From: an uncultured Eubacteriales bacterium
GTDB taxonomy: Bacteria; Bacillota; Clostridia; Christensenellales; Aristaeellaceae
Assembly (NCBI GenBank): GCA_902761755.1
Contig: CACWLP010000011.1
Coordinates: 1-46,914, forward strand
Direction: 5' to 3'
Length of the DNA: 46,914 bases
Each line of letters opens with the position of its first letter. Positions within the stretch are counted from its first letter, which is position 1. A program made the position numbers and the translations under genes. Of this stretch, positions 1 to 46,914 are shown in pieces. The notes under the pieces are model-generated. The model saw only the letters and a program-made list of their open reading frames with translations, searched no databases and was not told the DNA's origin.

Positions 1-513
1 GTTGGTGTACTCGTGGCTTTTCACGCCGCAGAGCCTGTACATCAGGTATTCCGGGATCATCAGGAAGCCGCAGGCCTGCTCCAGCCGCCCGGCCAGCTTG
101 TCGGCGTACAGCTGATAGATCGTATTGAAGGGCTGGAACTGGATGCCCGTTCTGCGGTACAGCTCCGAAAAGGGCATTTTTTCGTGCACCTGCGGGATCA
201 CCGCTTCCGTCCGCCCATCCCGATAAGCGTAGCAGGGCAGAATGGGCTGGTTCTTGTTCATCAGCACGTAATCCACGCCCCAGGTGTCCACGGACAGGCT
301 CGTGATCTGCGGATACAGCCTCTGGGCCTCGTCAATTCCCGCCAGGACATGCTGCTCCAGCGCCTCGATGTTCCATGTCAGATGCCCGTCCTGTTCCGTT
401 ACGCCGTTGGGAAAGCGATAGACCTCCCGGGTTTGGATTTCCCCGTTCTCCTTCCAGCCCACGATGTGCCGCCCGCTCGACGCGCCGATGTCGATGGCAA
501 GATAGTGATTCAT
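1..513 (-). CDS. rhaB: Rhamnulokinase, N-terminal part (cut by window edge)
   Basis: The reading frame starts at an ATG at 513 and runs off the left edge, giving about 171 residues. It opens with MNHYLAIDIGASSGRHIVGW, the phosphate-1 loop of FGGY sugar kinases in the form typical of rhamnulokinases. Later come a SVDTWGVDYVL stretch and a GIQFQPFNTIYQL stretch, both hallmarks of RhaB. The family phosphorylates L-rhamnulose to L-rhamnulose 1-phosphate in the cytoplasm. Its place beside three GH78 alpha-L-rhamnosidase-type genes makes sense, since they would release L-rhamnose. The ribosome site upstream is modest (GAGGCGG about 10 nt away). No copy of the shared 21-bp operator lies upstream, so it may belong to another transcription unit. 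Confidence 0.88.
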   Translation of the reverse strand, partial: MNHYLAIDIGASSGRHIVGWKENGEIQTREVYRFPNGVTEQDGHLTWNIEALEQHVLAGIDEAQRLYPQITSLSVDTWGVDYVLMNKNQPILPCYAYRDGRTEAVIPQVHEKMPFSELYRRTGIQFQPFNTIYQLYADKLAGRLEQACGFLMIPEYLMYRLCGVKSHEYTN

Positions 514-915
514 CAGGAATTCACCGCCTCTTTCGTCGTTGCCGTTTCAGTGCAATGTAAAGCTCTTGATTTCGATATCCCGGTCGGATTCGATCCGGAT
601 GATGAGTTCGCCCCGTGTGTCGATTCGGAATTGCAGCGAGGCGTTTCCCGTGCCTTCGTACAGCAACGCCCCATGCAGTCCATTTTGATCTGTATGGGGA
701 GCCTTTTGTTCAATCTTTTACCCGCTGTTAAGAATAATCCACATCACGGCTTATCCGTAACAAACCATCATACAAGCAACCGATCATCATAGGCCTGTGC
801 TGAAGAGTCATTTGCTTTTCAACATAGGCTTTCTTGATTCTCCCAGCAACTCTTCTGCTGCAGTGTTTTCTGAAGTATATTCAAAAGAGAATTGGAGAAA
901 ATGCCATCTTTCTGT
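514..915. other. Intergenic stretch with relic and AT-richer segment
   Basis: This gap lies between the kinase gene ending at 916 and rhaB. Bases 547-717 hold a protein-like relic, listed separately. Bases 718-915 hold no convincing gene. They are visibly AT-richer than the flanking genes, and the low-GC segment continues into the last 35 or so codons of the kinase gene. I see no good intrinsic terminator for the kinase operon and no consensus promoter for rhaB. Confidence 0.6.
547..717 (-). pseudogene. Relic: C-terminal remnant of an unidentified protein
   Basis: This is an open frame of 56 codons ending in TGA at 549-547 and bounded upstream by an in-frame TAA, with no ATG/GTG/TTG in a sensible place. 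The encoded peptide looks like real protein. It includes GALLYEGTGNASLQF followed by RGELIIRIESD, an alternating hydrophobic/charged beta-strand pattern like the C-terminal beta-sandwich of many glycoside hydrolases. Other frames across the same bases give low-complexity, Ser/Thr/Arg-rich shadows. The start and body of the gene are missing, and the upstream DNA changes to AT-rich, which suggests deletion or rearrangement near 718. The parent family cannot be named from this fragment. Confidence 0.45.
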
Positions 916-2376
916 TTATAAGCGAGAAAGAGCTATTTGCCAATTATTCAGTTTTTCATTCCTTTGGCTGCTATCCATGACAGGCACGAAAGTGGTGTAT
1001 TGCGTGAAATTGAGATATGATTGATAAAGCCCATACGCAATTCCAGCCATCATAGCAGCCCCGATGCCGGATAGTTCCTCCGCCTCCGGGCATGAAACAG
1101 GCGTGTTCAGTATATCGCTCTGGAACTGCATCAGGTATTTGTTCCTTGTAGGACCGCCGTCCACGCGCAGGACAAGCACGTGGATGCCGGTGTCCTTTTC
1201 CATGGCAGCGATCACATCATGGATTTGGAAGGCGATGCTGTCCAGAGCTGCCCGGACGATCTCGTTTTTGCCGGTGGTGCGGCTCATGCCGCAGAGTATG
1301 GCCCGCGCGTCGCTTTTCCAGTATGGCGCGCCCAGCCCCGTGAAGGCGGGCACCAGGCAGGCGGTGTCGGCGGGATGGGCGGCTTTCGCCAAGGTTTCCG
1401 TTTCGCCCGCGGAAGCGATCAGCCCCAGGCTGTCCTTGAGCCAGGTGATCACCGCGCCGGTGTAATTGAGGTTGCCCTCCATCACATAGCTGACCCGGCC
1501 CTTGTATTTCCAGGCCAGGGAGGTGACCAGGCCGTTTTGCGAGGCGGCAAAGTCCGGGCCGATGTTCATCATGATGGAGGAACCGGTGCCGTAGGTGGCC
1601 TTGGTCATGCCTTTTCCCAGACAGCCATGGCCGAACAGCGCCGCATGGCTGTCACCCAATACGCCGCAAATGGGAATTTTTCTTTGCAGCCAGCCGCCCA
1701 GGTCGGTTTCGCCGAACACAGCGTCGGAATCGGTGACAATGGGCAAATCGTCCGCGTCGATGCCAAAGGCTGCGCAGATTTCCTTGTCCCATTGCAGGGC
1801 GCGGATGTTGAAAAGCTGGGTGCGGGAGGCGTTGGAATAATCGGTTTTGTACTGGCCCGTCAGCTTCCACAAAAGCCAGGCGTCTACGGTGCCCAGGCAC
1901 AGCTGATGCTTGTCCGCCAGGGTTTTGGCTTCCGACACATTCCGCAGAATCCAAGCCATCTTGGCTGCGGGGAAATAGGGCGAAATAGGAATGCCAGTGT
2001 GATCCCGCACAAGATCACCGATGCCGGTTTTTCCGATCTCCTCGCATACGTCCGCGGCTCTTGCGCACTGCCACACGATGGCGTCGCAGACGGGTTTGCC
2101 GGTATTTTTGTCCCAGGCTACCGTGGTTTCCCGCTGGTTGCTGATGCCCATGCAGGCAATTTCCGCCGGATTGATACCGGCTTTTTCGGCAGCCATGCGG
2201 ACGACTTTCAGTGTGTTCTGATAGATCTCCTCCGGATCATGGGACACCCAGCCCAGATCGTTGACGATCTGCCTGTGGGGCAGGTCGGCCCGGGCCAGCA
2301 TTTTGCCCGCTTCATCAAAGATCAGCGTCTTGGTGCCCTGGGTACTTTGATCCACGGACAGCACATATTTCGCCAT
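916..2376 (-). CDS. FGGY carbohydrate kinase, glycerol-kinase-like (candidate apulose kinase)
   Basis: This 486-residue protein has full FGGY length. It shows the N-terminal phosphate loop (VLSVDQSTQGTKTLIFD), GTVDAWLLWKLTGQ, GDSHAALFG, the ATP-site TYGTGSS, and VPAFTGLGAPYW and RVDGGPTRN near the C-terminus. These signatures place it closest to glycerol kinases rather than xylulokinases. It is the last gene of an operon with an L-fucose-isomerase-like protein and a split transketolase. The ATG is 3 nt after the upstream stop, with GGAGGG inside the upstream gene's end. That context favours a ketose kinase over glycerol metabolism. Phosphorylation of D-apulose to apulose 4-phosphate is my preferred inference, and another branched or unusual ketopentose is possible. 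The final 35 or so codons are AT-rich compared with the rest. Confidence 0.85.
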   Translation of the reverse strand: MAKYVLSVDQSTQGTKTLIFDEAGKMLARADLPHRQIVNDLGWVSHDPEEIYQNTLKVVRMAAEKAGINPAEIACMGISNQRETTVAWDKNTGKPVCDAIVWQCARAADVCEEIGKTGIGDLVRDHTGIPISPYFPAAKMAWILRNVSEAKTLADKHQLCLGTVDAWLLWKLTGQYKTDYSNASRTQLFNIRALQWDKEICAAFGIDADDLPIVTDSDAVFGETDLGGWLQRKIPICGVLGDSHAALFGHGCLGKGMTKATYGTGSSIMMNIGPDFAASQNGLVTSLAWKYKGRVSYVMEGNLNYTGAVITWLKDSLGLIASAGETETLAKAAHPADTACLVPAFTGLGAPYWKSDARAILCGMSRTTGKNEIVRAALDSIAFQIHDVIAAMEKDTGIHVLVLRVDGGPTRNKYLMQFQSDILNTPVSCPEAEELSGIGAAMMAGIAYGLYQSYLNFTQYTTFVPVMDSSQRNEKLNNWQIALSRL

Positions 2377-2379
2377 GGC

Positions 2380-3315
2380 TCAGCCCTCCAGTGCTTTTTT
2401 GACGGTATTCACGATACCCGCGGCATTCAGCCCGTAATAATCGAATACCTCCTGGGAGGTGCCGGTGATCACGGGACTGTCCGGCAGGGCCAGATTGATC
2501 ACCCGCTTGGGGTCATTGGCGGAAATCACCTGGGCTACCATGGAGCCCAGACCACCGAAGGGAGCGTGTTCCTCCACGGTGACGACCTGCTTTTTGCCAT
2601 GGGCAGCCTTCAGCAAGCCTTCCTTGTCCAGGGGCTTGACGCAGTACATGTCCAGCGCGCCGGTGGAGATGCCCTGTTCGTTCAACATCTTGGCCGCGTC
2701 CTGGATGGGCTTTACCATTTCGCCGCAGGCCACCAGCAGCACGTCCGCACCCTCAGCCAGCACGGTGGCTTTGTTCATTTCAAAGGGGATGTTGTTTTCT
2801 TCATACACATCCTCCACGGGATTGCGGCCCAGGCGGATGTAGGCGGTCTGATTGTCTTTCAGCAGGTCCCCAAAGAGCTTGCGCGTTTGATGCCGGTCGG
2901 AGGGCAAATATACCCGCATGCCGGGGATGGCGCTCATGGCGGCGATGTCCTGGGCAGAGTGATGGGTCATGCCCAGGGCGCCGTAGCTGACGCCGCCGGA
3001 AATGCCGATGAGCTTCACATTGGTGCCGGAATAGGCGCAGTCCACCTTGCACTGCTCATAGCTGCGGGTGGTGATGAAGGAGGCGGGAGAGGCGGCGTAG
3101 GCTTTTTTGCCGCAGGAGGCCAGGCCGGCGGCAATGCTGACCAGGTTCTGTTCGGCGATGCCCACTTCCACGAATTGGTCCGGATAGGTATCGGCAAAGG
3201 AGGTCAGGGACGCGCTGCCCCGGCTGTCGCTGCACAGAACAACCACGTCTTTGTCTTTTGCAGCAGCCTCCTTCAGCACCTCGCACATCACGGCGCGGTT
3301 GGCAATCTTATTCAT
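2380..3315 (-). CDS. Transketolase family protein, C-terminal (Pyr/transketolase-C) subunit
   Basis: The 311 residues correspond to the pyrimidine-binding and C-terminal domains of transketolase. VEVGIAEQNLVSIAAGLA carries the catalytic glutamate that activates thiamine diphosphate (about residue 54). GGVSYGALGMTHHSAQDIA and PGMRVYLPSD follow as in DXS/transketolase-like proteins. The C-terminal swivel domain contains VVTVEEHAPFGGLGS. The start codon lies inside the end of the N-terminal subunit gene (8-nt overlap), as expected for a two-subunit enzyme translated together. Split transketolases next to an FGGY kinase and an isomerase occur in the D-apiose pathway, where apulose 4-phosphate plus glyceraldehyde 3-phosphate gives xylulose 5-phosphate and DHAP (EC 2.2.1.13). 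That specific role is inferred from context here. Confidence 0.9.
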   Translation of the reverse strand: MNKIANRAVMCEVLKEAAAKDKDVVVLCSDSRGSASLTSFADTYPDQFVEVGIAEQNLVSIAAGLASCGKKAYAASPASFITTRSYEQCKVDCAYSGTNVKLIGISGGVSYGALGMTHHSAQDIAAMSAIPGMRVYLPSDRHQTRKLFGDLLKDNQTAYIRLGRNPVEDVYEENNIPFEMNKATVLAEGADVLLVACGEMVKPIQDAAKMLNEQGISTGALDMYCVKPLDKEGLLKAAHGKKQVVTVEEHAPFGGLGSMVAQVISANDPKRVINLALPDSPVITGTSQEVFDYYGLNAAGIVNTVKKALEG

Positions 3316-4138
3316 GGAGCAGCGCCTCCTTCCGTTCCTTCAGTTCCCGGCTGATGGCCGCATATTCTTCTGCGTTGGGCAAATGATGATGCCAACTCGC
3401 CTTATTTTCCATGATGGACGCACCCTTGCCCTTCACCGTGTTGGCGATGATCAGGGTGGGCTTGCCCTTCGTCTGCTCTGCTTCGTCAAAGGCAGCGTTC
3501 AGCTGATCCACATCGTTGCCGTCGGCCACGTCGATCACATGCCAGTCGAAGGCCGCGAACCGGGCATGCAGATCGTGATGGGCCATCACATCCTCGGTGT
3601 TGCCGCTGATCTGCAAATGGTTGCGGTCAATGACGGCACACAGGTTATCCAGCTTATAATGCCCCGCCGCCATGGCCCCTTCCCACACGGAGCCCTCAGC
3701 CAGCTCGCCGTCCCCCATCAGGGTATAGACGCGGTAATTCCGCCTGTCCATCTTCCCGGCCAGCGCCATGCCCACGCATACGCTGAGCCCATGGCCCAGG
3801 GAACCGCTGTTCATTTCGATGCCTGGCAGGGTGTTATGGGGATGGCCGATATATGCGCTGCCAAATTTGGAGAACTGGGCTTTGACTTCTTCAACATCCA
3901 GGAAACCTTTATCTGCCAGCACGGCGTACAGCGTTTCCACACAATGGCCTTTGGACAGCACAAAGCGGTCCCGGTCCGGGTCGTTCTGGTTCTCAGGGGA
4001 CACGTTCATGCGGCTGTACAGGGTCAGCATGATTTCCATGCTGCTCATATCGCCGCCGATGTGCCCACCGCCTCCGGAAACGATGATATCCAGCACGTCC
4101 TGGCGCAGGTCATAGGCTTTCACTTTCAAAGCATTCAT
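3308..4138 (-). CDS. Transketolase, N-terminal (thiamine diphosphate-binding) subunit
   Basis: The 276 residues cover the PP (thiamine diphosphate) domain of transketolase. SGGGGHIGGDMSSMEIMLTL is the usual first block, FVLSKGHCVETLYAVLADKG and SLGHGLSVCVGMALAGK follow, and GDGELAEGSVWEGA begins the GDG-x(25)-N cofactor motif, completed by the downstream IDRNHLQISG. Full-length transketolases have about 650 residues, and this protein plus its partner gene (311 residues) together approach that length. The start is 3 nt past the stop of the isomerase gene, and the ribosome site GAGG lies inside that gene's end. Pairing with the neighbouring C-terminal subunit is near certain. The donor sugar phosphate is inferred (apulose 4-phosphate). 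Confidence 0.9.
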   Translation of the reverse strand: MNALKVKAYDLRQDVLDIIVSGGGGHIGGDMSSMEIMLTLYSRMNVSPENQNDPDRDRFVLSKGHCVETLYAVLADKGFLDVEEVKAQFSKFGSAYIGHPHNTLPGIEMNSGSLGHGLSVCVGMALAGKMDRRNYRVYTLMGDGELAEGSVWEGAMAAGHYKLDNLCAVIDRNHLQISGNTEDVMAHHDLHARFAAFDWHVIDVADGNDVDQLNAAFDEAEQTKGKPTLIIANTVKGKGASIMENKASWHHHLPNAEEYAAISRELKERKEALLHE

Positions 4139-4141
4139 TGC

Positions 4142-5569
4142 TCACACCTCGTCAAAGGTTACATCTTCGCCGTGCAAGTAGGCCTTCACCTTATCCTCGA
4201 TGGGATCATACAGGTCGGGCTTCACGCCGATGTACTTGCAGGCCTCGTACACTACGGGCACCACGTCGCCGTGGATGGCGGCCACATGATGGATGTAAGG
4301 GCCCTCCACCACCTTGGCTTCCAGGCGCTTTAAGTTATTGACCTCCACCCACACATAAGTGCCGCGGGTCCAGGGGCCGTCGATCCCCCGGGCATGGCCC
4401 AGCAGGATGGAATACTCACCTTCGTCCCCGTCAAAGCGTACCAGGCTCATGGGGCCGTGTTTGGCTTCGGCAGATACCGCGCCGTTCTCCGGGAAGGCCA
4501 CCGGCACGCAGATGGTGGGCTTTTCCTTGGCGACGGAAATGGGCCAGAGGCCGCAGTGCTGGAGCAGCTCGCCGTTGTCGTTGTCGGGATGGCGCACCGT
4601 CCAGTCGGAGAACATGACCCGCCGCTGGTTCATGCTGGCGGCTTCGGCGATCAGCTGGGAAATGGCCCCGTGAATGTCCGTTTCGCACACCACCGGGATG
4701 CCCTCCTCGTTCAGCAGGCTGTTGGCCGCGCAGGGCATGATGTGGATCTCGTCCTGGAGCGCGTTCCAGCACTGGATGGCGATGGCGTTGCAGCCGTATT
4801 TCTCCGCCAGGGACTTCATGGCTACCTTCAGCTCCGCCACGTTAGTCAAATATTCATCCTCGATGTTGCAGGTCATGTTTTCCTTGCAGTAGGCGATGAC
4901 CCTGGCGACCTCGTTCTTTTCCGCCCGCCACTTTTTCATTTCGGCATACAGCTCGGGCAGGGGGATGGGGGCCAGCTGGATGTTGAATTTTTCCAGCAAT
5001 TCTCCTTCGTTGCACATGGTGGACCAGAAATCGAAGGGCCGGGGTCCGATCTGCAAAATGCGGGTGTGGCGGAACACCCTGACCACGTTGCACACCGCCA
5101 GGAAATCCCGGATGCCCCGTTCAAATTCGGGATCTTCCAGATTGCAATTGTTCATATAAGTGAAGGGCACCCGGAAGCGGCGCAGCACCTTGCCGGTGGC
5201 GAACAGGCCGCACTGGCTGTCCCGCAGCCGCATGCCGTTTTCATCGGGCTGTTCGTCCCGGGGACCCCACAGCAGCACCGGCACGTTCAGGGCCTTTGCC
5301 AACCGGGCACACTCATATTCCGTGCCAAAATTGGCATGGGGCAGGAACAGGCCGTCCACTTTTTCCCGCTGGAATTTTGCAATGATCTTTTCCAGACCCG
5401 CGTCGTCATAGAGCAGGCCTTCGTCGTTCACATCGTCTATATCCACAAAGTCGATGTTCAATTCCCGCAGCCGATCAGCGGTCAGCCTGCGGTATTCAAC
5501 GGCGGCCGGCGCGCTGAAAATGGCCCGGCGGGTTGGGGCAAAGCCCAGTTTGATGGTCTGTCCTTGCAT
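4142..5569 (-). CDS. L-fucose/L-arabinose isomerase-like sugar isomerase
   Basis: This 475-residue protein has the organisation of the L-fucose isomerase fold. An N-terminal Rossmann-like part (KLGFAPTRRAIFSAP; GLFLPHANFGTEYECARLAK) is followed by a central domain (YGCNAIAIQCWNALQDE) and GIPVVCETDIHGAISQLIAE, which supplies a likely metal-binding glutamate. The C-terminal half carries GPYIHHVAAIHGD, with histidines where the family places a metal ligand. The gene opens the operon with the transketolase subunits and kinase. GGAGG sits about 8 nt before the ATG, and the upstream promoter has the shared 21-bp operator. By position it should convert an aldose to the ketose used by the kinase. D-apiose to D-apulose is the favoured inference, and L-fucose or another aldose cannot be excluded. 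Confidence 0.8.
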   Translation of the reverse strand: MQGQTIKLGFAPTRRAIFSAPAAVEYRRLTADRLRELNIDFVDIDDVNDEGLLYDDAGLEKIIAKFQREKVDGLFLPHANFGTEYECARLAKALNVPVLLWGPRDEQPDENGMRLRDSQCGLFATGKVLRRFRVPFTYMNNCNLEDPEFERGIRDFLAVCNVVRVFRHTRILQIGPRPFDFWSTMCNEGELLEKFNIQLAPIPLPELYAEMKKWRAEKNEVARVIAYCKENMTCNIEDEYLTNVAELKVAMKSLAEKYGCNAIAIQCWNALQDEIHIMPCAANSLLNEEGIPVVCETDIHGAISQLIAEAASMNQRRVMFSDWTVRHPDNDNGELLQHCGLWPISVAKEKPTICVPVAFPENGAVSAEAKHGPMSLVRFDGDEGEYSILLGHARGIDGPWTRGTYVWVEVNNLKRLEAKVVEGPYIHHVAAIHGDVVPVVYEACKYIGVKPDLYDPIEDKVKAYLHGEDVTFDEV

Positions 5570-5603
5570 GACGCAGCACCTCCAAAGTCATTTTTACATA
5601 TAT

Positions 5604-5670
5604 ATTGTAGACTTTTTATTGATTCAGACGCTTGCTGTGTTCCGATAATAATTCACACAAATCCGACATC
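5604..5670 (-). promoter_or_regulatory. Candidate YesN operator pair plus -10 (isomerase/transketolase operon)
   Basis: Read on the minus strand, a distal half-site ATGTCGGATTTG (CGG at 5665-5663) and a proximal half-site TTATCGGAACAC (CGG at 5644-5642) lie exactly 21 bp apart. A -10 hexamer TACAAT (5609-5604) begins 32 bp after the proximal CGG, and no -35 resembling TTGACA is present. Transcription would start about 28 nt before the isomerase ATG. The same layout occurs at four other promoters in the window. Confidence 0.65.
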
Positions 5671-5691
5671 GTTTATGGAATCAATCCGCAC

Positions 5692-5730
5692 AAAAAAAGA
5701 ACGCCCTTCGACAGTGAAGCGCATTCTTTT
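5692..5730 (-). terminator. Intrinsic terminator ending the long GH operon
   Basis: On the minus strand a 15-bp stem (arms 5730-5716 and 5709-5695, one mismatch and one G-U pair) with a 6-nt loop is followed by an unbroken T tract. It lies 50 nt after the stop of the GH78 gene and before the next operator, so it separates the two minus-strand operons. Confidence 0.85.
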
Positions 5731-5780
5731 CCTTGCTGTTATTTCCCGATAGCAAACGACCCTTTATACATGATGTCAGG

Positions 5781-8309
5781 TCAGGCAATTAATGAATGGA
5801 CACCGTTTGATACTGCTTCCATCCGGCCGTCGGGCCACTGGATTTCTGCACGAATCGGCGTTTGCACACGTAAATGCAGCTTACTCCCTTCATATCGCCA
5901 TTCGCTTTCGATCAGCCCGACTGGAGAATTCCACCGAGCCTTTGCATACCCAAGGGATGGATGTGGGTATGGGCGGATGGTTAGCTTTCCATCCTTCAGC
6001 CGGATACCGCAAACACTGTCCAGGAGCCATCCGCAGATCGCACCGTATGCGTAATGATTCATGGAATCGTGCACGGTACCATCGGAACGGATACCGTCCC
6101 AGGTCTCCCAAATGGAGGTCGCCCCTTTTTTGATGGCGTACAGCCAACTGGGGTTGGTATCCTGCAGCAGCAGCCGATAGGCCGTATCTGTGTGTCCATG
6201 CTCCGTCAGCACACGGCAGAGATCCGGCGTGGACAGAAAACCTGTATTCAGGTGATCCCCGTTTTGCTTCACCAGGGAGTTCAATTGACCCGCAGCGACT
6301 TGAGCCTCCACCGGATCCAATAAACCGAAAGCAATGGGCCGTACGTATTCGCATTGACGGTTAGAATCTATTCTCCCGTGATCCGTACAGCAATAACGGT
6401 ATGCTTTTCGAGCCATCTCAGCAATCTTCCGATACTTCTCTGAGTCTCCGGGTTTTCCCAGAATTGCCGCGATCTGTCCCATCAAGTCAGCCGAATGAAA
6501 ATAGTAGGCGGTTGCCACCTCCGGTGCGCCTTCCAGGCCATTCTTGCGCAGGGCATCCATACTGTTCACGTCAGGCTCCAGCCATTCGCCAAAGTGAAAG
6601 CCCTGATCCTGCAAAGCTTCCTTCCAGGGATTACCTTGATTCGCTGGCCTTGTTTCCCGGGCACGCTGTTCCAGGAACGTCATCCATCTGCGCATCATAT
6701 CATAGTTCTCTTCCAAAATGGCCGTGTCGCCATAGGCTTGATACAGCGCCCAGGGCACCAGCACGCAGGCGTCCCCCCAGCCGGCAGAACCCTGCAGCAG
6801 CAAAGAAAACCGATCCCGGCCGTCATTGATCGGCGCAATATTCGCCATCAAGCCATCGTCAGCCTGGGCCAAACGGCATTCCGCCAGCCATTTTCGCAGG
6901 ATAGGCCAGCAATCCGTCAGCATCACGCCTGTCGGAGCAAAGGCCGCCGCGTCCCCAGTCCATCCTGTCCGCTCCCGGGTAGGACAGTCTGTGGGAATAT
7001 CACAGAAGTTTGATTTCATGCTCCAAAGACTATTGCGAAACAGCTGATTGACCGCTTCATTTCCACAAGTGAAAAAGGCTGTTTGCGGCATATGGGAATA
7101 CACGGCAATAGCCGTAAACTGAGCGCCGTCCAGATTCATATCCGTTTCAATCTTTGCGTACCGGAAACCGAAAAGGGTGAAATTGGGTTTATATCGATTG
7201 AAACCATCCTTGCAGATGTATTCGATTCTTTGCGGCACGCCGCCATTTTTGTTGCGTTCGCCGGGCGCGAAATTTTCCTGGGTAAAATTTCCGTTTTCAT
7301 CCAAGGTTTCTCCATGCCAGAGGACGATTTTCTGCCCGGCTTTTGCCTGTACGCACAATTCGGTATACCCAGCCAGGTTCTGTCCAAAATCGATCAGGGT
7401 ATCGCCGTTGGGCGCCGTGAATACTTTTCCTTGGAATCGCTCCTGTTCCCTCACGGACACACTGTCGGAACAAATCAAGTGATCATAGTCGAAAGCGGCT
7501 GGAATAACCTCATGCCAATTGGTAACCTGCTCCAGCCGGGCATCATAACGCTCTCCCAACTGCAAGTCGTTTTCCCGGATCGGTCCCGTCTGGCTGGCCT
7601 GCCAGCGTTCATCACTGATCAGCACCAGCTGATGATTGACCTCCATCTGGCACAGCAGCGCCAAGTCATCCCCATAGTAATGATTCAACCCGTCAATACC
7701 GTTATTGCCCCGGTACCAACCGTCCCCGAGAACGACCAGCATCTCATTTTCACCCTCGTGCAGCAGCGGCGATACATCGTATACCTGGTATTGCAGGCGC
7801 TGATGATAATCATCCGTCCCCGGAGCCAGCACATAATCGCCCACTCGATGTCCGTTTAGGTAAGCGACATACAGGCCGTGACAGGTAATATACAGTCTGG
7901 CGTGGTCCGTGCGTTCCAGAGAAAAAGTGCGTTTCAGATAACTGGCTGCCTGGCGCTTTCCTTTTTCAATGGTCAGCTCCGGACTGATCCATTTGGCCTT
8001 CCAGGATGAAGCGTGCAACAGTCCCATCTCGAACCAGGCATCATTCCATTCGCCGGGATGATCATTTTCATCCCACAGACGTATACGCCAGGTGAGGTGT
8101 TCTCGTGGGGCAGCATCATAACCGCAGCGGGCCAGCATGCGGCCCGTGGTTACCTTCCCGCTTTTCCAGACGGCTGTTTTCCCATTTCTAACGATGATTT
8201 CATAAGCGCTTTGCAGACCGCCATCGGTATGCCAGGAAAATACCGGGCGAACAGTTTGCAAGCCCAAAGGATTTTCCAGGTGTTCTGTCCGTAGGTGAAC
8301 GGCTTTCAA
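5781..8309 (-). CDS. Alpha-L-rhamnosidase, GH78 family
   Basis: This 842-residue protein has the GH78 order: an N-terminal FN3-like region (RPVFSWHTDGG), beta-sandwich domains (AYLNGHRVGDYVLAPG; TLIDFGQNLAGY; FTLFGFRYAKI), an (alpha/alpha)6 catalytic barrel and a C-terminal beta domain. The catalytic acid block DIPTDCPTRERTGWTGD (Glu about residue 446) and the likely base in SIWETWDGI (about 735) are both intact. I chose a TTG start at 8309 because GGGAGG sits 8 nt before it, whereas the GTG three codons upstream overlaps that ribosome site. There is no signal peptide, so it should act in the cytoplasm. It is the last gene of the nine-gene operon, just before a terminator. The family removes terminal alpha-L-rhamnose from plant glycosides or pectic oligosaccharides, which fits the nearby rhaB. 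Confidence 0.9.
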   Translation of the reverse strand: MKAVHLRTEHLENPLGLQTVRPVFSWHTDGGLQSAYEIIVRNGKTAVWKSGKVTTGRMLARCGYDAAPREHLTWRIRLWDENDHPGEWNDAWFEMGLLHASSWKAKWISPELTIEKGKRQAASYLKRTFSLERTDHARLYITCHGLYVAYLNGHRVGDYVLAPGTDDYHQRLQYQVYDVSPLLHEGENEMLVVLGDGWYRGNNGIDGLNHYYGDDLALLCQMEVNHQLVLISDERWQASQTGPIRENDLQLGERYDARLEQVTNWHEVIPAAFDYDHLICSDSVSVREQERFQGKVFTAPNGDTLIDFGQNLAGYTELCVQAKAGQKIVLWHGETLDENGNFTQENFAPGERNKNGGVPQRIEYICKDGFNRYKPNFTLFGFRYAKIETDMNLDGAQFTAIAVYSHMPQTAFFTCGNEAVNQLFRNSLWSMKSNFCDIPTDCPTRERTGWTGDAAAFAPTGVMLTDCWPILRKWLAECRLAQADDGLMANIAPINDGRDRFSLLLQGSAGWGDACVLVPWALYQAYGDTAILEENYDMMRRWMTFLEQRARETRPANQGNPWKEALQDQGFHFGEWLEPDVNSMDALRKNGLEGAPEVATAYYFHSADLMGQIAAILGKPGDSEKYRKIAEMARKAYRYCCTDHGRIDSNRQCEYVRPIAFGLLDPVEAQVAAGQLNSLVKQNGDHLNTGFLSTPDLCRVLTEHGHTDTAYRLLLQDTNPSWLYAIKKGATSIWETWDGIRSDGTVHDSMNHYAYGAICGWLLDSVCGIRLKDGKLTIRPYPHPSLGYAKARWNSPVGLIESEWRYEGSKLHLRVQTPIRAEIQWPDGRMEAVSNGVHSLIA

Positions 8310-8338
8310 GGTCTGCACCTCCCTGTATTTTCATGCGC

Positions 8339-11320
8339 TTATGATTGCTGCCTTTTCCAGAAGGCCACGGCATGCTCGATCCACCCTTCGGCGGCGGTTT
8401 CCGTGCCGGGGCCGACGCCGTGATCCACGCCGGGGAAGATTTCGCATTGGTACGGGACCCCGGCTTTTTTGAGCGCTTCCGCCATGCGGCGGGTGTTGTC
8501 GGGTTTAACGGTTTGATCCGCGTTGCCGCACCAGATGTAGGTGGGCGGATAGTCCGCATCTACCTGCTCATCCACGCTGGAAAAGGCTTCCATGGACACT
8601 TCAGCGGGATCACCCAGCAGCATGTTATGGGTCTGCTGTTCGGTGAAATCCGGGCGCATGCTGATGACAGGATAGGTCAGCACCAGCGCTTCCGGCCTGG
8701 GCAGATCGTAATGGATATAGCCCATATTGGCCGTGCCGAAGCTGGCTGCCAGATGGCCGCCAGCGGAGGAACCCCATACGGACCAGTGGGTGGTGTCCAG
8801 CAGGTATTCATCTGCTTTCGCGAAGATATCCCGCACAGCCTGGGCCAGATCGTCCTGGGGAGCGGGGAAGCGGGCCTGATCCTTCACCCGGTAATATACG
8901 ATGAAGGCGGATATGCCCATTTCATTGAGCTTTCTTGCGTAAGGCACGCCTTCAATAAAGCTGCACACCATGGTATACCCGCCGCCGGGGCAGATCACCG
9001 CGAAAGGATGGCGCTGCCCGTCCCGGAGCACAAAGCGGTCGTCCAGGGCGTAGGCGTTTTCTTTCCGGTGAGCGTCCTTTTCTGCCTGCTCCATGTCCAT
9101 GTCCTTGGGCGGCACATATTTGGGGATTTGATTCAACTGTTGATTGATGGCGATGATGCGCTCCTTGGGCATGTCCGGCGCACCCATGCGGATAAGCTGC
9201 AAAAGACTGAACTGCATCGTCGTGCGGCGGCGGTCCTCGGCGCTCATGCCCTCGCCGCTCTTGACCGTCTCGCGTCCGGTTTCCTGCTCCTTCTGCTTGG
9301 CTTTGGCGGCCCGGGCTGCCATCATTTCAGCCAGGAAGGGCTGCACCAGCGCTGCCGCGTCGTGGGACTGTGAGATGTCCTTCAGCAGGTCTTTGATGGA
9401 ATAGAAGCCCTCCGGCGTGTCGATGTCAAACCAGTTGAGCACCGTGCCTTGCTGGAAGCGATAGGCAGGATCAGGCTGGGAAACATGGGTAAACTGAGAC
9501 TGTTCGGTTAAATCGCCCGCGGACGCAATGACCGTATAGGTTCCCTCCGGCTGAGGCACGGTGAAATGGAAGAAATGATCCTCGGCCTGTTGTGTATACG
9601 CCGTTCCGCTGACCATCAGGGTCACTTCCGGCAGATTGCTGTATACCACAAATTCCGTGGTATCCCCTTCGCGGTTCACAAATTCCTTACTGCACAGATG
9701 CAGCGTGGGTTCATCCGTCAGCCAGGTCTGGTAGGCGTAGAAGACGTCCTTGCGGGTTTTTCGGTCAAAAGTCACCAGCCCCTTGTTGTTGCGCCCCTTG
9801 GTGCCGCCCTCCTCCCGTGCGTCGGCGGCGAAGTCAAACATGTTCCACACGTGGGTGGCCCACAGGTATTTCCGGGAATACAGCTGCTTGATCAGGCTTT
9901 CGTGGTAGATCATCTGGTATTCATTGCTGTAATCGCCGGGTTCAGGGTGGGAGGAATGCCACAGGCTGTTTTCGCAGCCATACTCCGATACGCCCACGGG
10001 CAGATCGGGATGCAGGGCATGGAAACGGTCGAACCAGGGGCCGTTGTCCTCCAGCCGTCCGCCGTACCAGCCGAAATAATGATTGTAGGAAAGCACGTCC
10101 GGCACATCCAAAAGGGGATGATCCACCGGGAGGGGCGATATGCAGGCCATGGTCGTGAGGCGGGTATCGTCCATTTCGTGGCACAGGACATTCAGCTTCT
10201 GATGGAAGGGAACCAGGGTTTCCTGGTCGCCGTGGGCCATGGTAATCTCATTGCTCAGACCCCACACCACGATGGCGGGATGGTTGTAATTCTGCTCAAT
10301 CAATTCCCGCATCTGGCTCAGAGCGTTTTCCCGGGCATTGTCCAGATGTTCGCTGATATAGGGGATTTCCGTCCAGACGACAATGCCCAGCCGGTCGCAC
10401 ATGTCATAGGTGTACTGATCGTGCTGGTAATGGGCCAGGCGCACAGTGGTGGCCCCCATATCGAACACATGGCGCAGGCTTTCTTCCATGTCCGCCTCTG
10501 AGATGGCGTTGCCCTTGCCCAGCCAGTCCTGGTGCATGGCCACGCCCCGCAGGGGGTAGCTTTCGCCGTTCAGGATAAACCCTTCATTGGGGTCGATACG
10601 GAAGGAACGGATACCGAAGGGAATGTCCAGGGAGTCGCACAGCGTCTCACCGTCGTACAGGCGGGCTTTCAACGTGTACAGATGGGGATTCTTCCGGCCC
10701 TGCCACAGCACGGGATGCTCAATATGGAAGGTAACTTCGTTCCCTGTCAGTGTTTCCCCATTCAATTCAAACACGGCCTGATCGCCGGTGGTGCATGCAG
10801 ATACAAGCACGTCGGCAGAGCCGTCATCCAGTACCTTCGGCGTCACCCGGATGCCGCAGCCGCCCAGGTTATCCATATCGAAATGGATTTTGGGCAATAC
10901 CACCAGACGCGCAGCCCGGTAAATACCGCCATAGAAGGTAAAATCGGCATTCTGCGGGTACACGGTATCGCAGGCGGCGTTGCTGACGGCGACGGTCAGG
11001 TGGTTTTCGCCTGCCTTCAGGCATTCCGAAATATTGAACCGGAACCGGCTGTAGCCCCCATGATGCTCCCCGATAAAATGATCGTTCAGCGTTATCTGAG
11101 CGGAGGCGGATACGCCGTCGAATTCCAGATAGACTTCTTCACTCGCTTTTCTGTCCGGCGCGGTAAACGTCTTTTCATACACGCATTCGCCCCGCCAGTA
11201 ATCCCCGCCGCCGTCCTGGCCGTCCAGGGCGTTCCAGGTATGGGGCAGCGTGACGGGCACGCGGTTTTCTCCAGGTTTTGTAAACAGCCAGCTTTCATTG
11301 AATGGGATCAGTTTACGCAC
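8339..11320 (-). CDS. GH2 glycosidase fused to an alpha/beta-hydrolase esterase
   Basis: This 993-residue protein has two enzyme modules. Residues 1-600 are GH2: a sugar-binding sandwich (VPVTLPHTWNALDGQDGGGD), an Ig-like domain and a TIM barrel with WGLSNEIT (acid/base Glu358) and PVGVSEYGCE (nucleophile Glu446). About residues 620-740 form a charged, mostly helical linker. Residues 760-993 form an alpha/beta-hydrolase of the acetyl-xylan-esterase-like (BD-FAE) type with VICPGGGYTM, GSSAGG (Ser852), CGNADQTV (Asp935) and GVDHG (His967). The start is GTG, placed 7 nt after AGGAGG. No signal peptide is visible. The enzyme could remove an ester group and a beta-linked galactosyl or related sugar from one substrate. 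Which sugar is unknown, because GH2 covers several specificities. Confidence 0.88.
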   Translation of the reverse strand: MRKLIPFNESWLFTKPGENRVPVTLPHTWNALDGQDGGGDYWRGECVYEKTFTAPDRKASEEVYLEFDGVSASAQITLNDHFIGEHHGGYSRFRFNISECLKAGENHLTVAVSNAACDTVYPQNADFTFYGGIYRAARLVVLPKIHFDMDNLGGCGIRVTPKVLDDGSADVLVSACTTGDQAVFELNGETLTGNEVTFHIEHPVLWQGRKNPHLYTLKARLYDGETLCDSLDIPFGIRSFRIDPNEGFILNGESYPLRGVAMHQDWLGKGNAISEADMEESLRHVFDMGATTVRLAHYQHDQYTYDMCDRLGIVVWTEIPYISEHLDNARENALSQMRELIEQNYNHPAIVVWGLSNEITMAHGDQETLVPFHQKLNVLCHEMDDTRLTTMACISPLPVDHPLLDVPDVLSYNHYFGWYGGRLEDNGPWFDRFHALHPDLPVGVSEYGCENSLWHSSHPEPGDYSNEYQMIYHESLIKQLYSRKYLWATHVWNMFDFAADAREEGGTKGRNNKGLVTFDRKTRKDVFYAYQTWLTDEPTLHLCSKEFVNREGDTTEFVVYSNLPEVTLMVSGTAYTQQAEDHFFHFTVPQPEGTYTVIASAGDLTEQSQFTHVSQPDPAYRFQQGTVLNWFDIDTPEGFYSIKDLLKDISQSHDAAALVQPFLAEMMAARAAKAKQKEQETGRETVKSGEGMSAEDRRRTTMQFSLLQLIRMGAPDMPKERIIAINQQLNQIPKYVPPKDMDMEQAEKDAHRKENAYALDDRFVLRDGQRHPFAVICPGGGYTMVCSFIEGVPYARKLNEMGISAFIVYYRVKDQARFPAPQDDLAQAVRDIFAKADEYLLDTTHWSVWGSSAGGHLAASFGTANMGYIHYDLPRPEALVLTYPVISMRPDFTEQQTHNMLLGDPAEVSMEAFSSVDEQVDADYPPTYIWCGNADQTVKPDNTRRMAEALKKAGVPYQCEIFPGVDHGVGPGTETAAEGWIEHAVAFWKRQQS

Positions 11321-11338
11321 AGGTTTTCCTCCTTTTCG

Positions 11339-12517
11339 TCAGGAAAAGTAGATCAGGCTGCGGATTTTGCCGATCAGCGTTCCGTCGCCGTCCTTTTGAT
11401 TTTGCATCAGCAGGATGGTCACGCCGGTGGCGGGATCGTTGATAAAAAAGGTGCTCAGCCAGCCGTCCCAGCCGTATTCTCCCATATTGGTGGGGAAAAA
11501 GGCAGCGGCCGGGTCCACCGTCACCCGCAGAAGATTGGCATAGCTGCGGCCTTCCAGCCCCATGGTTTGAGCAATGGTTTGCTGCGGTTTCCCCGTTTGC
11601 CGGCGACCGGTCATAAAGCGCACGGTGCTTTCATTCAGGATGCCCTGTCCGCCGTTCATCAGCATCCGCGCGAAGCGGGCGTAATCCTCAATGGTGGAGA
11701 AAAGCCCCGCCCCGCCGGAATGGAAGGCGTTTTCCCCGCCGTCGTTGCGGATTGCCAGATGATTGCCGGTATAGGGAACAAGGCTGCCGCATTCGTCCTT
11801 CTGATATACGGTCACCAGCCTTGCGCGTTTATCCTCCGGCACGAAAAAGCCGCTGTCCTCCATGCCCAAAGGCGATAAAACGCGCTTTTGCAAAAAGTCC
11901 GCAAAGGGCATATCGGCGGCCTTTTCGATCACCGCGCCCAGCACATCGGCGCAAACACTGTAATTCCAGCCTTCGCCGGGGTGGAACAAAAGCGGAATGG
12001 TTCCGATCCGCTCCGCAAATTCCTGGGTATCCATGGGGCGATCGGTGTCAAAGCGCCGCTCCGCCTCCTGAAAAACCATTTTCGTTTCCCGCTGGGGCAG
12101 GGTATCATCGCCGTCATAGGAAAGCCCCGCCGTCATATCCAACAGATCCCGCACCAGGCATTCCCTGGCCACAGGAACCATGCCCGTCGGTGTCTGCACC
12201 TGCTGATGCCGGAAGGAGCTGATATACCGGGATACCGGCTCATACAGATCCAGCTTTCCTTCCTGGATCAGCAGCATGGCGGCGCAGGAGGTTAAAGGCT
12301 TGGTCATGGAATAACAGCGGAAAATGCTGTTTCTTTGCATGGGCGTTTGCCGGGCAAGATCCGCGCAGCCGTTTTCCAAATAGCAGATTTCTCCCTGCCC
12401 GTCCATTACCAGCAAATTGCTTCCCGCGTTTGCCCCGGCTGCGGTGGCCCGATTCAGACAATCCAGCAGCGCGTCCCGACGCTGCTGGATGTTTTCACGC
12501 TTCAAAGGATACATCAT
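11339..12517 (-). CDS. Serine hydrolase, beta-lactamase/EstB fold
   Basis: The 392-residue protein carries the SxxK motif CYSMTKPLT (Ser70, Lys73) and a Tyr-Ser motif GEGWNYSVCADVLG (Tyr186), as in class C beta-lactamase-like esterases and D-alanyl-D-alanine-carboxypeptidase relatives. It has no signal peptide, which argues against antibiotic resistance or cell-wall work. In this operon it probably acts as a cytoplasmic esterase on an acylated glycoside, a role seen for EstB-type enzymes. The ATG overlaps the upstream GH2 stop (ATGA), so translation is coupled. The next gene starts 18 nt later. Exact substrate unknown. Confidence 0.85.
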   Translation of the reverse strand: MMYPLKRENIQQRRDALLDCLNRATAAGANAGSNLLVMDGQGEICYLENGCADLARQTPMQRNSIFRCYSMTKPLTSCAAMLLIQEGKLDLYEPVSRYISSFRHQQVQTPTGMVPVARECLVRDLLDMTAGLSYDGDDTLPQRETKMVFQEAERRFDTDRPMDTQEFAERIGTIPLLFHPGEGWNYSVCADVLGAVIEKAADMPFADFLQKRVLSPLGMEDSGFFVPEDKRARLVTVYQKDECGSLVPYTGNHLAIRNDGGENAFHSGGAGLFSTIEDYARFARMLMNGGQGILNESTVRFMTGRRQTGKPQQTIAQTMGLEGRSYANLLRVTVDPAAAFFPTNMGEYGWDGWLSTFFINDPATGVTILLMQNQKDGDGTLIGKIRSLIYFS

Positions 12518-15027
12518 TTTTCTTCCTCAAGCAGCAGGGTGATTTCAGCTTTCTCCAACCCCTCGGCGGAGACGGTCAGCTTTGCCTCGCCCGCTTCATA
12601 GCCGGAGCGCAGCACGGCCAGGGCTTTTCCCTGATAGCTGGTAAACCAGCCCTTGCTGTAATTCTCATCGGTGATGGGATTCCCGCTGCCAAAGCCCAGC
12701 AGCTCCGCCGCGCCGGTAACCTCGGCTTTCAAAAGTCTGTCAGCGTCAGGAACAACATTGCCATTTTCGTCGATCAGTTCCGCATTCACATAGCACAGGG
12801 ATTCCCCGTCGGCTTTCATTTCTTCCGTTTCCGCGGTCAGGCGGATGGCAACGGGCTTGCCGGTGGTAGCAAGCACTGTGCGGGAGACTTCTTTTCCAGC
12901 AGTATAGCTGACCGCTTCCACCGTGCCGGGCTGGTATTGCGCTAGGAACAGGAATGTCAAGGGCATGTCCTGGATCAGCGCTTCGCCCGCCTTTTTGCGG
13001 CCAACGCTGATACCATTCACCAGCAGCTCCACTTCCTCCGCGCTGCTGAACACGGCGAGGTCCACAGGCTTGCCTTCCCAGCCCTGCCAGTTCCAGCACT
13101 GCCACACCCCAGGGAAGCCCCAGCTGGACAGGGTTTCCACCTTGCCGATGACAGCGGGGTCATAGGAGAACAATCCGGTTTCCTTGCTGCCCCACACGAT
13201 GCGGCGGTAGACGCCCTGGGGACGGATTTGCCCAGTCACGTCAAAGTCCGCGTCATTGGCCGTGCGCCAGGGGAAGGGCGAAGGCGCGCCCCAAGGGTTG
13301 CCGATGCGGGGATCGCCGGGTTCGTAGAAGGTGGCCTTGCCGATGCCGGCCTCGCCGATGTAATCCCAGGCCGTCCAGGTAAAATCGCCGATCACCCAGG
13401 GAGTTTTTTCGATCATAGGCCAGTGTATGCCGATTTCCTTGGGATAGTTTTCGCTGCCCAGGATCACCCGCTCGGGGAACATCTGGTGATCCTGCTCGTA
13501 TTTCCCCTCCAGGTAATTGTAGCCCACCAGGTCCAGGCCGTTGGCGAAGGCTTCGGTGTACTGCTCCCACAGCAGATCCTTCTTGCCGCCGATGTCGGCG
13601 TTCTGCAATCCGCCGGAGAGCCCTTCCATCCGCTTTTTCATCTGCTCGGCCATGATGAAATCATCCAGCCCGTTCCAGAAGGAGCAAATGCCGTTGGAGA
13701 TGGGCCTGCTGGGGTCGAGCCTGCGGATCGTATCCGCCAGCTTTACTGCCCACACATAGCCGTCGTTCAGGCCGCCGCGCTCGGTGATCTCGTTGCCGGT
13801 GGACCAGAGCGTGACACAAGGATGGCAGCGGTCCCGCTTCACAAAGGCAGTCAGATCCTTCTCCCAGTCGGTGTCGAAATACTGGTTGTAGTCCCCGGGC
13901 TGCTTGCCCATGCCCCAGGCGTCAAAGGCTTCATCGAAGATATACATGCCCAACCGGTCGCAGGCTTCGATGAGCGCGGAGGATGGCGGGTTGTGGGTGG
14001 TGCGGATGGCGTTGAAGCCCACTTCCTTTAATTTCTTTACCTTCCGAGCTTCCGCGTCGTACACCGTCACTGTGCCGATGGGGCCGTTGTCGTGGTGCAG
14101 ACAGCCGCCCTTAAGCTTCACTTCTTTGCCATTGATCCGCAGGCCATGCTTCACGTCCGCTTCGATGGTGCGGATGCCGAAGAGTACGCTTTCGGTGTCC
14201 TCGGTGGGGTGCTCATTGGGAACGATATGCGTTTTGAAAGTACCAACGTCTTTCACCGTTGCCTGTAAGCGGTACAGATTGGGGGTTTCGGCGTCCCATA
14301 GTCTGGGTTCATCCACGGTCAAGGTCATATAAGCTGTACCTACGGACAGGGGCTGCACCTGGGTCAGGGTCTTGCTGGTCTTCACCGTCTCGCCGGTTTT
14401 GTCGTCGATCAGGGCAAAAGTGACCTCCGCCAGGCGGCTTTCGGCGTTTTCATTTTTGATTTCAGCGGACACCTGGAGATAAGCGGTCTCCGGCGCGCCG
14501 TCGGTCTTGTATTCGATCTTTTTCGTATACCCGGCCAGGCCCCCGAAGGCTACATGCAGCTTGGGCGTGTGCGTAAGTTCCACGCCCCGAAACAGGCCCG
14601 CGCCGGAGAACCAGCGGCTGTTGGGCTGCATGCTGGGGTTCACGGTGATCACGACACGGTTCTTCTGGCCCGGATAGACCAAATGGGTAATATCCGTCTC
14701 AAAGGGCGCGTAGCCGTAATGCTGCAGGCAGGACAGATTGCCGTTCACCTCCACGGTGGCGTTCATCATGACCCCGTCGAAGCGCAGGAAGATCTGGTCG
14801 TTTTCCCATTCCGCCGGGATATCGATCTCCTTGGCATAATGGGCCACGCCCGCGTTGTAATAGCCGCTGGACGCGCCGGATGCCGCTTCCGGGAAAACGT
14901 CGCTTTCGATCATATAATCATGGGGCAGATTGACTTTCCGATCCCCGAAAATCCCGCGGATGCGCTGTCCCAGGTCCACCTGACCCAGACCAAGATCCCA
15001 TTCCTGATTGATCTTCATGCTGCGCAT
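12514..15027 (-). CDS. GH2 beta-galactosidase-type enzyme with C-terminal Ig-like domains
   Basis: This 837-residue protein begins with a GH2 sugar-binding domain (FGDRKVNLPHDYMIESD; GYYNAGVAHYAKEI), followed by PNSRWFSGAGLFRGVEL, an Ig-like domain and a TIM barrel. LWSTGNEITERGG contains the acid/base Glu (about 413) and VILGSENYP the likely nucleophile (about 526). The C-terminal part (EVELLVNGISVG; AIRLTAETEEMKADG) resembles the DUF4982 and invasin/Ig-like tail of many beta-galactosidases. The start at 15027 was chosen because AAGGAGG lies 9 nt upstream. An upstream in-frame ATG at 15084 would fall inside the preceding gene. No signal peptide. Substrate is inferred as a beta-galactoside or beta-glucuronide-like linkage. 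Confidence 0.88.
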   Translation of the reverse strand: MRSMKINQEWDLGLGQVDLGQRIRGIFGDRKVNLPHDYMIESDVFPEAASGASSGYYNAGVAHYAKEIDIPAEWENDQIFLRFDGVMMNATVEVNGNLSCLQHYGYAPFETDITHLVYPGQKNRVVITVNPSMQPNSRWFSGAGLFRGVELTHTPKLHVAFGGLAGYTKKIEYKTDGAPETAYLQVSAEIKNENAESRLAEVTFALIDDKTGETVKTSKTLTQVQPLSVGTAYMTLTVDEPRLWDAETPNLYRLQATVKDVGTFKTHIVPNEHPTEDTESVLFGIRTIEADVKHGLRINGKEVKLKGGCLHHDNGPIGTVTVYDAEARKVKKLKEVGFNAIRTTHNPPSSALIEACDRLGMYIFDEAFDAWGMGKQPGDYNQYFDTDWEKDLTAFVKRDRCHPCVTLWSTGNEITERGGLNDGYVWAVKLADTIRRLDPSRPISNGICSFWNGLDDFIMAEQMKKRMEGLSGGLQNADIGGKKDLLWEQYTEAFANGLDLVGYNYLEGKYEQDHQMFPERVILGSENYPKEIGIHWPMIEKTPWVIGDFTWTAWDYIGEAGIGKATFYEPGDPRIGNPWGAPSPFPWRTANDADFDVTGQIRPQGVYRRIVWGSKETGLFSYDPAVIGKVETLSSWGFPGVWQCWNWQGWEGKPVDLAVFSSAEEVELLVNGISVGRKKAGEALIQDMPLTFLFLAQYQPGTVEAVSYTAGKEVSRTVLATTGKPVAIRLTAETEEMKADGESLCYVNAELIDENGNVVPDADRLLKAEVTGAAELLGFGSGNPITDENYSKGWFTSYQGKALAVLRSGYEAGEAKLTVSAEGLEKAEITLLLEEEK

Positions 15028-15041
15028 TGTGCGTGTCCTCC

Positions 15042-17207
15042 TTATTGCTTTGCCCAGAATATATATTTGCCGGGGTTCACCCATTTTTCCTCACCGTTCA
15101 GGCAAACCAGTGTGCGTACCGGAGTTTCCAATTCATAGCGCACGCCGTCCTCCTTGCAGACCCACAGGGCGCTGACCGTGCCGTGTCGGGTGTCCAGTTT
15201 TGCCTGCAGCCATCCCAGGCGAGCGTCCGGATGGGGCGCGTAGATCAATTCCTCAAAGCCGGGTTTGTCCTCGGCATGCCGGATGCCCGCTGCCTGCTCG
15301 AAGATCCAGTCCGCCACCGCGCCATAGGCATAGTGATTAAAGGAGTTCATATCCGCAGACCAGAAACTCCCGTCCTCATGAATGCCGTCCCAGTGCTCCC
15401 AGATGGTGGTGGCACCCTTGGTGATGGGGTAGAGCCAGCCGGGGTATTCCCGGCGCAGCACCAGATCCCAGGCCAAATCGGCGTGGCCATACTGGCTCAG
15501 CACGTGCAGGATGTAGGGCGTGCCCACAAAACCGGTGCGCAGCTGCACGCCGTCTGCTTTGACCATCTCCGCTAGGGCGTCGGCGGTCTTTTGCGCATCC
15601 TCCGCCAATCCGAAATGCACGGCCAGCACGTGCTCGGTTTGGGTTTTATACTCGGGGAAGGCTTTGCGGAAAGCATCTACGATGTCCCGGTGCAGCTTTT
15701 CATAGGAGGAAACATCCCTGCCCAGCAGCTTGCTCGCCTTCACCACCAGCTCCGTCGAATGGGCATAGAAGGCGCTGGCGATGAAATCCTCCCGGGAGCT
15801 GCCCTTGTAGCTGCCGCTGGGCGCGTCCAGGCCCAGCCAGTCGCCAAAGTGGAAATGGTCGACCCACAGGTTGGGGGTCTTGGTAACCGAGCCGATATAA
15901 TCCACCCATTTGCGCATGCTGTCAAGCTGATCCTCCAGCACGGCCATGTCCGCATAGGTCTGGTACACCTGCCAGGGGCAGATGGTGGCGGCATCGCCCC
16001 ATGCGGCGCTGCTGGGCCCTTCGGGCATCAGATCGGGGATCACCTGGCCCACCTCGCCGCTTTCCCGCTGGTCGGCACCCAGGTCATGGAGCCATTTTTT
16101 GAAAAAACGCTCGGTATCAAACAGATAGCTGGCGGTCTTGATGAACACTTGGGCGTCGCCTGTCCAGCCCAAACGCTCGTCCCGCTGGGGGCAGTCGGTG
16201 GGCACGTCCAGGAAGTTGCCCCGCTGGCCCCACACGATGTTGGAAAACAGCTGGTTCAACTCGGCGCTGCCGCTCTTCAACCAGCCGGTGCGCTTCATAT
16301 CGGAATGCACGGCGATGGCGGTGAAGTTTTCAGACTTGGCTTCACCCGGCCAGGACAGCAGCCGAATGTACCGGAAGCCGAAGAAGGTAAGCTCCGGATG
16401 CCAGATCTGTTTTCCATCCCGGCAGATATACCTTGCCTGAGCCTTGGCGCTGCGGTAGTTTTCGTTGTACCAGTTTCCGTCCTGATCCTGCACCTCGGCG
16501 TGATCGAACAGCACCTCATCCCCGGCGTGGGCGTTCAGCGTGATTTCCACATAGCCCGTGACCTCCTGGCCAAAGTCCACCACGGTGTCGCCCTGGGGCG
16601 TTTTGAATATGCGTTTCGCGGTGATGCGCTCCGTCTCCCGGATTTCTTCGCCCTCCTGGGGGATCAGGATATCCTTGCCCCATTTCAGCGGCTTTACCGG
16701 CTGCCAATCGGACGGCTCGATCCGGGCATCGCAGGTTTCGCCGTCATAGATTTCGCTGAACAGGATGCGGCTCTTTGCCCATTGCCAGGTTTCATCCGTC
16801 AGGATGGTTTCTTCCGTGCCGTCGGCATAACAAATATGCAGGGAAGCGATCAGCCCGCAGGGCTGGGCCATCCGCCGCTGCTTGTCCTCGCTGTTCAGCC
16901 AGCCCGGCATGGGCGAGCGAAACCAGCCCCGGCCCACGGTAACGCGCAAATCATTATCTTTTTGCAGCAAGGTCATCACGTCGTAGGTCTGCACCTGCAG
17001 ACGGTGCTCATAGCTGGTCCAGCCGGGGGCCAGCATGAAATCGCTCACCCGCCGGCCGTTGATTTCGGCTTCATAAATGCCTAACGCGGTGATTTCCAGT
17101 TCGGCTTTGGCAACCGTTTTTTCCGCGGTGAACGGTTTGCGAAATACCGGACAGACGTCGCCGGTATCCTGCAATACCGTGATCCAGGCGCTGGTTTTGA
17201 TGTTCAT
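15042..17207 (-). CDS. Alpha-L-rhamnosidase, GH78 family (second copy)
   Basis: This 721-residue protein starts at the ATG at 17207, with AAGGAGG 8 nt upstream. Domains run GH78 N-terminal sandwich (INGRRVSDFMLAPGW; VGRGWF), TVVDFGQEVTGY and TFFGFRYIRLL, then the catalytic barrel with DVPTDCPQRDERLGWTGD (acid) and TTIWEHWDGI (base) and a closing beta domain. It is clearly diverged from the GH78 at 5781-8309, being about 120 residues shorter with different loops, so the two probably cleave different rhamnosyl linkages. No signal peptide. The stop lies 14 nt before the next gene in the same operon. Confidence 0.9.
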   Translation of the reverse strand: MNIKTSAWITVLQDTGDVCPVFRKPFTAEKTVAKAELEITALGIYEAEINGRRVSDFMLAPGWTSYEHRLQVQTYDVMTLLQKDNDLRVTVGRGWFRSPMPGWLNSEDKQRRMAQPCGLIASLHICYADGTEETILTDETWQWAKSRILFSEIYDGETCDARIEPSDWQPVKPLKWGKDILIPQEGEEIRETERITAKRIFKTPQGDTVVDFGQEVTGYVEITLNAHAGDEVLFDHAEVQDQDGNWYNENYRSAKAQARYICRDGKQIWHPELTFFGFRYIRLLSWPGEAKSENFTAIAVHSDMKRTGWLKSGSAELNQLFSNIVWGQRGNFLDVPTDCPQRDERLGWTGDAQVFIKTASYLFDTERFFKKWLHDLGADQRESGEVGQVIPDLMPEGPSSAAWGDAATICPWQVYQTYADMAVLEDQLDSMRKWVDYIGSVTKTPNLWVDHFHFGDWLGLDAPSGSYKGSSREDFIASAFYAHSTELVVKASKLLGRDVSSYEKLHRDIVDAFRKAFPEYKTQTEHVLAVHFGLAEDAQKTADALAEMVKADGVQLRTGFVGTPYILHVLSQYGHADLAWDLVLRREYPGWLYPITKGATTIWEHWDGIHEDGSFWSADMNSFNHYAYGAVADWIFEQAAGIRHAEDKPGFEELIYAPHPDARLGWLQAKLDTRHGTVSALWVCKEDGVRYELETPVRTLVCLNGEEKWVNPGKYIFWAKQ

Positions 17208-17220
17208 TGGGGCAGCCTCC

Positions 17221-19620
17221 TTATTTGATTTCACCCAGGGCATAGAAAGCGCGGGTTCTGCCAGCCAGCCAGGCGTTTTCCGTTACACGGAAGGAATCCT
17301 TAAGGCGGATATCCTCGGAGGAAGAACCGATCTGCACCTCAAATTCGCCCTTCTCGATCTTCCAACGCATGTTTTCGTCCAGAAAAGCCATCTGGCTGGG
17401 CTGCAGAGCAAAGGTTACTTCTTTCCCTTCGCCGGGCTGCAATTCCACACGGGCAAAACCCTGCAATTCTTTATTCGGCCGGGTCATGGAGGCGTGGATA
17501 TCTTTTACGTAGAGCTGCACGATTTCTGTTCCGTCGCATTTCCCGGTGTTCTTTACCTTCAAAGAAATATTCACTGCTTCAAAGGGTTTGGTTTCCTTTT
17601 TGTCTAAGGTTAAATCGCTGTATTCAAATTCGGTATAGCTCAGGCCGTAGCCGAAGCAGTAGCGGGGACGGTGGGAGCAATCCACGTAATCCGTAAAGCC
17701 GATGCTGGGAGCCTGTGTCCACATGGAACCGTTGGGATGGTTGTAGTAAACGGGGATCTGCCCCGCGCAGCGGGCGGTGGACAGGGGCATTTTGCCGGAG
17801 GGATTCAGGCGGCCCAGCAGGGCGTCGGTGACGGCTTCCGCTGTATAAACGGCGGGGTTCCAGCATTCCAGGATCGCGTCCAGACACGCATCCGCCGCGT
17901 CGCTGGAGATGGGCCGACCGTCAAAGTGAATGCCGATCAGGGGCTTGCCCAGCTTTTTCGCTTCCCGGATAAAGGCGTCCTGGCAGGCGGGCAGGTTGAT
18001 GTTGGTGCCGTCCACACCCTCGCCCATGGTGGCGATGGAGCCGGAACCGTTTTTGCCGCCCAGGGTCAAGAGGATCACATCAGCCTGTTTGGCAATCTCC
18101 ATTGCATCCGGGAACAGGCTTTCATCCGCGCCTGCCTTGTGATAGCCAGGAGCGTACAGGATGCGGGTATCCGGCAATTTCTCTGTCAAAACCTGGAGAA
18201 GGTTTTTGCAGTGGGGCTTTAATTTGGTCAGCACGCCGGTAAATTCTTCGTTTTCGTCGTCCTCCACGCTGGTGCCGGGCACAAAACGCACTTCATTTTT
18301 GACGCCATTACCATTGACGCCAGCCATAGAATTGCGGGCGGCGTGCTTGGCCTCCACCATGGACAAATGAGTGTAGCCGCCGAAATAATACCGGGCGTTA
18401 GCCGCGGCGGGGCCGATAACGGCAATAGTCTTTTCCCTGCCAGTCAGGGGCAGCGCGCCGTCGTTTTTCAGCAGCACCAGCGCTTCCCGGGCGGACAGGG
18501 CGGCCAGCTGTTCATCCTCCGCGTGATGCACAGTTTTGTCCAATTCCTCGCCCTCCAGGGCAAAGGGATGCTCAAACAGGCCCATGCGGAATTTGGCTTC
18601 CAGCACCCGGGTCACCACGTTGTCCAGCAGGGCCATATCCGCTTCGCCGTCGGCAAACTTCTGCTTTAGCTCATCGGCATAAGCCTTGGGCATAGGCAGC
18701 TCCACGTCCAGGCCCGCGGCCAGGCAGCGCAGGCCCGCGTCGCCCATGGTTTCGCCGATGCCCTGATATTCATGGGCATTACTGGCCCCGCCGTAGTCGG
18801 ACACGGTGACGCCTTCAAAGCCCATTTCGCCCCGCAGGATGCCGTTCAGGTAATGCTTGGAGGCATGGATGGGCAATCCGTTCACGGAACCATAGCAGGG
18901 CATGACGCCCTTGAGGCCCGCTTCGGTGATGGCCGCCTGGAAGGGCTTGCCGTAGATTTCCAGCAGCAGCCTGTCCCCGGCGTCCACATGCGCGCCATGG
19001 ATGGCCCCGGCGGAATTATGGAAGCCGAAGAAATGCTTGGCGGAAGCGTCCGGAGTGCGGCCTGCGGTTTCGGTCTCCTGGATGCCGTGGGTGTAGGCCG
19101 AGCCCATAGCGGCGGCCAGGGTGGGGTCCTCCCCGTAGGGCTCGCACTGACGGCCCATGCGGGAATCCCGGGAAATATCCAATACAGGCGCTAAAACCTG
19201 GGTGATGCCGACCGCCGCTTCCTGGCGGGACACGGTTTCGCCGATCTCCCTCTCCAGCTCTGGGTCAAAGGAGGAGCCCCGGGCGACGCCGGAAGGAAAG
19301 GTGGTGGTATCCTGCATCAGCGGCCCGCACAGGCCTTCCATGTGAAACACGGCAGGAATGTGATGACGGCTGTTTTCCATCACGATGGTCTGCAATTGCC
19401 GCTGCCAGGCTGCCACTTCCTCCAGGCTGTCGCAGGAGCGGAACTCCAGGGAGCTTATCTGGCCGATGCCGTTTTTGAAGAAGGCCGCCATGCGGTCCTC
19501 CGCCCCTTTGATGGCGAACACGCCCACCAACTGGGCCATCTTTTCGTCCAGGTTCATTTCCTGCAAAAGCAATTCCGCCCGCTTCCGGGGGGCCAGGGAT
19601 GCGTTCATGTATTCCTTCAT
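17221..19620 (-). CDS. GH3 beta-glycosidase (beta-glucosidase/beta-xylosidase type)
   Basis: This 799-residue protein has the three GH3 domains. The N-terminal TIM barrel contains HMEGLCGP, PVLDISRDSRMGRQCEPYGED, SAKHFFGFH and the nucleophile in VTVSDYGG (Asp275). The alpha/beta sandwich carries KTIAVIGPAAANARYYFGG and LGGKNGSGS, and a C-terminal FN3-like domain has RPRYCFGYGLSYTEF. I chose the ATG at 19620, preceded by AAAGGAG. A longer frame to 19743 would overlap the upstream gene. No signal peptide. Several GH3 enzymes of this length release beta-xylose or beta-glucose, and motifs alone do not decide between them. Confidence 0.9.
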   Translation of the reverse strand: MKEYMNASLAPRKRAELLLQEMNLDEKMAQLVGVFAIKGAEDRMAAFFKNGIGQISSLEFRSCDSLEEVAAWQRQLQTIVMENSRHHIPAVFHMEGLCGPLMQDTTTFPSGVARGSSFDPELEREIGETVSRQEAAVGITQVLAPVLDISRDSRMGRQCEPYGEDPTLAAAMGSAYTHGIQETETAGRTPDASAKHFFGFHNSAGAIHGAHVDAGDRLLLEIYGKPFQAAITEAGLKGVMPCYGSVNGLPIHASKHYLNGILRGEMGFEGVTVSDYGGASNAHEYQGIGETMGDAGLRCLAAGLDVELPMPKAYADELKQKFADGEADMALLDNVVTRVLEAKFRMGLFEHPFALEGEELDKTVHHAEDEQLAALSAREALVLLKNDGALPLTGREKTIAVIGPAAANARYYFGGYTHLSMVEAKHAARNSMAGVNGNGVKNEVRFVPGTSVEDDENEEFTGVLTKLKPHCKNLLQVLTEKLPDTRILYAPGYHKAGADESLFPDAMEIAKQADVILLTLGGKNGSGSIATMGEGVDGTNINLPACQDAFIREAKKLGKPLIGIHFDGRPISSDAADACLDAILECWNPAVYTAEAVTDALLGRLNPSGKMPLSTARCAGQIPVYYNHPNGSMWTQAPSIGFTDYVDCSHRPRYCFGYGLSYTEFEYSDLTLDKKETKPFEAVNISLKVKNTGKCDGTEIVQLYVKDIHASMTRPNKELQGFARVELQPGEGKEVTFALQPSQMAFLDENMRWKIEKGEFEVQIGSSSEDIRLKDSFRVTENAWLAGRTRAFYALGEIK

Positions 19621-19637
19621 GGTCGATTCTCCTTTGA

Positions 19638-21176
19638 TTATTGAATCCGGGTAATGAGCAGGGCCAGGTTGTCCCGCCCGGGCAGGGTCAGCTTGGTTTC
19701 GCCACTGATGTTTTGGGCGATCACTTCCCGGGTCATGTTCCACACGTCGATCAGTTCGGCCTTGTAAAGCTTGTCCGCTGGCAGCCTCACGGTCTGCTCA
19801 CCGTAGCATTGCAGATCGAAATAGGTCAGGTACGCTTCCTCGCCGCACCGGGCCTCCCAGGCGTGCTCCCCGCCCAGGTGGGCTGTGCGGTCCTTTTCGG
19901 GCATGCGGTGGATGCTGTCGGAAAAGGCCTGGAAAAAGCTGCGCATTTCCTGGGGGATCAACTCCATATCCACCGGCTCATCCGACCGGGCCAGGTCCAG
20001 GAAGCCGCCCTCCTTAGGGGTCAGCGGCCCCGGCAGGCCTTCCATGATCTTCCGCAGGAAGGCAATGCGTTTGGGGCTTTCGCCTTTGAGAACGCCGCCC
20101 CGGGCCCACCAGAGGATTTCATCATCCGATAAGAAGGTTTCCCCGTGGGTGCAGTACGCGCCGGAGGCATAGCAGCGCCAGAAGCGGCGCACCATTTCCA
20201 TCCCGCTGATGCTGCCCCAGAAGTGAGGCAGATTGCCCTCATAGCAGCATTCGTCAATCACCACGGGCTTTTTGTATTCGCGTATCCACCGGGGAATTTC
20301 GGATAATCCCTTGGTTTGCAGGCTGGCGTGGGTGATGTTTTTCCGGGTATGGTTCCAGAAGCACATGCAGTTGTGGTTAGACAGCAGATGATGGAAGGGG
20401 TCGTTGGCGGCGACAAATTCCTCAATTTCTTCCCAATCGGCCAGGCTCTTGTGGGTCATGTTCAAATCGTATTCGTTGGCCAGGCTCCACCAGATGTTGG
20501 GGAAGGCGCTCAGGCGGCGCAGCAGGTAATCCAGATAGATCAGGTTGTCCCGCTGAGCCAGCTCGGAAAATCCCCACCGGTCATAGGGATGGAACAGGAT
20601 CAGATCGATCTGGATATCCATTTCCGCAATTCGTTTCAATATTTTTTCAAACCGATGCCAGAAGGCGATGCAGGGCCGGTTCACGTCCCAGCCGCTATCC
20701 GCCTTTTTTTCAAAGGCGTAGCAGGGCGGCTCGTTGTGGTTGTAATCATAATGCTTGGGGAACACGCACATGCGCACTTTGTTGAAGGGGGCGGCTTTCA
20801 GGCTTTCCAGGGTCTGCTCCACCAGCGCGTCGTCCTGATGGGCCAGGGCGTACACCGTGGTGCCGAAGGGGATGAACAGCGTGCCGTCTTCGTATTCAAA
20901 GTGGGTATCGACGGCCTTTACCAAGCCATGAGCATTTTCTGCTGCTTCACAGATTTCTGTTCCCTCAGCGTTCACCGCGCCTGTGACCTTCCAATGCCAT
21001 TCCCCGGCAGTCTCCGGCAGGAAGCGTACGATATACCGTCCTTCTCCGTCAAAAAAGCCCTTGACGGTTTTGACGGTATCGCCGCAGGTAAATTCCGCCG
21101 TCAGATTGATCTGCGCCCAATTGCCCGTCAGCGCTTCGCCGGGAAATGCCAGTTCAAATAATTCATAACGTTTCAT
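19638..21176 (-). CDS. Apiosidase-like glycoside hydrolase (DUF5060-DUF4038-DUF5605)
   Basis: The 512 residues fall into an N-terminal beta-sandwich (about 1-85; FELAFPGEALTGNWAQ, FFDGEGRYIVRFLP) matching DUF5060, and a TIM barrel (about 95-380; FIPFGTTVYALAHQ, FNKVRMCVFPKHYDYN, LILFHPYDRWGF). The C-terminal sandwich matches DUF5605. In the barrel, WWSLANEYDL supplies a clan-A-style acid/base Glu (about 235) and KPVVIDECCYEG a likely nucleophile Glu (about 309). The DUF4038 barrel is the catalytic fold of GH140 apiosidase, which frees D-apiose from rhamnogalacturonan II. Whether this member has that activity is inference. Its presence with the isomerase, kinase and split transketolase makes apiose a good guess. 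No signal peptide. Confidence 0.8.
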   Translation of the reverse strand: MKRYELFELAFPGEALTGNWAQINLTAEFTCGDTVKTVKGFFDGEGRYIVRFLPETAGEWHWKVTGAVNAEGTEICEAAENAHGLVKAVDTHFEYEDGTLFIPFGTTVYALAHQDDALVEQTLESLKAAPFNKVRMCVFPKHYDYNHNEPPCYAFEKKADSGWDVNRPCIAFWHRFEKILKRIAEMDIQIDLILFHPYDRWGFSELAQRDNLIYLDYLLRRLSAFPNIWWSLANEYDLNMTHKSLADWEEIEEFVAANDPFHHLLSNHNCMCFWNHTRKNITHASLQTKGLSEIPRWIREYKKPVVIDECCYEGNLPHFWGSISGMEMVRRFWRCYASGAYCTHGETFLSDDEILWWARGGVLKGESPKRIAFLRKIMEGLPGPLTPKEGGFLDLARSDEPVDMELIPQEMRSFFQAFSDSIHRMPEKDRTAHLGGEHAWEARCGEEAYLTYFDLQCYGEQTVRLPADKLYKAELIDVWNMTREVIAQNISGETKLTLPGRDNLALLITRIQ

Positions 21177-21190
21177 TGCGGCTGCACTCC

Positions 21191-22255
21191 TTATTCAAAT
21201 TCATCTAAACTCCATTGATCCCGCCAGTCCAGAATACCCATCTCTCCCTCGAAACGGAAAGGCAGCCACACATAGCGCGCTTTGGAGGTATCCATCGCGC
21301 TGTCCGGAGGCAGCAGCTTTTGCAATTCCGCCATGCGGGCTTCTTCTGCAGGCGTTCTTTCTTCCGCAAACCGCAGGCGAAACCATTCGCCGTAATCCTG
21401 ATAGCGCAGAGCCATGAATGCCGGGGCCCAGCGATCCGCCAGGCTAATGAACAGATCTTTTTTGCCAGGCACCTTGAACACCGATGAGATTTGGGAATGG
21501 AAGGAGGTTTGGCTTTCATCCCCGGGATGGGGATCGCCCAGCACCCGATAGGGCCCGTGCCAGGTATCAGCCACAGCGAGCTGGGAAGGATTGGGCAGAT
21601 AGCCCGTAGTTCCGCTGGTGACCAGATAATGCTTGCCGTGCCGGATAAAATGCGCCGTGGCTTCCCGCACAAAGGGCGGCTGGGGCTGGGGAAAATGCGT
21701 GGAGTAATAGCCGGTCACGTTTGTATAATCCTCCGTCAGATCGGCAATGATGGTTTCACTATGCACCCGCTCGAAGAAATAGTAGCCTTTCCCATCCGGC
21801 GCGGCGGCCAGGTCGAAATCCCCGGCGCTCATGCCCAGCGGGCGCAGCCCCTTGCGGACGATGGTGTACGGCCCCAGCAGGCGATTTGCGGTCAGCACGG
21901 TTTCGGTCTGCTCGCCGTTCTTTTCCATGATTTTCAGCCAGCAGACGTATTGTTTCGTGCGTTTGTTATACAGGATATGCGGCCGGTCCATCATGCTGGC
22001 AGGGTGCAGGGGGGATTGCGTGTCTGTTTCATCCGGTGGAATGATCAGCCCGCAGTCCTCCCAGTTATAGAGGTCTCGGGAGCGGTAGCAGCGCACACCC
22101 CAATGCCAGATGCCGTTCTTTCCGTCGGTCTTTTCCTTGTTTTCGCCGTACCAGTAATGGATGCCGTTCACAGTCAAAATGCTGCCGCCGTGGGCCTGGA
22201 TGGGCTTGCCGTTGGTATCCAGCCATTCCTGACCGGGATAAAACGCACGCTGCAT
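21191..22255 (-). CDS. GH43-family glycosidase (exo-galactanase-like subgroup)
   Basis: This 354-residue five-bladed beta-propeller enzyme opens with WLDTNGKPIQAHGGSILTVN followed by YWYGENKEKTDG. That block is typical of the GH43 subgroup containing exo-beta-1,3-galactanases (subfamily 24/34 type). Further propeller motifs are MMDRPHILYNKRTKQYVCW, FDLAAAPDGKGYYFFE and TSGTTGYLPNPS. It has no carbohydrate-binding domain and no signal peptide, so it would act on imported oligosaccharides. It is the second gene of the operon, 91 nt after the secreted protein, and the gap holds two hairpins. The ribosome site is AAAGGAG, 9 nt before the ATG. The subgroup assignment is from motif memory. The released sugar (galactose or arabinose) is uncertain. 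Confidence 0.78.
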   Translation of the reverse strand: MQRAFYPGQEWLDTNGKPIQAHGGSILTVNGIHYWYGENKEKTDGKNGIWHWGVRCYRSRDLYNWEDCGLIIPPDETDTQSPLHPASMMDRPHILYNKRTKQYVCWLKIMEKNGEQTETVLTANRLLGPYTIVRKGLRPLGMSAGDFDLAAAPDGKGYYFFERVHSETIIADLTEDYTNVTGYYSTHFPQPQPPFVREATAHFIRHGKHYLVTSGTTGYLPNPSQLAVADTWHGPYRVLGDPHPGDESQTSFHSQISSVFKVPGKKDLFISLADRWAPAFMALRYQDYGEWFRLRFAEERTPAEEARMAELQKLLPPDSAMDTSKARYVWLPFRFEGEMGILDWRDQWSLDEFE

Positions 22256-22270
22256 GGAAGGAATCTCCTT

Positions 22271-22333
22271 TTTTGAAAAGGCCGCCGTCCAATACGGGCG
22301 GCGGCACTGAGTTGATCAGAGGCAGCCTCTGAT
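22271..22333 (-). terminator. Two intercistronic hairpins, the second attenuator-like
   Basis: Right after the secreted-protein stop, the minus strand holds a perfect 8-bp hairpin (arms 22333-22326 and 22322-22315, 3-nt loop). A GC-rich hairpin follows (arms 22305-22299 and 22287-22281) and then a short CTTTTC. The weak T tract suggests partial termination or protection of the upstream mRNA end, which would give more of the first gene than of the glycosidases. Such hairpins often follow the first, highly expressed gene in sugar-uptake operons. Confidence 0.55.
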
Positions 22334-22346
22334 GATTTGCAAATGA

Positions 22347-23411
22347 TTACTCCGTTACGAACTTCAGGGTCTGTTCGATGGCGCCGAAGGGCTGCACATC
22401 ATCCACCTTGTAGTTGAGCACCATATCGGCGGCATAGCCTTCGGTGGTCAGATCGCCGGCAGTCTCGAAGTGAATGATGAAGGAATAAGTGGTCATGTCG
22501 ATCTCATAGGTGCCCTTGTCCACATCCATTTTGTTGCCCATGAAGTCGGCATACAGCTGCACAGTGTTGTCGCTCAGCAGGTTGCAGATGAAGTCGGCGT
22601 TGGTGCCTTCCATGCCGGGTACAGGGATTTCGCCTTTCAGAGCATAGGCCACTTCCACGGGCTTCACTTCCACCAGCGCCACTTCTTCGCCGCTGTCGGA
22701 AGCATAGGTGTAGGTTCCGTCTTCATTCTTGGTCACCTTCGCACCCTCATCGCTCTCAGAATCAGGTGTCAGGGTGATTTCGGTCTGGTCGGCGTTCATG
22801 GCATAGGTGCCTTCCACAAAGAAGACGATCAGGTCTTCATACTTGCCGTTGACCTTCAGCTTCAAAGTCGCGGTGTCGTCATCGGGGTTGATGAGGCTCA
22901 GCAGCTCCACAGCGGGCTCGCCGGCATACTGAGCGGCAAATTTGCTGTTCTCAGGATCGGTATCCAGGTTCAGGGCGCAGTTGCCGCCGCCCACGCCGGT
23001 GATGGCGGCCATGTCGTTGTAAATGTGCTCGGCGTCCATGGCGCAGCGGTCGATTTCCTTGCCGTCGAAATCATAGAAAACCACAGTGTAGGGAGCGGTG
23101 GCTTCGGTCATGGTGCCCGCTTCGCTGGCGGCGCGGTCCATGGCCACGCTGTAAGCGCGTTCCTCGGCGAGCACCTCATAGGTGCCGTCAAAGGTGATCT
23201 GATCCATGCACATGCCGGCGTGGAATACTTTTCCGAGGCCGGGAATCTCATCGTAGAAGTGGATATAGTAATTCATGAACATGGTACCCACATCATAGCC
23301 ATAGGAATAGTAGGTGCCAGCCAGATTGGGCGCTTCGCCTTCCGCCTGAGCGAAAGCAGCCAGTGAAAGGGACAGGACTAGGCAAAGCAGCAGGGCGATC
23401 GCTTTTTTCAT
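22347..23411 (-). CDS. Secreted protein of unknown function, first gene of GH operon
   Basis: The 354-residue protein begins with a clear Sec signal peptide (MKKAIALLLCLVLSLSLAA, then FAQAEG with an AQA-like cleavage site). There is no lipobox cysteine. The mature part is acidic and built of repeated beta-strand units, each with a GTY motif (GTYYSYGYDVG, GTYEVLAEE, GTYAMNADQ, GTYTYASDS, GTYEIDMTT). The last part, ICNLLSDNTVQLYADFMGN then GTYEID, reads like a lipocalin-type barrel. I recognise no catalytic motif. AAGGAGG lies 8-9 nt before the ATG. An upstream in-frame ATG has no ribosome site. As the first gene behind the shared operator, with an attenuator after it, it may be abundant outside the cell. 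Ligand binding is only a guess. Confidence 0.75.
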   Translation of the reverse strand: MKKAIALLLCLVLSLSLAAFAQAEGEAPNLAGTYYSYGYDVGTMFMNYYIHFYDEIPGLGKVFHAGMCMDQITFDGTYEVLAEERAYSVAMDRAASEAGTMTEATAPYTVVFYDFDGKEIDRCAMDAEHIYNDMAAITGVGGGNCALNLDTDPENSKFAAQYAGEPAVELLSLINPDDDTATLKLKVNGKYEDLIVFFVEGTYAMNADQTEITLTPDSESDEGAKVTKNEDGTYTYASDSGEEVALVEVKPVEVAYALKGEIPVPGMEGTNADFICNLLSDNTVQLYADFMGNKMDVDKGTYEIDMTTYSFIIHFETAGDLTTEGYAADMVLNYKVDDVQPFGAIEQTLKFVTE

Positions 23412-23455
23412 GGTGTTTTTCCTCCTTGCCATCTTGCGGATGGGTTGTTTTCTGA

Positions 23456-23494
23456 CACGGAACCATTATCCGTGCTGATGGCACCATTATGCCA
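23456..23494 (-). other. Two adjacent hairpins with matching loops
   Basis: On the minus strand, TGGCA-TAATGG-TGCCA (23494-23479) is followed by CACGGA... in the form of a second stem, 23474-23469 with 23461-23456. The loop is TAATGGT. Both loops share TAATGG while the stems differ. The first overlaps the proposed -10 hexamer, and only the second would lie wholly in the 5' untranslated region of the secreted-protein gene. Function unknown. Confidence 0.4.
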
Positions 23495-23551
23495 TTGACG
23501 GAGGAAAAATGCTGTATGAAATCCGATGAAAAATCCTGCTGATCCGACATG
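23486..23551 (-). promoter_or_regulatory. Candidate YesN operator pair plus -10 (nine-gene GH operon)
   Basis: On the minus strand a distal half-site CATGTCGGATCA (CGG 23546-23544) and a proximal half-site TCATCGGATTTC (CGG 23525-23523) are 21 bp apart. A -10-like CATAAT (23491-23486) begins exactly 31 bp after the proximal CGG. No -35 consensus is present. The pair starts 5 nt after the yesN stop codon, so this promoter lies directly between the regulator gene and the operon it is proposed to control. Confidence 0.65.
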
Positions 23552-23555
23552 AATG

Positions 23556-24326
23556 CTACTTGCGGATCTGCTTCTGATACTCCCGGGGCGTCATGCCATA
23601 GTGTTTTTTGAATTGTTCGGTAAAGTAGGAATAATTGCCGAAGCCCACCGTGTTGGCGACCATGGAAATGGTCAGATCTTCCCGCTGCAGCAGCTCTCCG
23701 GCAAGACGAATGCGCTTCTCCTGAATGTATTCCGAAACAGTCATGCCGTATTTTTTCTTGAAAAGGCGGGTCAGGTGATCCGCGCTCACATAGCACAGCG
23801 TGGCTAAATCCCGAACGGAAAGCTCCTCCGCCAGGTGGCTGTCAATGTACCCCACAGCCATTTCCAGCGCGTTTACAGCGTCCCCCTTCGTTTCCTTCGC
23901 CAGTGAATCAATAAACTGCTGCCCGTATTGGCGGATCTGTTCATTCTGCCGCCGCTGATTCACCTTCTCCTTGGCCCGAAGAAGGATCTCGGTAAGCTTT
24001 TGATACCGGACAGGCTTTAGCACATATTCCATACAGTTCAGACGCACAGCTGTCTGGGCATAGTCAAATTCGTCATGACAGGTCAAAATAATACATTCCG
24101 TATTCGCACTGTGCTCATTCATGTAGGCGATCAGCTTCAGCCCGCTTTCTCCCGGCATTTCAATATCGCTGACAAGGATATCCACATAGGTTTTTTTGAC
24201 GATGCTCACGGCCTCTTCATAGCTGCAAGCTGTCAAAACCTTGTCAAAGCCCAGCAAATCCCAGTTGATGCCATCCAGCATTCCCTGAATAGCAAATTGT
24301 TCATCGTCCACAATCAGGATGTTCAT
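23556..24326 (-). CDS. yesN: YesN-type response regulator, AraC-family DNA-binding domain
   Basis: This 256-residue protein has a receiver domain (1-115) with the acidic pocket ILIVDDEQ, phospho-acceptor Asp54 in LVSDIEMPG and the Lys of VLKPV. A short linker and a two-helix-turn-helix AraC domain follow (about 155-256; LSVRDLATLCYVSADHLTRL, TISMVANTVGFGNYSYF, MTPREYQKQI). Many YesN proteins are about 500 residues, so this is a compact version without the central region. The ATG overlaps the yesM stop (ATGA), so the two are made together. As the only DNA-binding regulator visible here it is the natural candidate for the 21-bp direct-repeat operators, because AraC-type domains bind such tandem half-sites. 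Confidence 0.93.
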   Translation of the reverse strand: MNILIVDDEQFAIQGMLDGINWDLLGFDKVLTACSYEEAVSIVKKTYVDILVSDIEMPGESGLKLIAYMNEHSANTECIILTCHDEFDYAQTAVRLNCMEYVLKPVRYQKLTEILLRAKEKVNQRRQNEQIRQYGQQFIDSLAKETKGDAVNALEMAVGYIDSHLAEELSVRDLATLCYVSADHLTRLFKKKYGMTVSEYIQEKRIRLAGELLQREDLTISMVANTVGFGNYSYFTEQFKKHYGMTPREYQKQIRK

Positions 24327-25738
24327 GTACGCTCCTCTTCTTCATTGTCCGATGCCAGGAATGGCACCACCATGTAGACCTGTGTCCCTTTTCCTTTTTC
24401 GCTGGAAAAATTCACCTCTCCTTCTTCCCCGTAAAACAATTCGATGCGCCGCAGGCAATTATAGATGCCAATGTGTTTTTTCCCGCTCTCGTCAATATAG
24501 GGTTCGTGGGCTTTCAGCTTTTCCAGCACTTCCGGCAGGATGCCGCTGCCCGTATCGGTGATGGCGATATGCAGGGCGTCTTTTCCCTTCTTGTTTTGTT
24601 CCTTTCGCACGGAGACCACGATTTCGATGGCTTCTTTGGGCTCCAGCGCGTACTTGATGGCATTCTCCACAAAGTTTTCGATCAGCAGCGGCGGGATCTG
24701 GGCGGTCAGGCATTCCTCCTCCGCCTGGTACACATAGGAAAAACGGCCCGGAAAACGGATGCGCTGGATGCGGATGAAATTATCCACAAATTCCAGTTCC
24801 TGCCGAATTGTCACCAGCTGCTGCCCCCGGCGCAATACATAGCGGAAATAGTCCACCAGACACAGGGTATAGTCCTGGATCACGGGATAGTTTTTGCTTT
24901 CCGCCAGAGCATAGATTGTATTGTAGGAGTTCAGCAGCATGTGAGGATTTACCTGCAGGCGCAGATTGTCCATCTCGGTTTCCAGGAGCTTGATATCCTT
25001 TTCATGGGAAACCTGGATTTCCTCAGCCATCCGGTTGAAGTCATCAAAGATCAACAGAAAATCATCGCTGATTTTTCCGGATTGCGGCGGAATCCGGTAA
25101 GCGCTGTCCGTTCCCAGCGTGTCGATGGCATTCCGCAGCGTGCCCATGGGATGGAGGATGTCAAGGCGGAGCCGTTTGTACAAAAAAGGGCTGAGCATCA
25201 GCGTGGCCATGGAGATAATCAAACCGATCCAAAGGACAAATGGCACGTGGACCAGGGCAAAATGATACGGGAAGGTAACCAGAACCCGAAAAGGCAGCTC
25301 CTCCCCCTGCCATTCATATTTATAAGGGTTTTTCCTTAACGCTTCAAATTCTTCCGGAGATTCGGTATAAGAACCGTCATTTGACAGCAAAAAAGCCTGG
25401 CTACCGTCCAGGGAAACGTAAATTTCCCCTTCATACGCTTCCACATAAGTATAGAACTGTCTGAATTTTTGGGATATTCCGGCAGGAAAATCCGTAAGAG
25501 GATCCCAGCTGTCCGCTTCAGACTGAAGTGCCGCTGTTTTCAGAAACGACGACAGCCCGTTATTTCCGATCTGATAGGTCAGCTCGCGGCTCTGCACAAT
25601 GGAAATGACAGAGATAATCACGCAGATCAGGCAAACAGGCAACACCAGAGCCAGCATCATTGTCATAAGCCTGGGCCGGAGGCGGCGGAAGAATTCATGG
25701 CTCCAGAACCAACCCTTGAACATCTGAAGAGATTTCAT
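24323..25738 (-). CDS. yesM: YesM-type sensor histidine kinase
   Basis: This 471-residue membrane kinase has TM1 at about 25-50 (MMLALVLPVCLICVIISVIS), a short extracellular segment of about 125 residues, TM2 at about 165-190 (FVLWIGLIISMATLML), a HAMP-like region and a His_kinase domain. The phospho-accepting motif is LQVNPHMLLNSYN, with the usual Phe after His replaced by Met. IPPLLIENFVENAIKYAL and DTGSGI form the ATP-binding part. The sensor segment is shorter than the roughly 250-residue Cache domains of most YesM proteins. I chose the ATG at 25738, preceded by GGGAGG. The longer frame starts upstream of the transcribed region. It probably senses an extracellular saccharide, perhaps through a binding partner. 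Confidence 0.92.
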   Translation of the reverse strand: MKSLQMFKGWFWSHEFFRRLRPRLMTMMLALVLPVCLICVIISVISIVQSRELTYQIGNNGLSSFLKTAALQSEADSWDPLTDFPAGISQKFRQFYTYVEAYEGEIYVSLDGSQAFLLSNDGSYTESPEEFEALRKNPYKYEWQGEELPFRVLVTFPYHFALVHVPFVLWIGLIISMATLMLSPFLYKRLRLDILHPMGTLRNAIDTLGTDSAYRIPPQSGKISDDFLLIFDDFNRMAEEIQVSHEKDIKLLETEMDNLRLQVNPHMLLNSYNTIYALAESKNYPVIQDYTLCLVDYFRYVLRRGQQLVTIRQELEFVDNFIRIQRIRFPGRFSYVYQAEEECLTAQIPPLLIENFVENAIKYALEPKEAIEIVVSVRKEQNKKGKDALHIAITDTGSGILPEVLEKLKAHEPYIDESGKKHIGIYNCLRRIELFYGEEGEVNFSSEKGKGTQVYMVVPFLASDNEEEERT

Positions 25739-25777
25739 CGATCGATCCCTCCCGGGAAAGACGGTTATACTGCTTTT

Positions 25778-25806
25778 ATTATACACGAAAGCACGACTTT
25801 TGTATA
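25778..25806 (-). promoter_or_regulatory. Sigma-A-type promoter of yesMN
   Basis: On the minus strand TATACA (25806-25801), a 17-nt spacer and a perfect TATAAT (25783-25778) lie 40 nt before the yesM start. No TGTCGGA repeats are present here, unlike the other promoters in the window. This suggests constitutive or separately controlled expression of the regulators. Confidence 0.7.
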
Positions 25807-25807
25807 G

Positions 25808-25839
25808 TTAAAAACGGCCTGCGCCATACGCAAGCCGTT
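25808..25839 (-). terminator. Intrinsic terminator of the ABC importer operon
   Basis: Minus strand: an 11-bp stem (arms 25839-25829 and 25823-25813, one G-U pair), a 5-nt loop and a T tract. It sits 17 nt after the last permease stop and directly abuts the yesMN -35 region, so termination of one unit and initiation of the next are packed together. Confidence 0.85.
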
Positions 25840-25855
25840 GGAATGCAACCTTTGA

Positions 25856-26767
25856 TTAACCTTTGACGCCGCCCTGAATGACGCCCTTCTCCATTTTGTC
25901 CTGGAAGAAAGGGAAGGCGATGATGATAGGCGCGATGGCCGCGATGATCACCGCGAACTGAATCAGATAGCGAGCGTAATTGGGGTTGGAGGAGTTGAGG
26001 AAATCGGCGTTCTCTTTCGTGATGGAGTTGATGACCAGCTGCAGGGGCCACAACGCCTTGTTGTTGGGCACGTAGATGGAGGCCGGCAGCCAGGAGTTCC
26101 ACTGGCCGACCGCCAGGTTCAGGATGATCACGCTGCCCATGTTCATGGCCTGGGGCAGGGTGATCTCAAACAGGGTGGAGAGATGTCCCGCACCGTCGAT
26201 GTGGCTGGCTTCGTACATCTCCCTGGGGATGGCGTTGAATGCGTTCATCATCATGATGCAGTACATGCTGTTGGTGCAGCCCGGGATGACCAGCGCCCAG
26301 GGGGTGCCGACCCAGCCCAGAGCCCGGATGATCATGTAGGTGGGCACCATGCCGCCGCCGAAGAGCATGGTCACCATCAGCGCCATGGTGACAGGTTTTT
26401 TCAGCTTTGTGTCCCGGCTCAGGGCATAGCCTGTCACGGCGGAGAGCAGGAAGCCGATGACCGTGAAGGCCACGGTGTAGATGATGGTGTTGATATAGCC
26501 GCCCACAATGTCCGCGCGCTGGAAGATCAGGCTGTAGCCGTCCAGGGTGAAGCCGCCCACGGGCCACAGCACCAGGCCCACGTGGGCCAGCAGGGACTTG
26601 CCGTCCGAGAAGGAGGACATGAGCACATGCCACATGGGAAGGACACTGCACAGCGCTACCAGCGCTACGCAAAGATACACGATCACGTCCACAATTCTGT
26701 CCGCGACGGATTTGGTTTCCACCATGTTGTTTTCCCATTCTTCCTTTTTGCGTTGCTTTCTTGCCAT
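25856..26767 (-). CDS. Carbohydrate ABC transporter permease, LplC/YtcP type
   Basis: The 303-residue permease has a cytoplasmic N-terminus, six predicted membrane segments (for example DVIVYLCVALVALCSVLPMW and YINTIIYTVAFTVIGFLLSA) and the EAA-loop equivalent MYEASHIDGAGHLSTLFEIT before TLPQAM. It is the CUT1-family partner of the preceding LplB-like permease, 14 nt away. GAGGAGG precedes the ATG. No nucleotide-binding subunit is encoded in the window, so a shared MsmX-type ATPase elsewhere in the genome is expected, as is usual for this transporter group. The role is import of an oligosaccharide or glycoside for the cytoplasmic glycosidases. Confidence 0.92.
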   Translation of the reverse strand: MARKQRKKEEWENNMVETKSVADRIVDVIVYLCVALVALCSVLPMWHVLMSSFSDGKSLLAHVGLVLWPVGGFTLDGYSLIFQRADIVGGYINTIIYTVAFTVIGFLLSAVTGYALSRDTKLKKPVTMALMVTMLFGGGMVPTYMIIRALGWVGTPWALVIPGCTNSMYCIMMMNAFNAIPREMYEASHIDGAGHLSTLFEITLPQAMNMGSVIILNLAVGQWNSWLPASIYVPNNKALWPLQLVINSITKENADFLNSSNPNYARYLIQFAVIIAAIAPIIIAFPFFQDKMEKGVIQGGVKG

Positions 26768-26781
26768 GGTGATCCCTCCTC

Positions 26782-27738
26782 TCAGAACAGGCTGCTTCCG
26801 GCGGCTTTGCGCGACAGCGCATTGGAGCCCACCAGAAGGATCGTGGAAACAAGAGACTGGAACAGACCGGAGGCGGCGGACAGCGAGTAATTGGTGTTGC
26901 CCTCGCCAAAGGCCTGGCGGTAGGTGTAGGTGTACACCGTGTCTGCCACGTTGTAGGTGTGGGGCTTGTAGAGCAGCAGGATGTTGTCATAGCCCGCGGC
27001 CAGGGCCGTTCCGACGTTGATGACAAACATCATCAGGATCATGGGCATGATGGAGGGCAGGGTGATTTTGAACAGCCGCTGCAGGCGCGTCGCGCCGTCG
27101 AGCGCGGCTGCTTCGTGCAGATCGCCGCTGACCTGGGAGATCGCCGCCACATACATGATGGAGCCCCAGCCGATGCTCTGCCAGATGCCCATCAGAAGGT
27201 AGATGATCCAGAATGCCGGCGGATGGTTGTTCGCAAACCAGTTCTGGTTCTCCGCGCCGAACACATTGGTCAGGAACAGCGTCAGCGGTCCGTCCTTGTC
27301 CAGGAACTGTTTGAACAGGGAGCAGACGATGACCGCGGCCACGAAGTTGGGCATGTAGGACATGGTCTGCGCGGTCCGCTTGAACTTCTTCGAGTTGATC
27401 AGGCTCAGTATCAGCGCGAAGATGATGGGGGCCACAAAGCCGATGGTGGCGCGCATCACGCCGATGATCACGGTGTTGCCGATCGCCTGCGGGAAATCCT
27501 CGCCGCTGAACAGATCGACGAAGTGCTTCAGGCCGACCCAGGGGCTGTGGAAGTAGCCGTCCACAACGTTGTAATCCTCGAAGGCCATCACAATGCCGAA
27601 CATCGGGAGATAGTGCAGGACGATCTCGTACACAATGATCGGCACAAACAGCAGGTAGACAACCCAGTCGCGCCTGAGCTCCGTCTTCCAGCTCCGGCGG
27701 CTGGAGGCGGCCAGATCATACGCATTTTTCTTTGCCAT
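26782..27738 (-). CDS. Carbohydrate ABC transporter permease, LplB type
   Basis: The 318-residue protein has six membrane segments (WVVYLLFVPIIVYEIVLHYL; TVIIGVMRATIGFVAPIIFA and others) and an EAA-type loop DLHEAAALDGATRLQRLFKI that contacts the ATPase. The N-terminal sequence (WKTELRRDWVVYLLFVPIIV) is typical of the LplB/YteP group found with polysaccharide operons in Bacillota. It sits between the binding protein (19 nt upstream) and the second permease (14 nt downstream), with AGGAGG before the ATG. With its partner it forms the membrane channel of the importer. Confidence 0.93.
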   Translation of the reverse strand: MAKKNAYDLAASSRRSWKTELRRDWVVYLLFVPIIVYEIVLHYLPMFGIVMAFEDYNVVDGYFHSPWVGLKHFVDLFSGEDFPQAIGNTVIIGVMRATIGFVAPIIFALILSLINSKKFKRTAQTMSYMPNFVAAVIVCSLFKQFLDKDGPLTLFLTNVFGAENQNWFANNHPPAFWIIYLLMGIWQSIGWGSIMYVAAISQVSGDLHEAAALDGATRLQRLFKITLPSIMPMILMMFVINVGTALAAGYDNILLLYKPHTYNVADTVYTYTYRQAFGEGNTNYSLSAASGLFQSLVSTILLVGSNALSRKAAGSSLF

Positions 27739-27757
27739 GTTTCACACCTCCTGTCGC

Positions 27758-29542
27758 TTATTGGAAGGGATAATGGTCCACATAGTACTGATAGATTTCC
27801 GCGATGCTTTCGACCTTGTATTTTTTCAGCACCGTGCACCACTTGTCCCAATCCTTGTCGAAATTGCTCTGGCCGATGATGAAGTTTGCGCAGTTCTTGG
27901 TCATGTACTCCAGCACCTTGGCGCGGATGTCGTCGCAGGTCTTGCTGTCCGCCTGCGTCATCTCGTTGGTGGTGCGGGTGCCCTGGAAGAAGCCGGTGTT
28001 GGGGTAGAGCAGCCACTGATCCAGCGACTTCTGATAGGTATCGGCATAGCCAAGATCCACATTTTTCACCAGCAACAGACCGGGCGCTTTGTTGAATCCT
28101 ACTGCGGTGTTCAGTTGACCGCTGTCTGTCACCAGCACATTGCTCTTTTCGTACTTGCCTTCACTGTTGATGAAATAAGCGCCATCGCTCAGGCCATTGC
28201 TGGCATAGAAGGTGTTTTCGGAAAAGTCCGCCACCTGTTCAGCGCTGAGGCCCAGGGTGCGGATCAGCGCGCCTTCTTCGGAATAGAAGTAATCCAGGTA
28301 ACTGCACAGGGCAGCCAGATCCTTATCCTTGGCAGTAGGCGTAATGATCACGCCGCCGCCAGTCAGCTCGCCGCCCATCACGCAGTTCGGCGGCACGTTC
28401 CGGCAGCTTTCCGGACCATACATATCGTTGATGGGATAGGCTGCGCCGGCCACGAAAATGCCCTCGGTGTAACCGCCGTCGTGCATATCCAGTCGGCCGC
28501 CCAGTTCGCTCTGCTGGCCGTTCCACATGCCGATCATGCCCTGGCGCACGGAGGTGGAGTCGATCTGGAAGAAAGAATCGGAGGTGCGCTGGTTGAATTC
28601 ATGATCCAGCCAGCCCTTTTCATACCAGGCGTGCATGCACTGCAGATAGGTTTTGAAGGGCTCCTCGTTGCCGCCGAAGTGTACCTTGTTTTCGGCATCC
28701 TGATACCATACGTTGACGCCCCCGCCAAAGCAGGAAAGCAGGCCGCCGGACCAGGTAAAGCCGGGATAATACAGGCTCATGCAGTATTTGTCCTTGATCC
28801 CGAGATCGGCCTGCGCGCGGGTAAAGATCTCAAACATCCATTCCCAGTCGGAAATGTACTTGGGATCGGTTCCGCCCGAGGGGAATACCACATCGTCCAC
28901 CCAGCTGTCCGCGTCCGCGGGATCGGTATAGCCGCCGGTGAAAGCAGCGCCGGTGGTCGGGTTGGTTCCATATTTCACGATCCAGTCCCGGCGGTACATG
29001 TAGCCCTGGAACACCGCGTTATAATCATCCTGCAGATTGGTCAGGCCGTAATAATGCTCGTTTCCATCGGCATCCACACTGACAGCATTATTGAAATAGA
29101 CCGGATTGGAATGCACCAGCGCCACATAATTGGGCATGTTGGCCAGCACATAATCGGTGATCTCTATGCCGTATCCTTTTTCCACCATGATGCGGGGCGG
29201 TTCGCAGATGACCGCGTCAATCAAATCTGGCAAGTCGCCGGAAACGATCATGGTGGTGTAGTTATCGTTTTCCGAGCCGGGAGGCGGTTGGAGAAAATCG
29301 AGGGCGATGCCCTTCTCCTCCGGGCCCCAGCCACGCCGAAGCGTATACTGGACCGCCGGGTTTTCCGCGTAATTGCCGTAGTATTCCGAAGAAGTTCCCG
29401 AATAGATCCACCACTTAAACGTGGTCTCCGGCGTTGCGTTCTGAGCTCTGACCTGGCCAATGTTGCTGTAGTAGATCTGCATGCCGACCAGCATGACCAC
29501 CACAGCGACCATCAAGGCAATCCACTTTGTGCGAATGGACAT
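27758..29542 (-). CDS. Extracellular solute-binding protein of the ABC importer (LplA type)
   Basis: The 594-residue protein has an N-terminal hydrophobic segment (WIALMVAVVVMLVGMQIYY) and the size of the large LplA-like binding proteins that accept oligosaccharides. Conserved-looking blocks include EYYGNYAENPAVQYTLRRGW, EGIFVAGAAYPIND and GALIRTLGLSAEQVADFSEN. No lipobox cysteine follows the hydrophobic segment, so it may stay anchored by an uncleaved signal rather than by lipid. I chose the ATG at 29542 (AAAGGAG upstream). An upstream ATG at 29602 lies inside the proposed -10 hexamer and cannot be used. It opens the operon behind the shared operator, consistent with induction together with the catabolic genes. 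Confidence 0.88.
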   Translation of the reverse strand: MSIRTKWIALMVAVVVMLVGMQIYYSNIGQVRAQNATPETTFKWWIYSGTSSEYYGNYAENPAVQYTLRRGWGPEEKGIALDFLQPPPGSENDNYTTMIVSGDLPDLIDAVICEPPRIMVEKGYGIEITDYVLANMPNYVALVHSNPVYFNNAVSVDADGNEHYYGLTNLQDDYNAVFQGYMYRRDWIVKYGTNPTTGAAFTGGYTDPADADSWVDDVVFPSGGTDPKYISDWEWMFEIFTRAQADLGIKDKYCMSLYYPGFTWSGGLLSCFGGGVNVWYQDAENKVHFGGNEEPFKTYLQCMHAWYEKGWLDHEFNQRTSDSFFQIDSTSVRQGMIGMWNGQQSELGGRLDMHDGGYTEGIFVAGAAYPINDMYGPESCRNVPPNCVMGGELTGGGVIITPTAKDKDLAALCSYLDYFYSEEGALIRTLGLSAEQVADFSENTFYASNGLSDGAYFINSEGKYEKSNVLVTDSGQLNTAVGFNKAPGLLLVKNVDLGYADTYQKSLDQWLLYPNTGFFQGTRTTNEMTQADSKTCDDIRAKVLEYMTKNCANFIIGQSNFDKDWDKWCTVLKKYKVESIAEIYQYYVDHYPFQ

Positions 29543-29600
29543 GGGTTTGATCTCCTTTCTCCAATGGACTGAACGGAGGGATAACTCCTTGATGCTATTC

Positions 29601-29666
29601 ATGATAGCGAATCACAGAACAAAGCGCTTTATGATTTCCGACAAAAAATACGGCATTTCCGACACG
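29601..29666 (-). promoter_or_regulatory. Candidate YesN operator pair plus -10 (ABC importer operon)
   Basis: Minus strand: distal GTGTCGGAAATG (CGG 29661-29659) and proximal TTGTCGGAAATC (CGG 29640-29638), 21 bp apart. The two half-sites are nearly identical over ten bases. TATCAT (29606-29601) begins exactly 31 bp later. The distal site is also part of a small palindrome (CCGAC-N2-GTCGG). The operator lies just after the stop of the upstream operon. I see only a weak split hairpin there, so some read-through is possible. Confidence 0.68.
29619..29632. promoter_or_regulatory. Possible CcpA cre site
   Basis: AAAGCGCTTT (29621-29630) is a perfect 10-bp palindrome matching the core of the Bacillota cre consensus, and the 14-bp window matches at 11 positions. 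It lies between the proximal YesN half-site and the -10, where a bound repressor would block the promoter. Carbon catabolite repression of the importer would be sensible. The outer cre bases do not match well. Confidence 0.4.
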
Positions 29667-29680
29667 TCGGCTTTCTGTAT

Positions 29681-31930
29681 TTATTCCGCATACCGGAGCT
29701 CTCCCGAAAAGGAAATCCGTTCGTCTGACGGCGTGATCAGCAAGCCATGCGCATTTTCAGGCAGTCTGATCCGATACTGCCATGTGACGTCATCCATCCG
29801 CCTGTACGCAAATTGGACATTTCCCAGAGGCGTTGCAGCCGAACCGGACATGTCCGGAAGATCCAGCAAATGCGGCCGGATTACGATGACACCGTTTTCC
29901 TGTCGGATGCCGGCCAGCGTATGTATGAACGTATATAGCGGAAGCGCGCTCCATGCGTGGCACTCGCTGCGGGGATGGTGCGGCTCTTCCGGGCAGGTGG
30001 TGCTGCCGCGGTCTCTCAGGCTGATCCAGGCCTCCAAATCCCTGCGCAGCTGCTCCTCCATTCCTGCCTTTTCTAATGCGCAGAACCATTCGTAGGAAGT
30101 GGCAAAGGAGCAGGGAGGACAGCTTACTGCGGATTTCAGCGCACGTATACTTTCTCTTTCGTCCAGCAGACCGTTCAGCACCGACCAGGCCTGCGCGTGG
30201 CGGGTGAACTGCGGACATTCCGGGCCTTCCCGTATCATTCCCTTTTCAGGGTCAAAGCATAGATCCTTGATTCTTTGCAGAATATTTGCCCGACGGTTCC
30301 GGTATTCCAGTGCTGTGCCAGGACGGCCTGTGGTTTCGTAAAGCTTCGCACCACATTCCAGGGCAAACGCGTACATCAGATTGATGATGGTGCTGGGACC
30401 TTCAAAGTAAGCCGGAGGCACGCCGCCAGTTTCTTTCCAGTCTTCCTGCCAGTCTATGAAAGCCCAGGGTTCAATGGCTCCCACCAGCCCAGATTTGTCC
30501 CGCTTGCTATCGAAGCAATCCAGAATTCGGTCGACATCGGGACGGTATTTTCTGGCCAGCTCCAGATCACCCGTATGCTCCACATACTCCCAGAGAGCAA
30601 ACACATAATGCAGAGAGAACGTGGAAATTACTTGCAGATAAGCTGTCGGCGTCTTCCCTGGCAGCAATCCGTTCGGCAGCATTCCGCAGTGGAAGTCGAG
30701 CAGTGCTTTCTTTGCCAGACGCGTATCGCTGCTCACCGCATAGGTGAAAAGCATTTGTAGCCGCGTATCCATGATGAATTGCAATTGTTCATAGTACGGG
30801 CAGTCCATGTAGGTTTCCAGCATGCAGTTTCGCAGGGTGCGCAGGCTGATATCCCAAAGTGAATTGACCCATGAAGCAGAAGATGCGATCGAGGCTTCCA
30901 CTGTCAAAGGATACCCCGTTTTTCGATAGGTCGGCGGCTCCGACAACTGTCCGCCTTGGATCACGATATAACGGAAGGTACGCACCCAGAAGGGCTCATA
31001 GCGTAGGGGGCTGCCGTTCAGCACGATATGATCGGCCCGGCCCGAAACACTGCCGTTCAGATCGTCGATGGGCTGCCCATCCATGCCGTCCCCGAAACGT
31101 TCCAAATAGGTGATCGTGATTTCTGTTTCCGCTTCACCGTCAAACAGGAACCGCGGATAACCATTCACATGGGCTCCGGCATCCAGCACAATATCGTTTT
31201 CCCTGCAAATGATCCGCGTAAAGTCCGTTTCCCTTTCCTCCAGCAGCGGGATTTCCCGGGGGATCACGTGCACCCGGGGGATCAGTCCCACGCTCTGGAA
31301 GGTAGCTGAGAAGGTCACTGGTCCATAGGGCATCGCGGGCCGCCAGGCCGATGCGTCAAAATCGACGGTTTTCCAGTCGCTGGGTGTCAGCCGAAAATCG
31401 ATGTTTTCCTCCACTGCGCCAAGATAGACGGAACATTGCGTGGACTTCAGATAAAAGCTGCTGTCCAGCCACACCCGCCAGTCAGCCTGGCCTGTGGTAA
31501 CAGAACCAATGATTTCCCCATCGCCATCGAATATGCTTCCCTCCATTGCCAGCGAATGGCAATTGCCAGCGCCAACCACGCCGTAGATGGCCGCCCTTTC
31601 ATCGGTTTGATCCCGGGCGACATCGGGATCGTTAAAGAGCACCTGTACGGCAAACACGTTTTTTCCCGCCCGCAGATAGGGTGTCAGCTCCACCGTTTCA
31701 TAATACTGCCGATTCAGATCGCCTTTGCAGGGGCCTGACTGCACGGGCTGTTCATTGACCCACAGCCGATAACGGGATACCGCCGTGAGGCAGACCGTCA
31801 GATGGGCTTTCTCCGGCAGCGCCTGCTCGCAGCGGAAGTAAGCGAAGCGTCCGCCCAGATCACCGTGATAGATTTGCTTCTGTTTCAGCTCGTCCGGCGG
31901 AATCCTGATCCATTGCGCAGATTCCCACAT
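29681..31930 (-). CDS. Divergent GH78-like (alpha-L-rhamnosidase-related) protein
   Basis: This 749-residue protein has GH78-type architecture: an N-terminal sandwich (YRLWVNEQPVQSGPCKGD), a further beta domain (IVLDAGAHVNGYPRF, EPFWVRTFRYIVI) and an (alpha/alpha)6 barrel. The barrel motif is MDCPYYEQLQFIMDTR. Aligned with the standard DCPTRERTGWTGD, the Glu and the last Asp are kept but the Arg, Gly-Trp and Gly are changed. The second catalytic region near RSECHAWSALPLY lacks the usual IWE, reading TTCPEEP. It is therefore a distinct branch that may act on a modified deoxysugar or another uronic/deoxy residue. No signal peptide. It is the last gene of the yesL operon, and a 55-nt gap with a hairpin precedes it. 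Confidence 0.78.
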   Translation of the reverse strand: MWESAQWIRIPPDELKQKQIYHGDLGGRFAYFRCEQALPEKAHLTVCLTAVSRYRLWVNEQPVQSGPCKGDLNRQYYETVELTPYLRAGKNVFAVQVLFNDPDVARDQTDERAAIYGVVGAGNCHSLAMEGSIFDGDGEIIGSVTTGQADWRVWLDSSFYLKSTQCSVYLGAVEENIDFRLTPSDWKTVDFDASAWRPAMPYGPVTFSATFQSVGLIPRVHVIPREIPLLEERETDFTRIICRENDIVLDAGAHVNGYPRFLFDGEAETEITITYLERFGDGMDGQPIDDLNGSVSGRADHIVLNGSPLRYEPFWVRTFRYIVIQGGQLSEPPTYRKTGYPLTVEASIASSASWVNSLWDISLRTLRNCMLETYMDCPYYEQLQFIMDTRLQMLFTYAVSSDTRLAKKALLDFHCGMLPNGLLPGKTPTAYLQVISTFSLHYVFALWEYVEHTGDLELARKYRPDVDRILDCFDSKRDKSGLVGAIEPWAFIDWQEDWKETGGVPPAYFEGPSTIINLMYAFALECGAKLYETTGRPGTALEYRNRRANILQRIKDLCFDPEKGMIREGPECPQFTRHAQAWSVLNGLLDERESIRALKSAVSCPPCSFATSYEWFCALEKAGMEEQLRRDLEAWISLRDRGSTTCPEEPHHPRSECHAWSALPLYTFIHTLAGIRQENGVIVIRPHLLDLPDMSGSAATPLGNVQFAYRRMDDVTWQYRIRLPENAHGLLITPSDERISFSGELRYAE

Positions 31931-31949
31931 TCTGTTACCTCTTTGAAAA

Positions 31950-31976
31950 TGAAAGACTGGAAAAACCAGCCTTTCA
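31950..31976 (-). other. Intercistronic hairpin (possible attenuator)
   Basis: Minus strand: an 11-bp stem (arms 31976-31966 and 31960-31950, one G-U pair) with a TTTTT loop is followed by only a short ATTTTC. It lies between the esterase stop and the GH78-like ribosome site. It may partly terminate transcription or mark an RNA-processing point. Confidence 0.45.
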
Positions 31977-31984
31977 CAAAATCC

Positions 31985-34105
31985 TTATTCTACGATGATT
32001 CGCGCCCGATCCAGGTTCAGCACCTGGGTAAATGGATCTGCGGCATCGCCATTGCGCTGGGTAGCGATGCGTACGGTGGCAAAGTATGTGCCGGGCTTAT
32101 CAAAGGATCCGACGGTTTCCGCATGGGCGGTGTGCACCTGGCCCCGGACGCCCTTTTCAAAGGTCAGTGCACCATCCCACATTTCTTTTCCCAGCATCAG
32201 TCTGGCCGCGCCGTTGGTTTCGGTTTCCTTAGCGGCAAGCTGCTTTTCCTGCTGGGCAAACAGGATCTCCGTCACGTCGCCCGCGTTTTCGGGCACCTCA
32301 ACATCCACCGTGAAGCGCACACACTCGCCTGCTTTTACATGGGTGCACTTTTCGCCGTTGGCCTTCAGTGTGGGGATCGCCTGAATGCCGAACCGTTTGC
32401 TCACATCGGGCTCCGTATGAATCTGCCCGTCTTCGCCCAGGGTATAGGCGGTACGATTCAGGGGTTCAATACCCTTCTCCACCCAGTTGCTCAGGTCAAT
32501 CAGCGCCTGCCGCAGAGCACCCACATAGTTGACCACCATATAGTTGCCGATGGCGGCCACGTCGCCGTGCATGCAGCGTTCCATAAAGTAGGTGCGGTGA
32601 TCCGCGTCGCTGCCCTTGGCCTCAATGATCTTGTTCCGCCACCAATCGGCGCACCATGGGCACGTGCTTTCGTCCATCAGCGCTTGGATGTTGATGACCT
32701 TACCTTGAATTTCGCCATCCTGCCGCACGCCCACACCGGTAAAGGGCACCGGGAAAGGCTTCCGCTGGGGTGTTTTGGGTGTGCCGTCTGCATTGCGGAA
32801 CTGATCCCAGGCATGGAAGGACAGATCCTCCGGCACCTGGTGGCGATAATAGCTCTGGGCTGCGATATAATCGGAATTATCCAGCAGGATTTCATCCCCA
32901 GGCCGCACTTTCCCCAGTGTTTCTCCCACGTCGCTGGTGCCGTAGGCGGAACCGATGGTGACGATGCCACCGTCGCGGTCGGAATAACGCATCATTTTGC
33001 CCATGAGCAGGTTCGCACCCGCAGCCTCGCCACTTTCAAAAATCATCGAAAGACCTTCCAGGTACAGATGATCCCCCTGGGGCAGAGCCTCCAGTTCGAG
33101 ATAGGCGCCATTGCCATCGGCCAGCTGCTTTTTCCAGGCGTCATCCACGCCGTTCAGGCCGTTTTCCGCACTGCGGGCTTCCGCCTTATCAGCCAGATGC
33201 ACCGAATGAACTTTGGTTTTGAAGTAAATGCGATCCTTGGAGGAAGAGCTTTCCGGGTCAGCCCCCGCATACCCGGGCTTGGTCCAGAAATCGGTAAAGT
33301 AGTCGGGATCCATTCTTTTGACACCGGGCATCAGCACCGGCAGGGAGCCGGGATCGATGACGCCCTTGGCCTCCAGATACCAGGCCAGCGGAGGGAAGCC
33401 CATCCTTGTCAGCTCCCGCAGCATATCCGCCTCATCCCGATTCAGTTCTTTATAGGGGTCGCCGCTGCCGCCCGCGTCCAGGGCGTCCAGAATTTTGGGG
33501 AAAGCATCTCGCAGCACCCGCTGTCCCTGCACGTGCATGGTGATGGTGTTGGGCAGGCTCACGGGAGAGCCGATGACAAAGGGCGCAGCCCCGTCCCAGG
33601 CGGAGGTATTCTCGATGCAGGCCATGGATTTGTAGCCGCCGCCGCTGCCGCCGTACACATAGCCATAGGGCCGTTGGGCCGTTTCATAGATTTCCATGGC
33701 CTTTTCCCGGGAATATTCCGCCGCCGCTGCGGAGGATTGCCAGGTCAGCTTGTCATCCCGGTTGCCGCCGAACTGGGAGTGGGAGCCCATGTTGGTTTCC
33801 ACATAATATGCTCCGCATTTGAGGGCAAAGCCGATCCTGTCCTCGGTGCCGGTATGCCCCAGAGAGGCTACCTCTTCATCGGGACCGGGGAAGGGAGACA
33901 GATACTGCTGAAAACGGTTTTCATAACGCTCCGCCGGTGGGAAGCAGAAGGCGAACTTCACATCCGTTCCCTCAAAATAGCCGTGCATGAACCGGAAGGG
34001 AATGGTTTCGCCGCCGGGCAGATAGCGTTCTCTCCATTCATCCTGATCGATAACCGGATGCTGGAAACGCGGATCCTGCTTGGGATTATAGATCGTTTTT
34101 TTCAA
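31985..34105 (-). CDS. Large tannase-like alpha/beta-hydrolase (esterase) of unknown substrate
   Basis: The 706-residue protein contains YVYGGSGGGYKSMACIE, a nucleophile elbow (G-x-S-G-G) at about residue 150-165. Much later comes MERCMHGDVAAIGNY followed by ALIDLSNWVEKGIEPLNRTA. A histidine beside a cysteine, then a Leu-x-x-Trp-Val-Glu-x-Gly stretch, resembles the C-terminal core of tannase/feruloyl-esterase family proteins. The last 130 or so residues form a beta-rich domain (RFTVDVEVPENAGDVTEILF). The start is TTG at 34105 with GGAAGG 10-14 nt upstream, inside the last codons of the GH43 gene (20-nt overlap). There is no signal peptide. I infer a cytoplasmic esterase removing an aromatic or acetyl group. 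The family name is not certain. Confidence 0.65.
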   Translation of the reverse strand: MKKTIYNPKQDPRFQHPVIDQDEWRERYLPGGETIPFRFMHGYFEGTDVKFAFCFPPAERYENRFQQYLSPFPGPDEEVASLGHTGTEDRIGFALKCGAYYVETNMGSHSQFGGNRDDKLTWQSSAAAAEYSREKAMEIYETAQRPYGYVYGGSGGGYKSMACIENTSAWDGAAPFVIGSPVSLPNTITMHVQGQRVLRDAFPKILDALDAGGSGDPYKELNRDEADMLRELTRMGFPPLAWYLEAKGVIDPGSLPVLMPGVKRMDPDYFTDFWTKPGYAGADPESSSSKDRIYFKTKVHSVHLADKAEARSAENGLNGVDDAWKKQLADGNGAYLELEALPQGDHLYLEGLSMIFESGEAAGANLLMGKMMRYSDRDGGIVTIGSAYGTSDVGETLGKVRPGDEILLDNSDYIAAQSYYRHQVPEDLSFHAWDQFRNADGTPKTPQRKPFPVPFTGVGVRQDGEIQGKVINIQALMDESTCPWCADWWRNKIIEAKGSDADHRTYFMERCMHGDVAAIGNYMVVNYVGALRQALIDLSNWVEKGIEPLNRTAYTLGEDGQIHTEPDVSKRFGIQAIPTLKANGEKCTHVKAGECVRFTVDVEVPENAGDVTEILFAQQEKQLAAKETETNGAARLMLGKEMWDGALTFEKGVRGQVHTAHAETVGSFDKPGTYFATVRIATQRNGDAADPFTQVLNLDRARIIVE

Positions 34106-35888
34106 GGGAAATGCACCTTCCTTCCGTTATTCCGCTTTCATTGAAAGCATCGACCCGAACAAAATACTGACAGCCTTTTACCAGTGCGCCAATGCGTTTT
34201 TCACCGGCAGAGAACACCATATAGCTGTGATACAGCTTATCGGGGGCAGAGCCAAAGAGAATGTTATAGCCAAGCGTGTTTTCCTGTTCGCGGATGGTTA
34301 CAGCCATATCCAATTCACCGGTTTGCGCGGCGCTAAAAGACGGAATCTCTGGTTTTGCTCCGTAACCTCTGCCAAACACGCGAAGACCAGATACGCAGGG
34401 GCTTTGGGCATATGGCACGGCGATATTTGTCAGGCGGATCAGCCGGGCTTTGAAGCCGCTCTCCCGAAGAATCAGATCGTGGGAGAGGTCGGTCCGCGCG
34501 TCAGACTTGTCCTCGATGACAAACCAGCTTGCCCCGTCCGCGCTGCCCTCCAGCCGCCATTGAGTTTGCAGGTCCCTTTCTTCAATATGGCGAGCCTGGC
34601 CTTCCATCATCGGAACAGGGCATGGAATGCTGATCCCGTCATCTGCGAAATTGACCTGAATGGCATGAACATCATATACCGCTCCAAGATCAACCTGCAG
34701 CCATTCTGTACGGCTGTTTGTTGCTGCCCGCCACCAGGTACGCGCGTCTTCCTCAGTCGCTCTTACCGGTTCATGCCCTTCCGCGCAGGAGGAGGCAAAA
34801 GCCGCTTTCCCCACGCTGAGAAGCATCCAGGCCGGGTCCCGCCAGGGATCGCCATCCGTGGCCATAGGCCAGTCGCCGTAACGCTGGTTGCAGAAGAGCT
34901 CCCCATCTGTGTCGAAGCCCGCAGGCCACAGGCCGACACGGCGCTCAAAATTATGGTTTACACTGATGCGCATCGTTGACGTATGCCACCATTGCCCTTG
35001 CCGGTCCTGCATGGTGGAGCCGTGGCCCGCGCCGGGCAGAAAACCACCGGGATGGTAGGAGTAGGGATTGTTTTTCGCCAGGGTGAACGGGCCCAAGGGA
35101 CTGTCGCTGACATAAACCCCATCGGCATAGATGTTATATTCCGTGCCCGGGCATGCGTATTGCAGATAGTACCTGCCTTCATGCTTTGTCATCCACGAGC
35201 CCTCGATGAAAGGCGCATTGGAGAACATGCCTCGGATCATCGCCTTTCGGTCATCCGGAATCTGATCCTCTCGCATGCCTCTGGCAGCCAGGAATGCCCG
35301 CATCTTCGCCTCCGCCTCCTCCTGCAGGAGGGGTTGGAGGCTGTGATCTTCCCCTAAGCGTTCAAACCCGATTTCAAAAGGATGCCCCTCGATCAGAACC
35401 TTTCTTTCTCCCTTGGGAAGCATCGTTTCCACGTCCAATTCCACGCCCCAGATCGGTGTTGCGTTGGAGCAGCCCCAGTAAAAGTAGACCCTGCCGTCGT
35501 CATCGATAAACAGATTGGGATCCCAGAACGGAAAGGTTCCCGGTATTCTCTCATAAGGCCCGTTCAGAATATCCCGGGTGCGCCAGCGATCGCAGCTTTC
35601 ATCCCGGCGGGAAGCACAGAAGTATACCCACTCGCCTATCACGCGCACGTCAGGGGCATAATCATACAGCGGAAGTTCTTGGGGAAGCCGGTGGTTTTGC
35701 CAATGCGCCAGGTCATCCGACACCCACACGCCCAGGGTCATGGACGCAAAGATGTAATAGCGGCCCTGAAAGCAGATCATGGAGGGGTCTGCCGCTTCAC
35801 GACAGATTTTCATATTTCCGCCCTGGCGTTGATCCAGATTGAACTGATACCGATAGTTCACATTCACAGGATTGCAAAAGTACCGCAT
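34086..35888 (-). CDS. GH43-family glycosidase with F5/8-type (CBM32-like) and FN3-like domains
   Basis: The 600-residue protein starts at 35888 (AGGAGG upstream). The GH43 propeller shows the three catalytic acids in EAADPSMICF (Asp34), PFWDPNLFIDDDGRVYFYWG (Asp123) and PFIEGSWMTKHEGRYYLQY (Glu229). After about residue 370 an F5/8-type C domain follows (TNSRTEWLQVDLGAVYDVHA ... KARLIRLTNIAVP), then a short FN3-like unit (CQYFVRVDAFNESGITEG). GH43 members with this layout release arabinose, xylose or galactose side groups. No signal peptide. A longer frame to 35996 would run into the yesL gene and lacks a ribosome site. The stop overlaps the next gene by 20 nt. Confidence 0.87.
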   Translation of the reverse strand: MRYFCNPVNVNYRYQFNLDQRQGGNMKICREAADPSMICFQGRYYIFASMTLGVWVSDDLAHWQNHRLPQELPLYDYAPDVRVIGEWVYFCASRRDESCDRWRTRDILNGPYERIPGTFPFWDPNLFIDDDGRVYFYWGCSNATPIWGVELDVETMLPKGERKVLIEGHPFEIGFERLGEDHSLQPLLQEEAEAKMRAFLAARGMREDQIPDDRKAMIRGMFSNAPFIEGSWMTKHEGRYYLQYACPGTEYNIYADGVYVSDSPLGPFTLAKNNPYSYHPGGFLPGAGHGSTMQDRQGQWWHTSTMRISVNHNFERRVGLWPAGFDTDGELFCNQRYGDWPMATDGDPWRDPAWMLLSVGKAAFASSCAEGHEPVRATEEDARTWWRAATNSRTEWLQVDLGAVYDVHAIQVNFADDGISIPCPVPMMEGQARHIEERDLQTQWRLEGSADGASWFVIEDKSDARTDLSHDLILRESGFKARLIRLTNIAVPYAQSPCVSGLRVFGRGYGAKPEIPSFSAAQTGELDMAVTIREQENTLGYNILFGSAPDKLYHSYMVFSAGEKRIGALVKGCQYFVRVDAFNESGITEGRCISLEKNDL

Positions 35889-35907
35889 TATTTTTCCTCC
35901 TACGCTG

Positions 35908-36597
35908 TCAGTTAAGCTGGAGAGGCTCTGCCGGGTCTGCCTGTCGGTTCGGCTCAAACTCCTGGCATTCAGTTTCGTTTTCCTTGCTTCCGTCAAATTT
36001 GCGGAAACGTTTCACACAGGTTCTGGACATATACCAGACCACAAAGGCAGGCACAAAGAAGGTGATGATGGGCATCACCTGCGGGAACAGCGCCGCCAGG
36101 ATGAAGCCGCCCACGGCAACTGCCAGGGCCAGCAGCGTCTGGGGGAAGCGGGACAGCATATGAATGACGGCGTTATGGATGATTTGCCGGTTGGTCAGTT
36201 GAAACCGGGCCAGCGTGGGAAATGTCCAGAGCATCAGCGCCGCCGTCAGCAATGCCAGCACAAAGATTACTGCGCACAACAGGCGGATCAGCGGCGTTCC
36301 TTCCATCTGCATCAGGATATACCAGTCCGCGGCCAGGAATCCAACGACCAGCATAAACAGCAGCGTCAGCATAGTACCCTGGCGGAAATTATCCTTGAAG
36401 GCCTGCCAGAAGGGTCGGAAGATGGTCGGCGCTTCTTTTCGCTCAATCCGCATGCCCACAGTCATCACAGCGGCTGCGGCAGCGCCGGCGGTAAAACCTG
36501 GAATGGAGAAAAGCAGGAATACCAACCCGAGCTTGATATAATCAAGCAGTGAATAGATAAACTGTGAAAACCTGCTGTCCGGATTAAAAAGCTGCAT
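35908..36597 (-). CDS. yesL: YesL-family membrane protein (DUF624)
   Basis: This 229-residue protein with four to five hydrophobic segments (LGLVFLLFSIPGFTAGAAAA; GTMLTLLFMLVVGFLAAD; LLCAVIFVLALLTAALMLW; ALAVAVGGFILAALF) has the DUF624/YesL layout, including an IYSLLDYIKLG opening. YesL proteins are found beside yesMN and LplABC transporters in many Bacillota polysaccharide clusters, including the B. subtilis rhamnogalacturonan cluster. Their biochemical role is not known. It is the first gene of its operon, preceded by AAAAGGAGG and by the shared operator. The C-terminal tail is hydrophilic and charged. Confidence 0.9.
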   Translation of the reverse strand: MQLFNPDSRFSQFIYSLLDYIKLGLVFLLFSIPGFTAGAAAAAVMTVGMRIERKEAPTIFRPFWQAFKDNFRQGTMLTLLFMLVVGFLAADWYILMQMEGTPLIRLLCAVIFVLALLTAALMLWTFPTLARFQLTNRQIIHNAVIHMLSRFPQTLLALAVAVGGFILAALFPQVMPIITFFVPAFVVWYMSRTCVKRFRKFDGSKENETECQEFEPNRQADPAEPLQLN

Positions 36598-36629
36598 TTC
36601 TCTTTCCTCCTTTTCGGGTTACTGTTTGT

Positions 36630-36696
36630 ATTGTATCAATCGCTTCCGGCGATTTCTTCCCGATTTCCGACTCGAAATGACAGAAAACCGACATTG
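36630..36696 (-). promoter_or_regulatory. Candidate YesN operator pair plus -10 (yesL operon)
   Basis: Minus strand: distal AATGTCGGTTTT (CGG 36690-36688) and proximal GAGTCGGAAATC (CGG 36669-36667) are 21 bp apart. TACAAT (36635-36630) begins exactly 31 bp after the proximal CGG. No -35 consensus. It lies back to back with the operator pair of the plus-strand operon. Confidence 0.66.
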
Positions 36697-36713
36697 TGCA
36701 TCTGGATGCCGGC

Positions 36714-36780
36714 GCATGTCGGATTTGTGAAAAAAAGCATCGGAAAACAAAAAGACAGGAAAAGACTGATCATTTAAAAT
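36714..36780 (+). promoter_or_regulatory. Candidate YesN operator pair plus -10 (plus-strand MATE/GH operon)
   Basis: Plus strand: distal GCATGTCGGATTTG (CGG 36720-36722) and proximal AGCATCGGAAAACA (CGG 36741-36743) are 21 bp apart. TAAAAT (36775-36780) begins exactly 31 bp after the proximal CGG. The orientation follows the gene it would serve, opposite to the neighbouring pair, so the 236-bp gap is a divergent double promoter. The position of the -10 also rules out an ATG at 36786 as the start of the MATE gene. Confidence 0.68.
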
Positions 36781-36833
36781 AGAGGTTGTCCACAGAGAAT
36801 CCGTATTTCACTCAGAAACAGGGAGGAACGCTG

Positions 36834-38210
36834 ATGCAGCACAACCAGACATCCTCCAGCGCGACTGCCAATGAAGAAATGCTCCGTTCCGGCAGTTTTT
36901 GGACGCTGGCAAGAAAACTGTGCATCCCCGCCATTCTGATCATGCTGGTGATGGTACTCTATCACATGGCAGATGTGTTCTTTATCGGCCAGACCGGCGA
37001 CGCCAACAAAGTGGCGGCGGTCACGCTGGCCTCGCCCATGTTTTCCATTTTATCCGGCCTGGGCGTGCTGCTGGGCAACGGCGGCTGCACCGCCATCTCT
37101 CTTTCGCTTGGCAAGGGAGAATATGACAAAATCAAAAAAATAAGCGCCTTTGCTGTGTGGGGTGCCATTGTGATCGGCGTCATTTTTGCCGCCGTGGTGC
37201 TGCCGCTCATGGGGCCCATCTGCAATCTGCTGGGGGCAAACGATGAAACCCGGGGCTTCACCGCGGAGTACCTGCGCGTCATTGCCATCGGCGCGCCGGT
37301 GATCATGCTGACCAACGTGGTGCCCGCCCTGATCCGGGCTGACGGCTCCACCACCGATTCCATGATCGGCAACATGCTGGGTACGGTACTCAACATCGCT
37401 CTGGACCCGCTGCTGATTTCTGTGCTGAACATGGGCGTTTCCGGCGCGGCCATCGCCACAGTGGCGGCCAACATCGTGAGCCTGTGCTATTACGCTTACT
37501 TTCTGCGCACCAAGGGCAGGATTTACTCTGTGTCTCCCAGGGATCTATCCGATAAAAAAGAAGTAGTCTGGACGGTGCTCAGCCTGGGCCTGCCCTTGAG
37601 CTGCGCCACGGTGCTGGGCAGCGTATCCAGCACCGTCGTCAATAACCTGATGATGCAGTACGGCTCCATTGCCGTAGCCGGACAGAGCGTGGCCGGACGC
37701 ATCGGACAGATGATCTCCATGACGGTGATGGGCGTATGCATGGGCATGCAGCCCGCCATTTCCTTTAATTACAGCGCCAGAAATCATAAGCGGCTGACGG
37801 AAATCCTGATGAAAACTACTGGTCTTGCCGTGGTGGCGGGTACAGTCTTGTCTGCTCTGTGCCTGATCTTCCGGGATCAATTGCTGAACGCCTTCCTGGA
37901 CAACCCAGACGTTCTTGAAATTGGCCGCGTGTGCCTGTTCGCCTCCATTGTGATCGGACCCTTTTTCGGATTTTACCAGATCTGCACGACCTATCTCCAG
38001 GCAGCGGGAAAATCCAGGCAGGCCATTATCGTATCCCTGCTGGAAAAGGGCATCATCTATATTCCCATGGTGTTCCTGATGAACGCGCTGTTCAAAATGT
38101 ACGGCATCATCTTTTCGGCCACGGTCACCACCGTATTGTCCGCCGTGGCCGCGTTGATCTTCTGCTATAAGGACTACCGCAAGGAGCTGAAAGATACAAA
38201 AGAATGGTAA
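36834..38210 (+). CDS. MATE-family efflux transporter
   Basis: The 458-residue protein has about 12 membrane segments in two halves. MATE signatures are FWTLARKLCIPAILIMLVMV, YHMADVFFIGQTGD, GNGGCTAISLSLGKGEYDK, NVVPALIRADGSTTDSMIG and GMQPAISFNYSARNHKR. The ATG at 36834 follows AGGGAGG. MATE proteins export cationic or aromatic compounds in exchange for H+ or Na+. Being the first gene of an operon of glycosidases and esterases under the same operator as the importer is unusual. A plausible role is to expel the aglycone or other toxic part left after glycosides are trimmed inside the cell. That is inference from position only. Confidence 0.9.
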   Translation: MQHNQTSSSATANEEMLRSGSFWTLARKLCIPAILIMLVMVLYHMADVFFIGQTGDANKVAAVTLASPMFSILSGLGVLLGNGGCTAISLSLGKGEYDKIKKISAFAVWGAIVIGVIFAAVVLPLMGPICNLLGANDETRGFTAEYLRVIAIGAPVIMLTNVVPALIRADGSTTDSMIGNMLGTVLNIALDPLLISVLNMGVSGAAIATVAANIVSLCYYAYFLRTKGRIYSVSPRDLSDKKEVVWTVLSLGLPLSCATVLGSVSSTVVNNLMMQYGSIAVAGQSVAGRIGQMISMTVMGVCMGMQPAISFNYSARNHKRLTEILMKTTGLAVVAGTVLSALCLIFRDQLLNAFLDNPDVLEIGRVCLFASIVIGPFFGFYQICTTYLQAAGKSRQAIIVSLLEKGIIYIPMVFLMNALFKMYGIIFSATVTTVLSAVAALIFCYKDYRKELKDTKEW

Positions 38211-38226
38211 GGAAGGAGTAAACATC

Positions 38227-40470
38227 ATGAACGTACAGGAAATTTTAAAGCAAATGACATTGGAAGAAAAGGCCGCTTTCTGCTCCGGCCATGATTTCTG
38301 GCACACCAAGGCAATCGGCCGGCTGGGCGTTCCTTCTGTTATGATGTGTGACGGCCCCCACGGCCTGCGCAAGCAGGAGGGCGAGGGCGACCACCTGGGC
38401 ATCAACAAGAGCATTGAGACGGTCTGCTATCCCACCGCAGCGGCCCTGGCCTCCTCCTTTGACCGGGATGTGATGAAGCAATTGGGCGAAGCCCTTGGCC
38501 AGGAATGCCAGGCGGAAAACGTGGCCATGCTGCTGGGGCCTGGTCTCAACATCAAGCGCAGCCCCCTGTGCGGCCGGAACTTTGAATACTTTTCCGAAGA
38601 CCCGTACCTGGCGGGCGAAATGGGAGTTGCCTATGTGCAGGCGCTGCAAAGCAAGGGCATTGCCGCCTGCGCCAAGCACTTTGCCTGCAACGATCAGGAA
38701 ACGCTGCGCATGAGCGGCTCCAGCAACCTGGACGAACGCACTCTGCGGGAAATCTACCTGCCCGCCTTTGAAACGGCGGTCAAAAAGGGCAAGACCCGCA
38801 GCCTCATGTGCGCCTACAACGCCATCAACGGCACCTTCTGCTCCGAAAACAAAATGCTGCTCTCTGACATCCTGCGGGACGAGTGGCATTCCGACGCCTT
38901 TGTTGTCACCGACTGGGGCGCCATCAAGGACCAGGCCAAGGGCGTGGCTGCGGGCCTGGATCTAGAAATGCCCGGCGGACCCAACGCCACCGGCGAGGAA
39001 ATCGCGGAAGCGGTACAGAATGGCACGCTGGATGAGGCCGATCTGGACAAAGTCGTTTTGCGGCTGCTGCAATTCGTAAAGGACAGTGTGGAGCAGCGCA
39101 GACCCGACGCAAAGATCGACCGGGAAGCCTGCCGCAAATTGGCCCGGAAGCTGGCGGGCGAATGCGCCGTGCTGATGAAGAACGAGGGTGAGCTGCTGCC
39201 ACTGAAAGCAAACCAAAGGGTGGCCTTCATCGGCGAATTTGCCGCCAAGCCCCGCTATCAGGGCGCAGGCTCCAGCCACATCAACGTGCCCCACGCCATC
39301 AGCGCCCTGGAAACGGCGGGCGACGCTGTTCTTTATGCCCGGGGTTACGACGCCCACAGTGATACCACGGATGAAGCGCTACTGAAGGAAGCGATCGAAG
39401 CGGCGAAAAAAGCGGAGGTTGCCGTGATTTTCGCGGGCCTGCCCGACGCCTTTGAAACCGAAGGTGCGGACCGGGATCATATGCGTCTGCCGGACAATCA
39501 GAACGAACTGATCAAAGCCGTAACGGAGACCAACCCGAATACCGTGGTGGTGCTTCATGGCGGCTCTCCGGTGGAACTGCCCTGGCTGCACCAGGTCCCC
39601 GCTGTGCTGTGCGCATATCTGGGCGGCGAGCAGGTGGGCGCGGCCACCGTGGATCTGCTGTATGGCTGCGTGAACCCCAGCGGCCATCTGGCCGAAACCT
39701 GGCCCATCCGCTTGCAGGACAATCCTTCCTACCTCAACTTTCCCGGTGAAGAGGGCGTCGTCACCTACGCCGAGGGCATCTTCGTGGGCTATCGGTATTA
39801 CGACAAAAAGGAAATGCCCGTGAACTTCTGCTTCGGACATGGACTGAGCTATACGAAATTTGAATATGCCAATTTGAAGCTGGACAAAGAATGCCTGACC
39901 GATCAGGACACCCTGACCGTCTCCGTGGATGTGAAGAATACCGGTGCCGTCGCCGGCAAGGCCGCTGTGCAATTGTATGTGCGCGATAAGGAAAGCACCG
40001 TGCGCCGTCCCGTGCGGGAGCTGCGGGCCTTTGAAAAAATCTCCCTCCAGCCCGGCGAAACCAAAACCGTTACCTTCACGCTGGACCAACGGGCCTTTGC
40101 CTATTGGGAGCCAAAATGCCATGATTTCTTTGTGGAGAGCGGGGAATTTGTGATCGAAATCGGCGAGAGCAGCCGAGATATTCGCCAAAGCATCCCCGTC
40201 CAGGTGGAGGGCACCGTTTCGCTGCCCTTTACGGTCACAGTCAACACCACTATCGGGCAGCTCCTCAAGCACCCCAAGGGCAAGGAGATCATCGGGAAGA
40301 TGATGCGCTCCTCCGCCATGAGCCACGTGGATCAGACCGATACCATGGGCGAGGGCAGCGAGCGCATGATGCAGGGCATGATGATGGGCATCCAGTTGGG
40401 CGCGCTGGTGAGCTATGGCCGCCTGACCCGCAAACAGCTCAAAGAACTGATCGCTTCCCTGAATTCATGA
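38227..40470 (+). CDS. GH3 beta-glucosidase (BglB type)
   Basis: This 747-residue GH3 enzyme has VPSVMMCDGPHGLRKQ, LLGPGLNIKRSPLCGRNFEYFSEDP (split here as the substrate-binding loop), the CAKHFACNDQE motif and the nucleophile in FVVTDWGA (Asp229). The sandwich domain carries VAFIGEFAAKPRYQGAGSSH, and an FN3-like domain follows FGHGLSYTKFEY. A hydrophilic, Met-rich tail closes the protein (MMRSSAMSHVDQTD, MMQGMMMGIQLGAL), which is longer than usual. GGAAGGAG lies 7 nt before the ATG. No signal peptide. It belongs to a different GH3 subgroup from the gene at 17221-19620, so the pair likely cuts different beta-linkages. Confidence 0.92.
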   Translation: MNVQEILKQMTLEEKAAFCSGHDFWHTKAIGRLGVPSVMMCDGPHGLRKQEGEGDHLGINKSIETVCYPTAAALASSFDRDVMKQLGEALGQECQAENVAMLLGPGLNIKRSPLCGRNFEYFSEDPYLAGEMGVAYVQALQSKGIAACAKHFACNDQETLRMSGSSNLDERTLREIYLPAFETAVKKGKTRSLMCAYNAINGTFCSENKMLLSDILRDEWHSDAFVVTDWGAIKDQAKGVAAGLDLEMPGGPNATGEEIAEAVQNGTLDEADLDKVVLRLLQFVKDSVEQRRPDAKIDREACRKLARKLAGECAVLMKNEGELLPLKANQRVAFIGEFAAKPRYQGAGSSHINVPHAISALETAGDAVLYARGYDAHSDTTDEALLKEAIEAAKKAEVAVIFAGLPDAFETEGADRDHMRLPDNQNELIKAVTETNPNTVVVLHGGSPVELPWLHQVPAVLCAYLGGEQVGAATVDLLYGCVNPSGHLAETWPIRLQDNPSYLNFPGEEGVVTYAEGIFVGYRYYDKKEMPVNFCFGHGLSYTKFEYANLKLDKECLTDQDTLTVSVDVKNTGAVAGKAAVQLYVRDKESTVRRPVRELRAFEKISLQPGETKTVTFTLDQRAFAYWEPKCHDFFVESGEFVIEIGESSRDIRQSIPVQVEGTVSLPFTVTVNTTIGQLLKHPKGKEIIGKMMRSSAMSHVDQTDTMGEGSERMMQGMMMGIQLGALVSYGRLTRKQLKELIASLNS

Positions 40471-40486
40471 AAAGGAGAAGGAAACC

Positions 40487-41746
40487 ATGACACGGTTTAA
40501 AAAGGATTTCCTGCTGGGCGCGGCCACCGCGGCCCATCAGGTTGAAGGAAGCAACACGAACAGTGATAACTGGGCCCAGGAGCAGATGCAGCATTCCAGC
40601 TTCGCAGAGCCCAGCGGGATGGCCTGCGACCACTACAATCGCTATGAAGAAGATATTCAATTGATGGCAAAGGCCGGGCTGAATGCCTATCGTTTCTCCA
40701 TCGAGTGGGCGCGAATCGAGCCGGAGGAGGGCGTGTTCAGCGAAAAGGAAACGCAGCATTACCGGGATGTGATCCGCTGCTGTAAGGAAAACGGCCTTGA
40801 GCCCATTGTGACCCTGCACCATTTCACCAGTCCCGTTTGGCTGATCCGCAAGGGCGGCTGGGAGGCTGATACCACCCCCGCCGATTTTGCCCGGTATGCC
40901 CGGTATATCGCGGAGCAGTACGGCAGCGAGCTGCAATATATCTGCACCATCAACGAAGCTAATATGGGCATCCAGATTGCCGCCGTAGCCCGGCAGATTT
41001 TCCAGCAGATGGTTGCGGCAGGCAAGGTGCAGGTAGGCGTGAACTTAGAGGATCTGATGAAGGGCAATCCCCTGTTAGCAAAGGAAAACCTGTCCGCCTT
41101 CGGCACCGAAAAGCCTGCCACCTTCGTGTCTCCCCGCACAACCCACGGTGATGAAATTGTCATGCAGGCCCATGCCGCCGCCCGTCAGGCCATCCGGGAA
41201 GTTGCTCCCCACATCAAGGTGGGCTGGACCCTGAGCCTGCATGACGTGCAAGCCGTTCCCGGTGGAGAAGAAAAAGCCAAGGAAGAATGGGATCAGGAAT
41301 TCACCCACTATCTGCCCGTCATGGCGGAGGACGATTTCCTGGGCGTGCAGAACTATTCCCGCACGATCATCGGCCCGGACGGTTCCCTGCCCGTACCCGA
41401 GGGCAAAGAAAAGACCCAAATGGATTACGAATACTACCCCGAGGGCATCGCCCATGTGCTGCGCCGGGTGGCGAAGGATTTCCGTGGTGATCTGATCGTC
41501 ACCGAAAACGGCATCGCCACCGCCGACGACAGCCGCCGCGTTGCCTTTATCGATACGGCGACCCAGGGCGTGGCTGACTGCACAGCCGAAGGCCTGCCGG
41601 TGAAGGGCTATCTGTATTGGAGTTTGCTTGACAACTTTGAATGGCAGAAGGGCTACGCCATGACCTTCGGTCTGATCGGCGTGAACCGTGAAACGCAGCA
41701 GCGCCAGCCCAAGGCAAGCCTTTCCTTCCTGGGCACATTGAGGTAA
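40487..41746 (+). CDS. GH1 beta-glycosidase
   Basis: The 419-residue TIM-barrel enzyme shows the GH1 signatures FLLGAATAAHQVEG, YRFSIEWARIEPEEG, LHHFTSPVW, CTINEAN (acid/base Glu157) and LIVTENGI (nucleophile Glu340), then YWSLLDNFEW. It is somewhat shorter than the common 450-480 residues, with missing length in the middle of the barrel loops. The usual TFNEP is TINEAN here. It lacks the motifs expected for phospho-beta-glucosidases as far as I can see, and no PTS gene is nearby. That fits hydrolysis of an unphosphorylated glycoside brought in by the ABC importer. AAGGAGAAGG precedes the ATG. Confidence 0.93.
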   Translation: MTRFKKDFLLGAATAAHQVEGSNTNSDNWAQEQMQHSSFAEPSGMACDHYNRYEEDIQLMAKAGLNAYRFSIEWARIEPEEGVFSEKETQHYRDVIRCCKENGLEPIVTLHHFTSPVWLIRKGGWEADTTPADFARYARYIAEQYGSELQYICTINEANMGIQIAAVARQIFQQMVAAGKVQVGVNLEDLMKGNPLLAKENLSAFGTEKPATFVSPRTTHGDEIVMQAHAAARQAIREVAPHIKVGWTLSLHDVQAVPGGEEKAKEEWDQEFTHYLPVMAEDDFLGVQNYSRTIIGPDGSLPVPEGKEKTQMDYEYYPEGIAHVLRRVAKDFRGDLIVTENGIATADDSRRVAFIDTATQGVADCTAEGLPVKGYLYWSLLDNFEWQKGYAMTFGLIGVNRETQQRQPKASLSFLGTLR

Positions 41747-41751
41747 TCGCT

Positions 41752-43233
41752 ATGAAGAAGCAAGCCGTGAATCCCTATCTGCCTCTGAATGTATATATCC
41801 CGGACGGCGAGCCTCATGTGTTCGGAGATCGGGTGTATGTTTACGGCTCCCATGACGCGGAGGGCGGGAACGATTTCTGTGTGCTTGATTATGAGGTTTG
41901 GTCGGCCCCAGTGGATGATCTGTCCGATTGGAGCTGCCCGGGCACCGCATACAGCGCCAAGCAGGATCCGGACTGGACACCGACGCGCGGCTATGCCATG
42001 TATGCCCCGGACTGTGTACAAGGGAACGACGGCCGCTATTACCTGTATTACGCGCTGGCGGGCGGCGGCTTATATACCGGGCCGATCCACGTGGCAGTCA
42101 GCGATCATCCCGATGGCCCCTTTCAATATCACGGCTCAGTACGCAATCCTGACGGCAGTCCAATGACCGAATACATCACCTTTGATCCAGCGGTCATCAA
42201 CGATAACGGCATCATCCGCCTGTATTATGGCACATCGATCTTTGTGCCGCCTGAACGCATTCCCAGGGACGGGGTACCAAAGGATATGCTAAGGAACGTG
42301 CTGATCCGGCTGTTCGACAAAAAGGATGAAGAAATCAGTGAGGTTCCTTCCCATATGATGTGGGCCAACACGGTGGAGCTGGAAGCCGATATGCTCACCA
42401 TCCGCCATCATCCCCGGCGCATCGTGCCTGGACAGCTGGACGCCGCGGGCACCAGCTTTGAAAACCACGCTTTCCACGAAGCCAGCAGTATCCGCAAAAT
42501 CGGTGGTGTGTATTATTTCATCTATTCCAGCCAACATCAGCACGAGCTGTGCTACGCTGTCAGCAAGTATCCTGACAGAGATTTTGTCTATGGCGGCGTC
42601 ATCGTGGATAACGGGGATATTGGCTATCAGGGACGCATTGAAAAAGACCGCGTAATGATGACCGGCAACAACCACGGCAGCATAGAGCAAATTGGCGGAC
42701 AGTGGTATGTCTTTTATCATCGGCAAACACACCGCAATACCTTCAGCCGTCAGGGCTGCGCGGAAAGAATTGACGTCCTGCCGGACGGACGGATTCCTCA
42801 GGTGGAAATCACCTCCTGCGGTTTAAATAGCGGTCCGCTTGCCGCCAAGGGATCTTATCCCGCTTCCATTTGCTGCTGCCTGACCAATGGCCATATGCCG
42901 CACATTGGTCAACAGGATCATATGGATCCCATGCCCGTCATCACCCATGATGGTGAGGAGCATTTTCTCTCAGGCATAACAGACAGGACGCTGGTAGCCT
43001 ATAAATTCTTTTCCTTTAATGGCTCTTGCACGCTGAACCTGGTCTGCCGGGGGACTGCAGAGGGAGTGCTGAAGGTGCGTACCGATGAAAAAATACAGGG
43101 GATCATTTCGCTGCAGCCGGCAAATGCATGGACGAGGATTTCTCTCTCCTTGCACGCAGCCGGAAAAAAGGCACTTTATCTTTCTTACCAGGGCACAGGA
43201 TCGCTGGAACTGAAAGAATTGATTTTTGAATAA
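41752..43233 (+). CDS. GH43-family glycosidase (arabinofuranosidase/xylosidase-like)
   Basis: The 493-residue protein has a GH43 propeller with the catalytic acids in YIPDGEPHVFGDRVYVYGSH (Asp18), EYITFDPAVIND (Asp145) and HAFHEASSIRKIGGVYYFIY (Glu243). The MYAPDCVQGNDGRYYLYYA block is typical of arabinofuranosidase-like members. A C-terminal beta domain of about 120 residues (LVAYKFFSFNGSCTLNLVCR; GTGSLELKELIFE) resembles a CBM6-type module. The ribosome site GAGG lies at the end of the GH1 gene and the gap is only 5 nt, so translation is coupled. No signal peptide. The released sugar is not decided by sequence. Confidence 0.86.
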   Translation: MKKQAVNPYLPLNVYIPDGEPHVFGDRVYVYGSHDAEGGNDFCVLDYEVWSAPVDDLSDWSCPGTAYSAKQDPDWTPTRGYAMYAPDCVQGNDGRYYLYYALAGGGLYTGPIHVAVSDHPDGPFQYHGSVRNPDGSPMTEYITFDPAVINDNGIIRLYYGTSIFVPPERIPRDGVPKDMLRNVLIRLFDKKDEEISEVPSHMMWANTVELEADMLTIRHHPRRIVPGQLDAAGTSFENHAFHEASSIRKIGGVYYFIYSSQHQHELCYAVSKYPDRDFVYGGVIVDNGDIGYQGRIEKDRVMMTGNNHGSIEQIGGQWYVFYHRQTHRNTFSRQGCAERIDVLPDGRIPQVEITSCGLNSGPLAAKGSYPASICCCLTNGHMPHIGQQDHMDPMPVITHDGEEHFLSGITDRTLVAYKFFSFNGSCTLNLVCRGTAEGVLKVRTDEKIQGIISLQPANAWTRISLSLHAAGKKALYLSYQGTGSLELKELIFE

Positions 43234-43245
43234 CAGGAGGGCTCT

Positions 43246-43941
43246 ATGTCTTTGGACTACGAACAGATCAAGCAGGAAGTCAAGGAAGAACTCTTGCAGT
43301 CCCTGTCGGCGCGATTTAACCATGAAAAGGAACGTAAGCTGACCAATTACCGTCAGCAGAACGCCTATGTGCAAAAAGGACGGACGCTGTTCACCGGCTC
43401 TTCTCTGATGGAGTATTTTCCCATCACGGAATACTGTCTGAACGAGGGCTTGCCCATTGTCTACAACCGCGGCATAGGCGGCTATACCACGGATGAATTC
43501 CTGGCCGCCATTGAACCAATGCTGCTGGACCTGCGGCCGGCAAAGCTGTTCATCAACATCGGTACCAATGATCTGCGTCCTCTTCCGGATGGCGCAGACT
43601 GGTTTGCCCATCTTGCCGGCAATTATCGCAGGATCTGCGAAATCATCCGGGACAAGCTGCCGGACACCCTCGTTTATATGATGGCCTATTATCCTGTGAA
43701 CAGCAGTGTTCCCCTGGCACAGGGCAACTCTTCTATGCTGGTGCGCACCAATGAAAACATTGCCCGTGCCAACAAAATGGTGGAGGGCCTTGCGGATGAA
43801 TTCGGTTTCAATTATATCGATGTGAACGATGGCCTCAAGGACGAAAACGGGAACCTGAAAGCCGAACATACCCGGGACGGTATTCATTTTGACGCGGCTG
43901 CCTATCGGACGGTATTTGAACGCTTGAAGAAGTATTTGTAA
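43246..43941 (+). CDS. SGNH/GDSL-type esterase
   Basis: This 231-residue protein carries the four SGNH blocks: LFTGSSLMEYFP (nucleophile Ser53; the usual GDS is GSS), NRGIGGYTT (Gly), FINIGTNDL (Asn108) and TRDGIHFD (Asp211/His214). The first 45 residues are helical and charged, an extension before the usual fold. There is no signal peptide. SGNH enzymes in glycan operons commonly remove acetyl groups from sugars. AGGAGG precedes the ATG. It is the fourth esterase-type activity in the window, suggesting a heavily acylated substrate. Confidence 0.9.
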   Translation: MSLDYEQIKQEVKEELLQSLSARFNHEKERKLTNYRQQNAYVQKGRTLFTGSSLMEYFPITEYCLNEGLPIVYNRGIGGYTTDEFLAAIEPMLLDLRPAKLFINIGTNDLRPLPDGADWFAHLAGNYRRICEIIRDKLPDTLVYMMAYYPVNSSVPLAQGNSSMLVRTNENIARANKMVEGLADEFGFNYIDVNDGLKDENGNLKAEHTRDGIHFDAAAYRTVFERLKKYL

Positions 43942-43965
43942 TCAAGCAGAAAGGAAGGGTCATCT

Positions 43966-44943
43966 ATGAACGCGCTCAAAGGAAAGGTTGTGCTGGTCAC
44001 CGGATCGGGTCAGGGAATCGGCAAGGGAATCGCTATGTATTTTGCCCGGGAAGGGGCCATTGTGATCACCAACAACCGCAGCCCCATGAAAAACGTGGAG
44101 CCTCCCCAGGAGCTTTCCAGGGAAGAACAGGCGGCCTGGCTTTCCATGGTGGGCGATGCCGAAACCGTGGCCAGGGAGATCCGAGCCTTTGGCGGGCAGG
44201 CGGAAGCCATGTTCTGCGATGTAGCAGATTATGACGCCGTCGGTCAAATGATGGAGAAAATCGTTGAAGAATACGGCCGCATCGATATTGTGGTCAACAA
44301 CGCCGCCATTACGGAATCCGGCGCTTTGCTCTCCCTGACAGAAAGGGATTATGACCGACAAACCTCTGTCAAGATGAAAGGAGCCTTCAACTGCTGCCGG
44401 CATGCGGTACCCTATATGATCAAACAAGGCGGCGGCACCATCCTGAATTGCGCCTCCGATGCTTGGGTAGGCCTGGGCAACGCCACAGTGTACAGCGCAG
44501 CCAATGCCGGCATCGTCGGCATGACAAAGGCCATGGCCATGGAACTTTGGCGGCATGGAATCAACTGCAATGCTTTCTGTCCCCAAGGCGCGTCACCCGG
44601 CCATGTGGCGGGCTTTGCCAAGACGCTGAAAACGCTCTCTGAAGCCATGGGCAAGGAAGTGACCATGTCGGCGGAAAAGAAGGCAGAGATCGACGCCAAT
44701 CATGCAGACAGCGAAGGCCTCGCACCCTTCCTGGCTTACCTGTGCACCGATCAGGGCAAGCAGTACACTGCTCAGGTGTTTTCCGTTACGGCATCAGGGA
44801 AGGTGGACGTATATTCCGTGCCTGTGCGGGTCCGGGAAATCACCAAAGCCCAATCGCTTTGGACGGTTGAGGAACTGGCTGCCTGCGTGCCGAGCCAACT
44901 GATGCCAGATTATCAGAACCCAGCGGAATCACAGCATTACTGA
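43966..44943 (+). CDS. Short-chain dehydrogenase/reductase with altered catalytic lysine
   Basis: The 325-residue SDR has the cofactor motif VVLVTGSGQGIGKGIA, NNAAI and the active-site Ser164 (NCASDAW) and Tyr176. The YxxxK motif reads YSAAN, so the catalytic lysine is Asn180 (codon AAT), a substitution that normally lowers activity. The tail beyond residue 245 (about 80 residues) is longer than in classical 250-residue SDRs. AAAGGAAGGG lies just before the ATG. In this operon it could oxidise or reduce a released sugar or aglycone, or serve a non-classical role. The substrate cannot be told. Confidence 0.88.
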   Translation: MNALKGKVVLVTGSGQGIGKGIAMYFAREGAIVITNNRSPMKNVEPPQELSREEQAAWLSMVGDAETVAREIRAFGGQAEAMFCDVADYDAVGQMMEKIVEEYGRIDIVVNNAAITESGALLSLTERDYDRQTSVKMKGAFNCCRHAVPYMIKQGGGTILNCASDAWVGLGNATVYSAANAGIVGMTKAMAMELWRHGINCNAFCPQGASPGHVAGFAKTLKTLSEAMGKEVTMSAEKKAEIDANHADSEGLAPFLAYLCTDQGKQYTAQVFSVTASGKVDVYSVPVRVREITKAQSLWTVEELAACVPSQLMPDYQNPAESQHY

Positions 44944-44962
44944 TGGATCAGCGAGGACGAAG

Positions 44963-45490
44963 ATGAAGCAAAACACAGATTCACAGATGACCCGCACAGC
45001 AAAAGCGTCAGTCCTGTGCGGCGGCCTGATCATGATTGCGGGCTTGGTTTCCTCTTTCGCACCGCATTTGCAAATGTTCACGCTGACCTTCCTGTTTGCG
45101 TTGAACACTGGCTTGCACTTCGCGGTCTGGAAGCGGTCTGTCAAGCGCGGAAAACCGATGGGAGCGACGCTCAGCATCACTTTGGCAGAAGGCTGGTTTC
45201 TTCTGGTGCTGCTGGTCTTCTTTGCATCAGGCAAGCCGTCTGCCGATCTGGTGCTTGCCGCTTATGCCTTTTACCAGGTCACGCACGGTTCATCGCTCCT
45301 CACGATCCCAACCGGCTTGTCCCGCGCACTTGGCATGCTTGCCCTTGCAATGGGCACGCTGACGATCCTCATCCCTGCGCCTGCGATCATCGGAATCAGT
45401 ATCCTACTGAACGGCGCGGAAAGACTGATCATGGCGTTGGTAAACAGAAACGACCAATCAAAAGCCAACAAAAGCCTGACAGGTCAATGA
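44963..45490 (+). CDS. Small multi-pass membrane protein of unknown function
   Basis: The 175-residue protein has five or six hydrophobic segments: SVLCGGLIMIAGLVSSFAP, MFTLTFLFALNTGLHF, LAEGWFLLVLLVFFAS, LGMLALAMGTLTILIP and IIGISILLNGAERLIM. The size and the ISILLNGAERL ending recall HdeD/DUF308-like proteins, but the match is weak and I do not assign it. A GAGGA site lies 8 nt before the ATG, 19 nt after the SDR stop. It is the last gene of the plus-strand operon. It uses rather different wording at the nucleotide level from the neighbouring GH genes (shorter GC-rich runs), but no clear sign of transfer. Confidence 0.7.
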   Translation: MKQNTDSQMTRTAKASVLCGGLIMIAGLVSSFAPHLQMFTLTFLFALNTGLHFAVWKRSVKRGKPMGATLSITLAEGWFLLVLLVFFASGKPSADLVLAAYAFYQVTHGSSLLTIPTGLSRALGMLALAMGTLTILIPAPAIIGISILLNGAERLIMALVNRNDQSKANKSLTGQ

Positions 45491-45641
45491 GCATTTTTGC
45501 TCTGTTTCATAAAACAGAAGATGTGTATGCTAGCTATTGCTTCTCTTATCTTTTACAAGATCCGTTCGACGGGAAGCTTTTGCTGAAAGAATATATACCA
45601 TAATTCAGATTCATGATCCTTTCACTTCGACTATGGAAGCG

Positions 45642-45677
45642 GTGAGCTTGTTGAATGCAAGCTCACTTTTTTATTTT
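45642..45677 (+). terminator. Intrinsic terminator of the plus-strand operon
   Basis: A perfect 9-bp stem (arms 45642-45650 and 45658-45666) with a 7-nt loop is followed by TTTTTTATTTT. It lies about 150 nt after the last stop codon and ends the MATE-to-membrane-protein operon. Confidence 0.9.
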
Positions 45678-45811
45678 GCTCTTTGGTGTGAATGCCACAG
45701 AGCATTTTTCTGCTTCTGGACGTTTTCCAGAATGATGGCGGAATTCTTACTTGCAAATAACAGAGAGGAGCCAAAGAAAGTAGGACAAATTTTCAGCACA
45801 AGTTTCACGCT

Positions 45812-46300
45812 GGCAAAAAATTTTGCTCATGTGTTTCCAAAATCGCTGATTTTCGCCATGTAGATATGGAGGGGCAAATGAAAGGAGAGCTGCCTGTATG
45901 AAGACAGCACCCTCTGAAGACGATGATGAATGCTGCGTATCAGAAAAATTTCAAAAAAGGGTTTCAACTTTGCCTCGATTTTTACATAGAAGGGCAGCGG
46001 GCAATATGGAGCCGCTGACAGGAGGTGGTGCTGGCAGGATTCGCAGGGGTGATCGATGGCTGTTGATACTCGTGCGAAGCAATTTGAAAAGAATTTTCGA
46101 AAAAGGTTTCCAAAAGGCCCGATTTTGGACATTAGAGGATGACTCACGTGCTGAAAAAATTTTCTGGAGGCGGTGTCAATTTGCCCGATTTTTCCCATGT
46201 AGGGGTGAGGGGTGTCTGGCTAAATGCGCAGCGTGAGCTTCGCCCCGGCAAAAAAATTTTGCTCAGGTGTTTCCAAAATCTCTGATTTTCGCCATTTATA
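45812..46300. repeat. Degenerate intergenic repeat array, five units
   Basis: Units at 45812-45862 and 46247-46300 are direct copies (about 90% identical over 51 bases: GGCAAAAAA-TTTTGCTCA, then GTGTTTCCAAAATC and GATTTTCGCCAT). Three more diverged units lie between them (about 45941-45990, 46088-46136, 46150-46202). Each has an A-rich block, a GTTTC/GTCAA block and a CGATTTT-N3-CAT end, often followed by TAGGGG or similar. Spacing is irregular (about 60 to 150 bp). This looks like a dispersed intergenic repeat family that has accumulated here rather than CRISPR, because units are not identical and spacers are not regular. Confidence 0.6.
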
Positions 46301-46303
46301 GGC

Positions 46304-46340
46304 GATGAGTTCCCCTCATCATCCGCTGGCATCGCCAGCG
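46304..46340. repeat. Two tandem perfect hairpins (REP-like)
   Basis: GATGAG-TTCCC-CTCATC (46304-46320) is followed 3 nt later by CGCTGGC-ATC-GCCAGCG (46324-46340). Both stems are perfect. They directly follow the last unit of the repeat array. No T tract follows, so they are not typical terminators. Confidence 0.55.
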
Positions 46341-46773
46341 AAGCGCACCTTGACAATCAGGGCCACGTTTCCAGATCTGTCCAAACCGCGAAGATCTTCC
46401 TCTTCGGAAGGGAGCGCCGAAAGGACCGGCAGTGAGCAAGCCCGAACCAAACCGCAAAATCACGTCTTGCTCCAATGCACAAACTGCATGAAAAGTCAAG
46501 GCGGAAATACCGCCAAAATGCCGCCAAATACGCTGTCAAATGGCGGTAATAATGCCAGCAAACATGCTGGAACAGCGATAGAATTTATATGGGAAATAAT
46601 CAGGCAAACTTAAAAATGCCAACAAAGCCTTACGCTGCAACGCTTTCCAAAGTTTTCAAAACGTGAAAACGATTTTGAAGGCAGTGTGATATGGTGTCGG
46701 TGAAAGCCGAAGGTTAAGGTTTTTTCCCCACGACTTCCCGCTCAGGAAAAGCTATCCTGTGTGTTCACATAAA

Positions 46774-46859
46774 GCCGTCCTGCGTCATGCCATCGCGAAG
46801 CATGATCCGAACGCAGGACGGCGGGACGTCCTCCTGCTGTGTGATCGGACATACAGCAG
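46774..46859 (+). other. Structured 5' leader of the truncated downstream gene
   Basis: A long hairpin has a perfect 12-bp outer stem (46774-46785 with 46811-46822) and an inner 5-bp stem (46786-46790 with 46800-46804). It is followed by a second hairpin (46834-46840 with 46853-46859). Both lie within 120 nt before the ATG at 46896. I see no T tract or known riboswitch consensus. It may be a cis-acting RNA element or an RNA-processing site. Confidence 0.45.
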
Positions 46860-46895
46860 AAAGCACAACAGAAACATCAGCAACAGGAGGAAATA

Positions 46896-46914
46896 ATGAG
46901 TTTACTTTTTACCC
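46896..46914 (+). CDS. Start of a gene cut by the window end
   Basis: ATG at 46896 follows AGGAGG by 5 nt and reads Met-Ser-Leu-Leu-Phe-Thr before the window ends. The opening resembles that of some old-yellow-enzyme-type flavin oxidoreductases, but six residues are far too few to assign a family. Confidence 0.6.

Follow-up and report, generated by a model that had tools for sequence, protein, structure and literature searches.

Five gene groups in a 46,914-nucleotide stretch of DNA from an uncultured Eubacteriales bacterium, a member of the gut Clostridia (this whole stretch is referred to as the window) share a tandem switch that, judging from the sequence, is very probably read by the neighbouring response regulator YesN. 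With high confidence we propose that the five tandem sites are the operators of a single regulon run by the cluster-encoded pair YesM/YesN, for which we infer the DNA binding, the phosphorylation, the activation and the substrate from what can be observed directly, namely the architecture of the sites, their favoured spacing and conservation, their co-occurrence with YesN and the domains of the latter.

The yesN gene (23556..24326, minus strand) encodes a 256-residue protein with a receiver domain and an AraC-type helix-turn-helix (HTH) region, the Pfam matches being Response_reg, HTH_AraC in two stretches and HTH_18, and its product is the proposed ligand of all five operators. It adjoins yesM (24323..25738, minus strand), which encodes a histidine kinase with His_kinase and HATPase_c domains. 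The likelier start of yesM is the ATG at 25738 rather than the GTG at 25786, as the latter lies within the promoter. Residues D7/D8, D54 and K104 of YesN are invariant in three orthologues, and T82 is kept in two of them and replaced by Ser in the third; we take all of these to be the residues that play a role in phosphorylation. The locus shows the features of an AraC-type response regulator regulon: a receiver with a double HTH, a phospho-acceptor with an adjacent kinase, tandem sites next to promoters with a weak -35, and co-occurrence of sites and regulator.

The first-pass annotation described five pairs of direct half-sites 21 bp apart, and their coordinates, strands and orientation towards the served genes were all found to be correct. 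Operator 1 (TGTCGG-N17-TCGG; 5642..5668, minus strand) is located upstream of target operon 1 (916..5569, minus strand), which encodes an FGGY kinase, a split transketolase and a sugar isomerase-like protein. Operator 2 (23523..23549, minus strand) lies between yesN and the nine-gene target operon 2 (5781..23411, minus strand) for secreted protein 22347, a GH43 enzyme, an apiosidase-like protein, GH3, GH78 and GH2 enzymes, a beta-lactamase-fold protein, a GH2-esterase and a second GH78 enzyme. Operator 3 (29638..29664, minus strand) precedes target operon 3 (25856..29602, minus strand), an ABC sugar importer composed of a solute-binding protein and two permeases. The remaining two form a divergent pair, in which operator 4 (36667..36693, minus strand) precedes target operon 4 (29681..36597, minus strand; a YesL-like DUF624 protein, GH43, protein 31985 and GH78) and operator 5 (36717..36743, plus strand) precedes target operon 5 (36834..44943, plus strand; a MATE exporter, GH3, GH1, GH43, a GDSL esterase and an SDR protein).

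All five distal halves read TGTCGG, and the proximal halves of operators 1 to 5 (TATCGG, CATCGG, TGTCGG, AGTCGG and CATCGG) agree with the [ATGC][AG]TCGG given earlier. The register of the -10 hexamers is likewise as annotated. That of promoter 1 (TACAAT; 5604..5609, minus strand) starts 32 bp past the proximal CGG, and those of promoters 2 (CATAAT; 23486..23491, minus strand), 3 (TATCAT; 29601..29606, minus strand), 4 (TACAAT; 36630..36635, minus strand) and 5 (36775-36780, plus strand) start 31 bp past it. The statement that none of the five has a -35 needs to be qualified. It holds for TTGACA, of which the promoters at 5.6, 23.5, 29.7, 36.69 and 36.72 kb match 2, 2, 1, 3 and 4 of six letters, respectively. 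However, the core of promoter 5 is AAGACA-17-TAAAAT (36752..36780, plus strand), with an AAAG[AC] element at the -35 position, and this element, which was overlooked at first, is conserved there across orthologues. The yesM promoter (TATACA-17-TATAAT; 25778..25806, minus strand) has the normal -35 ascribed to it and is free of the tandem site and of any match to the weight matrix described below.

The 21-bp spacing is strongly favoured in the window. TGTCGG..TCGG pairs occur six times at 21 bp (the five promoters and one intragenic place at 4582) versus zero or one at each other spacing from 8 to 44, and TCGGA..TCGGA pairs occur four times at 21 bp versus zero or one at other spacings. The form with one mismatch is found 13 times, versus 3.21 in shuffled sequences (standard deviation 1.61, largest 7). 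A weight matrix trained on 48 sites, which comprise those of the group A loci and the five of the window, recovers at a score of at least 8 only the five promoters in the window and nothing in the reversed window. Besides the five, the window holds a single match scoring at least 4, which has a score of 6.6 and is located within the kinase gene at 1703, on the opposite strand.

Group A consists of 21 loci with a YesN that is 73-99% identical to ours. When every locus is counted, including the near-duplicates L101/L102 and L108/L109/L110, these loci contain 50 TCGGA pairs at 21 bp, whereas each other spacing in the range of 8 to 45 is represented by zero to two pairs, apart from 37 with six. 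A scan that is blind to the motif, in which repeated 7-mers were sought in non-ORF DNA near a -10 and overlapping words of one site were counted repeatedly, gave 64 repeats at 21 bp versus one at 14 and one at 28. A tandem site is present directly 3' of yesN in 21/21 loci. Sites were found in all four genomes of the genus that have a close YesN orthologue (our own, G004, G024 and G027), and the group A loci L113, L120 and L126 have sites identical to those of G024, G004 and G027, respectively, and apparently represent contigs of these genomes.

Taken alone, the motif shows no enrichment at the scale of the genome, with 15 matches across the whole bin versus 14 for the reversed control, and hence the case for the operators rests on their context. 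The five operators lie in stretches of 41-46% G+C, whereas the other ten matches lie in stretches of 55-72% G+C and within open frames that extend over 404-843 codons from one stop to the next. The open-frame test alone does not discriminate, as the 5642 site also falls within a frame of 473 codons, antisense to the isomerase gene. At least one TGTCGG-N17-TCGGA is present in 73/100 relatives, the counts for reversed sequences being similar. The scan of this and related genomes proposed in the first-pass annotation was performed on the bin and 28 genomes of the same genus; its raw counts were on a par with the control, but the high scorers were all in this cluster. In these 29 genomes, the 74 exact 28-mers fall into two sets, 21 with high scores, each located in this cluster, and 53 with low scores, a division that is partly circular because the matrix was trained on group A, including contigs of G004, G024 and G027.

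This lack of enrichment, together with the letters between the half-sites that some promoters share (e.g. TCGGATTTGTG), might suggest that the spacing is a coincidence or a functionless relic of shared ancestry of duplicated promoters. A comparison of many sites makes this extremely improbable. We collected 120 distinct TCGG pairs from the window, groups A and B (the latter being genomes with a YesN that is 51-57% identical) and six further loci, and filtered them by A+T content and the presence of at least one TCGGA, which 71 passed and 49 failed. A -10 at 31 or 32 bp was found in 68 of the 71 distinct filtered sites, and among the 49 pairs that failed, three had their best -10-like hexamer at either distance. 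The three sites that passed but have no -10 at this distance (L115:4914, L117:4903 and L081:5685) were taken for non-operators and excluded from later site comparisons. The fair count for the register is therefore 68/71, as a figure of 68/68 arises by choice of exclusion. The window contributes five of the 68 sites, group A 43, group B seven and further contigs of the genus 13, identical sequences being counted once. In five cases, the first downstream frame has no match to a window protein, and in one the contig ends. The mean information content is 1.6 and 1.5 bits in the two half-sites and 1.0 bits in the -10, versus about 0.2 bits in the flanks and in the stretch from AAAGA to the -10; the letters between the half-sites average 0.7 bits. 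At least four of six letters match the -35 in 7/68 sites. Half-sites and -10 are kept while the flanks and the stretch before the -10 vary, and they persist in promoters of orthologues whose proteins are only 50-60% identical; both observations argue against coincidence or mere ancestry.

The earlier proposal that YesN is the ligand is supported by the fact that the sites track YesN relatives over a large distance and precede orthologous genes, even in genomes whose detected yesN is not on the contig with the sites, as well as by the receiver and AraC-type HTH of the protein. In group B, sites at cluster promoters were found in 9/10 genomes, in one of them with a spacing of 22 bp, and they precede the genes for solute-binding protein, 22347 or 31985. 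In one genome (G106), YesN (54%) is present and no site was found. The exact pattern has 18 matches in group B versus one for the reversed control, and the motif-blind scan gave 12 repeats at 21 bp versus one at 18; AAAG[AC] is absent from some of these sites. As YesN served to assemble groups A and B, their co-occurrence of sites and YesN is partly ascertained. An independent sample of the family (299 genomes) contains the strict motif in 24 genomes, YesN (39-56% identity, E 1e-55) in eight and both in three. The matched place was examined in three of the 24 (G101, G107 with its single strict match, and G406); of the three genomes with both, the strict match is a known cluster promoter only in G101, and G107 has a 22-bp variant instead.

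Sites also occur in five genomes in which no close YesN was detected. In two of them (G006 and G019) the contig stops short of the expected place of yesMN, and a third (G015) is accounted for by a relative with 99.2% identity in which yesMN is present. Unexplained are G021 (88% complete, 8% contamination), which has three sites, and G406, which has two sites on a 4.5-kb contig and no YesN at E 1e-55; the latter contig could be of foreign origin. These two genomes, as well as four others in which YesN was found on a different contig from the sites (G100, G103, G108 and G109), are what would be expected if the operators were read by a different AraC-type protein whose gene lies elsewhere in the genome, such as a one-component sensor of rhamnose or apiose, and yesMN were a mere neighbour or had some other role. 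Other AraC-type proteins do exist in this organism, as YesN or parts of it have matches at 19 places in the genome. Nevertheless, we find this explanation unlikely: a scan of 35 ORFs of the window revealed no second AraC gene, the motif accompanies YesN in two groups but does not occur around distant YesN proteins, and in one genome the YesN helices and the half-sites have changed together.

Direct repeats with a spacing of about 21 bp, located upstream of the -35, are also recognised by LytTR-type response regulators, and this similar geometry would fit a reader of that type. Such a reader is very improbable, as the half-site differs from the LytTR consensus, there is no LytTR protein among the window proteins scanned, and the one found in the bin (73% complete) is on another contig (C1) with no link to the sites.

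If YesN is the reader, YesM would sense a plant glycan signal and phosphorylate YesN, two DNA-binding domains of which would occupy the half-sites TGTCGGATTT and [GA]TCGGATTT, both on one face of the helix and separated by two turns (21 bp). The proximal half would reach the -35 position, where the conserved AAAG[AC] stands in place of TTGACA, and we therefore propose that RNA polymerase would be efficiently recruited only when YesN is bound, i.e. by class II activation. The regulon would be the cluster itself, with the ABC importer, the glycoside hydrolases, the monosaccharide operon and the MATE exporter, and yesMN would be transcribed from its own ordinary promoter without autoregulation through these sites.

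A switch of this kind is already known, and it is the motif and the regulon that are new here. At araI1-I2, AraC of E. coli binds a pair of direct half-sites with a 21-bp spacing, of which the proximal half adjoins the -35, so that spacing and proximity to the -35 are alike, but AraC senses arabinose directly whereas YesN is a response regulator. The rhamnogalacturonan locus yesLMNOPQ of Bacillus subtilis contains DUF624/YesL, YesMN, a solute-binding protein, two permeases and rhamnogalacturonan-type enzymes. The likeness concerns the genes, and the enzyme set of the cluster described here is different, with the apiosidase-like protein, the split transketolase operon and the MATE exporter. XydS/XydR and CuaDSR of Ruminiclostridium cellulolyticum, an organism for which XygS/R is also reported, are likewise YesMN-like systems that activate polysaccharide and importer genes (PMC3572039; PMC10384115), although XydR and CuaR have 532 and 538 residues, respectively, versus 256 in our YesN, and CuaR is described as containing a long middle region (PMC3572039; PMC10384115). 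The XydR effector domain binds DNA upstream of its targets in EMSA, and xydRS is reportedly not under XydR control (PMC3572039). Common words are found upstream of two XydR targets, and the accessible part of that report gives no clear consensus operator for XydR or any other YesMN-like system; one Ruminiclostridium genome encodes 12 AraC-type pairs, and YesMN-like systems adjoin many glycan-uptake genes (PMC3572039). In Caldicellulosiruptor, the predicted sites of three of five AraC-type two-component regulators are tandem repeats that have a large spacer and precede the promoter elements, activation having been deduced, according to the part of the study available (PMC8579813). These regulators of C. 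bescii carbohydrate loci (AviRS, MosSQ, BxgRS and others) likewise place a two-component AraC-family HTH regulator beside an ABC sugar importer, but organism, substrates and regulators differ, and the likeness in the sites concerns the tandem layout (PMC8579813). A literature search for TGTCGGAT with 'response regulator' returned, by title, no YesN operator among the matches listed, and one for reconstructions of such regulons found none. Here, one system is decoded down to its half-site, spacing, register, regulon and natural variants.

The combination of rhamnosidases and possible apiose metabolism with an importer and a MATE exporter in one regulon suggests that its members serve a common substrate. 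The gene groups probably break down rhamnose-containing and perhaps apiose-containing plant sugars, and the monosaccharide operon may degrade D-apiose; literature on apiose pathways and on Geobacillus AraT offered nothing of direct use among the matches listed. Structure prediction suggested no function for protein 31985 (pLDDT 56.5) or for protein 22347 (pLDDT 84.8; TM-scores of at most 0.22 among the 50 PDB matches listed).

At more distant YesN loci (27 of group C and 15 others) there is no peak at 21 bp, and the use of this spacing by all YesN proteins is therefore not claimed. The TCGGA spacing count, which covered the 27 group C loci, gave eight pairs at 16 bp, and the motif-blind scan of distant loci gave no repeated words at 21 bp and five at 20 bp. 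The recognition helices are nearly alike in groups A and B and different in distant YesN proteins. We tentatively raise the possibility that DNA recognition by YesN-type response regulators obeys a code that can be read. Were such a code general, it would allow the operators and regulons of the many uncharacterised YesMN systems in gut Firmicutes to be deduced from sequence, through a search for tandem words that are spaced about 21 bp and lie 31-32 bp before a -10. The lead is one genome (G160) with a YesN of 49% identity, in which SADHLTR of the first HTH is changed to SPRHLNR and TEQFKK of the second to TKLFKK. In its operator, both half-sites are changed from TCGGATTT to [TC]CCGATTT, with the 21-bp spacing and the -10 register unchanged.

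In the window, all five promoters proposed as targets of the response regulator YesN carry two direct half-sites (TGTCGG-N17-TCGG, 21 bp from CGG to CGG) exactly as the first-pass annotation described. The -10 hexamer lies 31 bases past the proximal CGG in four of them and 32 in one, and each site is oriented as the gene it serves, the divergent pair included. TGTCGG and TCGG occur at this spacing six times in the window (the sixth pair, at 4582, is intragenic); no other spacing of 8-44 bp is seen more than once. TCGGA pairs occur four times at 21 bp and 0 or 1 times elsewhere. The window is one entire contig of a 2.2-Mb genome bin that is 73% complete. In the whole bin the bare motif proves nothing, because its 15 matches hardly exceed the 14 of the reversed control pattern. 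The five promoter sites precede genes in stretches of 41-46% G+C, and the remaining ten matches fall within long open frames in stretches of 55-72% G+C. The site at 5642 also lies inside a long open frame, antisense to a gene. It is placement, in low G+C DNA before genes, and not the bare motif that separates the five from the other ten.

A scan of GTDB species genomes yielded 58 loci with a YesN relative, including 21 in group A (YesN 73-99% identical; MAGs under the labels Clostridia or Clostridiales, with ruminant gut named in many record titles), 10 in group B (51-57%; seven labelled Lachnospiraceae, Blautia or Roseburia) and 27 distant loci in group C. TCGGA pairs in group A numbered 50 at 21 bp and 0-2 at other spacings of 8-45 bp, except for six at 37 bp; in group B there were seven at 21 bp and 0-2 elsewhere, and in group C two at 21 bp and eight at 16 bp. 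Every one of the 21 group A loci has a site directly after yesN, 10-180 bp past it, in the promoter of the gene for protein 22347. A motif-blind scan counted identical 7-mers (at least three G/C) in non-ORF DNA that have a -10 downstream, at spacings of 14-33 bp and with overlapping words included. It gave 64 pairs at 21 bp and one each at 14 and 28 bp in group A, 12 at 21 bp and one at 18 bp in group B, none at 21 bp (five at 20 bp) in group C, and none at any of these spacings in 15 other YesN loci. A weight matrix built from 48 sites (43 of group A plus the five of the window) matched 56 times in group A, never in reversed group A and four times with a score of at least 12 in group B; no match reached a score of 4 in group C or the other YesN loci.

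A composition filter blind to the -10 retained 71 distinct sites; in 68 of these a -10 hexamer stands at an offset of 31 or 32 (other offsets: 0-7). Their consensus is TGTCGGATTT-N12-[GA]TCGGATTT-N3-AAAG[AC]-N19-TATAAT. Among the 68, information content is highest in the distal and proximal half-sites (1.6 and 1.5 bits per position), followed by the AAAGA element (1.2) and the -10 (1.0); the stretch between the half-sites carries 0.7 bits, and flanks and spacer about 0.2. AAAG is present in 39 sites and at least its AG in 61; a -35 with at least four of six matches is found in seven. Downstream lie genes for a solute-binding protein (20), protein 22347 (18), MATE (12), DUF624 (8), protein 31985 (2), an isomerase (1) and GH2 (1); five genes could not be assigned and one site faces a contig end.

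The suggested search of related genomes did not by itself set the motif apart: the 28-letter TGTCGG-N17-TCGGA matched at least once in 73 of 100 genomes, with similar reversed counts. Its 74 matches in 29 genomes of the genus were split by the matrix into 21 scoring at least 27.3 and 53 scoring at most 16.8, a split that is partly circular given the training set of group A and window sites. All 21 high-scoring matches, in eight genomes, belong to the same cluster, the divergent MATE/DUF624 pair included. A YesN of 76-79% identity occurs in three of 28 same-genus genomes (G004, G024 and G027) and a 40% relative in G026; all four genus genomes with a close YesN carry high-scoring sites. Four others carry such sites without a close YesN. 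In G015 the site contig matches L119 at 99.2% identity across 8.1 kb, and L119 runs on into yesMN; in G006 and G019 the contig stops short of the expected yesMN place; and in G021 three sites without a detected YesN are unexplained. The end of that G021 contig holds a transposase-like frame near the break-off point (L085:3744-4946). The yesN of G004 (L087:831-1588) is in two reading frames with a break near residue 194, which would be due to misassembly or to decay of the gene.

In whole-genome scans of the ten group B genomes, TCGGAT-N15-TCGGAT has 18 matches in eight genomes versus one reversed, and in the fetched regions the sites precede orthologues of the solute-binding, 22347 and 31985 genes. 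Counting the sites of L123, nine of the ten have cluster-promoter sites, and G106 has none. None of the three exact matches in G107 is a known cluster promoter (one of the three was inspected); before its 22347 orthologue (L209:4742, minus strand) stands a tandem TCGGATTT with 22-bp spacing and the -10 still at 31. Genomes G100, G103, G108 and G109 have such sites, yet the yesN found by the YesN scan is on a different contig. In G100 and G103 a lipoprotein-like frame follows the cluster yesM (L178:12200-13900, L177:4700-6500); by analogy with three-component systems, it is perhaps a solute-binding sensor.

Within the family that includes G101 (299 genomes), TCGGATTT-N13-TCGGAT has 30 matches in 24 genomes versus four reversed, and YesN is found at E ≤1e-55 in eight (39-56% identity). 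Three genomes have both, and only in G101 does the strict match coincide with a known cluster promoter. In the loci of five further YesN relatives (38-46%; L204-L208), yesN is not flanked by a TCGG pair; one pair lies about 7.5 kb away in L207. G406 carries the divergent MATE/DUF624 site pair and gave no YesN at E ≤1e-55; the contig may be a transferred or foreign piece of DNA. In G138 (C80:1063-1173), five TCGGATTT-N13-TCGGAT matches recur exactly every 21 bp, which may reflect a gene with internal repeats and not a set of operators.

The recognition helices are nearly alike in groups A and B (mostly S[AP]DHLTR and NYSYFTEQFK), a likeness that for HTH2 is not independent, as the YesN scan partly selected for YFTEQFK. 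The YesN of G160 (49% identity) has SPRHLNR in HTH1 and TKLFKK in HTH2. On its 10-kb contig only one tandem word, TGTCCGATTTGTGTTAGTTTTTGCCCGATTT, has a -10 in register, and it precedes the solute-binding gene of a yesM/solute-binding/GH106-like/yesN/permease operon. In the gene direction the same base is altered in both half-sites. This variant operator (L203:3871-3897, half-sites [TC]CCGATTT) adjoins a YesN with changed helices and keeps the 21-bp spacing and the -10 register, a joint change seen in this single example. Since its opposite strand reads as a TCGG pair with 21-bp spacing, the case for this orientation is made by the -10 and the shared flanking letters. YCCGAT-N15-YCCGAT occurs five times in the 4.3-Mb genome (reversed, 0); the other four are known by letters only.

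Judged from sequence, YesN very probably reads the tandem operators; we stop short of greater confidence because five genomes carry sites without a detected YesN and the overlap in the family sample is weak. The direct repeats, two helical turns apart, reach the -35 position of promoters that have no good -35. AraC-type proteins are known to activate in a class II geometry, and the repeat geometry and poor -35 fit such activation. Phosphorylation would control YesN, as its receiver residues and the adjacent kinase suggest. In the available text on Caldicellulosiruptor regulators, activation is likewise inferred and tandem sites for such regulators are already described (PMC8579813); YesMN-like pairs activating importer and CAZyme genes also appear in the available text of PMC3572039 and PMC10384115. 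This kind of switch is hence already known. The novelty lies in the motif and its register, together with the regulon, its conservation across two groups and the natural variants; a literature search, with most subscription journals outside its coverage, found no description of this motif.

The window's glycan cluster encodes three GH78 rhamnosidase-domain proteins, GH2, GH3, GH1 and GH43 enzymes, an apiosidase-like protein, an ABC importer, a MATE exporter, DUF624 and a kinase/split transketolase/isomerase operon. Mid-cluster lie yesM (kinase) and yesN (receiver and AraC HTH, 256 aa), whose own predicted promoter is TATACA-17-TATAAT without a tandem site. By gene order, the five operons headed by the five promoters would comprise all recognised genes from 916 to 44943 except yesMN. 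The kinase operon resembles the transketolase-type D-apiose pathway. This assignment is a guess, because the isomerase's sole NCBIfam match, sulfoquinovose isomerase, scores far under cut-off and the best model for the kinase is glycerol kinase. An isomerase-like/split transketolase/FGGY kinase operon with an apiosidase-like gene is found again in distant genomes, near YesMN or near its sites (window 916-5569 and 19638-21176; L181:9727-15699; L207:1483-7789). It may be a D-apiose pathway and suggests that the substrate is an apiose-containing glycan or an apiosyl/rhamnosyl phenolic. A second FGGY-kinase-like frame (1-513, minus strand) lies past operon 1, truncated by the contig edge.

Protein 22347 (22347-23411) has a signal-like N-terminus and a predicted all-beta model without a convincing PDB fold match. 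Protein 31985 (31985-34105, 706 aa) matched nothing in Pfam, NCBIfam or PDB sequences, and its AlphaFold model is of poor quality; it is conserved along with the regulon and contains a GGSGGGYKS stretch resembling a serine-hydrolase elbow. The first TTG of the MATE frame (36786) starts 6 bases beyond the end of the -10 hexamer; the start is likely the ATG at 36834, with GGGAGG upstream.
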